A DNA stretch of 64,000 nt from Reichenbachiella sp. 5M10 (GTDB lineage Bacteria; Bacteroidota; Bacteroidia; Cytophagales; Cyclobacteriaceae), in the NCBI RefSeq assembly GCF_002742335.1, contig NZ_MDGR01000007.1, positions 3,104,501 to 3,168,500 of the forward strand. The letters are read 5' to 3'. Position numbers and translations under genes: made by a program. The notes under the pieces are model-generated. The model saw only the letters and a program-made list of their open reading frames with translations. It was not told the DNA's origin and did not search any database. This document shows, one piece after another, positions 1 to 64,000 of this stretch. Position 1 is the first letter of the stretch, and the number at the start of each line of letters is the position of its first letter.

Positions 1-1222
1 TAGATGATCTAGTGACGTCCAACTTATTGACATTGAGCCCTTCCTTGAGTCCCTTAGCGATAGACAGTAATTTATTCTTGGCTCTGCTACGTTGTGCGAT
101 CGATTCGATCACACTGACTGCCGTATCAATATCCTTTTGTAGAGACTCTCTGTATTCATTCCAGGCATTGTTTCTTGCATTTTTGGCTATCTCTCGGCAT
201 TCATCCTCTATGGCATCAAGCTCCTGATCTGTCGCTACATTCTCCGCTAAGATCCACTCTCGCATCTTCTTGTTGCAGTCATAGGCATGCTCCCAATCCA
301 AACGCTCTTTGGACTTGTATCGCTCATGTGATCCAGAAGTCGAATGCCCCTGTGGCTGAGTAATCTCCACTACATGTACCAAAACAGGTACATGTTCATT
401 TCGGGCAATTTGCTCAGCCTTCTCAAAAGTCTCTCTCAGAGCCATGTAATCCCAACCGTTGACGGTCATGATTTCAATCCCCTTATCTTTGGCATCCCGT
501 TGAAAACCAGCCATTGCCTTAGAAATACTGCTTTTCGTGGTTTGGTACTTATTGGGTACAGAGATGCCGTACTCATCGTCCCACACAGCCATTACCAATG
601 GCACTTGTAGTACTCCTGCACCATTCATGGTTTCGAAAAAGTGTCCCTCGGAAGTCGACGCATTACCAATCGTACCGTATGCCACTTCATTCCCATTGAT
701 TGAAAATTTCTCACTTTTGTGCAAAGCTGGATTTTCACGATACAATTTAGAAGCATACGCAAAACCCAACAGGCGTGGAACCTGTGCTGCGGTACAAGAC
801 ACATCCGAACCTGAGTTCTTCATTTTAGTCAAGTCCTTCCATTCGCCATCTGGCAATATCGTCCGCGTACCAAAGTGTCCGTTCATCATACGTCCAGCGG
901 AAGCGGGCTCGGCATCTACATCCGTATGAGCGTAAAGCTGTGCAAAGAATTGCTGAGAAGTCAACTGACCGATCGCCATCATAAAAGTCTGGTCCCTATA
1001 GTAACCCGAGCGAAAATCACCATCGCGAAACACCTTGGCCATCGCGATCTGTGCCAACTCCTTTCCATCCCCGAAAATACCAAACTTGGCCTTCCCCATG
1101 AACACTTCCTTTCGGCCGATATAACTAATCTCCCGACTCTCTGAAGCCAGTCTATAATCTTCTAAAATCTCCTGTTTGGTAGGAATGAGGCGTGTGGTTT
1201 TTTCAGCTACTTTCACTTTCAA
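1..1222 (-). CDS. 2-oxoacid dehydrogenase E1 (TPP-dependent, fused alpha/beta type), partial
   Basis: This is the N-terminal ~407 residues of a thiamine-diphosphate E1 enzyme that continues past the left edge. Such enzymes oxidatively decarboxylate 2-oxoacids (pyruvate or branched-chain) and pass the acyl group to an E2 lipoyl protein. Reading the minus strand gives a continuous frame with an E1-alpha signature: a GRKEVF / GKAKFGIFGDGKE block, RSGYYRDQTFM, and a TPP region GNASTSEGHFFETMNGAG followed by WDDEYGIS. This pattern matches the long single-chain E1 common in Bacteroidetes, which carries alpha and beta parts in one protein of about 800 residues; the beta part would lie outside the window. 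There is no ATG near the N-terminus: an in-frame TAG lies upstream, and the start is TTG at 1222 or GTG at 1216. The exact substrate is not decidable here. Confidence 0.85.
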   Translation of the reverse strand, partial: MKVKVAEKTTRLIPTKQEILEDYRLASESREISYIGRKEVFMGKAKFGIFGDGKELAQIAMAKVFRDGDFRSGYYRDQTFMMAIGQLTSQQFFAQLYAHTDVDAEPASAGRMMNGHFGTRTILPDGEWKDLTKMKNSGSDVSCTAAQVPRLLGFAYASKLYRENPALHKSEKFSINGNEVAYGTIGNASTSEGHFFETMNGAGVLQVPLVMAVWDDEYGISVPNKYQTTKSSISKAMAGFQRDAKDKGIEIMTVNGWDYMALRETFEKAEQIARNEHVPVLVHVVEITQPQGHSTSGSHERYKSKERLDWEHAYDCNKKMREWILAENVATDQELDAIEDECREIAKNARNNAWNEYRESLQKDIDTAVSVIESIAQRSRAKNKLLSIAKGLKEGLNVNKLDVTRSS

Positions 1223-1259
1223 GGGTTTGATCCAAGTAAACGGTTTTGACTAAGGAATG

Positions 1260-1290
1260 CAAAATTACAAAATCAAGGTCAGCTTTCAAA
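1260..1290 (-). promoter_or_regulatory. Bacteroidetes-type promoter for the E1 gene
   Basis: On the minus strand a TTTG (1290-1287) is followed after 19 bases by TAATTTTG (1267-1260), an exact fit to the Bacteroidetes -33/-7 consensus TTTG N19-21 TAnnTTTG. The -7 box ends 37 bases before the proposed TTG start at 1222. Seen directly; promoter function is inferred. Confidence 0.6.
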
Positions 1291-1358
1291 TTGATTTTAA
1301 TTTGAAACAAAATAATATTATATTTATCAACAACAAAACAAGCAAAACAGAATATAAT

Positions 1359-1388
1359 TTTGCATAATTACCCTATTCATTATTTTTG
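1359..1388 (+). promoter_or_regulatory. Probable promoter of ald
   Basis: TTTG at 1359-1362, 18 bases, then TATTTTTG at 1381-1388, fits the Bacteroidetes consensus except that the spacer is one base short. The leader to the ald ATG would be about 120 bases. A second -7-like TAATTTTG at 1355-1362 lacks a -33 partner. The rest of the 1223-1514 gap is AT-rich with no other recognisable element. Confidence 0.4.
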
Positions 1389-1514
1389 ATCAATCACATT
1401 AAAAAATAAAACCTGTAAACGAGACTATTTTTATAAAGGTTGAAATAAAATTCTGAATTACTCAAGCAATAAAAAGACCAAAAATTGTATCATTAGCATT
1501 AAACAATCACGAAA

Positions 1515-2624
1515 ATGATAATCGGGGTACCCAAAGAAATCAAAAACAATGAGAATCGTGTCGCACTTACGCCTTCAGGAGCCAAGGAGCTTCTCAAGCA
1601 TGGACACCAAGTATTCATTCAAGCAACTGCAGGAGACGGCAGTGGTTTTGCAGATGAAGAATACACACAAGTAGGAGCACAAATCCTCCCTACTATCGAA
1701 GCAGTCTACGAAACAGCTGAGATGATCATCAAGGTAAAGGAGCCTATAGAGGCCGAGTACCAATTGATTCGTGAAGATCAACTATTGTTCACATACTTCC
1801 ACTTTGCATCACATGAACCCTTGACCAATGCGATGATCAAAAGCAAATCTATTTGCTTGGCCTATGAGACGGTAGAAAAGAACAGGACCCTTCCTCTACT
1901 CGTACCCATGTCAGAAGTAGCTGGTAGGATGTCTATCCAACAAGGAGCCAAGTTTTTAGAAAAGCCACTCAAAGGCCGAGGCATACTACTAGGAGGAGTA
2001 CCAGGCGTCCGCCCAGCCAAAGTCATGATTTTAGGAGGTGGTGTGGTAGGCACAGAGGCCGCCAAAATGGCCGCAGGGCTTGGTGCAGATGTTACAATCC
2101 TAGATCTCAGTCTCGAGAGACTTAGATACCTAGACGATGTAATGCCTGCCAATGTCAAAACGCTGATGTCTAGCGAATACAATATTCGTGAACTCATCAA
2201 AGATCATGATCTCATCATCGGCGCAGTGCTTGTCCCTGGTGCCAAAGCTCCAAAACTGATCACCAAAGACATGCTCAAAGACATGAGAGCAGGTACGGTA
2301 TTGGTCGATGTAGCTATAGATCAAGGAGGCTGTATGGAGACGACCAAACCCACGACGCACCAAGACCCCATCTTCATCATTGATGATGTGGTACACTACA
2401 GTGTCGCCAACATGCCAGGTGCTGTACCATACACTTCTACCCTCGCGCTGACCAATGCGACCTTGCCGTATGCGATCCAACTGGCCAACAAAGGATGGAA
2501 AGCAGCCTGCAAAGAAAATGCCGAGCTCAAGCCCGGTCTCAATATCATTAGAGGTGAAGTGGTATACAAAGCCGTAGCGGAAGCATTTGATCTACCCTAT
2601 ATTAACGTAGAAAACCACCTCTAA
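1515..2624 (+). CDS. ald: Alanine dehydrogenase
   Basis: NAD-dependent oxidative deamination of L-alanine to pyruvate and ammonia (reversible), a cytoplasmic link between amino-acid and central carbon metabolism. Length 369 aa is typical of the family. The substrate-binding Lys75 (in KVKEP) and catalytic His96 (in YFHFASH) fall at the same positions as in the well-studied Bacillus enzyme, and a Rossmann GGGVVG motif lies at about residues 174-179. The N-terminus MIIGVPKEIKNNENRVALTP is the classic family start, so the ATG at 1515 is secure. The gene stands alone, with an AT-rich leader carrying a likely promoter; its stop codon overlaps the stop of the convergent small gene by four bases. Confidence 0.97.
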   Translation: MIIGVPKEIKNNENRVALTPSGAKELLKHGHQVFIQATAGDGSGFADEEYTQVGAQILPTIEAVYETAEMIIKVKEPIEAEYQLIREDQLLFTYFHFASHEPLTNAMIKSKSICLAYETVEKNRTLPLLVPMSEVAGRMSIQQGAKFLEKPLKGRGILLGGVPGVRPAKVMILGGGVVGTEAAKMAAGLGADVTILDLSLERLRYLDDVMPANVKTLMSSEYNIRELIKDHDLIIGAVLVPGAKAPKLITKDMLKDMRAGTVLVDVAIDQGGCMETTKPTTHQDPIFIIDDVVHYSVANMPGAVPYTSTLALTNATLPYAIQLANKGWKAACKENAELKPGLNIIRGEVVYKAVAEAFDLPYINVENHL

Positions 2625-3067
2625 CCCGGATACTCAGGGATCTGTTTCAAAAAGGAAGAGATCCCTGTTTCAAAATTTTGTTCACAGCAAAAATGCTGCA
2701 TTCCATTGGTCACTACAAGATATCTTGCCTTGACTACCGTATTGTACACCGAGGCTTGTTTGAACGTTTCTTCAGTAATCTTCACATAGGATGCCTTACA
2801 TTCAACAAGCATTTCAGCATTGCCTTCGCCATTATAAGCAATAATATCCGGACGCTTACTCATTCGATTGTATTTTAGACTTGCCTCGACTTTAAGGAGC
2901 GATTTAGGATATGACAACTCCTCAACCAAGAAACGCAAGAAATTCTGCCGTACCCACTCTTCAGGGGTGAGTTGAATATATTTTTTACGAAATTCATCCC
3001 ATATTTCTCTTCCCTCCGAAGATTCTCGTATATTAAAATCGAAAGACGGTAAGTTGAGTTTCTCCAT
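2621..3067 (-). CDS. Type I restriction R protein N-terminal-like (HSDR_N_2) stand-alone protein
   Basis: A 148-residue protein made of only a PD-(D/E)xK nuclease-like fold of the HSDR_N_2 family. Visible are a RPDIIAY segment (Asp about 74) and LVECKA (Glu and Lys about 89 and 91), the D...ExK catalytic arrangement. Members of this size are common in Bacteroidetes as solitary genes; there is no helicase, methylase or specificity gene beside it, so it is not a working type I restriction system and its role is unknown. The ATG at 3067 is preferred over an upstream TTG at 3073. It converges on ald with overlapping stop codons and is divergent from the AMP nucleosidase gene. Confidence 0.8.
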   Translation of the reverse strand: MEKLNLPSFDFNIRESSEGREIWDEFRKKYIQLTPEEWVRQNFLRFLVEELSYPKSLLKVEASLKYNRMSKRPDIIAYNGEGNAEMLVECKASYVKITEETFKQASVYNTVVKARYLVVTNGMQHFCCEQNFETGISSFLKQIPEYPG

Positions 3068-3165
3068 CAGCAATTGCTATCCAATCCAGTACCTACTACA
3101 TAGTGGCACAATTCAAATTCAATGTTACAACTTTTATCAATTACAGACGCAATAAGAACCTTCAA

Positions 3166-3939
3166 ATGAAAACAAAACAAGAAATCACCGAAAATTGGCT
3201 CCCACGATACACTGGTCTTGAGCTGGATGAATTTGCCGATTACATCCTACTAACGAACTTTATCAATTACGTCGAACTATTCGCAGACAAATACGGCGCT
3301 GAGATCACAGGAGAAGGTCGCGCCATGCAAACAGCCACCGCCGAAGGCATTACCATTATTAACTTTGGCATGGGTAGTGCAGTGGCAGCTACGATCATGG
3401 ACTTACTGTCTGCGATCAAACCTAAAGCAGTCCTATTCCTCGGAAAATGTGGGGGACTCAAAAAGAAAACCCAACTCGGAGACCTTATACTCCCTATCGC
3501 TGCTATTCGAGGCGAAGGAACCTCTAATGACTACATGCCCATTGAGATTCCCGCACTACCCTCATTCCGCTTGCAACGGGCCGTATCCTCTATGATCAAA
3601 AAGCATGAGCTAGACTACTGGACAGGCACTGTATACACCACCAACCGTCGAGTATGGGAGCATGACAGAAAGTTTAAAAAATACTTGAGGCAAATCCGTG
3701 CGATGGGCATAGACATGGAAACAGCCACCATCTTCACTGTGGGCTTCATCAATGAAATCCCTCGTGGTGCCTTGTTGTTGGTCTCAGACAACCCGATGAC
3801 ACCAGAAGGAGTCAAAACCGAATCTTCCGACAAAAAAGTCACTGGTTCATTTGTAGAAAGACATCTTCAAATCGGTATAGACTCGCTCTTGGAACTGGCA
3901 AACTCTGGAGATTCAGTCAAACACATGCGCTTTGATTAA
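3166..3939 (+). CDS. amn: AMP nucleosidase
   Basis: Predicted to hydrolyse AMP to adenine and ribose 5-phosphate, controlling adenylate pools. The 257-residue protein belongs to the PNP/UDP phosphorylase fold: a glycine-rich FGMGSAVAATIMDLL segment, a FLGKCGGLKKKTQLGD block for the phosphosugar site, and a MGIDMETATIF motif near residue 180 that contacts ribose. Bacteroidetes AMP nucleosidases have this short form without the regulatory N-terminal domain of the E. coli enzyme. The start is set at the ATG at 3166 (MKTKQEITENWLPRYTG); the open frame extends upstream from a GTG at 3103 with residues unlike the family. Stop codons overlap tail-to-tail with the MFS gene. Confidence 0.88.
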   Translation: MKTKQEITENWLPRYTGLELDEFADYILLTNFINYVELFADKYGAEITGEGRAMQTATAEGITIINFGMGSAVAATIMDLLSAIKPKAVLFLGKCGGLKKKTQLGDLILPIAAIRGEGTSNDYMPIEIPALPSFRLQRAVSSMIKKHELDYWTGTVYTTNRRVWEHDRKFKKYLRQIRAMGIDMETATIFTVGFINEIPRGALLLVSDNPMTPEGVKTESSDKKVTGSFVERHLQIGIDSLLELANSGDSVKHMRFD

Positions 3940-5243
3940 TCTTGGGCATGCCTATGGTAGATCTGGTTTCGCAGCATTCCCGAAAACCAAAGCAATAGAA
4001 TGCCTATTACAAAATAACAGGCCAACACCAAGGTACTGTCTCGCATTGAGCCAGTCATAGATTCAATAAACCCAAAGGAGAAGGTCCCAAACACAATGGA
4101 GAGCTTCTCCACTACATCATAAAAGCTAAAGAAAGACGTATTGTCAATGGAGTTCTCTGGGATCAACTTACTAAAAGTAGATCGAGACATACTTTGAATC
4201 CCTCCCATCACTAACCCTACCACTACCGCCAAAGCATAAAACTCCTTGGCTTCCTGCATTTGATAAGCAAACAAGCAGACCCCAACCCATATAACCAACA
4301 TCATGAGTATGGATATTCCATTGTTGTAGCGTTTGGAAATAGCAGCAAACAAAAATGCTCCAACGATGGCAACCAACTGTATGATGGTAATTGTAATGAT
4401 AAGTTTACCTGCCTCAAGCCCCAACTCTTTCTCTCCAAAAGAGGCCGCCAAATGCATAACTGCCTGAACTCCCGTACTGTAAAAAAAGAAAGCAAACAAG
4501 TACATTTTCATAACAGAAACTCCCCTTACCCAACGAAAAACCTTTACAACCTCAATATTGCCACGCCTCAACCAGCCCGTACCATTTATTGACACTGGGC
4601 GATCTTTTGGCAAGTGGTAGAAGCTGTACTGAGCAAACGAAAACCACCAAACTCCTACCATCAAAAAAGACAGGCGCACGGCCGCTGATTTCTCTTCAAA
4701 ACCAAAACCTTCATAAAACTCAATGATCAAAAAACTAATGAGTAGCAGAATCACACTGCCTACATACCCATACGCATACCCCTTAGCACTGAGTTGGTCA
4801 TATTGATCCTTACTCGTGATCTCAGGCAAAAAGGCATTATAGAATACCAAACTACCCGAATACCCTATACCTGCCAATACGGACATAATGATCCCATACT
4901 CGACATTATTCCCGCGAAACCAGAACAACGAAAAAGTAGCTGCTGACCCCAAGAATGTAAAACACTTGAGAAAAAACAATCGCATCCCTCCAGAATCAGC
5001 CACACCTGACAAAAAAGGCGAAATCAAAGCAACTATCAAAAACGCAGCTGAGACCGAATAAGAATACAATACTGTATTGGTCATTTCACTACCAAAAAAC
5101 AACACGGTTTCTCCTCCAAAAAAACTACGCGTAACCCCATTGAAGTAAATCGGAAAAATCGTCGAAGTAATAACCAGAAGGTAGGTCGAATTGGCCCAAT
5201 CATACATGCACCAAGCTCGCTTTATTCTTTGTAAGTTTTTCAT
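3936..5243 (-). CDS. MFS transporter, UMF1 (Atg22-like) family
   Basis: A 435-residue inner-membrane protein with about 12 hydrophobic segments. The N-terminal CMYDWANSTYLLVITSTIFP is the signature of the UMF1/Atg22 branch of the major facilitator superfamily; a GGIQSMSRSTFSKLIPE loop later in the chain is another family hallmark. Substrate is unknown; Atg22 in yeast exports amino acids from the vacuole, but this cannot be carried over to bacteria with confidence. The gene follows the exbD operon, and a strong terminator sits only eight bases before its start codon, so expression would depend on read-through or on a promoter not seen here. It converges with the AMP nucleosidase gene. Confidence 0.85.
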   Translation of the reverse strand: MKNLQRIKRAWCMYDWANSTYLLVITSTIFPIYFNGVTRSFFGGETVLFFGSEMTNTVLYSYSVSAAFLIVALISPFLSGVADSGGMRLFFLKCFTFLGSAATFSLFWFRGNNVEYGIIMSVLAGIGYSGSLVFYNAFLPEITSKDQYDQLSAKGYAYGYVGSVILLLISFLIIEFYEGFGFEEKSAAVRLSFLMVGVWWFSFAQYSFYHLPKDRPVSINGTGWLRRGNIEVVKVFRWVRGVSVMKMYLFAFFFYSTGVQAVMHLAASFGEKELGLEAGKLIITITIIQLVAIVGAFLFAAISKRYNNGISILMMLVIWVGVCLFAYQMQEAKEFYALAVVVGLVMGGIQSMSRSTFSKLIPENSIDNTSFFSFYDVVEKLSIVFGTFSFGFIESMTGSMRDSTLVLACYFVIGILLLWFSGMLRNQIYHRHAQD

Positions 5244-5250
5244 TATAAAA

Positions 5251-5276
5251 AAGGCCCCCTCAAATGAGGAGGCCTT
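5251..5276 (-). terminator. Rho-independent terminator of the exbB-exbD operon
   Basis: A perfect-looking GC-rich hairpin (AAGGCCTCCTC, short TTTGA-containing loop, GAGGGGGCCTT with one wobble) followed on the minus strand by a T-rich tract. It lies between the exbD stop at 5299 and the MFS start at 5243. Confidence 0.85.
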
Positions 5277-5298
5277 AAACTTTATATGAGATTTAATA

Positions 5299-5757
5299 TC
5301 AATCCAATCGCTTCAAAGAACTGTACAGAACTTTTCTCGCGTTTGCTTCTCTTAATTCCTGTTGTACGTCAGTTACGATTCCCATTTTGGCCTCTACATC
5401 CACCTTCATTGAAATAGTAATCTGATCTCTCTCTACCTCAGACAGTTTATCCTTCTCCTGATTGACAAACCTTACCACGTCTTCTGGCTCTATAAATACA
5501 TCATTGACCTGGATCTTTGGCTGCTCGCCGTATAGCTCCACTTTCGTTGGCTTTCCTATGTATATATAACTTACCAATGACTTTCTCTCCAGCTTACTCA
5601 ACTGCGTCGATTTAGGCAATGTCTGCGCTACCATGATAGATGTCTCTCTCAATACAGTTGTCACCATAAAGAAAAACAACAACATAAAGATAATATCCGG
5701 CAGTGCCGCTGTAGGTATCTCTTGACTCGTATTAGAACTCTTCTTAAACTTTGCCAT
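5299..5757 (-). CDS. ExbD/TolR-family biopolymer transport protein (second copy)
   Basis: A 152-residue single-span inner-membrane protein of the ExbD/TolR family, part of a proton-driven motor that energises outer-membrane transporters through TonB or a similar partner. The N-terminus has the conserved PDIIFMLLFFFMVTT helix at about residues 20-40, including the membrane Asp that carries protons, followed by a periplasmic domain. The ATG at 5757 is taken; a TTG at 5763 is also in frame. It follows the first exbD with almost no gap and is the last gene before the terminator. Two unequal ExbD copies in a row are usual in Bacteroidetes. Confidence 0.9.
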   Translation of the reverse strand: MAKFKKSSNTSQEIPTAALPDIIFMLLFFFMVTTVLRETSIMVAQTLPKSTQLSKLERKSLVSYIYIGKPTKVELYGEQPKIQVNDVFIEPEDVVRFVNQEKDKLSEVERDQITISMKVDVEAKMGIVTDVQQELREANARKVLYSSLKRLD

Positions 5758-5759
5758 AA

Positions 5760-6401
5760 TCAACCTCCAATTTTATTTGGTTCAGCAATTGAAATCGCTC
5801 TCGGAATCCCTTGACGGGCTCTTTGATACAACTCCTTCTGCTCAGGATCTTTTTTATCCAACTGCAAGAACTCCTCGGCAGTCAAACCTACTCTCTGTCC
5901 ATAAATTTCATTGTAAGCAGCATTGATTTCATCAAGTACAGCAATGTACAGTTCGTAACTCGTTCCACGATCTGCTTTGAACGACACCACGGCTTCACCT
6001 GGTTCGTCCGAAGAATTATCTCGTTTTCCGTTTGACTGCACATGACTTCTCAACGTCGCTGGCAAAGAGTTATACAACTCTTTGCCCTCCAATGAAGGCT
6101 TTCTGAAATTCAGAATAAAATCCTTAATCATACCTCTCAATTCAGTCACATCAGTCAATGGTTCGTCCTCTACAAGGAGCTTATCCAAGGAATTAGCCTG
6201 AATTTTAAAGATATTTCTATCGTTTTTAGTCACCTCCGGAGGCGGCTCATTTGGATCTGGTTTCGGTGGCAAAAGCATCGCTATACCCTTGTCGTTTGCT
6301 ATCGTGGTAGTCACCAAGAAGAAAATCAACAAGAGAAAGGCAATGTCTGCCATAGATCCCGAGTTCACCTCAGCGGCCGGTCTATTTTTCCCTTTCGCCA
6401 T
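5760..6401 (-). CDS. ExbD/TolR-family biopolymer transport protein (first copy)
   Basis: A 213-residue ExbD homologue. The membrane helix SMADIAFLLLIFFLVTTTI at about residues 16-35 carries the conserved Asp; a PPKPDPNEPPPE proline-rich stretch follows. It is longer than the second copy because of an insert in the periplasmic domain (about residues 95-165), a common feature of the first ExbD in these operons. It acts with the ExbB homologue upstream and the second ExbD downstream in one motor complex. Four bases separate it from the small membrane protein gene upstream. Confidence 0.9.
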   Translation of the reverse strand: MAKGKNRPAAEVNSGSMADIAFLLLIFFLVTTTIANDKGIAMLLPPKPDPNEPPPEVTKNDRNIFKIQANSLDKLLVEDEPLTDVTELRGMIKDFILNFRKPSLEGKELYNSLPATLRSHVQSNGKRDNSSDEPGEAVVSFKADRGTSYELYIAVLDEINAAYNEIYGQRVGLTAEEFLQLDKKDPEQKELYQRARQGIPRAISIAEPNKIGG

Positions 6402-6405
6402 AGTC

Positions 6406-6729
6406 TTATTTTATTGCTTTAGATACTTCAGTGTATACAATTCCACCGAGTGCAATGACAGTCAATGCATAAGTCATCGTCAGCAGTCCCCCAATAAATT
6501 TAGACAAAGTAGCGCCGATTTCGAACTCCTCGTAAGAAGCTCTCACCTCATTGCCTGAAATTGCCCATGATATCAAGAAGATTACTACAAGAGCTAATAA
6601 CCCCGCTCCTGCTTTCACCATTGATTTAGGATCACTTACAGAATTGATGATTGGGAAGACGATAGCTGCTAAGCCTGCCAATATTGTTAATGTATAAGAA
6701 ACGTATAGTGCTACATCTATTAAGTCCAT
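6406..6729 (-). CDS. Small membrane protein between exbB and exbD
   Basis: A 107-residue protein with three hydrophobic segments (about residues 10-30, 40-60 and 80-102) and little else. I do not recognise a named family. Its position between exbB and exbD is frequent in Bacteroidetes TonB-motor operons, so a role as an accessory membrane subunit is a reasonable inference from context only. Intergenic gaps on both sides are short, so it is surely co-transcribed. Confidence 0.75.
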   Translation of the reverse strand: MDLIDVALYVSYTLTILAGLAAIVFPIINSVSDPKSMVKAGAGLLALVVIFLISWAISGNEVRASYEEFEIGATLSKFIGGLLTMTYALTVIALGGIVYTEVSKAIK

Positions 6730-6755
6730 CTTCTTTTTCGTTTAATGTGAAAATC

Positions 6756-7595
6756 TTATTTAGAAGCAGAATGCTTAACCAAGATATCTATTAAAGAAAT
6801 AGAAGCGTCCTCCATAGAGTTTACTAAAGAATCAATTTTAGATACAAGGTAGTTGTAGAACAACTGTAGGATAACCGCAACGATCAAACCACCAACTGTA
6901 GTCAAAAGTGCCACTTTGATACCACCTGCAACCAACGCTGGAGATACATCACCCGCCTCTGCGATCGCATCAAATGCCCCAATCATACCGATTACAGTAC
7001 CCATGAAACCGAGCATAGGAGCCAAAGAGATAAACAAGGAAATCCAAGTCATACCTTTTTCTAGTTTACCCATCTCTACAGAACCGTAAGAAATGATTGA
7101 TTTCTCTACCATTTCGATACCTTCTGACATTCTCATCAAGCCTTGTACAAAAATAGATGCTACAGGTCCTTGTGTATTTCTACAAACGTCCTTCGCTGCT
7201 TCTACTCCACCTGCAGACAATGCGTCCTCTACTTGAGACAACAATTTCTTTGTGTTAGTAGTTGCTAAGTTCAGAGTAATAATTCTTTCGATTGCCACTG
7301 CCAATCCGAGGATCAAACACAACAATACGATACCCATAAATTCCCATCCACCAGCAATAAATTGCTCTTTCACGATTTGATGGAAACCAGGCTCATCCTC
7401 TACGTACACTTCTTCTACTACGGCTACTTCTTCTACAGGCTCTTCTTCAACAGCCACTTCTTCTACTACGGCAGTACTATCACCATCCGCCATCTCTGTA
7501 GAGTCAGATGCTACTACTTCGTTTTGTGCCATTGACTGAAGGTGTCCCAAAGTGAATACACCCGTCATCATCAATAAAATTACTACTCTTTTCAT
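6756..7595 (-). CDS. MotA/TolQ/ExbB proton channel family protein
   Basis: The 279-residue channel subunit of the Ton-type motor. A signal-peptide-like N-terminus (to about residue 25) is followed by a periplasmic Glu/Val-rich low-complexity stretch (about residues 35-75), then a first membrane helix, a cytoplasmic loop, and two helices with the family block APMLGFMGTVIGMIGAF and GGLIVAVILQLFYNYLV. The ATG at 7595 is chosen; the longer frame begins with a TTG. It heads the operon exbB, small membrane protein, exbD, exbD, which ends in a terminator at 5251-5276. The acidic tail in front of the first helix is common in Bacteroidetes members. Confidence 0.92.
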   Translation of the reverse strand: MKRVVILLMMTGVFTLGHLQSMAQNEVVASDSTEMADGDSTAVVEEVAVEEEPVEEVAVVEEVYVEDEPGFHQIVKEQFIAGGWEFMGIVLLCLILGLAVAIERIITLNLATTNTKKLLSQVEDALSAGGVEAAKDVCRNTQGPVASIFVQGLMRMSEGIEMVEKSIISYGSVEMGKLEKGMTWISLFISLAPMLGFMGTVIGMIGAFDAIAEAGDVSPALVAGGIKVALLTTVGGLIVAVILQLFYNYLVSKIDSLVNSMEDASISLIDILVKHSASK

Positions 7596-7672
7596 AGTCA
7601 AAATTTTAATAAATCTTCAAATAAAGGTTTTAAAAGTTCTCTAATTATTGCTTTCTCAATGCTAAAATAGCG

Positions 7673-7760
7673 CGGAGAGGAAGGGATTCGAACCCCCGGT
7701 ACCCTTGTGGGGCACACTCGCTTTCCAAGCGAGCACCTTAAGCCGCTCGGCCACCTCTCC
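7673..7760 (-). tRNA. tRNA-Ser (anticodon GGA)
   Basis: An 88-nt cloverleaf on the minus strand. Acceptor arms GGAGAGG and CCTCTCC pair perfectly; the anticodon stem CTCGC/GCGAG encloses TTGGAAA, giving GGA, which reads UCC and UCU. A long variable arm and a GGTTCGAATCC T-loop mark it as a class II serine tRNA. The 3' CCA is not encoded, as expected when it is added post-transcriptionally. Confidence 0.97.
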
Positions 7761-7845
7761 AATACTGTTTAGCTTTCTCAAAGCGACAAATAAATTATAA
7801 AAATACGCTATATGCAAATAACTGCATACAATTTTGGTTCGCTCA

Positions 7846-8919
7846 CTAAACTACTGTTAACTCCCCTCTTATCGATACATTTAGCTTCTGTTTTATGATA
7901 TCAACATTCCGCTCCGTACCTAGTAAATGCATTAATTTGGCTAACGCCGCCTCGGTAGTAATATCATGTCCACTTATTACTCCGATATCGGAGAGCATCT
8001 TGCTCGTTTCGTAGCGCCCTTGTACGACACTCCCCCCCATACACTGGGAGACATTGTACAAAAAAATACCCCTTGAGACTGCGTCACGCAACAATTCCTC
8101 CATCCATCTCCAACTCATGATATTGCCAGAGCCATAGGACTCGATCACTACTCCCTTGAGTCCTTTTATATTCAAAATACTTTTTACAACTTCTTCGGTG
8201 ATCCCTGGAAATATCTTCAAAACGACCACATTTGGGTCCATCTTTGGATAGAATTCAAGCTTCTGTTGGGGGTCGTGTGTATTCATAAAAGACTCGTTAA
8301 AAACGATCTTCACTCCCGATTCTGCCAGATAGGGGAAATTCTCCGACTCAAAAGCTGCAAAGTTGCTACTTCGAATCTTCTGGGAGCGATTTCCTTTAAG
8401 CAAATAGTAATTAAAGTACACCGCGATCTCATTGAGCATGGGTACTTTACCGTTTTTGGTCGAAGCGATTTCCAAAGCCGTTATGAGGTTTTCACGAGCA
8501 TCAGAGCGTGTCGCTCCTATCGGTATCTGTGCTCCTGTCAAAATAATGGGCTTGTTGATCCCTCTAAACATAAAACTCAGTGCCGACGCGGTGTAGGCCA
8601 TCGTGTCGGTCCCATGCAAAATCACGAAAGCGTCATATTGCTCGTAATGATCTTTGATGATGTAGGCCATTGCTTGCCAATGTTCTATATCCACATTGGA
8701 CGAATCAACAGGGTCTGGAAATGAAATCACCGTAAGCTTCAAGTCCAAGCTTTGCAACTCAGGAATCTTCTCGATGACCAACGAAAAATTAAAGGGGGCC
8801 AAAGACCCATCTTCGTCATACACCATACCAAAGGTCCCTCCTGTATATATCAACATGACAGAAGATTTGGGTGCCTCAGACGTGGTGGCAATATTTACGA
8901 CTTTATAACTTGTATTCAA
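7846..8919 (-). CDS. ansA: L-asparaginase, type I (cytoplasmic)
   Basis: Hydrolyses L-asparagine to aspartate and ammonia. The 357-residue protein has both active-site signatures: IYTGGTFGM with the nucleophilic Thr near residue 27, and ILHGTDTMAYTASAL with the second Thr near residue 103; the LTGAQIPIGATRSDARENL block follows. No signal peptide is seen, in keeping with the cytoplasmic type I enzyme. It overlaps the upstream TatD gene by four bases (ATGA) and is the last gene of the eight-gene operon that begins at about 14.93 kb. Confidence 0.95.
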   Translation of the reverse strand: MNTSYKVVNIATTSEAPKSSVMLIYTGGTFGMVYDEDGSLAPFNFSLVIEKIPELQSLDLKLTVISFPDPVDSSNVDIEHWQAMAYIIKDHYEQYDAFVILHGTDTMAYTASALSFMFRGINKPIILTGAQIPIGATRSDARENLITALEIASTKNGKVPMLNEIAVYFNYYLLKGNRSQKIRSSNFAAFESENFPYLAESGVKIVFNESFMNTHDPQQKLEFYPKMDPNVVVLKIFPGITEEVVKSILNIKGLKGVVIESYGSGNIMSWRWMEELLRDAVSRGIFLYNVSQCMGGSVVQGRYETSKMLSDIGVISGHDITTEAALAKLMHLLGTERNVDIIKQKLNVSIRGELTVV

Positions 8920-9692
8920 TTTGGATTGTTGTTGTTCTCAAAGATAAGCATAGCCGTAGTACTAGTCACCTCAACTACTTCACTAATATCAATTTTTCTT
9001 TCGTCAGCAATCTTCAGTGCGACTTGTTTGATGAAGGCCGGTTCATTGCGTTTGCCGCGATGCGGTGCAGGAGCGAGATAGGGACTATCTGTTTCGAGGA
9101 CAAAGTGCTGCAAATCGACACCTTGCATGACTGGTTCTAATCCTCCATTCTTAAATGTTGCCACACCGCCCAGCCCAAGTTTGAATCCCAACTCAACTAT
9201 GCGACGCGCTTGCGCTATTGTCCCCGAAAAACAATGTACAACCCCAAACAAACCAGACTCTTGATACCCTTCGAGTAACTCGATCGTTTCGTCCATTGAC
9301 TCACGACAATGAATCACAATTGGTAATTGATGCTTTAGAGCCAGACTACACTGTATTCGAAACGCTTCCTTTTGCTCTTCGAACATTGATTTATCCCAAT
9401 ACAAATCTGTCCCCATCTCACCTACGGCCGCAAATGACCGCTTTGACAACCAATCTTCAACGATATACAATTCCTTCTCAAAGTCCTTGCCTACCGAACA
9501 GGGGTGCAATCCCATCATCGGAATACAATATCCCGGATAGCGGTATTCCATCTCCAACATTGCGTCGATCGATTCACTATCTATATTAGGCATATAGATT
9601 CTCTCTACTCCGTCCACTTTGGCTCGATCTATCACCTCTTCTATGTCCTCGGCAAACTTGTCCGAATATATATGTGCATGTGTTTCTATCAT
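8916..9692 (-). CDS. TatD family metal-dependent hydrolase (DNase)
   Basis: A 258-residue TIM-barrel metallohydrolase of the TatD family, implicated elsewhere in 3'-5' exonuclease and DNA repair or quality-control roles. Metal ligands are visible: HAH in IETHAHIYSD at the N-terminus, E in VGEMGTD, H in PIVIHCRES, H in VVHCFSG and D in LETDSPYLAP. The start is the ATG at 9692, giving MIETHAHIYSD, the usual family start; the longer frame up to 9854 runs through the upstream glycosyltransferase in another frame. It lies four bases after the glycosyltransferase stop and overlaps the asparaginase start by four bases. Confidence 0.95.
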   Translation of the reverse strand: MIETHAHIYSDKFAEDIEEVIDRAKVDGVERIYMPNIDSESIDAMLEMEYRYPGYCIPMMGLHPCSVGKDFEKELYIVEDWLSKRSFAAVGEMGTDLYWDKSMFEEQKEAFRIQCSLALKHQLPIVIHCRESMDETIELLEGYQESGLFGVVHCFSGTIAQARRIVELGFKLGLGGVATFKNGGLEPVMQGVDLQHFVLETDSPYLAPAPHRGKRNEPAFIKQVALKIADERKIDISEVVEVTSTTAMLIFENNNNPN

Positions 9693-9696
9693 ATCT

Positions 9697-10782
9697 TCAA
9701 TATTCTCTCCCCTTCCATCGATAACGTACAGGCAGCAGGTAAGCCACAAAAGAAGAAAAATATAGTGCCAATTCATACCATTCGTACAAACATATCCACC
9801 CCCATGAAAACGTTCTCCCTGACTCTCGGCGAAACCGAGACAGAAGCAATGCACTCAATAGAGGTCGTACACCAAACAACAGAAACATCCAAGGAGACCA
9901 AATCAACAACACCAGTACGGCAGGCACAAAAAGTAACTTCAACCCCAAAAGAACCTTGACCCAAACAGCCACTCCTCTGATGCCGCTAGCCCAACGAACA
10001 CGCTGAGCAAGCAACCTACTCCAGGTCGGCTCTGCCTGGGTCTGCAAAATACTCCCCGCTGCTACACTAATCTCTAGCCGTCCTCCCGCACGCATCACTC
10101 CCTGCAGCAAAGCCACATCTTCCACTACACTCTCCTCCATATCCATGTAGCACACCCGATCTAAGTCTTCTCTCCGAATAGCCATGTTGTTGCCCCAAGC
10201 GGTCACATACACTCCTCTCTGCGCCAACTCATGCAGCAAAAATTGATTCAACACCCAATCTATATTTTGCCATTGGCTCCACCTCGTCTTCCCGTCAACT
10301 AAGGTCATCCCCACTTTCAGTACGGGGATAGACTGCCTAGGAATCAACATCGATCGTACCCAGCCAGGGTGAACCAACATGTCAGCATCCGTAAATAGCA
10401 CCAACTCCCCTATCGATTGCTGTAGCAATTGTTTCAACACCCTATGTTTACCATATAGTCCAGTTGAATGTCCATCAAAATGGATCACGCGCAACTGACC
10501 TGAAGCATACTCTTGCAACAGTGCAAGTGTATCGTCCACAGAATCGTCATCACCAATGAGTATCTCCAGCTTTGTCACGGGGTAATCCAAGGACAACAGC
10601 GCACGACACAGACGCGCAACATTTGCCGACTCATTTCGCATAGAAACCAAAACAGAAACAAATGGCAACTCACCCACTTCTTCTGCAGCCTTCTCCTCCT
10701 CTAGTCCTGACAGGCTGACCAACAACAGCACCATCACACCTACACCTACAATCAAGCCACACCCTATATATAGAAATATCAT
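9697..10782 (-). CDS. Glycosyltransferase family 2, membrane-bound
   Basis: A 361-residue processive-type family 2 glycosyltransferase with an N-terminal membrane helix and two or three C-terminal ones. The GT-A core shows PFVSVLVSMRNE, IGDDDSVDDT, LFTDADML (metal-binding DAD) and a QRVRWASG motif (the QxxRW hallmark of processive enzymes such as cellulose or hyaluronan synthases). Acceptor and sugar are unknown. It overlaps the polysaccharide deacetylase gene by four bases, and a second enzyme of the same type is encoded three genes upstream, suggesting a joint role in making a cell-surface glycan or glycolipid. Confidence 0.88.
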   Translation of the reverse strand: MIFLYIGCGLIVGVGVMVLLLVSLSGLEEEKAAEEVGELPFVSVLVSMRNESANVARLCRALLSLDYPVTKLEILIGDDDSVDDTLALLQEYASGQLRVIHFDGHSTGLYGKHRVLKQLLQQSIGELVLFTDADMLVHPGWVRSMLIPRQSIPVLKVGMTLVDGKTRWSQWQNIDWVLNQFLLHELAQRGVYVTAWGNNMAIRREDLDRVCYMDMEESVVEDVALLQGVMRAGGRLEISVAAGSILQTQAEPTWSRLLAQRVRWASGIRGVAVWVKVLLGLKLLFVPAVLVLLIWSPWMFLLFGVRPLLSALLLSRFRRESGRTFSWGWICLYEWYELALYFSSFVAYLLPVRYRWKGREY

Positions 10783-11417
10783 GATAGCAATTCAAATCTA
10801 TACCCCTTGGATTGACAAAACATAAAATATGCAGGCAGAATAAACTCCAGTCTCTGAATTGTTTTGGCATGGTCATGCAAAACAATTACATCTCCTGCAG
10901 TCGTTTGAGACAGCAATACCTCCAAACACTCTCGGTCACTCTGCTGCATATCAAAATCACCGGGCATCAGAGACCACATCACTAATTTGGTTTCTCTTTT
11001 ACGCAACAGCGCATATTGACACCAAGTCAAACGCCCATAGGGTGGACGGTACAATTGAGCACTCCTTGTTAATTTGTCGATCCACTTCTCTGTCTCTTCC
11101 AATTCAGCCAACCACCTATCATTAGGAATCTGACGAGAAGACTGATGTGTATAACCGTGGTTAGCCAAACGATGGCCATTCGAAACGATTTCAGCCGCCA
11201 ACTCCGACATTCGATGAAGCTGTTTTCCTTGGCAAAAAAAAGTAGCCTTGACATCAAATCGATCCAATAGAGCCAGCAAACGCAAGGTGCTTTCTTCATG
11301 TGGCCCATCATCAAATGTCAAATAAAGAGTCTTTTGTGTAGGAATTTCACTCCAAAGCGCCGAAGAAAATAGGCACTGAATAAATTTGGGGACTTTCTTG
11401 AAATAAAACGCGCTCAA
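10779..11417 (-). CDS. Polysaccharide deacetylase (NodB homology domain)
   Basis: A 212-residue carbohydrate esterase family 4 protein, predicted to remove N- or O-acetyl groups from a glycan. Motif 1 LTFDDGPHE with the catalytic and metal Asp, a second motif LANHGYTHQ with metal His residues, and RPPYGR are all present, so the active site looks intact. No obvious signal peptide. It is flanked by four-base overlaps with the phosphatase upstream and the glycosyltransferase downstream, so the three products are probably made together; modification of the glycan made by the two glycosyltransferases is the natural inference. Confidence 0.9.
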   Translation of the reverse strand: MSAFYFKKVPKFIQCLFSSALWSEIPTQKTLYLTFDDGPHEESTLRLLALLDRFDVKATFFCQGKQLHRMSELAAEIVSNGHRLANHGYTHQSSRQIPNDRWLAELEETEKWIDKLTRSAQLYRPPYGRLTWCQYALLRKRETKLVMWSLMPGDFDMQQSDRECLEVLLSQTTAGDVIVLHDHAKTIQRLEFILPAYFMFCQSKGYRFELLS

Positions 11418-12637
11418 CGATCGTGCTTTAGATAAACGGACAGCAATGTGATATCATCTCTATAAGGCTTACCTTCCCGAAATTGCTCCACACTGGCTAG
11501 CATTTGACGATTGAGGGAGGCCGCAGATCCCTTGCCGTGTGCCCCAACTCTCTCTTGAACACGAGTCTCTCCAAACTCCTCTTCTGCTAAATTTTCAGCC
11601 TCAGTCAACCCATCAGTATATGCAAACAGTTGAAAGTCGCTCAATATTTGAACTTGCGCTGTCTCAATAAACGGCAAAGGATCAAACATCCCCAAAACGG
11701 TAGTCCCCTTCTCCAACAAGCTCAATCTCCCTTCATCATCAACCAAAATCGGAGGATTGTGACCACAATTGGCATAGTTCAACACACCACTCTTTCGGTT
11801 ATAAAAGGCCACAAAGAACGTAATGAATATATCCGAATTGCCAGAATGAACCAATTGGTAGTTGAGTTCTTGAACTATCCTATCCAGATCGGTAGTCTGA
11901 CGTACCAATGTACGCAAAGAAGCTTGAAAATTGGACATCATCAATGCCGCTGGCACTCCCTTGCCAGACACATCCGCTATGCAGACCATAAACTCGTGAG
12001 GGTTGATCGACACATAGTCGTAGTAGTCCCCTCCTACGTTGTGGTGTGGTTGGTAGACTGCCGCAACTTCAAGCAACTCCGTGTTGGGTAGCGACTTAGG
12101 GAACAAGTTGAGCTGAACCTGCTTAGCAATCTCTAGTTCCCGTGTGAGAGCTTCTTGTTCGAGCTGTTTTCTAGCCAACTTTTTATTCTCTATCGCTACA
12201 ATCAGGATATTGGTAATCGCTTCTAGAAATGTCGTCGGTGATTTACTCGACCCTCCGTGATTAGAACTGGAAACATCGGCAATGAACACCAGGGCCAAAA
12301 GGCGATTCTTATGCAAGACGGGGATCACATACTCAAAATCCTCACTCACTTCACTATTGCGATCGATAGCAGAGGTTTGCTTGAGTGACTCAAATGCGCT
12401 CAACTCCATCTGTTCACATACTTCAGGCTTGACCCCAAATGAGACCTTACTCTCCCAAGACTCCTCCATGACAAATAGCGCCAGTTTCTTCACCTTCAAA
12501 TTAGCCAAAAGAGTAAAATGATAAATCTTGTACAATGATGATTCGGGCAAATTGTTGTTGATCGCTTCAGTCACTTCCAACAGCGAATTCAACTCCAACT
12601 CCTTCAAATTAGCAGCTATTTGATTGTCCTGACTCAT
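11414..12637 (-). CDS. PP2C-like SpoIIE-domain protein phosphatase with GAF-like sensor
   Basis: A 407-residue soluble protein with an N-terminal GAF-like region (about residues 15-160), a short coiled coil, and a C-terminal PP2C/SpoIIE serine phosphatase domain (about 190-405). Metal-binding motifs are visible in GGDYYDYV, IADVSGKGVPAALMMS and FAYTDGLTEAEN. Such phosphatases usually act in partner-switching with an anti-sigma factor and its antagonist; no such partner is encoded next to it. Its place inside a glycan-synthesis operon suggests it adjusts that process or a stress response; this is inference. Four-base overlaps with genes on both sides. Confidence 0.9.
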   Translation of the reverse strand: MSQDNQIAANLKELELNSLLEVTEAINNNLPESSLYKIYHFTLLANLKVKKLALFVMEESWESKVSFGVKPEVCEQMELSAFESLKQTSAIDRNSEVSEDFEYVIPVLHKNRLLALVFIADVSSSNHGGSSKSPTTFLEAITNILIVAIENKKLARKQLEQEALTRELEIAKQVQLNLFPKSLPNTELLEVAAVYQPHHNVGGDYYDYVSINPHEFMVCIADVSGKGVPAALMMSNFQASLRTLVRQTTDLDRIVQELNYQLVHSGNSDIFITFFVAFYNRKSGVLNYANCGHNPPILVDDEGRLSLLEKGTTVLGMFDPLPFIETAQVQILSDFQLFAYTDGLTEAENLAEEEFGETRVQERVGAHGKGSAASLNRQMLASVEQFREGKPYRDDITLLSVYLKHDR

Positions 12638-12891
12638 GCAGTACCCGTGTGTGCTTTGAGACCTGCTTTGGTTGCAAGGTAGCTATACTTACGAAAATCG
12701 ATTTCCAAATCTACTTCCTCCTCTTTGACTTCCTCATCTGGCGCTTCAAAACATTTGATCCACCCTTTCTGATGTAGTTTAGTCAAGACAGGTCTGATTT
12801 CTTCATCCTCCATCCCTACATTGCTTTTGAGTTCTTGAAATGAAATTAAAAAATACAATTCATCCAGAACATCATATTCATAGTCACTCAT
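12634..12891 (-). CDS. Small winged-helix-like protein
   Basis: An 85-residue acidic protein. Predicted helices around a LDELYFLISFQELKSN segment and an EEIRPVLTKLHQKGWIKCFE segment resemble a winged-helix DNA-binding or MarR-like fold, followed by an acidic linker and a C-terminal SYLATKAGLKAH typical of the wing-end of such proteins. I do not know a named family. The ATG at 12891 is chosen because an upstream in-frame start would overlap the preceding gene. It overlaps the phosphatase start by four bases and may form a functional pair with it. Confidence 0.7.
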   Translation of the reverse strand: MSDYEYDVLDELYFLISFQELKSNVGMEDEEIRPVLTKLHQKGWIKCFEAPDEEVKEEEVDLEIDFRKYSYLATKAGLKAHTGTA

Positions 12892-12901
12892 TGCAAAAAT
12901 G

Positions 12902-13990
12902 TTAGATGTTATACGTTCGGTTTCTCCATCGAAACTGCCCAAAATTAGAGGCTATACCAAAGAATACCACATAAAATGGGTAAATAATTTGGAGCAAAAA
13001 AAAGGGTATCACTGAAAATCCACTTCTCGTCAGGGCAACACATCGAAACAAAAACAACGCATCTGCCAAGCATTTTACTCCCCACACCCCTATCACCCAA
13101 TACAAATGATCGGGAATCAAGAAAATACTCCCAACTACCCACCCTATATACAACACAAACACCACGATCGGCAAGACCAAAGATATTGGGTCTCGATGAT
13201 GCTTCCATTTGGACGCCCAACGTTTGCGCTGATGATAAAACGCCTCCCAACTCTGAGGAGCCTCTGTCACCACGATTGCCTTCTCATCCGTCACAAAGAC
13301 AACCTGACCTGGATACCGAGTACTGACTTTGCGCAACAGAAATTCGTCATCTCCAGAAGCAACCTCCATATTACCAGCGAACCCTTCTACCTGTTCAAAG
13401 ATTTCCTTGGCAAACGAATAATTGCAGCCATTGATCATACTTGGCTTTCCCAATGCTGAAGTCGCTGCTCCCACTCCTACCAGAGCAGACAACTCGAGAT
13501 TGAGCCACGATGAAAACTTATTTTCTTCAAAGTAACGAACTGGACCAAATACCAAAGCAGCACGAGTACCTTTCGCTATCAGGTGTGCTGAAATCCACCC
13601 CTTAGAAACCTGTGTATCACCATCCGTACAGACAATCCATTCCCCACGAGCTCGAGCTACACCCTCAGTAATGGCCGCCTTTTTCCCCTCATGCCCCCCT
13701 TGTAGCTGAAGTATCCGCAACCTGTCATCAGCAATCGACGCTACTCTATCCAAGGTGTCATCGGTCGAATGGTCATCAATCAATAAAACCTCAAAGTCCG
13801 AGTAATCATTGGACAAGATAGCCTCTACAGTTTGTACCACAACCTGAGCCTCATTTCTTACCGGCACCAATACACTCACTTTCACTGTATGATTCACCTC
13901 GCCTGGCTCTTTGACGCAAAGTAATCCCCAATAAAACACACCTATCCCGAAAACATAAACCAATACCACTATGCAAAGCCATACGATCAT
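12902..13990 (-). CDS. Glycosyltransferase family 2, membrane-bound
   Basis: A 362-residue GT-A glycosyltransferase with an N-terminal membrane helix, core motifs VSVLVPVRNEA, LIDDHSTDDT, CTDGDTQVS and the HQRKRWASKW (QxxRW) motif, then three C-terminal membrane helices. It resembles the enzyme at 9697-10782 but is clearly a different paralogue. Substrate is unknown. It overlaps the flippase-like gene by four bases, a pairing expected where one protein makes and the other moves or modifies a lipid-linked product. Confidence 0.88.
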   Translation of the reverse strand: MIVWLCIVVLVYVFGIGVFYWGLLCVKEPGEVNHTVKVSVLVPVRNEAQVVVQTVEAILSNDYSDFEVLLIDDHSTDDTLDRVASIADDRLRILQLQGGHEGKKAAITEGVARARGEWIVCTDGDTQVSKGWISAHLIAKGTRAALVFGPVRYFEENKFSSWLNLELSALVGVGAATSALGKPSMINGCNYSFAKEIFEQVEGFAGNMEVASGDDEFLLRKVSTRYPGQVVFVTDEKAIVVTEAPQSWEAFYHQRKRWASKWKHHRDPISLVLPIVVFVLYIGWVVGSIFLIPDHLYWVIGVWGVKCLADALFLFRCVALTRSGFSVIPFFLLQIIYPFYVVFFGIASNFGQFRWRNRTYNI

Positions 13991-14931
13991 ACCAGTCGAT
14001 CAGCAGTTTTGGACACAAAAAACACTCCTCCTACAGCAGGCAGTACAATATTGATCACCCACACCCAAGCACTGGCTAAAGACACAGCAACCCACTCATC
14101 TGTCAGCAACGAAAAGAACAGCACGGCAGACAGCTCTCTTTTCATCAAATCCCCAAGTATGGTTAGGTTGGGCACGACCGTTTTAAAGAAAAATATCCAA
14201 AACACCCCAAGTATCAATTGATACAAAGGAAGACGCAATCCCACGGCATAAAACACCAAACAAAACTGAAGAGTGAAAACCATATAGCGGCCCAACGAAA
14301 GTAAAAGCATAACACCCCATTGTCGACTCGACAATGAAGAAAAAGACAGTCTATACTGCTGTCTCACTCGATGAATATGCGTAGCACAAAACCAAAACAA
14401 TACCGATAAAACGGCAACAACTCCCCCCAACACATAGATATAGTGTAGCAAAGAAGATAAATCCAAGCCCGCTGCAAACATCCAAAGAACCGACACACTA
14501 CCCAACATCAAAGTAGGGACCATCTGAGTAATGCGAGCTCCGAGCAAAGCTGCAATAGCCCTGTCTCGTACTTTGAGATCCACATCTGCCAATCTTGCAA
14601 ATGCATCTCCAACCCCAAAAGGGGTAAACACATTGAGACTTCGTCCAGACAAGATGAGTTTGCATACCTCCCAAATGCTACGTGATGCATATCTCCGCAT
14701 GATATACTGCCACTTGTAGGATTCCATATATATATTGAGGGGTAGAAGCAACAAGGCAAGTCCTAACCACTTGCTCTGCATACTTGTCCATACCGTCACT
14801 GATAGATCGGCATGACCGTAGAGTTGATACACCAAAACTATCAATACCAAGCTTGGCACTCCCCAGCCCCACAGTGATCGGAGTATCTGTCTAGGTTTAT
14901 TCTCTATCCGTTCTGAATTGATTAAGTCCAT
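13987..14931 (-). CDS. Lysylphosphatidylglycerol synthetase-TM/UPF0104-type flippase-like membrane protein
   Basis: A polytopic membrane protein of about 314 residues with eight or so hydrophobic segments, matching the LPG_synthase_TM (UPF0104) family seen in MprF-type lipid flippases and in many glycan operons. The family LNVFTPFGVGDAFARL segment near residue 100 (the conserved P-x-G-x-G loop) is recognisable. The longest frame starts at 14967, which would leave 12 bases to the divergent ruvC frame; the ATG at 14931 (MDLINSER) is more plausible. It is the first gene of the minus-strand operon running down to asparaginase. Confidence 0.8.
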   Translation of the reverse strand: MDLINSERIENKPRQILRSLWGWGVPSLVLIVLVYQLYGHADLSVTVWTSMQSKWLGLALLLLPLNIYMESYKWQYIMRRYASRSIWEVCKLILSGRSLNVFTPFGVGDAFARLADVDLKVRDRAIAALLGARITQMVPTLMLGSVSVLWMFAAGLDLSSLLHYIYVLGGVVAVLSVLFWFCATHIHRVRQQYRLSFSSLSSRQWGVMLLLSLGRYMVFTLQFCLVFYAVGLRLPLYQLILGVFWIFFFKTVVPNLTILGDLMKRELSAVLFFSLLTDEWVAVSLASAWVWVINIVLPAVGGVFFVSKTADRLV

Positions 14932-14994
14932 AAAGTAAAACACATCTGCCTCAAATCGCAGGATCATTTCTATCTTGCAATGCTATTCACATCC

Positions 14995-15546
14995 ATGGAG
15001 AAATATAAGGAAAAAATCATATTAGGCATTGACCCAGGCACCACAGTCATGGGGTACGGTGTACTATTGGTCATAGGCCCTAAACTCAAAATCCTCCAGT
15101 TTGGTGTCATCCACCTCACCAAATACAAAACTCACGAGCTGAAACTTAAGAAAATCTATGAACGAGTCTCCTCGATCATAGAGGAGTTTAGTCCAGATCA
15201 TGTGGCTTTAGAAGCACCCTTTTATGGGAAAAATGTGCAATCCATGCTCAAGCTCGGGCGAGCTCAAGGTGTAGCTATGGCCGCTGCACTCAATAGAAAC
15301 ATCCCCATCACTGAGTATGCCCCCAAGAAAATAAAGCAATCTGTCACGGGTAACGGAAATGCCTCCAAAGAACAGGTCGCTGCTATGCTCAAATCCATAC
15401 TCAAATTTGAAGTAGACCCTAAACTACTGGATGCGACGGATGCTCTCGGCGTAGCACTGACACATCACTATCAAGGAGGCAAAGTGCAATCCAGCAGCAA
15501 AAGCTGGAAAGCATTTTTGTCGGACAACCCAAACCGAGTCAAATAA
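14995..15546 (+). CDS. ruvC: Crossover junction endodeoxyribonuclease RuvC
   Basis: The Holliday-junction resolvase that cuts recombination intermediates bound by RuvAB. The 183-residue protein has the first catalytic Asp in ILGIDPGTTVMGYG, the Glu in ALEAPFYGKN and the C-terminal acidic pair in LLDATDALGVALTHH. The ATG at 14995 gives a normal family N-terminus; an in-frame ATG at 14980 is possible. No ruvA or ruvB is adjacent. The gene diverges from the glycan operon and abuts the CBS-domain gene tail-to-tail, with the two stop codons touching. Confidence 0.96.
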   Translation: MEKYKEKIILGIDPGTTVMGYGVLLVIGPKLKILQFGVIHLTKYKTHELKLKKIYERVSSIIEEFSPDHVALEAPFYGKNVQSMLKLGRAQGVAMAAALNRNIPITEYAPKKIKQSVTGNGNASKEQVAAMLKSILKFEVDPKLLDATDALGVALTHHYQGGKVQSSSKSWKAFLSDNPNRVK

Positions 15547-16002
15547 CTACCACGTTGTGGATTTTATTTTTTGGGCAGCACGCATGATGTCTCTACGAGA
15601 AATTTGCCCTTTCAAGATACCATTATGAGTGACTGGAAAGCGTCTAAAATAGGTTGTCAAAAATTCATTGGCGCAAGAGACTACATCCATATCCATTTCT
15701 AATGTTTTGACATTCTCAGACATATAATTCTCCACTTTTCCTTTGCCACTAGGGATGTTGTGATATGAGGATTGCACAAGTACTTTGAGACAGTCCTTCT
15801 CGGATAGCATACCGACGAGCTCTCGTTTTTCATTGAGCACAGGACCGCCCGAAATACGCTTTTTCAACATGATATCGATCGCTTCAGCGATTTCCATCTC
15901 TGGAGAAAATGTAATGAGATCTTTCGCCATGTAGTCTGCGATCGTTTCATACTTGACTCCATTGACAGGTTCTACTGTTGCCCCTTTGTAATTCATTACC
16001 AT
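15547..16002 (-). CDS. CBS-domain pair protein
   Basis: A 151-residue protein that is almost entirely two CBS domains (about residues 22-80 and 90-148), the small modules that bind adenosyl nucleotides. The ITFSPEMEIAEAIDIMLKKRISGGPVLN and SENVKTLEMDMD segments follow the usual CBS pattern, with FPVTHNGILKGQISRRDIMRA closing the second domain. It has no effector domain of its own, so it probably regulates another protein by nucleotide sensing. Two ATGs, at 16002 and 15996, are equally possible starts. Confidence 0.88.
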   Translation of the reverse strand: MVMNYKGATVEPVNGVKYETIADYMAKDLITFSPEMEIAEAIDIMLKKRISGGPVLNEKRELVGMLSEKDCLKVLVQSSYHNIPSGKGKVENYMSENVKTLEMDMDVVSCANEFLTTYFRRFPVTHNGILKGQISRRDIMRAAQKIKSTTW

Positions 16003-16224
16003 AGTTATAGGATTTAGTGGTTATACTTATTGAAAGTACCTATGATATTAACTCATTTAGACTTGAAAATCAAGACATAAGACCAAAAACCTGCCAACCG
16101 TAGGATTCTAAAAAAAACTTTCGTACTTTAAGAAGCTTGAACCAAACCGAAGCCTGATACAATGTCTCAGATACAACAAAACAAGAGACTACTTAAGGAA
16201 AACAAAGATAAATCTCAGCTTCGG
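16003..16224. other. Gene-free stretch between the CBS gene and the rpoD promoter
   Basis: About 220 AT-rich bases with no frame that looks coding. The promoter for the leftward CBS gene must lie here, but I see no good consensus match for it. The rpoD promoter is just to the right. Confidence 0.5.
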
Positions 16225-16256
16225 TTTGATTCAAATCGTATAAAAGAGTAAATTTG
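16225..16256 (+). promoter_or_regulatory. Promoter of rpoD
   Basis: TTTG at 16225-16228, a 20-base spacer, and TAAATTTG at 16249-16256: an exact match to the Bacteroidetes primary-sigma consensus. The -7 box ends 71 bases before the rpoD ATG. It implies that the primary sigma gene is read by its own product. Confidence 0.75.
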
Positions 16257-16327
16257 CGGGCTCTTATTCCCATTTTGGTGAATTGGTATTAAATACGGGC
16301 TCCAATTAAAAAGGAAAAACAAATCAT

Positions 16328-17200
16328 ATGAGACAGCTTAAGATCACACAATCCATCACTAACAGACGTGAGAGTCACACACTCGAAAAGTACTTTACGG
16401 AGGTTAGTAGTGTGCCAATGATTACTCCTGATGAGGAAGTAGAGTTAGCACAACGTATCAAACAGGGAGATGATCTAGCGTTAGAAAAATTGGTAAAAGC
16501 TAACTTGAGGTTTGTAGTATCTGTCGCCAAGCAGTACCAAAACAGAAGCTTGCCACTCAATGACTTGATCAACGAAGGAAACCTTGGACTCATCAAGGCT
16601 GCCAAGAAATTTGACGAAACCAAAGGTTTTAAGTTCATTTCATACGCCGTATGGTGGATTCGTCAGTCGATCATGCAAGCCCTAGCTGAGCAATCAAGAA
16701 TCGTCAGACTACCCATGAACAAATCTGGAGCGATCAATCAAATCAGAAGAGCCTACGCAGAACTCGAACAAAAATACGAGAGAGAACCTACCGAAGAAGA
16801 GTTAGCAGACATTTTGGAAATGAAGCCTAGTGAAGTTAGAAACACACTTGGCGCTGAAGTGAAGCAAATGTCTATGGATGCTCCTTTCGGAGAAGACGAA
16901 TCTGGATCGTTGCTCGATGTACTTGAAAACAAAACCACTGGACCTACAGATGGTCAAATGGTATTCAACGATTCGTTGAAAGTAGAAACAATACGTGCAC
17001 TATCTACTCTGACAGCTAGAGAAAGAGAAGTAGTCAAAATGAGCTTCGGCATTGGATCTGACAATCCATTTACACTCGAAGAAATCGGTGACATCATGGG
17101 GTTGACTAGAGAACGAGTCAGACAAATCAGAGAAAAGGCTCTTCAAAAACTAAGAGAACCAAACAAAAATCAAAGATTGAAAGAATTTTGTGCGACTTGA
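16328..17200 (+). CDS. rpoD: RNA polymerase primary sigma factor (RpoD/SigA)
   Basis: The 290-residue housekeeping sigma factor. Region 1.2 (about residues 15-50), region 2 with YAVWWIRQSIMQAL (core binding and -10 recognition, about 55-125), region 3 (about 135-205) and region 4 with the helix-turn-helix GLTRERVRQIREKALQKLR (about 255-275) are all present; region 1.1 is absent, as is normal for Bacteroidetes. MRQLKITQSITNRRESHTLE is the typical phylum N-terminus, so the ATG at 16328 is secure. The gene is monocistronic, between a consensus promoter and a hairpin terminator. Confidence 0.98.
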   Translation: MRQLKITQSITNRRESHTLEKYFTEVSSVPMITPDEEVELAQRIKQGDDLALEKLVKANLRFVVSVAKQYQNRSLPLNDLINEGNLGLIKAAKKFDETKGFKFISYAVWWIRQSIMQALAEQSRIVRLPMNKSGAINQIRRAYAELEQKYEREPTEEELADILEMKPSEVRNTLGAEVKQMSMDAPFGEDESGSLLDVLENKTTGPTDGQMVFNDSLKVETIRALSTLTAREREVVKMSFGIGSDNPFTLEEIGDIMGLTRERVRQIREKALQKLREPNKNQRLKEFCAT

Positions 17201-17227
17201 TCGATCGTACACATTCAAAAAAATCAA

Positions 17228-17254
17228 AACCTCAGTCGTGGCTGAGGTTTTTTT
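17228..17254 (+). terminator. Rho-independent terminator after rpoD
   Basis: Inverted repeat AACCTCAG / CTGAGGTT (17228-17235 and 17242-17249) with a six-base loop, followed by a run of seven T. A second T-rich run begins at 17260. Confidence 0.9.
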
Positions 17255-17385
17255 ATGTCCTTTTTTTTTTCGTACCTTCAGTTCAAGCAAAAACGCCTAC
17301 ACTTACATGTAATTATTACAAGAAATAATATAACAATACATCCCCTAAGTTGTTATTATTGCACGATCACCACAAACGAAGCATT

Positions 17386-19188
17386 ATGCCATTAACAGTC
17401 CTCACTGGTACACTGGGAAAAAAAAGAGCAGCGCACTTGCTAAGAAGAGCCTGTACAGGTGCTAGCATAGCACAAATTGATGAATTCTCAGGACTGACGG
17501 CTACCGAAGCATTCCAACGACTGGTTCAAGAAGACTTACCTACGCCCCTTCCTCCTATTGACCCAAAAACTGGAACAGAATGGATCACAACAGGCCCGAC
17601 AGACAATAATGGAGACAACCTATCCACTCTACTCAATGCTTGGATGATTGGACAAATGCTCGCCAGTGATGTAGACGATGCGCAAAAGCTATCATACTCT
17701 TTTCGGGAACGCATCGTGTTTTTTATGCATACACTCTTCACTACGAAACGAGAAAAAGTCAATAACACTCGATCGATATATTACCAAAACGCATTATTCA
17801 GGCATTATGCATTTGACACCAACGACATAGAAGTCCCTACTCCAAACCCTGACCCAGACTCTACTGAGATCCTCCCACCTACTGTCTATCCTGTCAATTT
17901 CAAGCACCTCACAAAAAAAATGAGTGTGGACAATGCGATGCTGAAATTCCTAGACGGCAATCTAAACGTAAAAGGCCGCCCAAATGAAAACTATGCAAGA
18001 GAGCTACTAGAACTATACACAATCGGGAGAGGACTAGAAGGCAACATTCCAGAAACCGACACACAAGGGGACTACATCTACTATACAGAAGAGGATGTAC
18101 AGGCTGCAGCTAAAGTACTCTCTGGATTTGACACAGACACCAAGGAAGACAGTGCTCCATTCACAAATATCGATATAGAAACTGGGCTTCCCCGTGGTGT
18201 GATTCGAGGAAGCAATATCGCCACCCAACATGATCAAAGCATCAAGACATTCAGCGCTCGCATGAACAATGCCACGGTGCAGGCAGACCCAGATTTGCTC
18301 ACTGGCAGCAGCCCCACCGAAGAAAGTGTACTCGACGAAATCAGTCAGTTGATAGATCTCATCTACAGCCAAGATGAAACTCCACGCAACATCTGCCGCA
18401 GACTCTACCGATTTTATGTCTATCACGAGGTGACTCCAGAGGTACAAGCAGATATGATCCAAGCCATGGCTGACGAGTTCATTGCTAGCGACTACAAACT
18501 CATCCCAGTGTTAGAGAAATTGTTCACCAGTCAAGAGTTCTACGATGGGGCAACAGATATCTCCGATGACATGTATGGCAGCATCATCAAATCACCTCTG
18601 GACGTTACACTGGGATTTACCAAAAACTTTGGCATCAACGTCCCAAACTCCCAGACTGAAACAGACAGCTTTTATGAGCTGACATTTTCGCTATTGAGCG
18701 AGATGTCTGGACAAGGAATGGACTATTACGAGCCATTTGAGGTAGCGGGCTACTCTGCCTATCATCAGTTTCCTCTGTACAACCGATCCTGGATCAGTCC
18801 AAACTACCTAACCAACCGATACAACTTTATTCGCAACAGAGTCGTACCAGGTGACCTACAAGACATTGGAGACATCAAACCAATCACATTCATCCAAGAC
18901 AACATCTCTAATGATACGGCTCGGATAGCCAAAGACCTGATCGTTGCATTGATTGAGTATTTCTTACCGATGAGTGCATACATCACTTTTGACGGCTCAG
19001 GAGAGAGCGAGATGACCGCCGAAAGGATGGCGTATTTCCTCGATGCACTCGTGGGGTCTATGGATGCAGACCCAGAAGCAGCGTGGACGACCAACTGGGA
19101 CAATGCCAGTGACCTTGAAAAAATTGACAACCAATTGGGCAACCTATTGAATGCCATACTTCAAACACCAGAATATCAACTGATGTAA
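17386..19188 (+). CDS. DUF1800 domain-containing protein
   Basis: A 600-residue member of the DUF1800 family, whose biochemical role is unknown. Family features visible are AAHLLRRACTGAS near the N-terminus, a RERIVFFMHTLFTT segment, NENYARELLELYTIG (about residue 205) and EEDVQAAAKVLSGF. DUF1800 genes are usually followed by a DUF1501 gene, as here, and the two are thought to act together on or outside the cell surface. No clear signal peptide is seen from the ATG at 17386; an upstream TTG at 17350 does not supply one. Eleven bases separate it from the DUF1501 gene. Confidence 0.88.
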   Translation: MPLTVLTGTLGKKRAAHLLRRACTGASIAQIDEFSGLTATEAFQRLVQEDLPTPLPPIDPKTGTEWITTGPTDNNGDNLSTLLNAWMIGQMLASDVDDAQKLSYSFRERIVFFMHTLFTTKREKVNNTRSIYYQNALFRHYAFDTNDIEVPTPNPDPDSTEILPPTVYPVNFKHLTKKMSVDNAMLKFLDGNLNVKGRPNENYARELLELYTIGRGLEGNIPETDTQGDYIYYTEEDVQAAAKVLSGFDTDTKEDSAPFTNIDIETGLPRGVIRGSNIATQHDQSIKTFSARMNNATVQADPDLLTGSSPTEESVLDEISQLIDLIYSQDETPRNICRRLYRFYVYHEVTPEVQADMIQAMADEFIASDYKLIPVLEKLFTSQEFYDGATDISDDMYGSIIKSPLDVTLGFTKNFGINVPNSQTETDSFYELTFSLLSEMSGQGMDYYEPFEVAGYSAYHQFPLYNRSWISPNYLTNRYNFIRNRVVPGDLQDIGDIKPITFIQDNISNDTARIAKDLIVALIEYFLPMSAYITFDGSGESEMTAERMAYFLDALVGSMDADPEAAWTTNWDNASDLEKIDNQLGNLLNAILQTPEYQLM

Positions 19189-19199
19189 ACCCCAAAACA

Positions 19200-20891
19200 A
19201 TGAAAAGAAGAAAGTTTTTAAAGAATTTAGGGTTTGCAGCAGGGGCACCGATTGCCTTTCAAGGCATTCCGATTCAAGTTCTAGCAGGACAGCAGCGATT
19301 TCAAAAACTCGCTGCTCAAAGTTCCAATGACAATGTGCTCATCATGTTACAAATGCACGGTGGAAATGACGGTCTAAATACAGTCATCCCCATCGAGAAT
19401 TACAGCCAATATTACAGCCGCCGTCCCAACATCGCCATTCCTTACAAATCTGGCAATCGAACTCTCATTCCACTGGACAGTACAGTACCATCTGCAGATC
19501 AAGTAGGGCTACACCCTGACATGGAACACTTCAAGGACCTCTATGACAAAGGAAAAGCAGCCGTTTTTCAAGGAGTTTCTTATGAAAACAACAATGGGTC
19601 ACACTTCAGAGGTCGTGACATTCAACTCATGGGAGGAGGCTCTGACGATTATTTCTCCTCAGGGTGGATCGGACGCTATCTCAACCATGAATATGCACCC
19701 GCCTCGTACCCAGAAGAATTTCCAAATGGAGAAATGCCCGATCCTTTGGCTCTTGAAATTGGCAATGACGTCTCCCTACTCTTTCATCAGGAGGGAAACA
19801 TCCCTACCTCGATTTCCTTACCAGGCAATCCACAGGGATTCGCCGATCTAGTCGAAAACCTAGAAGGGTACACCGATGAGGGGCTGGACCCGAGAGGAAC
19901 CCCACCAGAATTTTTGAACCCGAGTCGCTACGGCAAAGAGATGGACTGGTTGCTCAGCCTAGAAGACAAATCGGAGACCTACATCAAACGTCTCGCAGAA
20001 ATCTACCAACCAACCAAAGAAAGCTCAGTCAGCTACCCCGAAAAATACCCCTTTGGTGATTCAAAAAACAGACTAAGTGATCAACTTAGACTCATCGCAC
20101 GGTTGCTCAGCGGCGGCATCAAAACCAAAGTATTCCTGGTCAAAATCGGTGGATTCGACACACATGCCGAACAAACAACCTCCTACGACCCGACACTTGG
20201 GCTGCACTCCGCCTTGCTCTATCACATCAGTTCGGCCATGAGTGCTTTTGATGCCGACTTGAGAAGCCGCGGCTTGTCCGAGCGAGTACTGACTGTAACC
20301 ATGTCGGAGTTTGGCCGACGCATTGCATCCAATGGGTCTTATGGCACAGACCATGGCACTGGAGGCCCTGTCATGATGTTTGGTGCAGGAGTCAATGCAG
20401 GCATCTACGGAACCAACCCCGACCTGAGTAAAAACAACGTTGACATGCAATTCGATTACCGTCAGTTGTACGCCAACTTACTCCATGAATGGATGGGAGT
20501 AGACCAGTCAGTCATTCAAAACGATATTTTCTATGGTGATTTCATCAGTGGCCCAAGTCATGCTGGCGGCAACTACGAACCGCTTGACTTGATCAAAGAG
20601 GTAATCACCAGCACCGACAGTTATGTCAAAAGTAAATTCCAAATCGAGTCCATCTATCCAAACCCTGCCACCAACTACGTGCAAGCAAGTGTCATGGTCA
20701 ATGATCATCAAGTAGTCACTTTTGAACTCATCGACTCGACAGGTCGTGTAGTGAGTGCTACCCGACGCGATATTGCGCCAGGCAAACACACTGTATCTTT
20801 CCAATTGAAAGACATGCTACCTGGATTCTATTTTATCAAAGCCAAATCACCAAAACTCAATGATACGAAACGCCTTCTTGTTCGCAAGTAA
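19200..20891 (+). CDS. DUF1501 domain-containing protein with T9SS type A sorting domain
   Basis: A 563-residue exported protein. The N-terminus RRKFLKNLGFAAGAPIAF is a twin-arginine-like signal. The DUF1501 core (about residues 40-455), a sulfatase/alkaline-phosphatase-like fold, contains QMHGGNDGLNTVIP, NNNGSHFRGRDIQLMG, GGFDTHAEQ and MSEFGRRIASNGSYGTDHG. The last ~80 residues form a type IX secretion C-terminal sorting domain: IYPNPATNYV start, PGKHTVSF and LLVRK end. So the protein is expected to cross the outer membrane and be surface-anchored or released. Its 3' end overlaps the next gene by 32 bases. Confidence 0.9.
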   Translation: MKRRKFLKNLGFAAGAPIAFQGIPIQVLAGQQRFQKLAAQSSNDNVLIMLQMHGGNDGLNTVIPIENYSQYYSRRPNIAIPYKSGNRTLIPLDSTVPSADQVGLHPDMEHFKDLYDKGKAAVFQGVSYENNNGSHFRGRDIQLMGGGSDDYFSSGWIGRYLNHEYAPASYPEEFPNGEMPDPLALEIGNDVSLLFHQEGNIPTSISLPGNPQGFADLVENLEGYTDEGLDPRGTPPEFLNPSRYGKEMDWLLSLEDKSETYIKRLAEIYQPTKESSVSYPEKYPFGDSKNRLSDQLRLIARLLSGGIKTKVFLVKIGGFDTHAEQTTSYDPTLGLHSALLYHISSAMSAFDADLRSRGLSERVLTVTMSEFGRRIASNGSYGTDHGTGGPVMMFGAGVNAGIYGTNPDLSKNNVDMQFDYRQLYANLLHEWMGVDQSVIQNDIFYGDFISGPSHAGGNYEPLDLIKEVITSTDSYVKSKFQIESIYPNPATNYVQASVMVNDHQVVTFELIDSTGRVVSATRRDIAPGKHTVSFQLKDMLPGFYFIKAKSPKLNDTKRLLVRK

Positions 20892-21741
20892 AATCAGTCT
20901 CATCACCGTACTACTACTCTCCTGTCAATCACTGATCGCGCAGAGAAATATGAAGCCAAGACTCCCTGGATCTGAATACCAAAACTTCCTCAAAACCCAA
21001 TGGTGGCTTGGTCTCAAAGCAGGCATGAACTATACCCAACCCAACCCTCAATCACGCTACTCCTCAATCGTACCCATCAACTACGACGCAGATCTGTTGG
21101 AAAAAACCTATGAAAGCCTCAGTCAACCAGGCGTGATGATCGGACTAGATTTATCCTTCTATCACAAGGGGTTTTCTGTGGCCTTGACTCCAGTCTTCAA
21201 ACAAATAGGCTATGACTATCAGAGTGACTTAGAATGGACTGGCGATACAGCAGAGGAAACTTTCCTTACAACCTACAAAGTCAATCAGATCGCAAGCTTC
21301 ATCGAAATCCCGCTTTCGCTGCGCTACGAACTCCTCAAACAAGGAAAACTAAGACCTTACATTATGGCTGGGATTCAATATTCATTTGCGATTGGTGCAC
21401 AAAAAGAGACACAAATCACACACACGGACTACATCACAGGGACAGCACAATCCTATGACGGTGGCACAGTATCCATCGACACAAAAGACGACTTTCAAAA
21501 CTACTACGGTGCTTTAGGGGGTATTGGCTTTGGTTGGGATGTAGGTAATATTCGTACTGTCCTAGAAGTCGCCTACTCTTATGGGCTCAGTTCGATCACA
21601 GACACCAACCAACGCTACAACGACAATGAACTGGTCACACTCGGAGAAATCAACGACGAAACCAAAATCAACGGTATCAACGCTTCATTGAGTGTCATAT
21701 TCCCATTGAGATACATTGACAACACCTTCTCTTCTCGATAA
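20860..21741 (+). CDS. Outer-membrane beta-barrel protein (PorT-like)
   Basis: A 293-residue protein with a signal peptide (about residues 1-28, ending LIAQ) and a run of alternating aromatic and polar residues typical of eight-stranded outer-membrane barrels of the PorT/OMP_b-brl family: WWLGLKAGMNY, GVMIGLDLSFYHKGFSVALTPVF, IEIPLSLRYELL, RPYIMAGIQYSFAIG. A LLLSC in the signal region could be read as a weak lipobox. The start overlaps the DUF1501 gene by 32 bases in another frame; the signal peptide supports it. It is probably co-expressed with the DUF1800/DUF1501 pair and the downstream lipoprotein; its function is unknown. Confidence 0.8.
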   Translation: MIRNAFLFASKISLITVLLLSCQSLIAQRNMKPRLPGSEYQNFLKTQWWLGLKAGMNYTQPNPQSRYSSIVPINYDADLLEKTYESLSQPGVMIGLDLSFYHKGFSVALTPVFKQIGYDYQSDLEWTGDTAEETFLTTYKVNQIASFIEIPLSLRYELLKQGKLRPYIMAGIQYSFAIGAQKETQITHTDYITGTAQSYDGGTVSIDTKDDFQNYYGALGGIGFGWDVGNIRTVLEVAYSYGLSSITDTNQRYNDNELVTLGEINDETKINGINASLSVIFPLRYIDNTFSSR

Positions 21742-21745
21742 ACAC

Positions 21746-22942
21746 ATGAAAAACTTAATCTATATACTGAGTCTAGTACTCATACTTACCGGGTGCAAAG
21801 ACGACGACATTGATCCTTCTACATCCTTCACCAAAATCTACGACAGCTTCAGAAGTGACCAAAGCTATTACCCAATAGATCTGGTCGAAACCGAAACGGG
21901 CTTTCTGGTGTTGACTCGTCAATCCTTAAACAATTCTACTGACATTCGCGATTACTCTGGCGTACAGATAGTCGAACTCGATGAGACGGGAGCATTTTTG
22001 GACGAGCTATCATTCAATGTGGACGAATACAACTCTCCTATAGATGGTTTCATCACCATCGGTACGACTCACTACTTTGTCATGATGGACAACAACCAGC
22101 GAGCACAACTTGTGAGTATAGAAAACAGTCTAGGCTCACTCAACATCACTCCACTATCCAATGGACTGACATGGCCTCTCGCCCTCTCTCTCAACTCCAA
22201 CGACCAGCTCATCCTGCTGAGCTTTGACGGTTCAGATAATACTATCATCAGTCTTGTCAATCCAGATGGTACTGCGGCCCAAAATGCGGCCTATTCGATT
22301 GGGACCAACCTGGATATTGCAGCCGTTATTTTCAATCATTTCTCTGACCCAGAACGCTACAGTCTACCCTTCTTTTGTGGGCAAATAGATGACAACACGT
22401 ACTATTTCAACGGCATCTATGACCATACTCTTTCCCTTGTATTTACAGCATTCGGTTCGGACCCAACGGGTGTATCTCAAGGGCAAGGCACTAACGGTGG
22501 GCTCACAGCTCTCATGCCGCTAAGCAATGGAAACTTCTCCATCTTTGGTTACCAGTACAACGACAACTTCATTCAGGCTAACCAAGCGATTCCCACGCAG
22601 GAAATCACATCTAGTATTGACTTCATGAAGGTTCCCTTTTCCGAGTACAAGTCCAGAACTCCTGCGTGCATCATCCCATATGAGCTAGAGGACATCACCT
22701 ACTCGATTATTGCTGCGGAAACACAATCCCGCCAAATTGCCCTCAATGTATTCGACACGAATAGTTCAGAATCTGTGGGTGTCCTTAGGATAGGCAACAT
22801 CAACCCATACACACTGTCTTCTATCAAAGTAGACGAAGAAAACAACTTGCTTGTCTTAGGTACAACACTCGTATCAGGGAGATTTCCACGTATGTTTTTC
22901 AAGAAAATCTCTCTGAAAGAAATGGAAGACTTGATCCAATAG
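21746..22942 (+). CDS. Hypothetical lipoprotein
   Basis: A 398-residue secreted protein. The N-terminus has a lipoprotein signal with lipobox LTGC at about residues 13-16, so it should be lipid-anchored after export. The rest resembles a beta-propeller-like succession of short strands with no motif I recognise. It follows the barrel gene by four bases and is the fourth gene of the DUF1800/DUF1501 operon. The ATG at 21746 places the lipobox correctly; the longer open frame begins inside the preceding gene. Confidence 0.75.
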   Translation: MKNLIYILSLVLILTGCKDDDIDPSTSFTKIYDSFRSDQSYYPIDLVETETGFLVLTRQSLNNSTDIRDYSGVQIVELDETGAFLDELSFNVDEYNSPIDGFITIGTTHYFVMMDNNQRAQLVSIENSLGSLNITPLSNGLTWPLALSLNSNDQLILLSFDGSDNTIISLVNPDGTAAQNAAYSIGTNLDIAAVIFNHFSDPERYSLPFFCGQIDDNTYYFNGIYDHTLSLVFTAFGSDPTGVSQGQGTNGGLTALMPLSNGNFSIFGYQYNDNFIQANQAIPTQEITSSIDFMKVPFSEYKSRTPACIIPYELEDITYSIIAAETQSRQIALNVFDTNSSESVGVLRIGNINPYTLSSIKVDEENNLLVLGTTLVSGRFPRMFFKKISLKEMEDLIQ

Positions 22943-22963
22943 TCTGCGACATCCTCGAATTTT

Positions 22964-23007
22964 AATCCCCCGTACTTGGTCTCTTTGGGGTTCAAGCGTG
23001 GGGGATT
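22964..23007 (+). terminator. Hairpin terminator after the lipoprotein gene
   Basis: Arms AATCCCCCGTACTTG (22964-22978) and CAAGCGTGGGGGATT (22993-23007) pair over 15 positions with two G-T wobbles and one mismatch, followed by a TTGTTATT tract. It separates the lipoprotein gene from the SDR gene. Confidence 0.6.
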
Positions 23008-23022
23008 TGTTATTCTTGTAGT

Positions 23023-23805
23023 ATGAAAAACATCAGCATATTGGGGTGCGGATGGCTGGGACTACCTCTTGCTCGCCATTTTATCAAAAAAGGATATCAG
23101 GTCAAAGGCAGTACTACAACGCCAACGAAAATGAATGTACTATCCGACCTAGGAATCCTTCCCTATTTGCTCGCAAGAGAAAGTGTAGAAGCGAACCTTG
23201 GTGATTTCTTTGATACAGACCTCCTCATCCTCAATACCCCTCCCCGCAACACCTCCGAAGACCCAAGCTCCCATCACAGATTCATAAGCTCCATCGTGTC
23301 TCAAATACAACCCAACCACACCAAAACCATCTACACCAGCTCTACAGCCGTCTACCCTAGCCTAAACAGAGACGTCTCCGAGTCCGATGCAGTCTCGTCT
23401 AGCAGGAGTCGTGGAGGAGTCAAACTCCTCGAAATCGAAGACCTCATCGCACAAAACAACAACACGACCATCTTGCGTTTCGGGGGGCTATATGGCCCTG
23501 GGAGACATCCGGGAAGATTCCTCTCGGGCAAAACTGTACACGGCAAAAACAACCCCGTCAATATGATCCACCTCGACGACTGTATAGGTGTAATCCAAAG
23601 CATCATCGACTGCCAACTCTGGAACGAACGCTTCAACGCCTGCTCCCCCCAACACCCTACCAAAGAAACGTTTTACACACAAGCCTGCAGGGAACTTGAT
23701 CTACCAGCCCCCCTATTCACTGACAAGCCTACAGACTACAAACGCATCGACTCTAGCAAACTACTCCAAGCCACGAGCTACGTATTCCAACATGGGTTGC
23801 AATAG
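23023..23805 (+). CDS. NAD(P)-dependent epimerase/dehydratase-like SDR (YeeZ-like)
   Basis: A 260-residue atypical extended short-chain dehydrogenase. The N-terminal GCGWLGLPLARHF dinucleotide-binding motif (residues about 7-20) and an NxPP segment (LNTPPRN) resemble the YeeZ group of NAD(P)-binding proteins, whose substrate is unknown; STAVYPSLN supplies the Ser, and the usual YxxxK is not clear. The gene begins right after the terminator and is the first of a run of plus-strand enzymes. Confidence 0.82.
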   Translation: MKNISILGCGWLGLPLARHFIKKGYQVKGSTTTPTKMNVLSDLGILPYLLARESVEANLGDFFDTDLLILNTPPRNTSEDPSSHHRFISSIVSQIQPNHTKTIYTSSTAVYPSLNRDVSESDAVSSSRSRGGVKLLEIEDLIAQNNNTTILRFGGLYGPGRHPGRFLSGKTVHGKNNPVNMIHLDDCIGVIQSIIDCQLWNERFNACSPQHPTKETFYTQACRELDLPAPLFTDKPTDYKRIDSSKLLQATSYVFQHGLQ

Positions 23806-23846
23806 AAATTCTTGTAGCTTTGAGCCACCACTAGTCCACTATCCAC

Positions 23847-24389
23847 ATGGCCAACAAATCCATACCTCAAATAGAACGTGTACTCCTCTACTACACCCAA
23901 GCCTTGGGGCACGACTACAACGCCTACCGCAATCACGTCTACCGCATCTACCACTTGACTCTACTGCTCTGTCCCTCGGAACTCAACAAAGCCCAAGAAG
24001 AAGCACTTGCTATCGCAGCGGTCTTTCACGATTTGGGGATTTGGACGCATCACAGCATGGATTATCTATCCCCGAGTGCAGAATCTGCCGTGAGGCATCT
24101 AGAAGAAACTGGACGTACTCACCTCTCTGATCTCTGTCGTCAACTCATTATCCATCACCACAAGATTTCTCCATACCAAGGGGATCATTCGGATTTGACA
24201 GAAGCCTTTCGACAAGCGGACTTTATGGATTTGACCTTTGGGGTGACCCGCCACGGCTTACCCATCTCTCGATACCAACACCTCAAAGAATCCTTCCCAT
24301 TTTTAGGTTTTCAGAAACTCATTGCAAAAAAAATATTACGCCATGCATTCCGTCATCCCATGCATCCATTTCCCATGTTGAAGCGCTAA
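23847..24389 (+). CDS. HD-domain hydrolase
   Basis: A 180-residue protein of the HD metal-dependent phosphohydrolase superfamily. Metal ligands are seen as H in YRNHVYRIYHL, HD in AAVFHDLGIWTHH, and later H and D residues in IIHHHK and QADFMDL. Substrate is unknown; small HD proteins of this type often act on nucleotides. It follows the SDR gene by about 40 bases. Confidence 0.8.
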   Translation: MANKSIPQIERVLLYYTQALGHDYNAYRNHVYRIYHLTLLLCPSELNKAQEEALAIAAVFHDLGIWTHHSMDYLSPSAESAVRHLEETGRTHLSDLCRQLIIHHHKISPYQGDHSDLTEAFRQADFMDLTFGVTRHGLPISRYQHLKESFPFLGFQKLIAKKILRHAFRHPMHPFPMLKR

Positions 24390-24419
24390 ATTTGAACTTC
24401 ATCATTCACCCTAAATTAT

Positions 24420-25103
24420 ATGCCCCTAAAAACCATCGCTTTTGATGCCGACGATACCCTCTGGCACAACGAAGGCCTATTTCGTGAGGCGGAGAGCGAA
24501 TTTTGTCAACTGCTGGAAGACTACATGCCCCAACACAGCAGTGTCAAAGAACTCTATCGCATCGAACTCCAAAACATGAGCCTCTACGGCTATGGGATCA
24601 AAGGATTCATGCTGTCAATGATCGAGAGTGCCATCGAGATCTCTGCACGCACAGTCAATGTCACTGATATCGAACAAATCCTACGGATCGGTAAAGAACT
24701 CTTGCAAAAACCTGTCGTACTCCTCGACAATGTAGAGCCTGTACTCTCTTCTCTTCATGAGAAATATCGGCTCGTATTGGTGACCAAAGGAGACCTACTA
24801 GACCAACAGCGCAAACTCCAACAATCTGGTCTTGAGAAGTACTTTCATCACATAGAAATCGTGTCAGAGAAAAAAGAAGAAGATTATCAGCGTGTAATGG
24901 GGCATTTGGACCTCAACCCAACCGAATTTGCGATGATTGGCAATTCGCTCAAATCAGACATTCTACCCGTCTTGAACCTCGGAGGGCATGCCTTCCATAT
25001 CCCCTACCATATCACTTGGGAACACGAAAAGGTAGACCGAAAAATCGAACATCCCCAACTGATCCAACTGTCCCAAATCAGCGAACTATCACAATACTTA
25101 TAG
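24420..25103 (+). CDS. HAD-superfamily hydrolase
   Basis: A 227-residue haloacid-dehalogenase-type phosphatase. Motif I is FDADDTLWHN with the nucleophilic Asp at about residue 9; motif II is LVTKGD; motif III Lys probably lies in VSEKKEEDY; motif IV is MIGNSLKSDILP. A helical cap domain (about 18-90) places it in subfamily I. The substrate cannot be told from sequence. It precedes the helicase gene by seven bases, so the two are likely co-transcribed. Confidence 0.88.
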   Translation: MPLKTIAFDADDTLWHNEGLFREAESEFCQLLEDYMPQHSSVKELYRIELQNMSLYGYGIKGFMLSMIESAIEISARTVNVTDIEQILRIGKELLQKPVVLLDNVEPVLSSLHEKYRLVLVTKGDLLDQQRKLQQSGLEKYFHHIEIVSEKKEEDYQRVMGHLDLNPTEFAMIGNSLKSDILPVLNLGGHAFHIPYHITWEHEKVDRKIEHPQLIQLSQISELSQYL

Positions 25104-25110
25104 CCCTACC

Positions 25111-27033
25111 ATGTCCAAAAATATACAGGAAGAATTGAAATTGCAGGTCCAACTACTCCACCAAGAAAAGGAAGAAGACCTCCGTCAATACCGTATCAAA
25201 ATGGCCAGCACATCCCTGAAAGAGCGTAGAAAATCAGGCGTATGCTGGTACCCTGTTGACCTCAACAAAACCCGTTTTGATGCAGGCGAACGACTCATTG
25301 TCAAGGTATCTCGCCAACCCGAGCATACAGAAGCTCACCTCTTTCAGTCTGGCAAACTCATCAGTCTGTTTTCTAATACCTCTGGAGATAGCCATCACGA
25401 AGATGCTGTATCTGGTGTAGTCAACTCTGTCACCAAGATGGACATGCACATCACGCTCAATGTCGACGAAGTACCGCAATGGGTACATCACGGTCAACTT
25501 GGCATTCAACTGCTCTTTGATGAGAATGCTTATCGCGAAATGGAAAAAGCACTGTTGAAAGTAATCAAATCCAAAAATGGCCGAATAGACGTACTCAAAG
25601 ATGTGATCCTAGGAACAAGAGCTGCCTCGTTTGACAATCAAGATGTAATCCGAGACATCGGTCTCAATGACAGCCAAAATGCCGCGATGCACCTCGTGCA
25701 CAATGCACAAGATGTAGCCATCATCCATGGCCCGCCTGGCACGGGCAAAACCACTACCTTGGTACATACCATCGTCGAGACACTCAAAAAAGAAAGACAA
25801 GTACTCGTCTGTGCCCCAAGCAATGCCGCAGTAGACCTACTCGCCGAACGACTAGGTCAGCAAAATATCCAAGTGCTCCGTGTCGGACACCCCGCACGCG
25901 TACACGAAGATATCCTCAGCAAAACCATGGATGCAAAAATCGCCAATCATCCAGATTTCAAAAGCCTCAAAGACCTCCGCAAACAGGCAGAAGAATACTT
26001 TAAACTCGCCAGCAAATACAAACGTAATTTTGGGCATGCTGAAAAAGTACAACGTCGCGCCATCAAATCAGAGGCTCTCAAACTAAAAGATGACGCCAAC
26101 AACCTCGAGTATTACATCATCAATGACATAGTCGCCAAGACACAAGTCATCGCCTGTACCCTTGTAGGCTCGACCAATACTTACATCAAAGGCATGAACT
26201 TCGGGACAGTCTTCATCGATGAGGCAGCCCAAGCCATGGAAGCGGCCACTTGGATCCCTATCCTCCGCGCACAACGCGTGATCTTCGCCGGTGACCACTG
26301 CCAGCTACCTCCCACCATCAAGTCCTACAAGGCAGCCAAAAAAGGCCTGGAAGTCACTCTTTTCGAAAAGGCCATCCAACGCAACCAAGCCGATGTGATG
26401 CTCTCTATCCAATACCGGATGAACGAACAAATCATGAATTTCAGCAGCCGGATGTTTTACAAAAACAATCTCGAAGCAGATCCGATGGTGAAGCGTTGGA
26501 AAGTCTTCGCAGAAGATACCGTGGTGGAGTTCATCGATACCGCAGGCTGTGCCTTCTACGAAGCAGTCGACAAAGAAACCCGTAGTTCGTACAATGCCGA
26601 AGAAGCAGATATCCTCATGAAGCATCTGATCGAGTACCTCGCAAATCTAGATACCATGGAACGCCAAGATGACCTCCAAAGCGTCGGTGTGATCTCACCC
26701 TACAAAGCACAAACCGCGCTGCTCTCCGAAAAGCTTCTTGAAAATGGGCTAGAAGAACACACCATGAAAAAAATACAAATCAACACAGTAGATTCGTTCC
26801 AAGGACAAGAAAGAGACGTAATCTACATCAGCCTTGTTCGCTCCAATGACAAAGGCGAAATTGGTTTTCTCAAGGACACCCGCCGCATGAACGTAGCACT
26901 CACTCGTGCACGAAAAAAACTAGTCGTCATCGGAGACAGTGCCACCATCGGACAGCACAGTTTCTATGAGAAGTTCCTCGACTACATCCACGAAATAGAA
27001 GCCTACCGTAGTGCTTACGAATTGATGTATTGA
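25111..27033 (+). CDS. UPF1/IGHMBP2-like superfamily 1B DNA/RNA helicase
   Basis: A 640-residue AAA-type helicase. Walker A HGPPGTGKTT lies at about residues 205-214, motif Ia in VLVCAPSNAAVDLL, Walker B as FIDEAAQAMEAATWIP near residue 370, motif III as FAGDHCQLPPT, motif V/VI as NTVDSFQGQERDVIYIS and MNVALTRARKKLVVIGD. An N-terminal domain of about 180 residues with an OB-like stretch resembles that of IGHMBP2. Members unwind nucleic acid 5' to 3'; the bacterial role is unclear. All helicase motifs appear intact. Confidence 0.93.
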   Translation: MSKNIQEELKLQVQLLHQEKEEDLRQYRIKMASTSLKERRKSGVCWYPVDLNKTRFDAGERLIVKVSRQPEHTEAHLFQSGKLISLFSNTSGDSHHEDAVSGVVNSVTKMDMHITLNVDEVPQWVHHGQLGIQLLFDENAYREMEKALLKVIKSKNGRIDVLKDVILGTRAASFDNQDVIRDIGLNDSQNAAMHLVHNAQDVAIIHGPPGTGKTTTLVHTIVETLKKERQVLVCAPSNAAVDLLAERLGQQNIQVLRVGHPARVHEDILSKTMDAKIANHPDFKSLKDLRKQAEEYFKLASKYKRNFGHAEKVQRRAIKSEALKLKDDANNLEYYIINDIVAKTQVIACTLVGSTNTYIKGMNFGTVFIDEAAQAMEAATWIPILRAQRVIFAGDHCQLPPTIKSYKAAKKGLEVTLFEKAIQRNQADVMLSIQYRMNEQIMNFSSRMFYKNNLEADPMVKRWKVFAEDTVVEFIDTAGCAFYEAVDKETRSSYNAEEADILMKHLIEYLANLDTMERQDDLQSVGVISPYKAQTALLSEKLLENGLEEHTMKKIQINTVDSFQGQERDVIYISLVRSNDKGEIGFLKDTRRMNVALTRARKKLVVIGDSATIGQHSFYEKFLDYIHEIEAYRSAYELMY

Positions 27034-27113
27034 GCCTCAACACACCCTTTCCCACAGAAGATTCCCTATCTTGTACAACAAATAATATGCACATCAAGAC
27101 TAACTGACATAAC

Positions 27114-27566
27114 ATGAAACATCTTGTATCCTTCCTCACTTTCCAGCTATTGGCCTTCTTAGCCTTGGCCCAAGCCCCAGCTGATTTCAAAAGCATTGAA
27201 GATTACAAAACAGCTGAACCCACTGTTTTGGAAACGGCCAATTTCATCTTGGACACACCCGCAGATCTAGACGAACTGAAAAGGCTGAATTCTTTTCAAT
27301 ACATTCTCAAATGGATGGAAGGAACTCCAGATTATACCTTTTCGATCGAATCGGAAGCCATGCAACTGACCGATGGCAAAACCGAATTGCTAACCGTCTA
27401 TTTGTCAGCCATGACCAAGGCCGTACTCGATAGTTCCAGCCCTCTCACCAACGAGCAGGTACAAGCCAAAGCCAAAGAGTACACCGTACAATATTGCGCA
27501 AAAGAAGAAAACCACATCAAGCCCTCCAAGGCCATCAAGAAAATATTGAAAAGTCAAAAAAGCTGA
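27114..27566 (+). CDS. Secreted hypothetical protein
   Basis: A 150-residue protein with a clear signal peptide (residues 1-19, ending LALAQ) and a helical mature part rich in Lys and Glu. I do not recognise the family. A single Cys lies near the C-terminus in VQYCAKEEN. It is followed five bases later by the frameshifted RDD gene. Confidence 0.65.
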   Translation: MKHLVSFLTFQLLAFLALAQAPADFKSIEDYKTAEPTVLETANFILDTPADLDELKRLNSFQYILKWMEGTPDYTFSIESEAMQLTDGKTELLTVYLSAMTKAVLDSSSPLTNEQVQAKAKEYTVQYCAKEENHIKPSKAIKKILKSQKS

Positions 27567-27571
27567 ATCAC

Positions 27572-27978
27572 ATGGTATGTGCAAGTAAATGGAGGAGGCT
27601 GGCAAACCTTGTCATTGATAGCGCATTGTGTATCGTGGTATCATTCCTTCTACTTCTCGGCCTGATGCTATGGGATGTTTCGTTGGGATTCTCCCTTCCT
27701 TCATCTCCTACGAAGTACTGTTCCAGTTGTCCCCTTTTGTGGTTCACTTCCTTTACTACTTCGTCATGGAATCCACCACGTACCGAACCATCGGAAAATA
27801 CTGCACCGGCACACGTGTAGTAACCACTGATGGCAGTCGGCCTAGTACCAGTCAATTGCTCAGGCGCACTATCATCCGGACGGTCCCCATAGAGTGCCTT
27901 TCCTTTATTTATGACCAAAGTGGACATCACGACATCCTATCCGACACCAGGGCCATCACCACTAGATCAACCCGATGA
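27572..27978 (+). pseudogene. RDD-family membrane protein, frameshifted
   Basis: Two overlapping frames together make one RDD protein. The first (from the ATG at 27572) gives KWRRLANLVIDSALCIVVSF, the R-x-x-x-x-x-D start and first membrane helix; the second, in the frame one base back, gives FISYEVLFQLSPF, the RTIGKYCTGTRVVTTDGS signature, then RTIIRTVPIECLSFI and a final HHDILSDTRAIT. The switch must lie around 27655-27700 and corresponds to the loss of one base (or gain of two). No slippery heptamer is evident, so a mutation or a sequencing error is more likely than programmed frameshifting. Its 3' end overlaps the convergent glycosidase gene by 12 bases. Confidence 0.75.
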
Positions 27979-29346
27979 TTTGAGAAGCTCGTCATTGAGC
28001 ATGACCTTAGAAGATTTGAGAAAGCGGGAATACCAATACCCAGAATCCTTGACAATACGTTTTTGGGTCTCAAAATCATTGTACACGATACCAAACCGCG
28101 GCTCATAGCCTTCGGCCCACTCGAAGTTGTCCATCAATGACCAAATAAAATAGCCATCAACTTTCACCCCACTTCTTTTGGCCTTGAGCACTTCGCAGAT
28201 GTAGGACTGAAGGAATTTGACTCGCTTAGGATCTTTGACATGTCCATTTTCTAGTTGATCATCAAACGCCACCCCATTTTCAGTCACAAGGATGGACTTG
28301 ACCTTGTCATAGGCATTGAACTTTTTGAGCATTTTGTATATTCCCTTTGGGTAAACTTCCCACCCCATAGTCGTCAATTCCACATCGCGCTCTTCGGCTT
28401 TGACAATCTGCCCTTGTAGATACGGCATGTACCAATTGTGCCGTACGACCTCTCGGGTATAATTTTGTAACCCCACAAAATCAAAATCAAAGACCATATT
28501 CTGTTCATCGTCTGCTTTGAGGTAATCCTCTACACGGCGTGCAATCGGCAAATCCTCGACCGGATAGCCTAAGCCCAGCGCTGGCTCTATGAATAGACGG
28601 TTGAGCAATGCATCAAAGCGCTTGGCAGCCTTGACATCCTTAGGCTCAGGACTCGCTGGATCGATATGCGAGCAAGAGAAAGTCGTCCCAATATTGGCCT
28701 CAGGCTGCAAATCACGAATAATACGCCCCCCAAGACTCTGACACAATGTAGCGTGGTGCATGGCTGGTACAAAATTCTTAATCCCCTTGATCCCTGGAGC
28801 ATGATAGCCCAAAAAGTATCCCGCACCCGTAAATACCATCGGTTCGTTGAGTACCATCCAGTTTTTGACCCGATCCCCAAACAATTTGACACAAGTCGAA
28901 ACATAGTCTTCAAACCACCCCAACACCTCGCGGTTGACCCAGCCACCTTTCTTTTGCAAGGCCAACGGCAAATCCCAATGATACAAGGTCACCCAAGGTG
29001 TGATCTCCTTGTCCAGACATTCGTCAATGAGACGATTGTAGTAGTCCACTCCGTCTTGATTGATATACCCAATTCCATCTGGCATGATCCGCGACCAAGC
29101 GATCGAAAATCGATAATTGGGAATATTCAGCGACTGTATCAACCCCACATCTTCACTATAGTTGTGGTAGTGATTGCAAGCATGGTTCCCGGTCGTGTGA
29201 TCTTGTATCTTTCCCTTTTGCGACACAAAATGATCCCATACTGACGGGCCCTTGCCATCTACATCGTGTGCTCCCTCGATTTGATAGGCCGCAGTGCTCA
29301 CTCCCCAATGAAAATCAGGGCCAAAATCGTCTTTAGTAAAAATCAT
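27967..29346 (-). CDS. Glycoside hydrolase family 1 beta-glucosidase
   Basis: A 459-residue retaining beta-glycosidase, predicted to release terminal beta-linked glucose (or galactose/fucose) from disaccharides or aglycones. The N-terminal FHWGVSTAAYQIEGAHDVDG signature, the acid/base Glu168 in NEP, and the nucleophile Glu356 in VTENG are all present, and the length is standard. No signal peptide, so cytoplasmic. It lies directly after the MurG-like glycosyltransferase gene with no gap, an arrangement that hints at turnover of a glycoside made nearby; this is inference. Confidence 0.95.
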   Translation of the reverse strand: MIFTKDDFGPDFHWGVSTAAYQIEGAHDVDGKGPSVWDHFVSQKGKIQDHTTGNHACNHYHNYSEDVGLIQSLNIPNYRFSIAWSRIMPDGIGYINQDGVDYYNRLIDECLDKEITPWVTLYHWDLPLALQKKGGWVNREVLGWFEDYVSTCVKLFGDRVKNWMVLNEPMVFTGAGYFLGYHAPGIKGIKNFVPAMHHATLCQSLGGRIIRDLQPEANIGTTFSCSHIDPASPEPKDVKAAKRFDALLNRLFIEPALGLGYPVEDLPIARRVEDYLKADDEQNMVFDFDFVGLQNYTREVVRHNWYMPYLQGQIVKAEERDVELTTMGWEVYPKGIYKMLKKFNAYDKVKSILVTENGVAFDDQLENGHVKDPKRVKFLQSYICEVLKAKRSGVKVDGYFIWSLMDNFEWAEGYEPRFGIVYNDFETQKRIVKDSGYWYSRFLKSSKVMLNDELLKSSG

Positions 29347-30399
29347 TTATGAAAGGAATTTTAATCTTGGAAAGGAAATGAAAGTCTTCTTCTTCAACTC
29401 AACTTCTGGAGCTGAAATATGCTCTTGGAGCACCTTGTCTATGATAAACTGCGTCTGCTCTGGAAAATACACCGGCACTTCTTTGCCATAGTCTACCCAT
29501 TCTTGTACGAGTTTGATTTTCTTTTTGCTCAATTTTTTGAGCACAGGCACTCCCAGCTCTTTGAGACTTTCTGCATTGAAATGCTGCTCATACTGTCTAC
29601 GCATAGGGACGACCAGTAGCTTTTTGGTCAAGTACAAAGCCTCTGCTGGAGTTTCGAACCCTGCTCCACACAGTACACCTGCACTGGCTGCCATGCTCTG
29701 TACGAACTTGATCCCATCGATGGGTTGAATACTCACATTGTCCTTGGTATAGCTCGATATCGTGTGCTTCGAAAATACCTCCCACTGAACATTCTTGACT
29801 TTCGACAGCACCTTGATCAGCTTCTTGTCTCCATAAGCTGGCAAATACACTGTATAATGTCCACTGTCTGTGATCTCCTGATTCCTGATGTCGTTTCGAA
29901 TGATGGGGGTAAAAATCTTGTTGTCGTACTTTCTAAAATGAAAACTGTAATAATCGTCCGCCGGCGCATAGTTTTTCAATATCTGAGAGCCAAACCAATC
30001 TGCATGATCAGGTTTAGGGACAAGTTTAGATCTCAAGGCACTTTGATGGCTGAGCGCAATGCATTTCACACCTTTGACCCGACAGGCCCATGCCGACACA
30101 GGCTCAAAATCATTGATCACCAGATCATAATCCTGTACCGGACAAGACTTAATGTCCTTCATCAATCGACGCACACTGGCTTTTTTGAATGTCTCGATGA
30201 TGTCCACTCCACCCTTTTCACCAAAGATGAAACTCAAACCATCGTATCTGTACTTGACAGGGAAAGGCAACTTCAAATCAGCCTGTATTCCGCTGATCAG
30301 TACATCTACGGTCACCCGTTTGCTCAATGCAGGGATCACATCCATTGCTCTACTGAGGTGTCCGTTTCCTGTTCCTTGTATGGCGTACAATATTTTCAT
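29347..30399 (-). CDS. MurG/GT28-like glycosyltransferase
   Basis: A 350-residue GT-B-fold glycosyltransferase. The N-terminus MKILYAIQGTGNGHLSRAM is the glycine-rich acceptor-side loop of the MurG/MGT group, and the C-terminal half has GVLCGAGFETPAEALYL, the nucleotide-sugar-binding region with a conserved Glu, then VVPMRRQYEQHFNA. Sugar and acceptor are unknown. The stop abuts the start of the glycosidase gene, and the LpxH-like gene is 17 bases upstream, so the three are probably one transcript. It lies just outside the pigment cluster; a link to glycosylated lipids or pigments is possible but not shown. Confidence 0.85.
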   Translation of the reverse strand: MKILYAIQGTGNGHLSRAMDVIPALSKRVTVDVLISGIQADLKLPFPVKYRYDGLSFIFGEKGGVDIIETFKKASVRRLMKDIKSCPVQDYDLVINDFEPVSAWACRVKGVKCIALSHQSALRSKLVPKPDHADWFGSQILKNYAPADDYYSFHFRKYDNKIFTPIIRNDIRNQEITDSGHYTVYLPAYGDKKLIKVLSKVKNVQWEVFSKHTISSYTKDNVSIQPIDGIKFVQSMAASAGVLCGAGFETPAEALYLTKKLLVVPMRRQYEQHFNAESLKELGVPVLKKLSKKKIKLVQEWVDYGKEVPVYFPEQTQFIIDKVLQEHISAPEVELKKKTFISFPRLKFLS

Positions 30400-30416
30400 C
30401 CTAGGTATCGTTCTGC

Positions 30417-31292
30417 TTAATTTTTCAACATTTCTTGGAGCATTTTGCCGTAGAGTTCTTTCGGAGTACGCCCTGACAAGTCAGTATGCTCGTCATCCTC
30501 TTCTACCTCTCCTTTGTCTTTGCTTTTCAGATCCGGAAAATCCTCGTCCTTGAAGTGAAAAATCGACCACTCCTTGTTGTTGTATTCTAGTGCGGTCAGG
30601 TTTTCAATCCAATCTCCCGAGTTGAGGTAGGTCACAGACCCATGAGCGGATACATATTCTTTCATCTCTGGATGATGGATGTGTCCACATACCACATACT
30701 TGTATCCATTGTCTGCAGCGATCTCAGTAGCGGTCTGCTCAAATTGATTGATATACTTCACAGCACTCTTGACACTATTTTTAACCTTCTTGGACAGAGA
30801 GATTCGACCTCTACCGACCAGTTCGCTGAAGAAATTAAATACTTGATTGATCATAATGAGTGAATCGTACCCAATCGCACCGAGTTGTGCCACCCATCGC
30901 GAATGCTGCATGGTCACATCAAACACATCCCCATGAAAGACCCACGCTTTCTGCCCCTCCAATTCTAAAACCATCTTATTTTGCAGCTCAAAAGTCCCTA
31001 CCGAAAACCCCTCAAACTTGCGCAACATCTCGTCGTGATTGCCTGTGATATAGGTCACCTTGATCCCCTTGGTGATCCACTTGAATATCTGACTCACGAC
31101 CTTCATATGGCTCTTTGGCCAATACCGTTTGCTAAACTGCCATATATCGATAATATCCCCATTGAGAATCACCTCTTTGGGTGCTACACTTTTCAGATAA
31201 GCAAGGAGTTCTTTCGCTCGACACCCATAGGTCCCTAAATGAATGTCTGACAAGACCAATATATCGACACTCCTTTTATCCCCCTTTTTCAT
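30417..31292 (-). CDS. UDP-2,3-diacylglucosamine diphosphatase-like metallophosphoesterase (LpxH-type)
   Basis: A 291-residue calcineurin-like phosphoesterase with all metal motifs: SDIHLG, NGDIID, TGNHDE and CGHIHHPEM. The RYWPKSH and FHGDVFD blocks match the group annotated as UDP-2,3-diacylglucosamine diphosphatase, the lipid A step that yields lipid X. Its C-terminus carries an extra acidic tail (about 255-291). Because related family members have other substrates, the LpxH role is likely but not certain. It directly follows a 51-codon ORF whose stop touches its ATG. Confidence 0.82.
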   Translation of the reverse strand: MKKGDKRSVDILVLSDIHLGTYGCRAKELLAYLKSVAPKEVILNGDIIDIWQFSKRYWPKSHMKVVSQIFKWITKGIKVTYITGNHDEMLRKFEGFSVGTFELQNKMVLELEGQKAWVFHGDVFDVTMQHSRWVAQLGAIGYDSLIMINQVFNFFSELVGRGRISLSKKVKNSVKSAVKYINQFEQTATEIAADNGYKYVVCGHIHHPEMKEYVSAHGSVTYLNSGDWIENLTALEYNNKEWSIFHFKDEDFPDLKSKDKGEVEEDDEHTDLSGRTPKELYGKMLQEMLKN

Positions 31293-31448
31293 CTAGTTGG
31301 ACTTTAGAGGCGAACGGAGTGGTCCGATAAACTGTGCGACCAATGAAAACAAAACTTGCTGAATGGCTCGAATAATATGGATAAACCTGCTTCTCTTAGA
31401 ATAAGTATGTCTATCTCGGATGGGGCGATCTGAACGGTATGATTCCAT
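31293..31448 (-). CDS. Small ORF, 51 codons, upstream of the LpxH-like gene
   Basis: An ATG-started frame of 51 codons ends with TAG immediately followed by the ATG of the LpxH-like gene. The product begins MESYRSDRPIRDRHTYSKRS, is strongly basic, and has an amphipathic or hydrophobic C-terminal helix around IIRAIQQVLFSLVAQFI. The zero spacing suggests translational coupling. I know no family for it. It could be a real small membrane-associated protein or only a chance frame in the leader. Confidence 0.45.
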   Translation of the reverse strand: MESYRSDRPIRDRHTYSKRSRFIHIIRAIQQVLFSLVAQFIGPLRSPLKSN

Positions 31449-31548
31449 GCTTGTTTTTTACAAAAGTGCTGCATGGATATTACTAGGTGGTTTTCCTACA
31501 ATTATTTTTGTATTAATACCCTGACGCCCGTATTAAACAAAACCCTTC

Positions 31549-31585
31549 GTCATGTGTTATTTGATAACATTAAATAACACATGAC
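31549..31585 (-). terminator. Perfect 14-base inverted repeat at the end of the pigment operon
   Basis: Arms GTCATGTGTTATTT (31549-31562) and AAATAACACATGAC (31572-31585) are perfectly complementary with a nine-base loop. On the minus strand it follows the stop of the last pigment-operon gene by about 14 bases and is followed by GAAGGGTTTTGTTT, moderately T-rich. A terminator is the simplest reading; because the arms are AT-rich, an operator upstream of the 31293-31448 ORF is an alternative. Confidence 0.55.
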
Positions 31586-31599
31586 TTAAACTACTAAGA

Positions 31600-32754
31600 T
31601 CAAGACGATCTCCGAATCATCAATAAAATGACATAAGCGATCAAAGTACCAATAGCCCCTGCTCCTACCGAAAACAATACCGAACCGATCACATACTGCT
31701 GCAACTGATCGTACACTGAATCCAATGTCAAGCGGGTAAAATCCGAAAACTGTACAGGATCAGATACAAAAGGCGCTCCACAGAGAAAACTGATAAAAAT
31801 CAGAAAAGGTAAAAATGGCGGAATGCTGATATTGGAAAAAAACAATACCACAAGGCGGTTGAGTTTGAAAAGACTCGCAATCCCAAAAGCAATCAGCATC
31901 TGAAAACCCCACACAGGAAAAATCCCAAAAAACAGCCCCAAGCCCACCGAAAAAGCCATCTTACCCGGATTATCCTTATTCTTTCTAAACTCCTGCTTGA
32001 TTTTTTCCCATGATTTTTTGAAAGAGAAACGCATCACTATAAGCCTCGGAAGAAAAAACAACAAGGCCAACGTCACCAAGAAGGTATTCAATACACTGAT
32101 GCGCGCAAAATCTCTCACCATTCTAAAATGTGTAATCCGGTCTTCATCATAAGTCACATGAATCGGCACAGATACAAAGGGCACATTGGACCAGGCCAGT
32201 CGGACGATGACTTCTATTTCAAATTCAAACTTAGAAGTAATCCAGCGCTTTCGACTAATTGGTCCGAGCGGATATGCTCGGAATCCTGTCTGAGTATCAG
32301 GCAAGGATATACCCGTCTCAGCCCAAAACCAAAAATTGGAGAATTTGTTGCCAAAGCTACTTTTGCCAGGCACTCCCTCTTGCTCCATATTGCGAGACCC
32401 CATGACTACCGCCCCAGGGTTTGCTTCGATAGCCTCTAGTAGCGCAGGGATATCATCTGCATCATGCTGTCCGTCTGAATCTATCGTGATCGCATACTCA
32501 TAGCCTAGCTCGATGGCTCGCTCAAAGCCATGCCGCAGTGCTACCCCTTTGCCCTGATTGACGACATGAGTATAGACTTCATAGTTTGGAAAATCCTTGA
32601 GTACAGAAACGGTATCATCCGTTGCACCGTCATTGATGACGATGACGTTCGTCGTATATCTAGCTACTTTTTCTAAAACCGCACGTATTTTCGCTCCATT
32701 GTTGTACGTAGGTATCAATACGCAATAGTGGAGCTGAGATTTCTCAATAGACAT
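31600..32754 (-). CDS. Glycosyltransferase family 2 fused to DUF2062
   Basis: A 384-residue fusion. The N-terminal ~225 residues are a dolichyl-phosphate-mannose-synthase-like GT2 domain: CVLIPTYNNG, VINDGATDDT, ITIDSDGQHDADD with the metal-binding Asp residues. The C-terminal ~150 residues are a DUF2062 membrane domain with several helices. This fusion is known from aryl polyene and flexirubin clusters, where a lipid or pigment head group is presumably glycosylated. The ATG at 32754 is chosen; the upstream TTG at 32781 lies deeper in the dehydratase gene. It is the last gene of the leftward pigment operon. Confidence 0.88.
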   Translation of the reverse strand: MSIEKSQLHYCVLIPTYNNGAKIRAVLEKVARYTTNVIVINDGATDDTVSVLKDFPNYEVYTHVVNQGKGVALRHGFERAIELGYEYAITIDSDGQHDADDIPALLEAIEANPGAVVMGSRNMEQEGVPGKSSFGNKFSNFWFWAETGISLPDTQTGFRAYPLGPISRKRWITSKFEFEIEVIVRLAWSNVPFVSVPIHVTYDEDRITHFRMVRDFARISVLNTFLVTLALLFFLPRLIVMRFSFKKSWEKIKQEFRKNKDNPGKMAFSVGLGLFFGIFPVWGFQMLIAFGIASLFKLNRLVVLFFSNISIPPFLPFLIFISFLCGAPFVSDPVQFSDFTRLTLDSVYDQLQQYVIGSVLFSVGAGAIGTLIAYVILLMIRRSS

Positions 32755-33118
32755 GAAACGTCGCTTGTTGTTTGAACACAATGGAATCGTCCCCTGCTGC
32801 TCGCAAACTGGCCTTTACTTTCAACCCATCATCTGAGTCCGTCACACTGAAACGCATCACCATCTCGGGAGTAGCCCGTGGGTCGATCATCCCCAAAAAC
32901 TTAATATTAGCTGCAGTGCTCAAGCGCAATTTCTGTTGGGTGGCCAATTCCAATGCCCTCCTCAACACCTCCATCGTCACTACACCAGGCAACACAGGAT
33001 GCTGAGGAAAATGCCCATCGAACACATCATGCGTCGCATCGATCGTCAATGGCACTACATATTCGTCCTCCTCACGTCGAAGGTCCCCAAAGGTGATAAG
33101 GTCATGGAAATTATTCAT
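32744..33118 (-). CDS. 3-hydroxyacyl-ACP dehydratase (FabZ/ApeI-like hot-dog protein)
   Basis: A 124-residue hot-dog-fold dehydratase. The DVFDGHFPQHPVLPGVVTME segment with catalytic His36 is the FabZ-type active-site helix region. In an aryl polyene pathway it would remove water from the beta-hydroxyacyl-ACP to leave each conjugated double bond; E. coli uses two such enzymes, ApeI and ApeP, and this cluster also has two (see 38929-39357). The start at 33118 is an ATG. It overlaps the glycosyltransferase-DUF2062 gene by 11 bases and lies just after the LolA-like gene. Confidence 0.88.
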   Translation of the reverse strand: MNNFHDLITFGDLRREEDEYVVPLTIDATHDVFDGHFPQHPVLPGVVTMEVLRRALELATQQKLRLSTAANIKFLGMIDPRATPEMVMRFSVTDSDDGLKVKASLRAAGDDSIVFKQQATFHVY

Positions 33119-33121
33119 AGG

Positions 33122-33730
33122 CTATCGGGTAAACTGAGTCCTATCGGTCAGTGTATTGAGTTTGTGATTGCTAAAATAAATAGAACGGTAATCTTCTGGT
33201 GTTTCTTGAAACACCAATTCCTTCAAAAGCAACGATTGGACATCAAAAACCAAACGTACCTCTCTGAACATTCGTTTCATTGCCTTCTGCTTGGGAAGCA
33301 GCGTAATCTTAGCATCTCCATCGACAAGTTCAATTTCATTCTCAAAATCATCACTCTTCAAAATAGAACCATCCATTGTTTCGAGTAAAAACTTCTTAAA
33401 CCCAATGATCTGAGGGCTGTTGCTCGGTATTTTTTTCGTCCCATGTACATCGGACTTGTAAGCTTCATCCTCTGTAATCACAAAAGAATAGGCCTCAGGA
33501 ACTACCTGCTCCCATTTCATGGCACTAGGTTTCATGAAATAAAAACTACCACTGGCCTTCATTTCTTCATCGAGAAAGGAAAGTACCTGCACCTGATCAA
33601 AAGAGCTCACTATGGAAGTAGTCTCCGCATTGAACTCCTCCAACCGTTGCAAAAACTGCTCGACACTCTCCTCCTGCCCTACTACTGCGGTGCTCCACAG
33701 ACAGGCCCATACTATCATCAATCTATACAT
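33122..33730 (-). CDS. LolA-like outer-membrane lipoprotein carrier
   Basis: A 202-residue periplasmic protein with a signal peptide (about residues 1-18, ending VVGQ) and a LolA-type beta-sheet core. It has the pattern ASGSFYFMKPSAMKWEQ, where LolA proteins shield a hydrophobic ligand. Aryl polyene clusters regularly include a LolA paralogue distinct from the housekeeping one; it probably carries the pigment-lipid to the outer membrane. The ATG at 33730 gives the signal peptide; the upstream frame starts from a TTG in the preceding gene. One base separates it from the deacetylase stop. Confidence 0.85.
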   Translation of the reverse strand: MYRLMIVWACLWSTAVVGQEESVEQFLQRLEEFNAETTSIVSSFDQVQVLSFLDEEMKASGSFYFMKPSAMKWEQVVPEAYSFVITEDEAYKSDVHGTKKIPSNSPQIIGFKKFLLETMDGSILKSDDFENEIELVDGDAKITLLPKQKAMKRMFREVRLVFDVQSLLLKELVFQETPEDYRSIYFSNHKLNTLTDRTQFTR

Positions 33731-33731
33731 T

Positions 33732-34484
33732 CTATTCCTTTTTATTTTTGGGCAACAGTCCAAATTTCATACCCTTTTCGCGCACCCCATCAATCAACAG
33801 TGGCAAAGCCTCACACGTAGCATCTACTCGCTCATGCAGCAGTACAATCGCACCGTTATCGATACGGCCTACAAGCTGTTTGACCCTGTCGTCATTCAAA
33901 GCCACCGCCGTATCATAGGTTCGCACAGACCAACCGACCGTTTTCAATTTATTTTCGTTGATTACTTGTGCTATACTGGGATTGGTCACTCCAAATGGAG
34001 GTCTAAAATACAACTCCTCTTCCCCTGTCAGGTCCGACAAATAGCGCTGTGCTTTCATAATATCACGAGACAGATTTTTCCCTAGTTTAAAGCCAAAACC
34101 ATGGTTGTGTGCATACGTGTGCCCGCCTATCGCATGCCCTTCATCGATGATGCGCTGTGTGATTTCGGGATATGCCTGGATGTTTTTCCCTATTAGAAAG
34201 AACATCGCCTTCACTCCTTTTTCTTGCAGTACGTCTAGTACAAGGGGGGTATTGGCAGGATGTGGGCCATCATCAAAAGTCAGCATGACTGCATCATTCG
34301 GCAAGCGATGTATGGCAGACACGAAAAAATCGGCTCGAATCATCATCGACATCCCAAACATCAAGGACATAAACATTCCCAACAACACACACATCGCAAG
34401 CAAGACATACTCAGTACTCAACCAAAAAGGCAGACTGATCTCTACACATACAAACACCAACAATGTGAGCCCAAACTTAGACAC
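33732..34484 (-). CDS. Polysaccharide deacetylase family protein in the pigment operon
   Basis: A 250-residue carbohydrate esterase 4 protein with an N-terminal pair of membrane helices (about residues 5-50) that anchor it in the inner membrane. Motifs VMLTFDDGPHP, GGHTYAHN and FRPPFG are intact. Start is a GTG at 34484; the reading frame overlaps the upstream ketosynthase-like gene by eight bases. Its role in pigment production is not established; deacetylation of a sugar head group added by the cluster glycosyltransferase is one guess. Confidence 0.85.
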   Translation of the reverse strand: MSKFGLTLLVFVCVEISLPFWLSTEYVLLAMCVLLGMFMSLMFGMSMMIRADFFVSAIHRLPNDAVMLTFDDGPHPANTPLVLDVLQEKGVKAMFFLIGKNIQAYPEITQRIIDEGHAIGGHTYAHNHGFGFKLGKNLSRDIMKAQRYLSDLTGEEELYFRPPFGVTNPSIAQVINENKLKTVGWSVRTYDTAVALNDDRVKQLVGRIDNGAIVLLHERVDATCEALPLLIDGVREKGMKFGLLPKNKKE

Positions 34485-35412
34485 GCCTCAAGATCATGAT
34501 ACTGCTAAATTCCCTATCGCTCACGTTGATCACTGCAGCATAATCCCCAACCGACGCTTGTGCCCGTAGGGCATCATACGCCAAATGAAAACCCAATGCA
34601 GAACTACTAAAATACCTACCCACCACATCGGTATATACGACATGCGACCATGACAATTCCTGATTCAAAGTTTCATTGTAGCCTACGTATCTTTCTATTG
34701 CCACAGATTCATGAAGCCCATATTCCTCGAGGACGGCACGATACTGAGATTCCAACTCACCTGTGTCTACCATACGGACACTCACGATTTCAACATCCGT
34801 TTTCTCCTCAGTCAACACAAAGAATGAACATCCCTCGGACAATTGAGACTTAATTTCTTTGGGCCACAGCATCCGATCTGCCAGTTCTTCTACGGTATCT
34901 ATTTTCTCGTCGACAGCTCCGAGTAGTACCGATGTATCTCCCTCGTGCAGACGCAGCTTGGCGTCCATCAATGCATACTCAAACGACAAGCCCTTTTGGA
35001 TGTGCGTCATGTTATAGCTCTGATTTTTATGAAGCAAGGCTATTTGACCTGAGACTGCATTGTGTCCGGACTGGATAAATGCCGTTGGAGGAATCAAACT
35101 ATCTTCTTCTGCGAGGATCGAAGTTTTGAGGAATTTTTCTGTATCTGCTAGACAACCTAGTCCTGACCCTACGATGATCGAACTCGTCTTTTCCAGATTG
35201 GCTTTGGTCATGGCAGCTTGACTACTCGCCAAAGACATTTTCATCAATTTGGATGCCCGGCGTATCATCGCAGGAGTGATGTATTCTCGGTAGCTCGGCT
35301 CGATCAGCGATCTTTCAATGACCCCTTCTGAGAGTTGATCGTTTAGGTTTTCACCCAAAAATCCATCCAAGCAAGAAATCGACACTGCTGACTTGACAAA
35401 TACTTTTTTCAT
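34477..35412 (-). CDS. Ketosynthase-like protein lacking the active-site Cys (chain-length-factor-like)
   Basis: A 311-residue thiolase-fold protein related to beta-ketoacyl synthases but shorter. In the segment aligning with the KS active site (NMTHIQKGLSFEYALMDA against NTISTACSSAANAIMLGA of the neighbour) no Cys is present, and the later His motifs are lost. This is what is known for chain-length factors in type II polyketide and aryl polyene systems, which pair with a competent KS. The partner is probably the adjacent KS at 35409-36587, with which it overlaps by four bases. Confidence 0.8.
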   Translation of the reverse strand: MKKVFVKSAVSISCLDGFLGENLNDQLSEGVIERSLIEPSYREYITPAMIRRASKLMKMSLASSQAAMTKANLEKTSSIIVGSGLGCLADTEKFLKTSILAEEDSLIPPTAFIQSGHNAVSGQIALLHKNQSYNMTHIQKGLSFEYALMDAKLRLHEGDTSVLLGAVDEKIDTVEELADRMLWPKEIKSQLSEGCSFFVLTEEKTDVEIVSVRMVDTGELESQYRAVLEEYGLHESVAIERYVGYNETLNQELSWSHVVYTDVVGRYFSSSALGFHLAYDALRAQASVGDYAAVINVSDREFSSIMILRRV

Positions 35413-36587
35413 ACTTTAGAAAATATCAATGAGGTACTGTTGCCTCCAAACCCAAAAGAATTAGACATGACCGTCTGTATCTCCTTTTTGCGGTATGCAA
35501 CAACTGGAGTTCGCTCACTCGCGACCATCTTGTTCTTCCAATTGAGCGTTGGGAACACACAGCCGTGCATGAGGCTCAATATCGAATAGACCGCTTCGAT
35601 CCCACCAGCCGCTGCTAGGGTATGCCCTGTATGAGCTTTGGTCGAACTAAAATCCAACTCTACCCCTTCGAACACACGATCAATAGCACTCAATTCCGAA
35701 TCGTCGTTGTTGCGTGTCGCTGTGCCATGAGCATTGAGATAGTCGATATCCTGGGGGCGCAAATCTGCCAATTCGAGTGCTTCCAGCATCGCCAATGCAG
35801 CTCCATCCCCAGCAGGAGAAGTCCCTGTCTGGTGGTAGGCATCATTGGTATTGGCCCAACCTTGGCATAATCCCAATTTCTTATGCCCGGATACTTTTAT
35901 ACTTTTTTCGTTTTCCAACAGCAGAAACCCTGCTCCTTCACCGAGATTCAATCCGACGCGACCTTCGTCAAATGGACGACAGTGCTCCTTGTCATAAATC
36001 ATCAATGAGCCAAATCCATCCACAGTAAAATCCGTCAGTGCATCTGTACCACCTACCAGCACACGATCTAGTATGCCAGCCTGAATCATCCGTGCACCTA
36101 GCATGATGGCATTGGCTGCCGAAGAGCATGCCGTAGAGATAGTATTGACGTATTCTTTGATACCAAACTGACTGTTGACTAGGTGTGTGACAGTCCCCAA
36201 GTCATGGGTCATCAACTGCTGAATTTGTGACGCATCGTCTTCCAAATATAGCGAAGCAAAATATCGCTCACTCAGATCCATTCCTCCTGTCGTAGTGCCG
36301 TTGATGAGCCCTGTTTTCAACATAGAATCGACCACTGAGTCTCCCCAAGCTTCGCGACTCGCTAGCATGGCCAGCAATGCCGTACGAGGCACTTGAGACT
36401 CCAGCTCAAGCCCCAAAATATTCTTAAGTTCTACATCTGACTTTTTGAGACGGCCTTTGAGCGCAGACCCCTTGCGGGTCTCACAACTCTCGATACCTGT
36501 AGTACCTGTCTGCAGGGCACGGAGGTTTGCCTCCACACCTATGCCCAAGGCTGACACTACACCGATCCCTGTCACGTATACATTCAT
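35409..36587 (-). CDS. Beta-ketoacyl-ACP synthase (KS, FabF-like)
   Basis: A 392-residue condensing enzyme. Catalytic residues are Cys154 (TACSSAANA), His287 (NAHGTATRNND), Lys317 and His322 (KAHTGHTLAAAGG). It catalyses decarboxylative condensation of malonyl-ACP with the growing chain. It sits between an ACP gene (one-base TGATG overlap) and the Cys-less KS-like gene (four-base overlap), so a KS/CLF heterodimer like ApeO/ApeC is likely. The ATG at 36587 gives the typical MNVYVTGIGVVSALG start. Confidence 0.93.
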   Translation of the reverse strand: MNVYVTGIGVVSALGIGVEANLRALQTGTTGIESCETRKGSALKGRLKKSDVELKNILGLELESQVPRTALLAMLASREAWGDSVVDSMLKTGLINGTTTGGMDLSERYFASLYLEDDASQIQQLMTHDLGTVTHLVNSQFGIKEYVNTISTACSSAANAIMLGARMIQAGILDRVLVGGTDALTDFTVDGFGSLMIYDKEHCRPFDEGRVGLNLGEGAGFLLLENEKSIKVSGHKKLGLCQGWANTNDAYHQTGTSPAGDGAALAMLEALELADLRPQDIDYLNAHGTATRNNDDSELSAIDRVFEGVELDFSSTKAHTGHTLAAAGGIEAVYSILSLMHGCVFPTLNWKNKMVASERTPVVAYRKKEIQTVMSNSFGFGGNSTSLIFSKV

Positions 36588-36838
36588 CAGGCTTGATTCT
36601 CTTCGATGTATTTGGCTAGGCTATTGATAGAATGAAAAATCTCCTTGGCTTCCTCTGGGTTGCCTACTTTGAGATTATAACTATTGTCCAGAATCACAAT
36701 GATTTCGAGAGCATCAATCGAATCCAACCCTAACCCTTCTCCAAACAAAGGGGCATCGTCTTTGATCTCCTCAGGAGTCACCTCTTCCAGATTCAACTGC
36801 TCTATTAACTTTTCTTTCAGTTCTAATTTTAAATCCAT
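36587..36838 (-). CDS. Acyl carrier protein
   Basis: An 83-residue carrier protein with the 4'-phosphopantetheine attachment site GLGLDSIDALEI, Ser40. The acidic helical character is standard for ACPs. It is one of two ACPs in the operon (the other at 40220-40468), matching the two ACPs of the E. coli aryl polyene system. It would carry the starter or the growing polyene. Modification is probably by the holo-ACP synthase encoded at 52759-53130. Confidence 0.93.
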   Translation of the reverse strand: MDLKLELKEKLIEQLNLEEVTPEEIKDDAPLFGEGLGLDSIDALEIIVILDNSYNLKVGNPEEAKEIFHSINSLAKYIEENQA

Positions 36839-36849
36839 ATGCTAAAATA

Positions 36850-37407
36850 TTATTCCTTTTCTACAAGGTACAATTGTAACTCAAACTCCTCCTGCAGGAC
36901 TTCCACCCAGCCACCGATTACAGCCTTGGCTTTGTTTTGGGCAAACCACACTTGATTGGTTTTCATCCACTGCTCTAGGTCAAAACAATCCTTCAACAAA
37001 AACAGGTTTTCCCCGTACCATTTGTTGCGAATGGCTATTTCGCCCAACACAATATTAGGCAATGTATATACAAAATTGGCGGGGCTAGCGGCTTTTCCTT
37101 CATTGATATTTTGCTGATGTGCCCAGTCAGTATCAAGGCTCGCAGATGCATTTTGAAAATGCAATGCCAAGTCGTCTTCGCCAAAGCGGGACAAATCCAT
37201 TTTAGAGCGAACCATCTCTACTCCTAACACACCCATTTTGGACAGGTTGTCCATTTTGTGAAATTTAGGATAATCTAATTTCAGCCATTTGTACATCGCC
37301 GATAGCCGTCCCTTCAGGGTACCGTCATGTGCAGGTTCAGGCTGTGATTGACCGTCGATTTGCCAATCGTCCTTGGTCCAACTGATGTATATTTTCTGTA
37401 CTCCCAT
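36850..37407 (-). CDS. Short ketosynthase-like protein (Ketoacyl-synt_2/chain-length-factor type), no catalytic Cys
   Basis: A 185-residue protein matching the N-terminal KS-like family used as chain-length factor in aryl polyene clusters. Recognisable segments are DYPKFHKMDNLSKMGVLGVE, LHFQNASASLDTDW and SPANFVYTLPNIVLGEIAIR; the last aligns with the KS active-site helix but has no Cys. It is only about half a normal KS in length, without the C-terminal His motifs. The ATG at 37407 shares one base with the stop of the KS gene upstream, its likely partner. Confidence 0.78.
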   Translation of the reverse strand: MGVQKIYISWTKDDWQIDGQSQPEPAHDGTLKGRLSAMYKWLKLDYPKFHKMDNLSKMGVLGVEMVRSKMDLSRFGEDDLALHFQNASASLDTDWAHQQNINEGKAASPANFVYTLPNIVLGEIAIRNKWYGENLFLLKDCFDLEQWMKTNQVWFAQNKAKAVIGGWVEVLQEEFELQLYLVEKE

Positions 37408-38504
37408 CACATTTTTTGAATGATCGCTGCAGCATTGCACCCTCCAAATCCCGAAGTTGTCTTGAGCAGCATATCTATGGCCATTTCCGTATGATCTAGT
37501 ACCACATTGATTTTTTCTGTCGTACCTGGCTCTTCACAACCCAAACTTTTCAGCATCACCCCCACATCCATTGCATGCATAGACACTACCAATTCAAGAA
37601 GACCCGCTGCCCCTAGTGTATGTCCAAAGTACCCCTTCATACTCTGTACAGGTTTGTTGGCCAAGCCACTTCTGTGGAAAGCGATGGATTCCATGTCATC
37701 GTTGTAGCGAGTAGCAGTTCCATGAGCAGAAACTGCATCGATTTCTTCTGGCATCACTCCCGACTGTTTGCATGCCTTTTGGATTGCGCGATACAAACCT
37801 TCACCCGTTCGTGATGGGCCCGATATATGATTGGCATCATTGGCCGTCGCTCCACCCAAAACTCTTTTTGGTTGTCCTGCAAAAAGAGTCGATTGCCTAG
37901 ACACTACAGCACTCACTACAGCCTCTCCCAATGAAAGCCCCGTTCGATGGGCATCAAAAGGCTTGCAAGCCTCATCACTCAATGCCATGAAAGATTCAAA
38001 ACCTTTGCAGGTGAACTCCGAAAATACATCGCCTCCTAGCACCAGCACATGGTCATAAGTCTCCGTCTCCACATAATCATGTGCCATCACTACACCGAGC
38101 AAACCCGAAATACAAGCATTGGATACGACCTCTACATCCAGAGGTACTGACAGATGCTGGGCCACCACTTCAGCAACATGCTGTGGTCGCACCTCTTTGC
38201 TCAGCCCAGTTGCCAAACGATCGATATCACCTTTGGTCGTACAAAAGATCAAAAGCCATTTCCCAGTCATCTCTTTGATTTGAGACATACTTTGCTGGCA
38301 AGTTTGCACGGCCAAAGACTCCAACTTCGTAAGCCCATCCCTATGCATGATATCCGTCATGACTCCCACAGGGACATTCAAAGGAGCAAAACTCACCTCG
38401 CTGTGAACCTTCAGAGAAGATTCTCCCTTGTGCATCGCCTCAAAATTCTTGGCGACTGTGTCTCCAAGTGGAGAAATGATATTTGCAGCTCCTATGTAAC
38501 TCAT
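37407..38504 (-). CDS. Beta-ketoacyl-ACP synthase (KS)
   Basis: A 365-residue condensing enzyme with Cys131 in VSNACISGLLG, His261 in SAHGTATRYND and His295 in GYFGHTLGAAG. Its sequence is clearly more divergent from FabF than the other two KS of this cluster. It pairs with the short Cys-less protein downstream (one-base overlap). The ATG at 38504 gives the family start MSYIGAANIISPLGD and overlaps the thioesterase stop by four bases. Confidence 0.9.
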   Translation of the reverse strand: MSYIGAANIISPLGDTVAKNFEAMHKGESSLKVHSEVSFAPLNVPVGVMTDIMHRDGLTKLESLAVQTCQQSMSQIKEMTGKWLLIFCTTKGDIDRLATGLSKEVRPQHVAEVVAQHLSVPLDVEVVSNACISGLLGVVMAHDYVETETYDHVLVLGGDVFSEFTCKGFESFMALSDEACKPFDAHRTGLSLGEAVVSAVVSRQSTLFAGQPKRVLGGATANDANHISGPSRTGEGLYRAIQKACKQSGVMPEEIDAVSAHGTATRYNDDMESIAFHRSGLANKPVQSMKGYFGHTLGAAGLLELVVSMHAMDVGVMLKSLGCEEPGTTEKINVVLDHTEMAIDMLLKTTSGFGGCNAAAIIQKM

Positions 38505-38932
38505 CCCTCTATCCAATCAACCTGGTTCATCCACTCGGTATAAAACTCCGGATAGGACAATTCTAATTCTTTGTTTTCCGCATGCAAAAACACCTGTTCA
38601 GTACGCCCTTTGCAACTAATTCGATCTGTTTCCAGGTTCCATACCTCGTACTCATGGATGAGTTTGGCGGATCTGCTTTTAATCAAGCGGCAGGTGATTC
38701 GAATGTTCTCCCCAAAAGTGATCGGAGACTTGTAGTCAATCGCTACTTTGACGATCGGCACAAAAAATCCGTGCGACGCAATATTCATATAGGACATGCC
38801 GCAGCACTCTCCAAGTCTCTCACGGCCGTCTTCAAAATACTTGAGATAGTTGCCGTGCCAAACGACACCCATCGCGTCCACTTCCGAAAACCTTGCTCTC
38901 ACCGATATACTCTCTTCGATATATTCCATCAC
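38501..38932 (-). CDS. Acyl-CoA/acyl-ACP thioesterase (4HBT, YbgC-like)
   Basis: A 143-residue hot-dog thioesterase. The FSEVDAMGVVWHGNYLKYFED segment is the 4-hydroxybenzoyl-CoA thioesterase/YbgC active-site motif, with the catalytic Asp at about residue 19. Within the operon it may release the finished chain from ACP or remove stalled acyl groups; aryl polyene clusters generally encode one. Two ATGs (38932 and 38929) are possible. It overlaps its neighbours by four bases on each side. Confidence 0.87.
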   Translation of the reverse strand: MMEYIEESISVRARFSEVDAMGVVWHGNYLKYFEDGRERLGECCGMSYMNIASHGFFVPIVKVAIDYKSPITFGENIRITCRLIKSRSAKLIHEYEVWNLETDRISCKGRTEQVFLHAENKELELSYPEFYTEWMNQVDWIEG

Positions 38933-39357
38933 CCTTGTTGGATCATAATTTTCATTTCACAGTGGGCCAAAGGCTGACCATCCTCCTCACTACTGCCTGA
39001 GATGATCATGATCCCCATCACGTCATTTTTGATCGTCACGGTAGTACGAATTTTACTACCCACCTTGGGGCGCTGTACTATTGAGACTTTGCTGACCGCA
39101 CCGATAAATCCCAAAGGAACTGGTATTTGCTGCTGGTGACACTCATACCCAGCTTTGGCAGCTACTGTCTGAGCAATATTCTCAATCAACCCGGATTCAG
39201 TCATCTCTCCCTCATACACAAACATATTGTCCTCCCTCACCTCTAGCTGAGAGATCACTTCCACATCTGTACACGTCAAGAGTTCATCGATCATGACGAT
39301 AGGAGCTTTCTGAGGGATATATTCAGTGATTCGGTCTCGGTTGATTAGTGCTTTCAT
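38929..39357 (-). CDS. Hot-dog 3-hydroxyacyl-ACP dehydratase-like protein (ApeP-like)
   Basis: A 142-residue hot-dog protein. YIPQKAPIVMIDELL and LIENIAQTVAAKAGYE match the dehydratase-like family found in aryl polyene clusters; the latter segment includes the Glu and Gln of the FabA/FabZ active helix, while the HFPxxPxxPG loop is missing. It is probably the partner or counterpart of the FabZ-like enzyme at 32744-33118, paralleling E. coli ApeI/ApeP. Overlaps by four bases on both sides. Confidence 0.82.
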   Translation of the reverse strand: MKALINRDRITEYIPQKAPIVMIDELLTCTDVEVISQLEVREDNMFVYEGEMTESGLIENIAQTVAAKAGYECHQQQIPVPLGFIGAVSKVSIVQRPKVGSKIRTTVTIKNDVMGIMIISGSSEEDGQPLAHCEMKIMIQQG

Positions 39358-40220
39358 GAATGATGAAAAAAGTTATAATAATTGAACCAATGGTCAGGAA
39401 TCTCCCTTACCTTCTGCTCCAAAGCAGCTGCAAAATGCTGTGCAATTTCTTCAGGTTTCTTTCGGTCGACTTCTGGCACATGTGCAGTGAAATGATAATT
39501 AAATTTGCTTTGTTTGTGAGCAAATACAAAGGCGAAAGGAGCTTTTAATTTGGAGACAAGCTGAAAAGGTCCCGAAGGAAACAATGCTTTTTGGTCAAAA
39601 AAATCAAGATCATAAGTCGGCGCACCAGTCATGAATCGATCAGCATGCATACACAAGATCTCTCCTCGCTTCAACACTTCATAAATCTTTATCAAGTGGC
39701 CAAGCCCTTCTCCTTGCACAATCACCTCATAACTCTGCGCTCCTTGTCTAGACAAAAACTCTTTGATTTTTTCGTGCTCATTGTCATACATAAGTATGTT
39801 GATCTTACGATCAAATGAATTGAGCAATTGGCCAGCGATATCCCAATTGCCATAATGCCCCGAAATGAGGATGAGCCCCTTTCCTTCGTTGGCCATACTG
39901 AGCAAGTCTTCTTCACCCTGCTGAGTATAGCTAAATAGCTTCTTTTTGCCTGCGGCAAAAGCAATTTTGTCAAGAAGTGAGTGGGCAAGTTCGGAGAAAT
40001 TTCTACGAATGACTGGCAAGGACTCTTTTCGCGAAAGCTTCAGTGTCTTAGCGTAGAAATCAACAAGGGCCTCTTTGGGCCCTGCAGAAAACAAGAAATA
40101 ATAATAAGAAACGACTTTCAACAACAAGTAAGCCGCATGAATATTCGAAAATTTAAGTGTCCATACAATGATTTGATAACCCAGTAGGCTACCCTTCGTA
40201 CGTCCAGTCCATTTCGTCAT
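39354..40220 (-). CDS. LpxL/HtrB-type lipid acyltransferase
   Basis: A 288-residue member of the lysophospholipid/lipid A late acyltransferase family. The catalytic HX4D motif is SGHYGNWD (His122, Asp127), and an N-terminal hydrophobic stretch anchors it to the membrane. In E. coli this family adds secondary acyl chains to lipid A; in aryl polyene clusters a copy is thought to attach the polyene chain to a lipid acceptor. The acceptor here is unknown. It shares one base with the ACP stop upstream and overlaps the dehydratase start by four bases. Confidence 0.88.
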   Translation of the reverse strand: MTKWTGRTKGSLLGYQIIVWTLKFSNIHAAYLLLKVVSYYYFLFSAGPKEALVDFYAKTLKLSRKESLPVIRRNFSELAHSLLDKIAFAAGKKKLFSYTQQGEEDLLSMANEGKGLILISGHYGNWDIAGQLLNSFDRKINILMYDNEHEKIKEFLSRQGAQSYEVIVQGEGLGHLIKIYEVLKRGEILCMHADRFMTGAPTYDLDFFDQKALFPSGPFQLVSKLKAPFAFVFAHKQSKFNYHFTAHVPEVDRKKPEEIAQHFAAALEQKVREIPDHWFNYYNFFHHS

Positions 40221-40468
40221 TAGGCATGCTCGTGCTTGTTGACTATAAAGTCGTAAAAATCGTTGAGCGTACTGATAGATTTAAAATCCTCACCTGTCAC
40301 TTTGAATCCGAAGTGACTTTCGATCACCACGACCAAATCGACATAGTCTAAGCTATCCAAATCGAGGGTTTCGTGCAAAACACCGTTAGGATCAAGAGTA
40401 TCAACCTCCACTTCAAACTCCTCCGCCAAAAAACCATTTACAGTTTCTACTACTTCTTCTCTACTCAT
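40220..40468 (-). CDS. Acyl carrier protein
   Basis: An 82-residue ACP with attachment site TLDLDSLDYVDLV, Ser39. It differs enough from the ACP at 36587-36838 for the two to have separate duties, for example one for the aromatic starter and one for extension. The start is the ATG at 40468, eight bases inside the preceding KS gene; the longer frame reads through that gene. Confidence 0.92.
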   Translation of the reverse strand: MSREEVVETVNGFLAEEFEVEVDTLDPNGVLHETLDLDSLDYVDLVVVIESHFGFKVTGEDFKSISTLNDFYDFIVNKHEHA

Positions 40469-41675
40469 ACTTCTTAATAATAAGGGTTGAATTCGTCCCT
40501 CCAAAACCAAAGGAATTAGAGGCAATTGTGTTTAAGTTAGCATTTTTTGATTCTGCAATAATATTAAGATTTCGGGAAACTTCATCGGGATTCTCAAAAT
40601 TGATATTTGGAGCTATGAACCCGTTGCGCATCATAATCATACAATAAACGATCTCACTAGCTCCTGCCATCCAGCACTCATGTCCTGTCATAGATTTGGT
40701 AGAGCTCACCGGAGTCTTCCCTCCAAACACATCAAAAATAGCCTGTGCCTCAAACATATCTCCTTTTGGTGTCGAGGTGGCATGTGCATTGACATAGTCG
40801 ATTTCTTTGGCGCTAATATCGGCCATCTTGAGTGCTCGCGATATGGAGTCTACCTGTCCCTCCGTATTTGGGTTGGAGATATGATCCCCGTTGGAAGAGA
40901 AGCCGTACCCCGTCACCTCTCCCAAAATCGTCGCTCCTCTACGCTGTGCTGATTCCAAAGACTCAAGCACCACGGTCGCAGCACCTCCACTTGTGATCAA
41001 TCCATCACGGTCTTTATCAAATGGTCGTGAGGACTTGGCGGGTTCATCTTCGCGCATCGAAAAAACGCCCAAGCCATCAAAACTCCCAAAAGCGTACAAA
41101 TTAACCTCTTGAGCTCCTCCACAAATAATCATGTCCTCAAGACCCGACTTGATCAGGTGATACCCCACGCCAATCGCATGCGAACCCGAAGCGCAGGCCG
41201 CACTGATGGTAAAGTTGACTCCTCTCAACTTAAAAATAGTCGCCAGGTTCATATTAACTGTACTATTCATCGACTGAAAGATCGATCCAGACCCCACAAG
41301 CATGGTGTCTTTCTTGGCACGAATCGTATCCACAGCCTCTGTCACTGCCCCAGCAGTCGAGTCATTACCAAACAAAATCCCTGCTCGATTGTTGTCTAAA
41401 TAGTCTTGGGTAATGCCTGCCATTTCCAATGCTTCTTTGGTAGAAACATAAGCGTATCTAGCTTCTTCGGACATCCCCAGCCTCGCTCTACGGGACAAGT
41501 CCTTTTTCAGGTCAGGCTCCTCTATGATTCCTGTCAAGCAAGACCGATAACCAAACGGCTTTCGTTCCATATCCAACCCAATCCCACTTCTCCCTTCCTT
41601 AAGAGATTCGGTCACCTCCGCTACGTTTTTTCCTATACAAGAATAAATTCCATATCCACTGATCACCACTCTCAT
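40461..41675 (-). CDS. Beta-ketoacyl-ACP synthase (KS, FabF-like)
   Basis: A 404-residue condensing enzyme with Cys161 (SAACASGSHAIG), His298 (NAHATSTPKGD) and His332 (SMTGHECWMAG). It is a full-length FabF-type enzyme and the third competent KS of the operon. Placed after the ketoreductase and next to an ACP, it may perform the first condensation onto the aryl starter, as ApeR is thought to in E. coli; that assignment is inference. Five bases separate it from the ketoreductase. Confidence 0.93.
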   Translation of the reverse strand: MRVVISGYGIYSCIGKNVAEVTESLKEGRSGIGLDMERKPFGYRSCLTGIIEEPDLKKDLSRRARLGMSEEARYAYVSTKEALEMAGITQDYLDNNRAGILFGNDSTAGAVTEAVDTIRAKKDTMLVGSGSIFQSMNSTVNMNLATIFKLRGVNFTISAACASGSHAIGVGYHLIKSGLEDMIICGGAQEVNLYAFGSFDGLGVFSMREDEPAKSSRPFDKDRDGLITSGGAATVVLESLESAQRRGATILGEVTGYGFSSNGDHISNPNTEGQVDSISRALKMADISAKEIDYVNAHATSTPKGDMFEAQAIFDVFGGKTPVSSTKSMTGHECWMAGASEIVYCMIMMRNGFIAPNINFENPDEVSRNLNIIAESKNANLNTIASNSFGFGGTNSTLIIKKYE

Positions 41676-41679
41676 CTCT

Positions 41680-42414
41680 CTATGAATAAATCCCTCCGTT
41701 TATATTGATTACTTCACCTGTGATGTATGCTGCCTTGTCTGAAGCCAAAAACGACACCAAATCGGCCACTTCTTGTGCTTTGCCAAATCGATTCATCGGC
41801 ACCATTTGCTTCATCTCGTCCTCATTGAGATCTTGAGTCATGTCGCTAGTGATGAATCCTGGCGCTACTGCATTGACGGTTATTTTTCTCTTGGCGACCT
41901 CTTGTGCCAGTGCTTTGGTTGCGGCAATCATACCCCCTTTGGCTGCTGAATAGTTCACCTGCCCAGGCACACCTTTCAACCCTGACAGAGATGCCATATT
42001 GATGATACGTCCTGATCTGTTTCGCACGAAGTGCTGCAACAAATGTCTTGTCACGTTGTACATCCCTTTGAGACTGGTCTGTACTACGTCATCAAAATCC
42101 TGCTCTTCCATAAACACCATGAGATTATCTCTGGTGATCCCAGCATTGTTGACCAAAATTTCGATTTTCGATTCCTTATTGTCCGCAAGCCACTTGCTCA
42201 AGCACTTCTCCACTTCATCGTGGTTCTGCACCTGAAACTTCAAGAGTTCAGCTGTCCCGCCATTCTCTTCAATCTTTCTTTTGGTTTCGTTGGCCGCTGC
42301 ATCATTTGAGGCGTAGTTGATAATCACATGTACCCCCAAGTCTGCCGCCAAAGTCACTGCGACAGCACTACCTATACCTCTGGATGCACCAGTCACTAAT
42401 GCGCACTTTCTCAA
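41680..42414 (-). CDS. 3-oxoacyl-ACP reductase (FabG/ApeQ-like)
   Basis: A 244-residue short-chain dehydrogenase. NADPH-binding GASRGIG, the NNAG motif, and the catalytic Ser, Tyr and Lys in MASLSG and YSAAKGG are all present. It would reduce the beta-keto group after each condensation, ahead of dehydration. The start appears to be TTG at 42414, giving RKCALVTGASRGIG after the initiator; it overlaps the ammonia-lyase stop as TTGA. No ATG is available before the cofactor motif. Confidence 0.93.
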   Translation of the reverse strand: MRKCALVTGASRGIGSAVAVTLAADLGVHVIINYASNDAAANETKRKIEENGGTAELLKFQVQNHDEVEKCLSKWLADNKESKIEILVNNAGITRDNLMVFMEEQDFDDVVQTSLKGMYNVTRHLLQHFVRNRSGRIINMASLSGLKGVPGQVNYSAAKGGMIAATKALAQEVAKRKITVNAVAPGFITSDMTQDLNEDEMKQMVPMNRFGKAQEVADLVSFLASDKAAYITGEVININGGIYS

Positions 42415-43940
42415 AATAAGTCCTTTTCTGTATTTAATAATTTCTTCTTGAGTTCCTCTTGATGAGTCTTCAATGAGATATCCTCCTTCAACGTAGGAAC
42501 TTCCTCACGTACAAAATTGTAAAAACTTCTAGTCGCAGAAGACTTTAGATCAATTTTATTGGTCAAATCCAACGCCTGAGCAATCGATATCATCAAAATC
42601 GTCAACACTTCGAACGAATTGTCGATCACTTTTTGTGTCATGACCGCCGCATTTGTCCCCATGCTCACGATATCTTGGTTGTCTCCATTGTTGGGGATAC
42701 TATGTACATAGACAGGGTTGGACAAAGTCTGGTTTTCAGCTGTCGTAGATACCGCCGTAAACTGCATCCCTTGTAGCCCAAAATTGAACCCTAGCTTCTC
42801 CATGTTCAAGAAAGGAGGAAATATCTGATTCAACTTAGAATTCATCAAGAAGTTGACCTGACGCTCCATAAGCATAGTCAATTTGGTAATGGCGATTTTG
42901 AGTTTGTCCATCTCTAGAGCAATATAGTCGCCATGAAAATTCCCTCCATGATAGACATTTTGAGTATCCGTACAAATGATAGGATTATCATTGGCAGAGT
43001 TCACCTCATCTTCCACAATTCTTTTGCAACTCTCCCAAGTCTCCAAGACCGGACCTATGATCTGTGGCACGCATCGCAAAGAGTAATACTCTTGTACTTT
43101 CTCAGAAAAATACTCCTGACCCTTGATGTGTTCTTCATTGAACAAGTGCGCATTCCTTTCTTTCAACACACTGCCATCCTTGAGTAAATCACGCATGATA
43201 CCAGCCACCTTCTGCTGCCCCTTGTGCAGTTTGGATGCATTGAGCTCCGAAGAAAACGAATCATCATACGATGAGGTCAGTTCATTCATGATCGACGATG
43301 TATGAATCGCCCACCCAATCAGTTTTTTGGCTTTGATCAAATTGACCGCTGCAATCCCTGACATACAAGAAGTGCCATTGATAGCTCCCAATCCGTCTCT
43401 GAGCATAAGTGCTGCTGGCTCGACCCCTGTAGACTCTAGAGCCACTGCCGTATCGACCACTTCTCCTTTGAAATAGACTTGCCCATGACCGATGAGCGTA
43501 TGAGCTACGTGTGCCAACTGAACTAAATCACCACTGGCTCCCACCCCACCGTGTACGGGGATGCAAGAGATTATGTCGTTTTCGATGAACCGCTCCAAAG
43601 TCTCTAGATACTGAAGGCTCACTCCAGAAAATCCAAGTGCCAGCGTATTGAGTCGACAAATCATGATGATTCGTGCGTACTCTTCCTCGATGTATTGACC
43701 TGCGCCATTGCTATGGCTGTGAATCAAATTATACTGCAATTGCTCCAGTTTGTCATCGGATATGCGGTATTGTGCCATCGGCCCAAATCCAGTATTGATC
43801 CCGTAGATCACCTTATCCTTTGAAAAGTCCTTTAAAAAAAGGTACGATTTTTCAACTCTCGCCTTTTGATCTTCGTCCATTTGATAGCTTCCTGATCTAT
43901 CAAATATCTCTTCTATTTTTTCAATTGTAAGACGTCCCAA
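42411..43940 (-). CDS. Aromatic amino acid ammonia-lyase, probably tyrosine-specific
   Basis: A 509-residue enzyme of the HAL/PAL/TAL family, which uses a self-made MIO cofactor from Ala135-Ser136-Gly137 (GGVGASGDLV). Blocks such as YGINTGFGPMAQYRI, the SHS selector with His76, KVQEYYSLRCVPQ, SANDNPI and YHGGNFHGDY look very like the tyrosine ammonia-lyase described from Flavobacterium johnsoniae, as I recall it. It would give 4-coumarate, the aryl starter. The start is TTG at 43940, since an in-frame TAG lies just upstream. It is the first gene of the leftward operon and diverges from the trifunctional exporter gene. Histidine as substrate is a less likely alternative. Confidence 0.93.
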   Translation of the reverse strand: MGRLTIEKIEEIFDRSGSYQMDEDQKARVEKSYLFLKDFSKDKVIYGINTGFGPMAQYRISDDKLEQLQYNLIHSHSNGAGQYIEEEYARIIMICRLNTLALGFSGVSLQYLETLERFIENDIISCIPVHGGVGASGDLVQLAHVAHTLIGHGQVYFKGEVVDTAVALESTGVEPAALMLRDGLGAINGTSCMSGIAAVNLIKAKKLIGWAIHTSSIMNELTSSYDDSFSSELNASKLHKGQQKVAGIMRDLLKDGSVLKERNAHLFNEEHIKGQEYFSEKVQEYYSLRCVPQIIGPVLETWESCKRIVEDEVNSANDNPIICTDTQNVYHGGNFHGDYIALEMDKLKIAITKLTMLMERQVNFLMNSKLNQIFPPFLNMEKLGFNFGLQGMQFTAVSTTAENQTLSNPVYVHSIPNNGDNQDIVSMGTNAAVMTQKVIDNSFEVLTILMISIAQALDLTNKIDLKSSATRSFYNFVREEVPTLKEDISLKTHQEELKKKLLNTEKDLF

Positions 43941-43981
43941 CTAACATATGTTTATTCCTAACAAAACGACATCAATATATC

Positions 43982-44012
43982 GCCAATTCACAAAACTAAT
44001 TAATTAATTGGC
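43982..44012 (-). promoter_or_regulatory. Putative promoter/operator of the ammonia-lyase operon
   Basis: On the minus strand TAGTTTTG (43998-43991) matches the Bacteroidetes -7 consensus 50 bases before the start codon; a matching -33 TTTG is not seen. The box lies inside an inverted repeat GCCAATT (43982-43988) / AATTGGC (44006-44012), which could be an operator. Nothing clear was found for the rightward gene within the 162-base gap. Confidence 0.35.
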
Positions 44013-44102
44013 AGCTCCTAGTTTAGTCTACGCTATTATAATTTTTTCAAAAACTATCCTTTAATATTGCCGAATCAACTAATGAATTGACACTTAAACT
44101 CC

Positions 44103-47100
44103 ATGCGTTTCAATCACTTCTTTCTTTTTGCTTTCATACTATTTGTAATATCCTCTGGACTCTATGGGGTGTTTCATTTGGAGATCAGCGAAAACCTCAA
44201 TGAAACCTTGCCAGGCCAACGTGATTTCTCTAGTGTACAATCATGGATGGACAAACAAAAGGATTTGGTCGTCTTCTCACTAGACGTGGATGAACCGCAT
44301 CTGTCCCTAGATGAAATCGACGAGCTAGCCGTGACGCTTTCGCAAAACCTGACCGCTACTGGTCTTGTCGAAGACATCCAATACAAAAACGACATAGACC
44401 CAGATGTCTTCGTCTCGTTGATCACCGAAAACCTACCCATCTATCTCGAAGCATCGGACTATGTCCAATTGGAAAAACTCCTCCAACCCAAGCGAATTCA
44501 ATCTGCCTTGATACAAAGTAAAAAAACACTAATGTCTCCGGAAGGTATCGGGCAGCGATCACGCATCCTATCTGACCCTTTGGGTTTCTCTACATTGGCT
44601 TTTGACAGTTTTGGCAAGATGCAGATGGCTCAAGAGATCATAAACAATGGTGGCTACTTCCTCTCCAAAGACCAAAATCAACTCCTCCTCAAAGGCCGCT
44701 TGACCACAGACATCGCTCAGAGCGAAGACAATCATAGGGCGAGACTCCTACTGGACTCCCTCAGCCAATCCTGGAACCTCACCTACCCAGACCACTCTCT
44801 CAGTTATTTTGGCACTTTCCTCGTAGCAGACATCAATGCAACACAAATCAAAAAAGACGTCAAACTGACAGTCACCATCACACTCGTATCCATTGTACTC
44901 CTACTGATCTACTATTACCGAAAGGCCGTCATCTTAGTATTCTTCTTGGTACCCGGGCTATTTGGCGTACTGTCTGCCGCAGCAATCATCTATGGATTGC
45001 ATGGTCAAATTTCAGGCTTGGCACTGGCAGCCAGCGCCATCGTTTTTGGGATTGTGGCGGATTATTCATTCCACTTTTTCACCCACTTCAAAGACACAAG
45101 AGATGCCATCGGTTCGCGAAATGACATCATGTTCCCTTTGTTGGTCAGTGGAGGTACGACCATCGTAGCTTTCCTATCGCTACTCTTCGCGGACTCCAAA
45201 GCACTCAAGGATTTCGGACTATTTACATCCATCAGTTTGGCAGGCACCCTATTTTTCATTTTGACGGGCCTCCCCTTGATCTTGAGGTCCTTTGAGAAGA
45301 AAATCAAATTTCCAGCAGCCAATCCTTTGGATGCACTCTTTGACAAAATAAAAATAGGAGAAAGCAAACCAAGCAAATGGGCCATGCTCATCTTCGTCAT
45401 ACTCTCGGGGCTGATGCTCTATCTCGGACAAGATGTACAGTTCGAAGACAACCTACACAAAATCAACTACTACCCCCTCGAGCTCCAACAACAGGAAGAA
45501 GCCATCCAAAATATCAACCCAGACACAGAAAAGCGAATCACCATACTGTCTCAACAGACCGCAGATCACACCGCTGCATGGAACAACCAAGAGCTATTCG
45601 CAAAACTCAGCACCCTCCAGCAAGACGGGGGCGTCAAGGAGTTCTTTTCACTCGCTCCGATATTGATTTCAAAGGAAGAGCAAACCCTACGTATCCATCG
45701 ATGGAACGACTTTTGGGCGGACAAGAAAGAAACTCTACTCGGCAATTTCGAGACCGAAGCTCTCGCCCAAAATTGGAAGCCTCAGTATTTCACCCCGTTC
45801 TACAATCTGCTCAATCATGAATTTGCCCCTCAAAACTTCTCTTCTTTCATTGCGTCAAGCCAAAACCTCAGCGACCTAGTCATCACCCAGCCTGAGTCCT
45901 CAGAAATCATCACGACACTCATCTGCCCCAAAAATCAGGTAGAACAGATCAAAACTCAGCTCTCCACAATCCCTGGCACATTAGTAATCGACAGTTCAAG
46001 CATCGTCGCACGCATCATCGAGAGTGTCAAAGCCGACTTCAACTTCTTACTTATCTATGCGGGACTGGCTGTTTTCGTAGCTTTTTTGCTCATCTATGGC
46101 AATATCGAATTGACTTTAATCTCCTTTATCCCTATGCTGCTCAGCTGGGTTTGGGTCCTAGGCATGGCCGCACTACTGGACATCAAGTTCAATTTCATCA
46201 ACATCATCCTCACGACCTTTATCTTTGGCCTTGGTGATGACTTCAGTATATTCGTCACAGACGGTCTGCTGCATCGCTACAAGTACAAAAAAGAAGTCAT
46301 CGGACAATACAAAACAGGCATCATCCTCTCGTCCATCACCACCATCATCGGGACCGGGGTATTGATTTTTGCCAAACACCCTGCACTACAATCCATTGCT
46401 ATGCTGAGTGTCCTTGGTATCGCTATCATCGTTCCGATCACATTCTTTGTACAGCCCGTCCTATTCCGCTTCTTGATCAGCAACAGAACCGAACAAAAGA
46501 AACCTCCTTTCTCCATCGCCAACATCCTATTCAGTGTGTGGGGATACGGTGTATTCATTGCAGGTAGTTTTTTCTGTGTAGGAGCTTCATTCCTTTTGCG
46601 AGCATTGCCCTTGAGGGAAAAAACAAAAAAAGCAGGAACTCACCGCCTCTTGCAAAAAATTTCTGGGTTTCAACTTGACATACTTTGGAAAACCAAAAAG
46701 CGCTACGTGGGCATGGATAACTTGGATTTCTCCACACCTTCTATCCTTATCGCCAACCACACGTCTTTCTTTGACATTCTAGCTTTGGTGAGGCTACACC
46801 CAAAACTCGTCCTACTCGTCAATGAGTGGGTCTACAATTCTCCGCTCTTCGGACCAGCGATACGCTATGCAGACTATATACCTGCCTACAAAAACATGGA
46901 GGATCAACTCCCCAAAATCAAGGAATTGGTAGCGGACGGATACTCAATCGCCATATTCCCAGAAGGCAAACGCTCCGAAGACGGAACCATGGGACGTTTT
47001 CACAAAGGGGCATTTTACCTCGCCGAAGAACTCCAACTGGACATCACCCCAATCTTCCTCTATGGACACGGATATGTCATGCCCAAGCACGAGTACTACT

Positions 47101-47900
47101 TCAAAGACTCCCCGTGTGATACCGTCGTACTACCTCGCATCGCATGGGATGATACTAACTATGGCGAAGGCTACCGCTCCCGTACCAAAAAAATCTCCGC
47201 CTACTACAAGTCGGAGTTCAAAAAGTATCAAGAAAGTGATTACTGTCTTGAGCATGCTTTCGCTCCTCTCATGTACAGTTACTACTACAAAAGTCCTATT
47301 TTGCCATGGTACTTTCGTGTCAAATGGAGGTATGAGAAACACAACTACGAAAATTACCATCAACTCATCGGTCCAGGGATCCAAAAGATCTATGACTTGG
47401 GCTGTGGCTATGGCTACTTGAGCTACTTTCTCTGGCTCAGGGATCAGGACAGACAGATCATAGGCATAGACTATGACGATGAAAAAGTCGACCTAGCACA
47501 AAACAGCTATCTCAAAAACAACCACATCGAATTCGCTACGGGACAAGTCGACCAAGTAGAAATCCACGCAGCAGACGCTATTATTTTGGCCGATGTCCTA
47601 CACTACCTCTCTGAGGACAAACAACGAAAAGTCCTCGCCAATTGTGACCAAGGGCTGAACGCTGGGGGGCTACTTTTGATTCGTGACGGAATAGCTGGTC
47701 ACGACAAAAAACACAAATGGACGGAGAAATCTGAAAAATGGTCTACTCGACTCATCAAGTTCAACAAAACCAACGGCGACTTACACTTTTTTAGTCGACA
47801 GTTCATCGAAGACTGGGCCCGTAAGCATCACTACTCGCTCACTGTAGACGCACAATCCCAAAAGTCTTCCAACATGCTATTCATACTCCGAAAGACCTGA
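44103..47900 (+). CDS. Trifunctional MMPL-family exporter / lysophospholipid acyltransferase / SAM methyltransferase
   Basis: A 1265-residue fusion. Residues about 1-815 form an RND/MMPL exporter with 12 or so membrane helices in two repeats around large periplasmic loops. Residues about 860-1060 are a PlsC-type acyltransferase with NHTSFFD (NHX4D, about 884-890) and FPEGKRSEDG (about 951). Residues about 1080-1265 are a class I methyltransferase with YDLGCGYGY (about 1095). The combination is known from flexirubin-type clusters of Bacteroidetes. It probably exports the pigment and acylates and methylates it or its carrier lipid; the exact steps are unknown. It starts the rightward arm of the cluster. 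Confidence 0.92.
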   Translation: MRFNHFFLFAFILFVISSGLYGVFHLEISENLNETLPGQRDFSSVQSWMDKQKDLVVFSLDVDEPHLSLDEIDELAVTLSQNLTATGLVEDIQYKNDIDPDVFVSLITENLPIYLEASDYVQLEKLLQPKRIQSALIQSKKTLMSPEGIGQRSRILSDPLGFSTLAFDSFGKMQMAQEIINNGGYFLSKDQNQLLLKGRLTTDIAQSEDNHRARLLLDSLSQSWNLTYPDHSLSYFGTFLVADINATQIKKDVKLTVTITLVSIVLLLIYYYRKAVILVFFLVPGLFGVLSAAAIIYGLHGQISGLALAASAIVFGIVADYSFHFFTHFKDTRDAIGSRNDIMFPLLVSGGTTIVAFLSLLFADSKALKDFGLFTSISLAGTLFFILTGLPLILRSFEKKIKFPAANPLDALFDKIKIGESKPSKWAMLIFVILSGLMLYLGQDVQFEDNLHKINYYPLELQQQEEAIQNINPDTEKRITILSQQTADHTAAWNNQELFAKLSTLQQDGGVKEFFSLAPILISKEEQTLRIHRWNDFWADKKETLLGNFETEALAQNWKPQYFTPFYNLLNHEFAPQNFSSFIASSQNLSDLVITQPESSEIITTLICPKNQVEQIKTQLSTIPGTLVIDSSSIVARIIESVKADFNFLLIYAGLAVFVAFLLIYGNIELTLISFIPMLLSWVWVLGMAALLDIKFNFINIILTTFIFGLGDDFSIFVTDGLLHRYKYKKEVIGQYKTGIILSSITTIIGTGVLIFAKHPALQSIAMLSVLGIAIIVPITFFVQPVLFRFLISNRTEQKKPPFSIANILFSVWGYGVFIAGSFFCVGASFLLRALPLREKTKKAGTHRLLQKISGFQLDILWKTKKRYVGMDNLDFSTPSILIANHTSFFDILALVRLHPKLVLLVNEWVYNSPLFGPAIRYADYIPAYKNMEDQLPKIKELVADGYSIAIFPEGKRSEDGTMGRFHKGAFYLAEELQLDITPIFLYGHGYVMPKHEYYFKDSPCDTVVLPRIAWDDTNYGEGYRSRTKKISAYYKSEFKKYQESDYCLEHAFAPLMYSYYYKSPILPWYFRVKWRYEKHNYENYHQLIGPGIQKIYDLGCGYGYLSYFLWLRDQDRQIIGIDYDDEKVDLAQNSYLKNNHIEFATGQVDQVEIHAADAIILADVLHYLSEDKQRKVLANCDQGLNAGGLLLIRDGIAGHDKKHKWTEKSEKWSTRLIKFNKTNGDLHFFSRQFIEDWARKHHYSLTVDAQSQKSSNMLFILRKT

Positions 47901-48044
47901 GTTGCACAATACAAAGAAACCAATTGAAAACGATCCAATGCTAGAGATTAGAAGGAGATTAGAAACCGTATAATTAAAAAATAATATCTCCCTATTTCTA
48001 AAAATATCCACATATTTGACAAAATAATACAAGAAGCACATCTC

Positions 48045-49094
48045 ATGAAAATATCCGCCATAGACGCAAAATTCGAAGCACAAAAAATAGCGTTTGCTCC
48101 TATCACGTTTCAAGCCATTATGGCCATGAAAAATCTCGGTGTGATGGAGTACATCTACAACAAAAGAGGCAAAGCTACTACTCAAGGTCTTGTCAATGAC
48201 CTAGGGCTCTCCAAATACTCTATCGAAGTAATGCTCGAAACCGCAGAAGTGATGGACATTATTACTCTTGAGGAAGACAAGATTTCTCTTTCCAAGATCG
48301 GCTTCTTTTTGCTCCGAGACGAGCTCACGCGTGTCAATATGAATTTTGTCAATGACGTATGCTACGAAGGATCGAAGTATCTCGAAGAATCTCTCGAAAC
48401 CAACAAACCTGCTGGACTCAAGGTATTCGGGGAGTGGGACACTGTATATGAGGGGCTGTCTAAACTCGAAAAACCTGTACGCAAATCGTGGTTGGAGTTT
48501 GATCACTTCTACTCCCAGGATGCCTTTGATTCGGCACTCAAAATTGTCTTTGCTGACAAGCCAAAGAAACTGTTTGACATAGGGGGTAATACAGGCAAAT
48601 GGTCCATCAAATGCTGTGGATACGATCCAGATGTGAACATCAAGATATTGGATCTACCTGGTCAGATCGAAATGGCTAAGCAAAACATCGCCGATCACCA
48701 ACTTCAAGATCGAATAGAGTTTCACCCAATCAATCTCCTGGACACTGCGCAAAAAGTACCACAGGGTGCGGATGTGATATGGATGAGTCAGTTTTTGGAT
48801 TGTTTTTCGGAAGAGGAAATTCTAGCGATCCTCCTCAACTGTGCACAAGCGGCCTCAGACAATACGACGGTATTCATCATGGAACCCTTCATCGACAACC
48901 AACCTTATGATGCTGCCACTTACTCACTCGTCGCTACATCGTTGTACTTCACATGCATCGCCAACGGAAACAGCAAAATGTACAAAATGTCAACATTCAA
49001 AGAGTTGGTAGACAAAGCTGGAATGAAAGTGGACGAAACATTTGAGTTGATAGGGGATAGCTACCACACCATCCTCAAATGCTCACTCAAATAA
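48045..49094 (+). CDS. O-methyltransferase-like SAM-dependent methyltransferase
   Basis: A 349-residue protein of the plant-type O-methyltransferase kind: an N-terminal winged-helix dimerisation domain (about 1-110) and a C-terminal Rossmann domain with FDIGGNTGKW (SAM motif I, about residue 180), ILDLPGQIEMAK and the MSQFLDCFSEEEIL stretch. Such enzymes methylate phenolic hydroxyls, which fits an aryl polyene head group. It stands alone with about 145 bases of leader, and a small hairpin lies just past its stop. Tail-to-tail with the TerB-like gene. Confidence 0.87.
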   Translation: MKISAIDAKFEAQKIAFAPITFQAIMAMKNLGVMEYIYNKRGKATTQGLVNDLGLSKYSIEVMLETAEVMDIITLEEDKISLSKIGFFLLRDELTRVNMNFVNDVCYEGSKYLEESLETNKPAGLKVFGEWDTVYEGLSKLEKPVRKSWLEFDHFYSQDAFDSALKIVFADKPKKLFDIGGNTGKWSIKCCGYDPDVNIKILDLPGQIEMAKQNIADHQLQDRIEFHPINLLDTAQKVPQGADVIWMSQFLDCFSEEEILAILLNCAQAASDNTTVFIMEPFIDNQPYDAATYSLVATSLYFTCIANGNSKMYKMSTFKELVDKAGMKVDETFELIGDSYHTILKCSLK

Positions 49095-49100
49095 GCCTTC

Positions 49101-49463
49101 TTAGGCGAGAATTTCCTCGCCTTTGAACTGCTCCGCCAAATCAAGGATCATTTCCTTCTCGGCAGGGACAACTCCTCCGTGGGCTTGCGCAACCCGATTC
49201 ATCAAATGGATGAAATAAGGCATGTATTCCACAGACCGAAGCGTCTTTAGAATACGAATGTTCTTATAAAAAACCATCTTTGGGTCCATTTCCAAATCCA
49301 TGGCTGTATCAAACGACAATTTGATACGGTCAGCCCATTCATCTTCTCGTACGATTTGTTGGAGGACTTTGATTTCTGCATCCTGTACTTTACCATCCGC
49401 CATGGCTAAGGCGTACAATATTTTCCCAAACACATCCAGGGTAATTTCACTTGGCTTATTCAT
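49101..49463 (-). CDS. TerB-like helical protein
   Basis: A 120-residue, mostly helical protein. LYALAMADGKVQDAEIKVLQQIV is the TerB-like acidic motif (MADGxxxxxE) seen in tellurite-resistance and related proteins and thought to bind metal. No other ter genes are present, so it should not be called a tellurite-resistance gene. It lies inside the pigment region but nothing ties it to that pathway. An inverted repeat (AGGCGAG / CTCGCCT, 49103-49122) spans its last codons and may terminate the convergent methyltransferase transcript. Confidence 0.65.
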   Translation of the reverse strand: MNKPSEITLDVFGKILYALAMADGKVQDAEIKVLQQIVREDEWADRIKLSFDTAMDLEMDPKMVFYKNIRILKTLRSVEYMPYFIHLMNRVAQAHGGVVPAEKEMILDLAEQFKGEEILA

Positions 49464-49733
49464 TTCAATACGGGTTTAGTCTTTCTAGGGATCATGCTTC
49501 CCTACAGTTCAATTCTACAATTATCCAGAAGATCTGGCACTTGACACCTCTGAAAAATCAGAAACACCCAAAAGATACAGCAAGGACTAGGCGTCCTTTC
49601 GACTCTCTATTAAAGGTAGCGCATAAAGACCCGAATATCAATCGATTGACTTCCAAATAAATAAAAAAATTGACTTATGTATATATTGGTCCGAATAAGG
49701 AAGAAAAATCACTTCTCTCACCCAAAAAAGAAA

Positions 49734-50972
49734 CTACCTATTTGCCTCTTCAGCAGCTTCTTGCTCCATCTTGACAACATGAGCTACAGTTGTGATGAGC
49801 TTTTTGTGTCTTTTGACAAAAGGGTTTTTCATATCCCACACATAGCCAGCTAGTATAGAAGTGATCTGCCTTTTGATCTCCATTTGGATGTTGCCGTTGA
49901 AAAAGATACGTTGTAAATCCCCATTGTACCATGTATCCACTACAGCATGAAAGACCTTGCTGGCTTGTTTCATATGATCGACATATTCTTTGTCCCAATC
50001 GGGTTTATCCCCCTGCAGTTCGCGATCGATAAGCTTGGCACTGAGCAGTGCAGATTCGGTTGCAATCGCCACACCAGACGAAAAAACCGGATCGATAAAC
50101 CCTGTCGTATTCCCTGCCAAAGCAAACCGATGTCCGTACAGGGTCTCTGCCGAATTCGTGTAATCATCCGCTCCACGTACATCAAAGAGGAATTCTTTGC
50201 CCTCAAAACGCTCCACAAAATGATCAGATTGAGCCATCATTTTCCGAAACAAATCATTCTGATCTTTGGCAGGCAGATCAAACCATTTTTTGTTCCCTAC
50301 AAAACCCAACGAGGTGTTGCCATTTGAAAAAGGAATCACCCAGTACCACAAGTCCTGTTCCAGTACTTCAAAAGTAATACGCAACGGACGCTTGAACGCC
50401 TCACGGTTGGTTTCTTTGACTTGCGTAAACAACGATCGACGACCAGTCCCCATGTACTGTACCTCTAGGTTGAGCATCTTGGAAAGCACCCCCGCATTGC
50501 CACTAGAATCCAGAACATAGCGAAACTCCTCGGTACGAGTCTTTTCTTTCCCAGCTATTTGCGCCACGACCTTGTCATCTTGAAAATCAATCGTCTTGAT
50601 CACAGACTCGTAATCAAAGCGTGCACCCTTTTTCTCAGCCTCCTTTGCCAAGATATCGTCAAACTCGTCTCTTGGCACTTGCCAAGTCCACGTCCAGCCT
50701 GGTGTGAAATTTTCGGCAAACGAAATATCTATCTCATCATCCTTTCGGATAAACAAGGCCCCTGATTTCACTTCAAATTTCGCATCTTCCAACACCTTGA
50801 GTAGCCCTACCTCCTCGAAGTGCCCCATGCTGACAGGCAGCAAGCTCTCTCCTATCGTAAACCGCGGGAACTTGGATTTCTCCACTACCGTCACACTATA
50901 GCCTTGGTTGACCAAGTACGATGCGGCCACACTTCCTGCGGGTCCTGCCCCGATTATCAATACGTCTGTCAT
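49734..50972 (-). CDS. Flavin-dependent halogenase-like oxidoreductase
   Basis: A 412-residue FAD protein of the tryptophan/phenol halogenase group. The GAGPAG dinucleotide motif is at residues 8-13, KFPRFTIGESLLP at about 34-46 is typical of the phenolic halogenase branch, and WYWVIP at 209-214 fits the WxWxIP halogenase signature. Lys69 (FEVKSG) is a candidate catalytic Lys. It might chlorinate or brominate the aryl ring; a plain oxygenase or geranylgeranyl-reductase-like role is the alternative. The ATG at 50972 is used; a longer frame to 51035 adds unlike residues. Divergent from the C45 gene. Confidence 0.85.
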   Translation of the reverse strand: MTDVLIIGAGPAGSVAASYLVNQGYSVTVVEKSKFPRFTIGESLLPVSMGHFEEVGLLKVLEDAKFEVKSGALFIRKDDEIDISFAENFTPGWTWTWQVPRDEFDDILAKEAEKKGARFDYESVIKTIDFQDDKVVAQIAGKEKTRTEEFRYVLDSSGNAGVLSKMLNLEVQYMGTGRRSLFTQVKETNREAFKRPLRITFEVLEQDLWYWVIPFSNGNTSLGFVGNKKWFDLPAKDQNDLFRKMMAQSDHFVERFEGKEFLFDVRGADDYTNSAETLYGHRFALAGNTTGFIDPVFSSGVAIATESALLSAKLIDRELQGDKPDWDKEYVDHMKQASKVFHAVVDTWYNGDLQRIFFNGNIQMEIKRQITSILAGYVWDMKNPFVKRHKKLITTVAHVVKMEQEAAEEANR

Positions 50973-51055
50973 GATTCTGTCGAAAAGTTTGTCTGATGGC
51001 AAGCATATTAGATAGTCTAGTGTGGCGTTACACACGAAATCACTAAAATTGCAGC

Positions 51056-52762
51056 TTGAAGCACTTGCCTATTGGTTTAGATTTTAGAGGTCAAAATTAT
51101 CAAATAGAATTGAAAAAGCGTTACCTAGTTTCTGGCATCTTGTTGATTATTCTTGTGATCGGGGCAATTGGCTTTGTCGTACGAGTCGTCTATGCGGCTC
51201 CACCTCTGCCTCCCTCCTCCGTAGCCCCCAACCAACTAGAGGTCGTCTCGGACAATCACTACCGACTCGGCAACAGTTGGCTCAAAAAAAGCAAACACGG
51301 CAACTGGGAGAGCTACATCGAAGGCAGTGCCTATGACCGTGGCAAAACCATCGGTATTCTCCACCAGCAACTCATCCAGGACCAAGAGCAAGTCTTCGTC
51401 GACGAGATCAACAATAACGTTAGCTCATGGTTTCTCCGCAAGACTCTCATGATGGGGATCGCATGGTTCAACCGGGACCTAGACCAGTACATCCCACTCG
51501 AATACCGACAAGAGATTTATGGTGTTTCGGAGTATTTTGCCGACGAGTATGACTACATCGGCCCCAAATACAACCGCATCATCAACTACCACGCTGCACA
51601 TGACATAGGTCATGCCGTCCAAAACATGCACCTTGTCGGTTGCACTTCGGTTGGCATGTGGCACTTCAGTGACACGGCACAATTCATGCGTTCTGGGCGC
51701 AACTTTGACTTCTACTTTGGAGATGAGTTTGCCAAAAACAAGATTGTACTCTTCTGCAACCCTGACGAGGGGTACAAGTACCTCTCGGTCACGTGGGGAG
51801 GCTTCTGTGGAGTGGTATCAGGGATGAATGAGCATGGACTCAGTATCACCCTCAACTCCGCTATCTCTGAGATCCCTACCCAATCCGGCACGCCTGTATC
51901 CATCATCGCCAGAGACATCCTTCAATATGCCCAAACAATCGCTGAGGCACAAGCCATCGCCGACCGCTACGACAGTTTTGTTTCAGAACTCTTCACGATC
52001 TCCTCTCTCCAAGACCGCCAAATGGCTGTCATCGAAAAATCCCCTGAGCGTACAGGGCTATACGTCCCTCCTAGTGACACCCTCATCGTCACCAATCACT
52101 ACCAAAGCCCCGAACTCAAGAACCTCCCTCTCAACCTCGAACATATGAATGCTTCGGAATCCGTCGACCGGTATACCCGTGCTCAAGAGCTCTCCTCCCG
52201 AATGGAAAGCTGTGCTCCCGTCCCTCTTGCTGCCCTCCTTCGCAACCAAGCGGGCATCCATGACAAAGACCTCGGACTAGGCAACCCCAAAGCCATCAAC
52301 CAACTACTCGCACACCATGCCGTCATCTTTGACAATGTCCAGCGCCGCGTATGGGTTTCCAACTACCCTTTCCAAGAAAACACCTTTGATGCTTATGACT
52401 TGAGTCATTTTGAACGATGGACACAGGACGATGTGTCGGTGACCATTGACTCGCTAGAGATCGCACCGGACCCCTTCTACCTCAGTGAAGGGTTCCAAAC
52501 TTTCAAGAGATTCAAGCAGCTCAAAGAACAAGTCATCCATGCCACCAATCAAGAGTTGCCACTTACTCCCAAACTCGTGGAAGAGTTCGTCGCGAGCAAT
52601 CCTCAATACTATGAGACCTACCGACTCCTAGGCAACTACTTTGCCGTACAAAACAAAAGCCAATTGGCCATCGACTACTACAAGCAAGGGCTCGCCAAGG
52701 ACATCGCCTACACCGAAGACCGAGACTACATGATCGAACAAATCAAACTTCTCAGCGAATGA
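51056..52762 (+). CDS. C45-family autoproteolytic acyltransferase/hydrolase with TPR-like tail
   Basis: A 568-residue membrane-anchored Ntn-hydrolase related to isopenicillin N acyltransferase. A membrane helix at about residues 20-45 is followed by a periplasmic part. The nucleophile is probably Cys196 in LVGCTSVGMW, exposed by self-cleavage after Gly, and SGRNFDF matches the acyltransferase core. The last ~60 residues resemble a TPR repeat (YETYRLLGNYFAVQNKSQLA). The start is a TTG at 51056; a second TTG at 51110 (giving KKRYLVSGILL) is equally plausible. It overlaps acpS by four bases, so it belongs to the pigment operon; transfer of an acyl group in the final product is a possible role. 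Confidence 0.85.
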   Translation: MKHLPIGLDFRGQNYQIELKKRYLVSGILLIILVIGAIGFVVRVVYAAPPLPPSSVAPNQLEVVSDNHYRLGNSWLKKSKHGNWESYIEGSAYDRGKTIGILHQQLIQDQEQVFVDEINNNVSSWFLRKTLMMGIAWFNRDLDQYIPLEYRQEIYGVSEYFADEYDYIGPKYNRIINYHAAHDIGHAVQNMHLVGCTSVGMWHFSDTAQFMRSGRNFDFYFGDEFAKNKIVLFCNPDEGYKYLSVTWGGFCGVVSGMNEHGLSITLNSAISEIPTQSGTPVSIIARDILQYAQTIAEAQAIADRYDSFVSELFTISSLQDRQMAVIEKSPERTGLYVPPSDTLIVTNHYQSPELKNLPLNLEHMNASESVDRYTRAQELSSRMESCAPVPLAALLRNQAGIHDKDLGLGNPKAINQLLAHHAVIFDNVQRRVWVSNYPFQENTFDAYDLSHFERWTQDDVSVTIDSLEIAPDPFYLSEGFQTFKRFKQLKEQVIHATNQELPLTPKLVEEFVASNPQYYETYRLLGNYFAVQNKSQLAIDYYKQGLAKDIAYTEDRDYMIEQIKLLSE

Positions 52763-53130
52763 TCCTAGGCATAGGTACAGATCTCGTAGAGACGGCACGT
52801 TTGGCTCGTAGACTCGATGACCGGCAGTTTTTAGAGACGGTATTTACTTCTGCGGAGATCAAATATTGCCTCAGCAAAGGACACCCGGAGCAGCACTTGG
52901 CGGCACGCTTTGCGGCCAAAGAGGCCTATATGAAAGCCCTAGGAACTGGCTGGAGCAAACACGCCGACTTCAAGGAAATCGAAGTACAAAACAGCCCCGA
53001 AGGCGGGCCATTGATCGTACTATCTGGCGCGACCAAAAGATATTTTGATAAATCAGAACTGAAAGACATCTTTGTATCCTTAAGCCATACCAGCCAACAT
53101 GCGGTGGCTTATATCATCATTACTAAGTAA
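52759..53130 (+). CDS. acpS: Holo-[acyl-carrier-protein] synthase
   Basis: A 123-residue phosphopantetheinyl transferase of the AcpS type, which attaches 4'-phosphopantetheine from CoA to the ACP serine. ILGIGTDLVETARLA at the N-terminus and FAAKEAYMKALGTGW with the metal-binding Glu at about residue 58 are diagnostic. Placed between the C45 gene (four-base overlap) and the ligase gene (32-base overlap), it is likely to serve the two cluster ACPs; whether it is the only AcpS of the cell is unknown. Confidence 0.95.
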   Translation: MILGIGTDLVETARLARRLDDRQFLETVFTSAEIKYCLSKGHPEQHLAARFAAKEAYMKALGTGWSKHADFKEIEVQNSPEGGPLIVLSGATKRYFDKSELKDIFVSLSHTSQHAVAYIIITK

Positions 53131-54439
53131 GCACACTGTGGAGATAGACACGAACTCAGATTTTTCATCAATAGACGACATCAAGCAGTTGCAAAACCAA
53201 CACTTCCTGTCTCATCTTTCTTACTCCCTGTCACACTCGGTATACTACCAGAGCAAGTTCGAGGCACTCGATTTGTCTCTAGAGGACATCCAGAGTATCG
53301 ATGACATCCACAAAATCCCCGTCACGACCAAAGAAGAAATCGAACGTCACAATGTCGACTTCTTGGCGGTGAGCAAAAAACAGATCATCGAGTACGTGAC
53401 TACCTCTGGTACCCTCGGGGATCCGATCAGCATAGCCCTGACTCATCAAGATCAACAGCGCCTAGCACGCAACGAACGACGAGCTCTAGAGCTCTGTCAA
53501 ATCACCGCCGAAGACACCATACAAATCACCACCACGCTCGACAAGCGATTCATGGCGGGAATGGCCTACTACCTCGGAGCAACTGCTCTCGGTGCTTCTG
53601 TGATCCGCTCTGGCATAGGAGATCCAGACTTCCAATGGGACAATATCCGTCGCTTCGAGCCCACAGTACTTATCGCGGTACCATCCTTTGCTTACAAATT
53701 TGGCAACTACTTACTATCCAAGGGAATAGATCCAAAGACGACTTCCGTTCGAAAAATAGTATGTATCGGTGAACCCATCCGTGATTCGAATTTCGAGCCC
53801 AACACCCTCCACCAAAAACTCACTGAACTATGGGATGTCACGCTACACTCCACTTATGCCAGTACTGAAATGGCAACTGCATTTACCGAATGCAACGAAG
53901 GTATAGGGGGACACTTGCTACCTGAGCTCATATATGTGGAGATATTGGATGACCACAACCAACCCGTCGCGATGGGAGAGGTCGGAGAGATCACCGTCAC
54001 ACCCTTTGGGATAGAAGGCATGCCGCTACTGCGCTACAAGACCGGAGACTTGGCACGGCTGCACACGGCTCCCTGCCTCTGTGGCCGAAATACCCCTAGA
54101 CTAGGGGCCATCGAAGGCCGCAAAGGCCAAATGATCAAATGGAAGGGTACGACACTGTTTCCACAGCAAATCGAAAACGTACTCAACCACATCTCCGAGA
54201 TCGACAACTACATCATCGAACTCTCACTGGACGAACTCGGATTGGACAAACTCAAAGTCATCCTCCCCGATCATCTGGACGAGTATATCATCGCACAGGC
54301 CCAGCGACTGCTCCAGCAGCGCCTCAGGGTCAATCCGATCTTGGAGCAAAACACCGCAGCATATATCTCCAATGAGATTTTGCCGAAAGGCAGTCGAAAA
54401 CCAAGAAGATTCGTAGACAAAAGAGAACTGGTACATTGA
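53099..54439 (+). CDS. AMP-forming acid-CoA/ACP ligase (PaaK-like, ApeH-type)
   Basis: A 446-residue adenylate-forming enzyme similar to phenylacetate-CoA ligase. The TTSGTLGDPISI loop binds ATP, STYASTEMATAF is the acid-binding motif, LLRYKTGDLARL carries the ribose-binding Asp, and GAIEGRKGQMIKWKGTTLFP begins the mobile C-terminal domain. In aryl polyene synthesis the equivalent ligase activates the aryl acid and loads it onto ACP, which fits the ammonia-lyase in the same cluster. The ATG at 53099 overlaps acpS by 32 bases; a GTG at 53138 just after the acpS stop is an alternative start. Confidence 0.88.
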   Translation: MRWLISSLLSKHTVEIDTNSDFSSIDDIKQLQNQHFLSHLSYSLSHSVYYQSKFEALDLSLEDIQSIDDIHKIPVTTKEEIERHNVDFLAVSKKQIIEYVTTSGTLGDPISIALTHQDQQRLARNERRALELCQITAEDTIQITTTLDKRFMAGMAYYLGATALGASVIRSGIGDPDFQWDNIRRFEPTVLIAVPSFAYKFGNYLLSKGIDPKTTSVRKIVCIGEPIRDSNFEPNTLHQKLTELWDVTLHSTYASTEMATAFTECNEGIGGHLLPELIYVEILDDHNQPVAMGEVGEITVTPFGIEGMPLLRYKTGDLARLHTAPCLCGRNTPRLGAIEGRKGQMIKWKGTTLFPQQIENVLNHISEIDNYIIELSLDELGLDKLKVILPDHLDEYIIAQAQRLLQQRLRVNPILEQNTAAYISNEILPKGSRKPRRFVDKRELVH

Positions 54440-55962
54440 AAAAAATAAAAGATAAATACGAAGTAGTCATCATCGGCTCAGGCATGGCAGGCCTCTCCTG
54501 TGGACTCATGTTGGCAATGGAAGGCAAGTCCGTTTGTATTTTGGAAAAGAATGCTCAGATCGGTGGTACTCTTCAGACTTTCAAACGAGACGGAGGCAAA
54601 TTTGACACGGGAGTACACTATGTCGGAGGTCTCGACGAAGGTCAACCCCTCTACCCTTACTTCAAGTACCTTGACATCTTCAAGGATATCGACATCATGA
54701 AGCTGGACGAGAATGCCTATGACATCATCTCCTTTGATGGAGATGACAATCTCTACCCACACGCACAAGGCTATGACAACTTCATAGATCAACTCGTCCG
54801 ATACTTCCCAGACGAGCGAGAAAACCTAGTACGCTACTTGGATGATGTACAGGCTCTGTGTAAAAAGTTTGCACTCTACAACGTCTATGATCTCCCCGCC
54901 AAAGCCAACGAACTCGAATACATGTATGACGGAGCGGCACAGCGCATCCGCACCTATACATCCAATGAGAAACTACAACAAGTGCTTGCAGGCTCCAATA
55001 TCCTCTATGCTGGTGAAGAGGAAAAAACGCCCTTTTATGTCCATGCTCTGATCATCAACTCCTACATCATGAGCTCCTACAAGTTTCATCATGGAGGCAG
55101 CCAGATCAGCCGCTCACTCAACTACTCAATCAAAGAACGAGGCGGCAACATCGTCCGCAATGCCGAAGTAACCAGCATCAACCACAATGACAACACTGTC
55201 GAGAGTGTCACCCTCGCAGATGGCAGAACCCTCAAAGGCGACATATTCATCTCCAACGTACACCCTACAGAAACCATCAAGCTCATGGATCAGAGTCGCA
55301 TGCGCAAGTCATACCTCTCACGCATCGCACATCTCGAAAATACCGTTTCGGTCTTCACTCTTTATCTTGTACTCAAACCGAATACAGTCAAATACATCAA
55401 CTCCAACCAGTACAACTTCAAAGATGGGGATGTATGGCAGCTCACCAACTACAAACCTGAAAACTGGGGCAAGGATTTCGCAGTATTCTATCTGCCGGAC
55501 AACAAAAACCCAGAGTACGCCAGCGTGATTACCGTCATGGCTTACATGAAAATAGAGGAAATGACCCCTTGGCTCAAGACCTTCAACACTACGCTGCAAG
55601 AGAGTGAGCGTGACGAAAGCTACCAAAACTTCAAGGAACTCAAAGCACAGTTTTTGCTGGATAGAATCAGTCAAATCATCCCAGACATACGATCCAAAAT
55701 CAAAAGTTATCACACGTCGACCCCTCTGACTCAACGCGACTACCTCAATACCACGGACGGGTCCCTCTACGGAATATCCAGGGATTATAATTTCCCGCTC
55801 AAGTCGCAGATCAATACACGTACCAAGATGAAAAACATGTATTTCACGGGACAAAACATCATCTTACACGGCATACTCGGCGCGACGATCAGTTCGGTAG
55901 TGACCTGTGCGGAGATTCTTGGTAGAGACTACCTCCTCAAAAAGATCAAATCCGTCCTCTAA
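54436..55962 (+). CDS. CrtI/phytoene desaturase-like FAD oxidoreductase
   Basis: A 508-residue flavoprotein of the CrtI/retinol saturase family: GSGMAGLSCGLMLAMEG at about residues 14-30, then LEKNAQIGGTLQTF, GKFDTGVHYVGGL, and at the C-terminus FTGQNIILHGILGATISS. No phytoene synthase or other carotenoid gene is present, so a carotenoid role is not supported; desaturation or saturation of the polyene chain is a more fitting guess. The start is a TTG that overlaps the ligase stop as TTGA; the first ATG would cut the FAD motif. Confidence 0.87.
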   Translation: MKKIKDKYEVVIIGSGMAGLSCGLMLAMEGKSVCILEKNAQIGGTLQTFKRDGGKFDTGVHYVGGLDEGQPLYPYFKYLDIFKDIDIMKLDENAYDIISFDGDDNLYPHAQGYDNFIDQLVRYFPDERENLVRYLDDVQALCKKFALYNVYDLPAKANELEYMYDGAAQRIRTYTSNEKLQQVLAGSNILYAGEEEKTPFYVHALIINSYIMSSYKFHHGGSQISRSLNYSIKERGGNIVRNAEVTSINHNDNTVESVTLADGRTLKGDIFISNVHPTETIKLMDQSRMRKSYLSRIAHLENTVSVFTLYLVLKPNTVKYINSNQYNFKDGDVWQLTNYKPENWGKDFAVFYLPDNKNPEYASVITVMAYMKIEEMTPWLKTFNTTLQESERDESYQNFKELKAQFLLDRISQIIPDIRSKIKSYHTSTPLTQRDYLNTTDGSLYGISRDYNFPLKSQINTRTKMKNMYFTGQNIILHGILGATISSVVTCAEILGRDYLLKKIKSVL

Positions 55963-55965
55963 CTC

Positions 55966-56964
55966 ATGATCAAAAAAGGTCTATTCGGTAAGCGCAAAAA
56001 GCGCAAAGAGCCCCAAACAATCATCCTCGGGATCCACGGCCTAGGAAACAAGCCGCCACACGCTATGATCAAATCATGGTGGAAAAAAGCCTTACTTGAA
56101 GGACTCAAAAAGGTAGAGGGTGCTCCCAAAAATTTCTCTTTTGGAATGGTCTACTGGGCTGACATCATGTATCCCCTGCCTCTCAACCCGCGCATCAAAG
56201 ATCCTGATCACGAGTTGCACATCGAAGAGCCCTACATCGCCGAACCCATCCCTACACCCAAGATCCGCTACACTCCATGGCACTTGGCCAAACTGGGATT
56301 CAACAAGTTCAAAGAAATTGCATTTCTCAGCAAAAATGGTCTCGCCAACTACCGCATGCCATTCGATTTCGTCATCAAACAGTCCTTCAAAGACTTAGAT
56401 GCCTATTACAATGAGGATCAGACCAAGGCGGAGTTCATGGATCAATTACCCGTCAAGAGTCTCATCCGAAATCGCCTCAGGCGCTTTCTCTACAAGCATC
56501 GCGACAAACGAGTCCTTATCGTGGCTCATTCTATGGGTTCGCTCATCTCCTACGACGTGCTGTATATGCTGCAAAACATCTATACCATCGATACTCTGGT
56601 CACCATGGGCTCTCCACTAGGCCTCCCCATGATCCGGGAAAACATCGCCAAAGACCTGGGCATCCCCTATGAAGATGGAGATCAACTCCCTACTCCCGAA
56701 TCCATAGACAACTGGTACAACCTCTCAGACGAAGAGGATCACTTTGCCGTATTTGATGAACTGGCAACCTTTTTTGCTCCCAATAGTAAAGGCATCCATC
56801 CTACAGACATGCTTGTGGACAATGACTATAAAAACTGGGTCACCAACAATGCCCACAAGTCATTTGGCTACCTGCGTACTCCCGAAATGGGACGCATCAT
56901 TGCCGACTTTCTACACAAGAAGCCCGCAACCTTCTGGGAGAAAACCAAAAAGCTATTCAAGTAA
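55966..56964 (+). CDS. Alpha/beta-hydrolase-like protein
   Basis: A 332-residue protein with a lipase-like nucleophile elbow AHSMG (Ser about 189) and an N-terminal IILGIHGLGNKPP that supplies the oxyanion region. A basic N-terminus (KKGLFGKRKKRKEP) suggests membrane association. The catalytic acid and His are not certain: candidates are the Asp in MLVDNDYKN and His in NNAHKSFGY. It lies three bases after the CrtI-like gene and ends the rightward operon. It could form or hydrolyse an ester in the pigment, or act on lipids. Confidence 0.75.
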   Translation: MIKKGLFGKRKKRKEPQTIILGIHGLGNKPPHAMIKSWWKKALLEGLKKVEGAPKNFSFGMVYWADIMYPLPLNPRIKDPDHELHIEEPYIAEPIPTPKIRYTPWHLAKLGFNKFKEIAFLSKNGLANYRMPFDFVIKQSFKDLDAYYNEDQTKAEFMDQLPVKSLIRNRLRRFLYKHRDKRVLIVAHSMGSLISYDVLYMLQNIYTIDTLVTMGSPLGLPMIRENIAKDLGIPYEDGDQLPTPESIDNWYNLSDEEDHFAVFDELATFFAPNSKGIHPTDMLVDNDYKNWVTNNAHKSFGYLRTPEMGRIIADFLHKKPATFWEKTKKLFK

Positions 56965-57043
56965 TGTATAATGGTCGAGAATGATGTAAATGAACTAAAG
57001 CACCTACGGTCTTAGCCTCCTTTGGGTCTGCAAGCCCCTCGGA

Positions 57044-57688
57044 TCAATGTGTATCTGCAAATTTCGCCAACAATTTCTCTTTGAGGTACTGCGGAAGGTA
57101 TTCATCCGCCACCAAACGCTGAACCTGCTCGGGGTGGGTGGCTTTGGCATAGGAGAGCGCATACACCTCTGCAATCGTGAACCCCTGGGCTACTGCCTCG
57201 ATCCGTACCAACTCATCCCCACGCTGAACTTGTCCTGGCTGCAGTACGCGGACATATACCCCCGAGTAGCTAGAATTGACAAACTGCTTGAGCACCCTCT
57301 GATCTCCAAAACGAATCCCCAGCTTATAACAAGGTTGGCGCGGCTCTGACACTTGCACTCTAGCCGTTCCCAATTGGTACACCTCTCCGACTATCATCTG
57401 AGTCTCATCGAGTCCTTCTACGGTCAGATTCTCCCCAAACATCCCATAGGGCAGTTCCTGACCTGGATACAACTCACGCCAATACGCATAATGATCCGCC
57501 GAATACAAATAGCACGCCTTGTCCACTCCACCGTGATACTTACGATCTATCACTGCATCCTGTGCTACGTCTGTCATACCCAGCTCCAAGGGATGATCCA
57601 CTGGCACCTTATAGATCCCTGTGAGTTCTTCTTTGCCATTCCAAATGATGGTAGTCGGTTGTGCGATTTGGGTCGATACTACTTTCAT
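57044..57688 (-). CDS. MOSC domain-containing protein (YiiM-like)
   Basis: A 214-residue protein with a single MOSC domain (about residues 30-165), a molybdenum-cofactor-sulfurase C-terminal-type module. The conserved Cys lies in SEPRQPCYKLG near residue 125, and DRKYHGGVDKACYLYSADHY and FGENLTVEGL are the usual YiiM-like blocks. These proteins handle 6-hydroxylaminopurine-type reductions with a molybdenum cofactor. It stands alone, facing the alpha/beta-hydrolase gene tail-to-tail. Confidence 0.9.
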   Translation of the reverse strand: MKVVSTQIAQPTTIIWNGKEELTGIYKVPVDHPLELGMTDVAQDAVIDRKYHGGVDKACYLYSADHYAYWRELYPGQELPYGMFGENLTVEGLDETQMIVGEVYQLGTARVQVSEPRQPCYKLGIRFGDQRVLKQFVNSSYSGVYVRVLQPGQVQRGDELVRIEAVAQGFTIAEVYALSYAKATHPEQVQRLVADEYLPQYLKEKLLAKFADTH

Positions 57689-57741
57689 GTCTATGTTCTT
57701 TGTGTAAAACTAATCCACTATGGAGATAAAATCCCACCGCA

Positions 57742-57885
57742 ATGCTTGAGAATCTATTTATCGAGGGGTTGATTCATCACGAACTTACCGAGCACGATGT
57801 AAGACAGCAATATATCCAACCCAAGAGTCGGCTATGGTCTGACGAAAGAAAGAATTCTTCCAAAACAGCCTTCTACCAACAATGA
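57742..57885 (+). other. 47-codon frame resembling a type I restriction R-subunit N-terminus (possible remnant)
   Basis: In the 403-base gap 57689-58091, an ATG-started frame reads MLENLFIEGLIHHELTEHDV and goes on with RQQYIQPKSRLW before stopping 15 codons later. The HELTEHDVRQQYIQP pattern, ending in Trp, recalls the first residues of HsdR-like proteins (a TExDxRxxxIxP run). It is too short to be functional and no further HsdR sequence follows. The rest of the gap has no recognisable coding. Confidence 0.25.
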
Positions 57886-58041
57886 AATCAACCTACTGGC
57901 CATCTCCGCTAGGGACGCAGATTGGACGACTTCCAGCAGTTCTCCATTGGTTCACGGACAATCATTGATGATTCAGAACCCAAAGAATCATCCCCCTCAT
58001 CGCTAGCCCGAAAAGCTCAACTAAAACCTACAACAAACGAA

Positions 58042-58073
58042 TTTGCGCTTCATCCTATATCTTCTTATTTTAC
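58042..58073 (+). promoter_or_regulatory. Weak promoter candidate for the PAS kinase
   Basis: TTTG at 58042-58045, 20 bases, then TATTTTAC at 58066-58073, which departs from TAnnTTTG in its last two bases. It lies 18 bases before the ATG. Confidence 0.3.
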
Positions 58074-58091
58074 ATTAACATCTCTTTTGTT

Positions 58092-61000
58092 ATGAGGAAC
58101 TTACAGGATTTAGTGAATACGATCAACTCGCCAATTGCACTCATCAACAATGATTACAAATTAGAATTTGCTAACCCAAGCTTTTGTGAATTCACCAATT
58201 GCACAGCAGAAAGTTTAATTGGCAAACCGATTTCAGAGGTAAATCCAAACCTGTGGTCCCACGCCATTGGCAACAAATTTGAAGCCTGCCTGAAAGGTCA
58301 CCCAGTTGATCCCGAACCCTATTCGGTGTCTCAAGGGTCATTTTCACTAAATTTCACACCTCATATTGATGAGAAGAACGAAATATGTGCGGTCTTCATC
58401 ACCGTCAATTTGTCCGAATCAATCGATAAAGCGAAAAACACCGATTTCTATCAAGAAGAAAGTTTTATTCAACAAATAAATGCCCTCCCCGATTCATTTC
58501 TCATTCTACAAGATGGACGTATAAAGCTGGTAAACGACATGCTTTGCCAAATCTCTGGCTACTCCAAAAAAGAACTACTCAATCAAGATTTCACCAAGTT
58601 TACCGCCCCGGAGGTCTTTGAGAAATTACAGAGCTTTCACAAAAACAGAGCCCAAGGCCTTGATGCCCCATTGAGGTACGAATCCATCGCTCTTTCAAAA
58701 TCGGGTAAACGAATCCCCGTGGAAACTACCATTGTCCCCACCATCTTTCAGATGAAGCCCGCATGGCAGGTAGTATTGCGTGACATCACAGATTACAAAA
58801 CCACGCTAAACCAACTTCGCGAAAGCGAAGAAAAGTACCGTTTCATAGCTGAAACAACATTAGACGGTATTTTTATTCACGATAACGGTGTTGTGATCGA
58901 ATGCAATCAAGCTATGCTCAATATTACGGGCTATACAAAGGAAGAAATAATTGGGGTCAATCTACTCGACGTAGTTTTATCCAAAAACGAAAGCAAATCT
59001 ATTCAAGCCCAGTTGACAAAAAAGCATGCAAAGCCCTACATAGTCAATGTCAAAAAGAAAGATGGGAGTCTGTTTAAAGCAGAAGTAGAAGGACAAATGA
59101 CTCAATACAAAGGCAAAAAGGTCCGTCTCGCTTCTTTCAAAGATGTAACGGAAAGATTCAAAGCCGAACAAGACCTCCAAAAGTTCAAAACCATTGCTGA
59201 TAAATCCCTCTATGGAAACGTAATTGCAAACCTAGACGGATCCATGATCTATGTCAATGAATACTTTGCGAAGAAACATGGCTACTCTCGCGATGAACTC
59301 ATTGGGAAAAAACTAACTATTTTCCATACCAGTGAGCAAAACAAAATCTTAATAGAAGCCATACCTGATTTAATCAAAAATGGTCATATCGAAAACATTG
59401 AAACTACCAACGTACATAAAAATGGAATGGAGTTTCCAATGCAAATGAGTGTTACCTGTATTAATGATGAAAATGAGCACCCAGCTTTTATTGGAGTCTC
59501 AGCATTTGATTTGAGTGATCGAAAAAAATCCGAAGCAGCCATACGGCTATCCGAAGAAAAATTCAGAGAACTCTATGATCAATCCCCTGTTGCCATTCAA
59601 TACTACGGAAAAGACGGAGAGTTACTCGATGTGAATAAAAAAACACTGCAACTATTTGGAATAAAAAGCCAAGATGCCATCGCCCCGTTCAACATGTGGG
59701 ACAGCGAGCATTTTACAGAGAAGAATAAACAAGAATTAAAGAGCGGAAAAACAATAACCATTTCTAGCACGCTAGATTTCGACGTTATCAAAAAACACAA
59801 TTACTTTAAAACTTCTAAAAAAGGGCTTCACTATATAGAATTGCAGATCGCTCCCCTACTGATTCAGCACAAAGCCATGAGCTACCTAGTCTATATGACT
59901 GACGTGACCGAACGTAAAAATGCTGAAGAGAATTTTGCCAAAGAAAAAGAACTGCTCAATGCAATCATAGACAATATCCCCGTATTGCTCACTCGCTACG
60001 ATCCCAGCTCTAACGTTCAATTTTTGAATAAGGAATTTGAGAAAAAAGTCGGTTGGAAGACCGCAGAACTCCAAACCATTGACTTACTCAACAAAGTATA
60101 CCCTGACCCAGACTACAGAGAAAAAGCACTGGCTTACATGCAAAAGGCCACTTCAGAATGGAAAGAATTTAGAATCACTTCAAAATTTGGCCATCACATT
60201 GATTCAGAATGGTGCAACATCAAACTGGATGGAGGGGTTCAAATCGGAATAGGGATTGACATCACCGATCGAAAAAAAGCTGAAAACCAACTGCGACACC
60301 ATCAAGAACTATTGAACGAAATGGGCAGGATAGCAATGGTCGGAGCATGGGAGTTTGATCCTGCTACAGGAAAGGGATTCTGGACTGATGAAGTAGCTCG
60401 AATCCACGACCTTGACCCTACCGAAACTACAAGTATGGAGCTAGGGTTAACTTTTTACAAACCAGAATCGCGTGTTAAAATTGAAATGGCTATTCAAGCC
60501 GCTATTGATTCGGGTACTCCTTATGATTTAAAACTGGAACTCATTAGCAAGAAAGGCATACATAAATGGGTGAGAACGATTGGGCATCCGACTAAACAGA
60601 ATGGAAAAGTAGTGAAGATTCAAGGCTCATTTCAGGACATCACTGAAATGAAAAAAGCCGAAGAAGAGCTGCAAAAAAATCGCAACAAACTCGCTGAGAT
60701 CAACGAAAACCTTGAAAACAGAGTAAAAGAACGCACTGCAAAACTGGAGCAAAAAAACAAGGAATTGGAACAATTTTCGTACATCGCTTCGCACGATTTG
60801 CAAGAACCACTGCGCACCATTTCCAACTACATCCAGGTTGTCCATGAAGATTTTGAAGATACGTTGAGCGAAGAAGTACTTGTGTACCTTCAAGCTATCA
60901 GCAAGTCCACAGAAAGAATGAGAGCTCTTATCTTCGCATTGATGAATTTCTCAAGATTAGGCCACAACAGGTCCCTGACTGAAGTGAATTCCGAAAAAAT

Positions 61001-61469
61001 AGTTACCGAAGTAATAGAAGACTTGCAACAACTCATACAGTCCAAAAAAGCTAAAATTGAAGTAGGTAGATTGCCTCGAATATATGCCTATGAAACGGAG
61101 CTGCGTCAAGTCTTTCAGAACCTGATTTCTAATGCTCTAAAATTTCAAAAAGCAAATCATACATGCGACATTCAAATCAACTATCTGGAGTTGGAAAATC
61201 ATCACCAATTCTCTGTTTCTGACAATGGGATCGGTATTGCGTCAAAGGATATTGACCGCATATTTCATATCTTTCAAAAACTTCATCTGTCTCAAACCTA
61301 TGAAGGACACGGTATTGGTCTAGCCTATTGCAAAAAAATCATTGAGCTACATGACGGAGACATCTGGGCTGAGTCAGAAAAGGGCAAAGGAAGCACTTTC
61401 TATTTTACACTCTCTAAATCTCAAAGCTATAACTCTACAATCAAACTCGCTCCTATTGATCATCATTGA
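58092..61469 (+). CDS. Multi-PAS sensor histidine kinase (soluble)
   Basis: A 1125-residue cytoplasmic kinase with about seven PAS-type sensor modules in a row (roughly 10-120, 135-240, 250-360, 365-480, 490-610, 620-735 and 755-865), then a coiled coil (about 865-895), a HisKA domain with ASHDLQEPLRTISNY (phospho-His about 900) and a HATPase_c domain: N box QNLISNALKFQ, G1 DNGIGI, G2 EGHGIGLAYCKKI. No membrane segment, no receiver domain, and no response regulator beside it, so it is an orphan whose signals are probably internal (redox, ligands). Base composition looks more AT-rich than its neighbours. Confidence 0.92.
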   Translation: MRNLQDLVNTINSPIALINNDYKLEFANPSFCEFTNCTAESLIGKPISEVNPNLWSHAIGNKFEACLKGHPVDPEPYSVSQGSFSLNFTPHIDEKNEICAVFITVNLSESIDKAKNTDFYQEESFIQQINALPDSFLILQDGRIKLVNDMLCQISGYSKKELLNQDFTKFTAPEVFEKLQSFHKNRAQGLDAPLRYESIALSKSGKRIPVETTIVPTIFQMKPAWQVVLRDITDYKTTLNQLRESEEKYRFIAETTLDGIFIHDNGVVIECNQAMLNITGYTKEEIIGVNLLDVVLSKNESKSIQAQLTKKHAKPYIVNVKKKDGSLFKAEVEGQMTQYKGKKVRLASFKDVTERFKAEQDLQKFKTIADKSLYGNVIANLDGSMIYVNEYFAKKHGYSRDELIGKKLTIFHTSEQNKILIEAIPDLIKNGHIENIETTNVHKNGMEFPMQMSVTCINDENEHPAFIGVSAFDLSDRKKSEAAIRLSEEKFRELYDQSPVAIQYYGKDGELLDVNKKTLQLFGIKSQDAIAPFNMWDSEHFTEKNKQELKSGKTITISSTLDFDVIKKHNYFKTSKKGLHYIELQIAPLLIQHKAMSYLVYMTDVTERKNAEENFAKEKELLNAIIDNIPVLLTRYDPSSNVQFLNKEFEKKVGWKTAELQTIDLLNKVYPDPDYREKALAYMQKATSEWKEFRITSKFGHHIDSEWCNIKLDGGVQIGIGIDITDRKKAENQLRHHQELLNEMGRIAMVGAWEFDPATGKGFWTDEVARIHDLDPTETTSMELGLTFYKPESRVKIEMAIQAAIDSGTPYDLKLELISKKGIHKWVRTIGHPTKQNGKVVKIQGSFQDITEMKKAEEELQKNRNKLAEINENLENRVKERTAKLEQKNKELEQFSYIASHDLQEPLRTISNYIQVVHEDFEDTLSEEVLVYLQAISKSTERMRALIFALMNFSRLGHNRSLTEVNSEKIVTEVIEDLQQLIQSKKAKIEVGRLPRIYAYETELRQVFQNLISNALKFQKANHTCDIQINYLELENHHQFSVSDNGIGIASKDIDRIFHIFQKLHLSQTYEGHGIGLAYCKKIIELHDGDIWAESEKGKGSTFYFTLSKSQSYNSTIKLAPIDHH

Positions 61470-61760
61470 ATAAGTAAGTAAGAGTGTCATTCTCCTATCC
61501 ACCAAAAAAATCGCCATCTTCACGAACCATATCAAGCTTCAAAGGTCATCCCTAATTCTCTAGTCTTTCAAGTCCTTTGACAACTACCCTAGATGCACAT
61601 ATGACTAGCGAAGACAAGCCTCACATCCAAGAGCAATCAAATAGGCCCGCAGAGCCACAGTACTCACCAATACGTCTCCATGTCTAGGCCTCAAAAAAAC
61701 TGTAAAAACTATCTGCAACAAAACTCACCCATTCTTGTCCCTTCGGTCAATAATCTAATC
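61470..61760. other. Gene-free stretch between the PAS kinase and the antiporter
   Basis: About 290 bases with no coding signal and no clear hairpin. It must hold the end of the kinase transcript and the antiporter promoter. I see only a -7-like box at its right end. Confidence 0.5.
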
Positions 61761-61768
61761 TATTTTTG
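61761..61768 (+). promoter_or_regulatory. -7-like box directly before the antiporter gene
   Basis: TATTTTTG matches TAnnTTTG and ends five bases before the ATG at 61774. No TTTG at the right spacing upstream (a CTTG lies 23 bases away). If real, the mRNA would be nearly leaderless. Confidence 0.25.
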
Positions 61769-61773
61769 AACTC

Positions 61774-63249
61774 ATGGATATTACCATCGAAAACATACTT
61801 CTGATTGGGTCACTGCTCCTACTGGCCAGTGTCGTTGCAGGCAAGACGTCCTACAAATACGGTATACCGACGTTGATACTCTTCTTGATCGTAGGCATGG
61901 CCGCTGGCACAGATGGCTTGGGTATCGAGTTTGATGACCCACAACTTGCGCAGTTTATCGGAATCGTATCGCTCAATTTTATTTTGTTTTCGGGAGGACT
62001 AGAGACCAACTGGGGCAGCATCAAACCTGTGCTTTGGCAAGGCATCTCCCTCTCCACAGTAGGTGTACTGCTGACGGCTACACTGATGGGTATTTTCATC
62101 TGGCTCATCACCGATTTGAGTATCTACGAAGGCTTACTCATGGGAGCCATCGTTTCTTCCACGGATGCAGCAGCAGTATTCTCCATTCTCCGTTCCAAAA
62201 ACCTCGCGCTCAAAAACAACCTCCGCCCTACCCTCGAGCTCGAAAGCGGAAGCAATGACCCCATGGCCTATGTCCTCACCATTGCCTTTTTGGGACTGGT
62301 CATCAACGAAGACCTAGGACTCTGGTCCATTGTCCCTTTGTTTTTCAAACAAATGCTCATCGGTGGATGCAGTGGACTACTGTTTGGCAAGGTGAGCAAA
62401 TACACCATCAACAAAATCGAACTTGGGTTTGAAGGACTCTACCCCGTACTAGTCATCGCCCTGATGTTCATTACTTTCTCTGCTACAGATTTCATCGGAG
62501 GCAACGGCTTCTTGGCGGTGTATCTATGTGCAGTCTATCTCGGCAACCAAAACATCATCCACAAGAAAACCATCCTCAAGCTATTTGATGGATTGGCATG
62601 GCTCATGCAAATCATCCTCTTTTTGACACTTGGATTGTTGGTGTACCCATCTCATGTGTTACCCTTTGTCGGTATTGGCATTTTGGTTTCCGTGTTCCTT
62701 ATTTTTGTGGCCAGGCCACTCAGTGTATTCCTGAGTCTGAGCCCATTCAAGATGAAAATGAGACGCAGATTCTACGTCTCATGGGTGGGACTCAGAGGAG
62801 CGGTCCCGATCGTCTTTGCGACCTATCCGATGCTCGCTGGCATTGACAAGGCAGATATGATTTTCAATATTGTATTTTTCATCTCCTTGACGTCTGTCAT
62901 CATCCAAGGCACCTCTCTATCGTTGGTTGCCAAATGGCTCAAGGTAGCACTGCCAGAAGCTGTCAAACGAAAAACTCCCGTAGACCTACTCCTCTCCGAA
63001 GATGCTAAAACTGCCATGGCAGAAATTGAAATTCCAAGAAACAGTTTTCCCGTAGGGATGAAAATAGTAGATATCAAGTTTCCAAAATCAACCATCATCG
63101 CAATGATCAGCCGAGACAGTAAGTTCATCACACCAAGTGGAGCCACAGTCATAGAAGCCAAAGACATCCTCATGATCCTCTCCGACAGCCAAGAAGGCAT
63201 CGCAGCGGTATACGACCTACTACAGATCAAAAAACAACGCGCACGCTGA
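61774..63249 (+). CDS. Cation/H+ antiporter with TrkA-C domain (CvrA/NhaP2-like)
   Basis: A 491-residue inner-membrane antiporter of the CPA1 family. The first ~385 residues make 12-13 membrane helices and include the GSNDPMAYVL motif with the transport Asp (about residue 163) and the VGLRGAVPIVFAT block. The C-terminal part (about 410-488) is a TrkA-C/RCK_C domain (FPVGMKIVDIKFPKSTIIAMISRD), which binds nucleotides or ions and points to a K+/H+ rather than Na+/H+ exchanger of the CvrA type. Stand-alone gene; its stop is two bases from that of the convergent gene. Confidence 0.92.
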   Translation: MDITIENILLIGSLLLLASVVAGKTSYKYGIPTLILFLIVGMAAGTDGLGIEFDDPQLAQFIGIVSLNFILFSGGLETNWGSIKPVLWQGISLSTVGVLLTATLMGIFIWLITDLSIYEGLLMGAIVSSTDAAAVFSILRSKNLALKNNLRPTLELESGSNDPMAYVLTIAFLGLVINEDLGLWSIVPLFFKQMLIGGCSGLLFGKVSKYTINKIELGFEGLYPVLVIALMFITFSATDFIGGNGFLAVYLCAVYLGNQNIIHKKTILKLFDGLAWLMQIILFLTLGLLVYPSHVLPFVGIGILVSVFLIFVARPLSVFLSLSPFKMKMRRRFYVSWVGLRGAVPIVFATYPMLAGIDKADMIFNIVFFISLTSVIIQGTSLSLVAKWLKVALPEAVKRKTPVDLLLSEDAKTAMAEIEIPRNSFPVGMKIVDIKFPKSTIIAMISRDSKFITPSGATVIEAKDILMILSDSQEGIAAVYDLLQIKKQRAR

Positions 63250-63251
63250 CC

Positions 63252-64000
63252 TTAGCTACTGACCCGGTCGATTCCTACGGATGATTTGATGCCACTGAGT
63301 ACGGATTTCCACCAATAGGCAAACTCTGATTTCTTGGCTTCTCTCTCAAAGCTGATGTCCCCCTCCCGATAGTTGTTCTTGTTTGGATCGTTGCTCTTGC
63401 GTACAATGAAAACATTCGCCAAAAACGAACTCACCTCCTGCTGTCTACTCTGATCTCTGGTCTCAGGATCTATCAGTCGAAATGTCAAATCCTCATAATG
63501 CATATTCATACGACCTGATGACTCTTGAGCTTGGTATTGAAAGGCAAAATCCAAATGCTGGAGCCTTCCAGAGCGGATTTCTAATCCCACTCCAGGAATG
63601 GTCATGGAATTGGCCTGTGCAAAATCCATCGCTCCCAACTCCCCTGATACTCGACATGGAATCGGAGAGGAATTCAACTCAAAATGCGCCTTCAACTTAC
63701 CCTGTCCGAGCAAAACTGCCTGTGCATCCATGACGAGAGGTTTCTGATCCATAGATGAGATATGGTAAAGTGTCGCATAGAGATTTGTAAAAGACACCTT
63801 GCCTGGAGCACTCGCATCTGGAAACAATTCCTCATGAACGATCGTTGATTTGACAATACTCACCGTATCGATCTGAAACTTGACTGGGGCGGACTGGATC
63901 CAATCCGCAATCAGTTTCTGATCCGGCTTATCACCAAAAGGAAGCCGCTTATTTTTGTAAGACAGCAAGTGGCACGTATCGATATCTATACGCTGACACT
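63252..64000 (-). CDS. C-terminal part of a large AsmA-like/hypothetical exported protein (partial)
   Basis: The frame is open to the right edge, so the N-terminus is outside the window; about 249 residues are visible. Beta-rich segments alternate, as in AsmA/DUF748-like proteins that bridge the periplasm: ADWIQSAPVKFQIDTVSIVK, GKVSFTNLYATLYHIS, LGQGKLKAHFELN, and a last amphipathic stretch AYWWKSVLSGIKSSVGI. I infer the family only from general pattern, not a firm motif. The stop at 63252 nearly meets the antiporter stop. Confidence 0.6.
   Translation of the reverse strand, partial: CQRIDIDTCHLLSYKNKRLPFGDKPDQKLIADWIQSAPVKFQIDTVSIVKSTIVHEELFPDASAPGKVSFTNLYATLYHISSMDQKPLVMDAQAVLLGQGKLKAHFELNSSPIPCRVSGELGAMDFAQANSMTIPGVGLEIRSGRLQHLDFAFQYQAQESSGRMNMHYEDLTFRLIDPETRDQSRQQEVSSFLANVFIVRKSNDPNKNNYREGDISFEREAKKSEFAYWWKSVLSGIKSSVGIDRVSS

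Follow-up and report, generated by a model that had tools for sequence, protein, structure and literature searches.

Polyene and dialkylresorcinol loci of a very probable split flexirubin pathway in Reichenbachiella sp. 5M10

The window analyzed here is a stretch of 64,000 nucleotides of the Reichenbachiella sp. 5M10 genome (contig NZ_MDGR01000007.1, positions 3,104,501 to 3,168,500). An ORF survey and family-model searches revealed long, closely packed open reading frames across positions 31600-55962, and their families agree with those listed in a preliminary description of the locus (ammonia-lyase, ketoreductase, ketosynthases, acyl carrier proteins, dehydratases, exporter, ligase and others), which is thus borne out. 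The polysaccharide deacetylase, the tryptophan-halogenase-like flavoprotein, the C45 protein and the CrtI-like oxidoreductase were absent from that list. The genes, with their window positions, strands and supporting matches, are:

31600-32781, minus strand, GT2 glycosyltransferase-DUF2062 fusion (Pfam; homologues in the clusters of relatives)
32744-33118, minus strand, hot-dog dehydratase, FabA/FabZ-like (Pfam FabA)
33122-33763, minus strand, LolA-like carrier (top NCBIfam model LolA2_flexi, 118.7 bits, cut-off 125)
33732-34484, minus strand, polysaccharide deacetylase (Pfam)
34477-35412, minus strand, Cys-less ketosynthase (KS)-like protein, putative chain-length factor (Pfam Ketoacyl-synt_2; catalytic residues missing)
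35409-36587, minus strand, ketosynthase, Cys-His-His (family match and residue check)
36587-36838, minus strand, acyl carrier protein (Pfam PP-binding)
36850-37440, minus strand, short Cys-less KS-like protein (predicted fold nearest the ApeC chain-length factor)
37407-38516, minus strand, ketosynthase, Cys-His-His (family match and residue check)
38501-38932, minus strand, 4HBT thioesterase (Pfam)
38929-39357, minus strand, hot-dog dehydratase (weak FabZ match; no Pfam match)
39354-40220, minus strand, LpxL-type acyltransferase (Pfam Lip_A_acyltrans)
40220-40525, minus strand, acyl carrier protein (Pfam PP-binding)
40461-41675, minus strand, ketosynthase, Cys-His-His (nearest solved relatives 3-oxoacyl-ACP synthase/KAS I)
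41680-42414, minus strand, ketoreductase, a short-chain dehydrogenase (family match)
42411-43940, minus strand, tyrosine ammonia-lyase FlxA (NF053541, 756 bits, cut-off 700; ASG motif)
44103-47900, plus strand, MMPL exporter-acyltransferase-methyltransferase fusion (Pfam; homologues of 1224-1283 aa in relatives)
48045-49094, plus strand, FlxJ-family methyltransferase (NF053543, 476 bits, cut-off 560)
49734-51035, minus strand, tryptophan-halogenase-like flavoprotein (Pfam; WxWx[IV]P motifs)
51056-52762, plus strand, C45 autoproteolytic acyltransferase/hydrolase (NF040521, 187 bits, cut-off 85)
52759-53130, plus strand, AcpS phosphopantetheinyl transferase (Pfam)
53099-54439, plus strand, acyl (4-coumarate) ligase FlxY (NF053551, 557 bits, cut-off 520)
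54436-55962, plus strand, CrtI/carotenoid-isomerase-like oxidoreductase (family match; homologues in the flexirubin clusters of relatives)

We take WxWx[IV]P, found in the flavoprotein at 49734-51035, to be the tryptophan-halogenase motif. On the 3' side of the cluster, a long open reading frame at 58092-61469 resembles, by eye, a sensor histidine kinase containing PAS-like repeats.

FlxA and FlxY both pass the curated NCBI flexirubin cut-offs (NCBIfam models), in agreement with the earlier reading of an aryl polyene/flexirubin-type cluster with a starter-making ammonia-lyase. FlxJ was by far the best match of the methyltransferase, yet under the curated cut-off, and the top-scoring model of the LolA-like protein was the flexirubin one, yet again below cut-off. 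Since these two proteins fall short of their cut-offs and the FlxA score is the lowest among the 25 phylum-sample genomes over the cut-off, the enzymes of the window are somewhat diverged.

The window contains a type II polyene core (ketosynthases, their KS-like partners, ketoreductase, dehydratases and acyl carrier proteins). The ape systems of Escherichia coli and Xenorhabdus are similar in their type II polyketide synthase core, ApeC-like short chain-length factor and Lol-like and RND-type transport, but unlike the window they are described, in the excerpt of PMC8253772 used here, without an ammonia-lyase or a dialkylresorcinol (DAR) half. An ape-type aryl polyene system that merely acquired an ammonia-lyase would account for the common core of ketosynthase, chain-length factor, ketoreductase, two dehydratases, two acyl carrier proteins, thioesterase and exporter (same excerpt). 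However, the flexirubin cut-offs are exceeded by FlxA and FlxY, and contiguous flexirubin clusters with inserted dar genes have much the same gene order; we give this origin almost no credence. An ape-type cluster in a genome without DAR genes is ruled out by the dar locus described below.

The residue check showed that Cys-His-His is kept in the ketosynthases at 40461-41675, 37407-38516 and 35409-36587, and that the KS-like protein at 34477-35412 is without all three catalytic residues; a sequence search for solved relatives of the latter found none. The 196-aa protein at 36850-37440 matched no Pfam or NCBIfam model at E 0.001. The best Foldseek match of its predicted structure (mean pLDDT 85) was chain B of 6qsp (238 residues, taken as ApeC, E 8e-7), the ApeO-ApeC ketosynthase/chain-length-factor complex, and on this predicted fold it is a putative Cys-less KS-like protein nearest to the ApeC chain-length factor. 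It matched the KS-like profile with an hhalign probability of 86.7% (E 4.4e-6) and gave no hhalign match to the KS3/KS4 profile, while a 100% match to the KS2 profile is apparently trivial because that profile holds one fused row, from the relative G238. No separate copy of the short protein is present in G238, where a single 579-aa frame takes the place of the adjoining ketosynthase and seems to join the homologue of the ketosynthase at 37407-38516 to the short KS-like partner. Three ketosynthases and two Cys-less relatives had been counted in the preliminary description; the residue check agrees, and the second Cys-less protein holds because its predicted structure best matches the ApeO-ApeC complex. 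The total equals in number the five putative ketosynthases of Chitinophaga pinensis (FlxC, I, L, N and O; excerpt of PMC3992019).

As previously noted, neither DarA nor DarB was found in the window. A search of the genome located both at a separate dar locus at C7:675.7-686.1 kb, within L043 (G000:C7:670000-689500, G000 being the strain's own genome). The sole DarB match of the genome at E 1e-60 lies there, approximately 2.47 Mb from FlxA on a contig of 4,630,784 bases, and is one of four matches to the KAS III C-terminal domain in this genome:

C7:678,958-680,100, DarB (NF053539, 621 bits, cut-off 550)

The nearest solved structure of DarB is the ketosynthase StlD (E 8e-104). The locus also carries DarA, DarG (184 bits, cut-off 170) and DarH (456 bits, cut-off 300), the last two passing their curated models, an ABC ATPase and permease, an acyl carrier protein, a ketosynthase with Cys-His-His and a neighbouring Cys-less KS-like protein (residue check). 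DarA matched no Pfam or NCBIfam model, and among solved structures gave only a weak match to a putative trp repressor binding protein (E 0.024); it was called from its place beside DarB and its similarity (37.5% identity) to the gene beside darB in the contiguous flexirubin cluster of G025.

The dar locus is adjoined on the opposite strand by a flavoprotein that weakly matches halogenases, and the locus lies just upstream of genes that by eye are mraZ-, rsmH- and FtsL-like (L043 17305-19033), the start of a cell-division cluster. Elsewhere, L044 (G000:C7:4546500-4565500) contains at 8814-11594 a type III polyketide synthase of the chalcone/stilbene type beside a putative methyltransferase, with an opposite-strand membrane protein that by eye resembles UbiA; together these might form another resorcinol/pyrone pathway. 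This synthase (L044 9526-10644) was considered as a replacement for DarB and rejected, since it matches chalcone/stilbene synthases. A ketosynthase domain at G000:C7:3358067-3358822 (L001), about 0.2 Mb from the window cluster, lies in a 2392-aa open frame, probably encoding a polyunsaturated fatty acid synthase or a type I polyketide synthase.

Judging from gene content, the window very probably encodes the polyene-forming part of a flexirubin pathway and the remote locus on the same contig its DAR half, and we infer that the strain makes flexirubin. Gene content, family membership and genome positions were observed here, and the reactions of FlxA, FlxY and DarA/DarB are taken from papers on other bacteria. 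FlxA would convert tyrosine to 4-coumarate, which FlxY would activate, and the aryl polyene would be built by the ketosynthases and their Cys-less partners together with the ketoreductase, dehydratases and acyl carrier proteins; possible ring-decorating enzymes are FlxJ and the halogenase-like flavoprotein. In the remote half, DarB would couple two acyl chains and DarA would aromatize the ring to give the DAR. Candidates for the acyltransferase forming the ester are DarH, the C45 protein and a ligase-like enzyme, and export of the pigment would proceed via the MMPL, LolA, GT2 and ABC genes. The preliminary description had left a choice between a resorcinol half encoded elsewhere and a free or lipid-linked aryl polyene acid as product. 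The genome shows the former, and the latter is not needed because the dar genes, with DarB, DarG and DarH over their cut-offs, exist on the same contig.

The dar genes are not inside the window cluster, nor are they required of flexirubin clusters: in C. pinensis flxA-flxY are Cpin_1853-1877 and darB/darA are Cpin_6850/6851, separate from the polyene half by about 5,000 locus tags (Schoner et al. 2014, excerpt of PMC3992019). By its published description C. pinensis also resembles the window in having, besides five putative ketosynthases, a tyrosine ammonia-lyase, acyl ligase, deacetylase, LolA, glycosyltransferase and exporter. Flavobacterium johnsoniae has the same kinds of enzymes but differs in carrying its flexirubin genes at a single locus, one 37-kb cluster (same excerpt). 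In Azoarcus sp. BH72 the dar locus is likewise apart, with its own acyl carrier protein (darC), ketosynthase (darJ), BtrH-like and ABC genes; it lies at azo0283-0293, about 19 locus tags from the polyene locus azo0253-0264, and the polyene (arc) genes occupy two unlinked loci. Unlike that of the window, the Azoarcus starter is of the xanthomonadin type (chorismate-utilising enzyme) and does not come from a tyrosine ammonia-lyase. The excerpt of PMC3949708 from which these data come also counts 39 genomes with polyene genes, of which 16 have DAR clusters; in nine the DAR cluster lies within or beside the polyene genes. For Reichenbachiella, the excerpt of PMC10752948 gives one strain with separate arylpolyene and resorcinol regions, each having flexirubin as its match, and two strains with a joint 'Arylpolyene & Resorcinol' region; for Dyadobacter, dar and flx clusters are discussed with no spacing given in the excerpt of PMC9606717.

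Since the split arrangement has been published in the C. pinensis, Azoarcus and Reichenbachiella papers, the window is an ordinary split flexirubin cluster, new as a member alone. The terms divergent and unusual, applied to it earlier, are not supported, the same separation having been published for C. pinensis (PMC3992019, excerpt) and recurring in relatives. The missing dar genes are in the same genome, and there is therefore no case for cataloguing the window as a new pigment cluster class. In a flexirubin producer, the two halves can look like an ordinary aryl polyene cluster and a resorcinol cluster that has nothing to do with it.

The linkage of FlxA and DarB was determined in phylum, order and family samples, the own genome G000 being counted in each. 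In the phylum sample FlxA was over the cut-off in 25 of 296 genomes, 24 of which had DarB (22 over the cut-off, the other two scoring 499 and 519 bits). Of the 296 genomes, 271 had no FlxA over the cut-off, and 2 of these matched DarB at E 1e-60. FlxA and DarB were within 25 kb of each other in 20 of the 24, the exceptions being G000 and the untidy G017, G238 and G269, in which FlxA or the dar genes have few partners or stand alone. The sole FlxA genome of the 25 without a DarB match at E 1e-60, G118 (L112), has a FlxA polyene cluster and could be a genuine Bacteroidota example of an aryl polyene without DAR. The order sample had FlxA in 18 of 148 genomes, with DarB over the cut-off in 10 and not in 8 of these; the two genes were linked in G388 and G426, 49 kb apart in G423 and apart in G000, G360, G363 and G411, whereas G375, G390 and G417 were too fragmented to judge. 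FlxA was present in 15 of 98 genomes of the family sample (including G452, a partial match below the cut-off), seven with DarB over the cut-off and eight without, some of these incomplete. None of the seven showed linkage (G000, G496, G466, G446 and G502 apart; G484 and G519 too fragmented). The genus-mate G496 keeps genes of both halves, with FlxA and DarB 2.26 Mb apart. Because 8 of 15 FlxA genomes in the family and 8 of 18 in the order lack DarB over the cut-off, there may well be FlxA-type polyene clusters that lack DAR.

The same family count (8 of 15) would suit a strain in which the product of the window is an aryl polyene acid, free or lipid-linked, and that of the remote dar genes a separate dialkylresorcinol, for example a signal, never joined to it, as would the acyl carrier protein and ketosynthase pair of the dar half and a distance of 2.47 Mb at which the halves could be controlled separately. 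We consider this improbable, given that the DarG model is named for flexirubin and the DarH model for DAR-linked acyltransferases, that DarB (E 1e-60) occurs in 24 of 25 FlxA genomes against 2 of 271 others, and that flexirubin has been characterized in the equally separated C. pinensis (PMC3992019, excerpt). A single flexirubin pathway encoded by the two halves remains the preferred reading.

A set of named loci, the best 80 of 587 confirmed stretches with flanks of at most 10 kb (dar genes beyond the flanks being missed), had DarA or DarB in 42, a window-like LpxL-to-dehydratase junction without intervening dar genes in 15, including Dyadobacter, Winogradskyella and Crocinitomicaceae, and another order or too short a stretch in 23; such a top-ranked subset is not a census, and close kin of the window may be missing from it.

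The phylum and order samples include 22 contiguous genomes. Of these, 15 carry the dar block flanked by the LpxL and thioesterase genes (in three, DarA is preceded by a CrtI-like gene), five have it after the MMPL gene, and G099 and G253 differ. On the dar side, the gene after the ABC permease encodes a ketosynthase in eight split genomes (G000, G496, G466, G446, G502, G363, G411 and G360) and in G423; six of the nine have the Cys-less partner next, and none was observed in G411, G423 and G360. The whole dar-side ketosynthase set was absent from the split but untidy G269, G017 and G238. Both sets are present in G253, where the halves are adjacent, and the fully read single clusters of G025, G057, G095 and G388 have one such ketosynthase/KS-like pair.

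Two ketosynthase trees were built, the first with 42 rows, 4 of them outgroup, and one fragment dropped (G496, 290 aa), the second, for constraint tests, with 39 rows; both were made without the Flavobacterium-like G170, G174, G245, G202, G206 and G021, taken as near copies, and both are quick searches with SH-aLRT support alone and a root made unsure by a very long outgroup branch. Nine dar-side ketosynthases and that of G253 formed a clade (SH-aLRT 100), with those of G446, G502 and G519 apart; a single clade of all 13 dar-side ketosynthases is neither supported nor rejected (p 0.10). Recent copying of a ketosynthase between the two loci was rejected, as grouping the strain's own two with the two of its genus-mate costs 91.7 log-likelihood units (AU p 1.8e-41, the group having been named after the first tree was seen). 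On these trees the strain's polyene-side and dar-side ketosynthases are not close sisters, and the dar-side one is an old, distinct lineage. The dar half thus looks like an old, self-contained unit.

The dar-side set raises a modest question, the source of the resorcinol acyl chains. It is conceivable, although we hold it doubtful, that split producers have two anciently diverged type II elongation sets, the dar-side one (acyl carrier protein, ketosynthase and Cys-less partner) making the DAR acyl chains in place of fatty acid synthesis and fixing their lengths, and that single clusters such as those of Flavobacterium lost one set when dar was inserted into the polyene cluster.

Sixteen DarB-like matches of 357-405 bits, below the cut-off, were found in frames of 616-675 aa, perhaps a longer, fused relative of DarB, and 13 of the 16 are in genomes without FlxA over the cut-off (the 16 genomes being G182, G254, G280, G299, G309, G352, G389, G441, G444, G447, G448, G464, G471, G504, G517 and G520).
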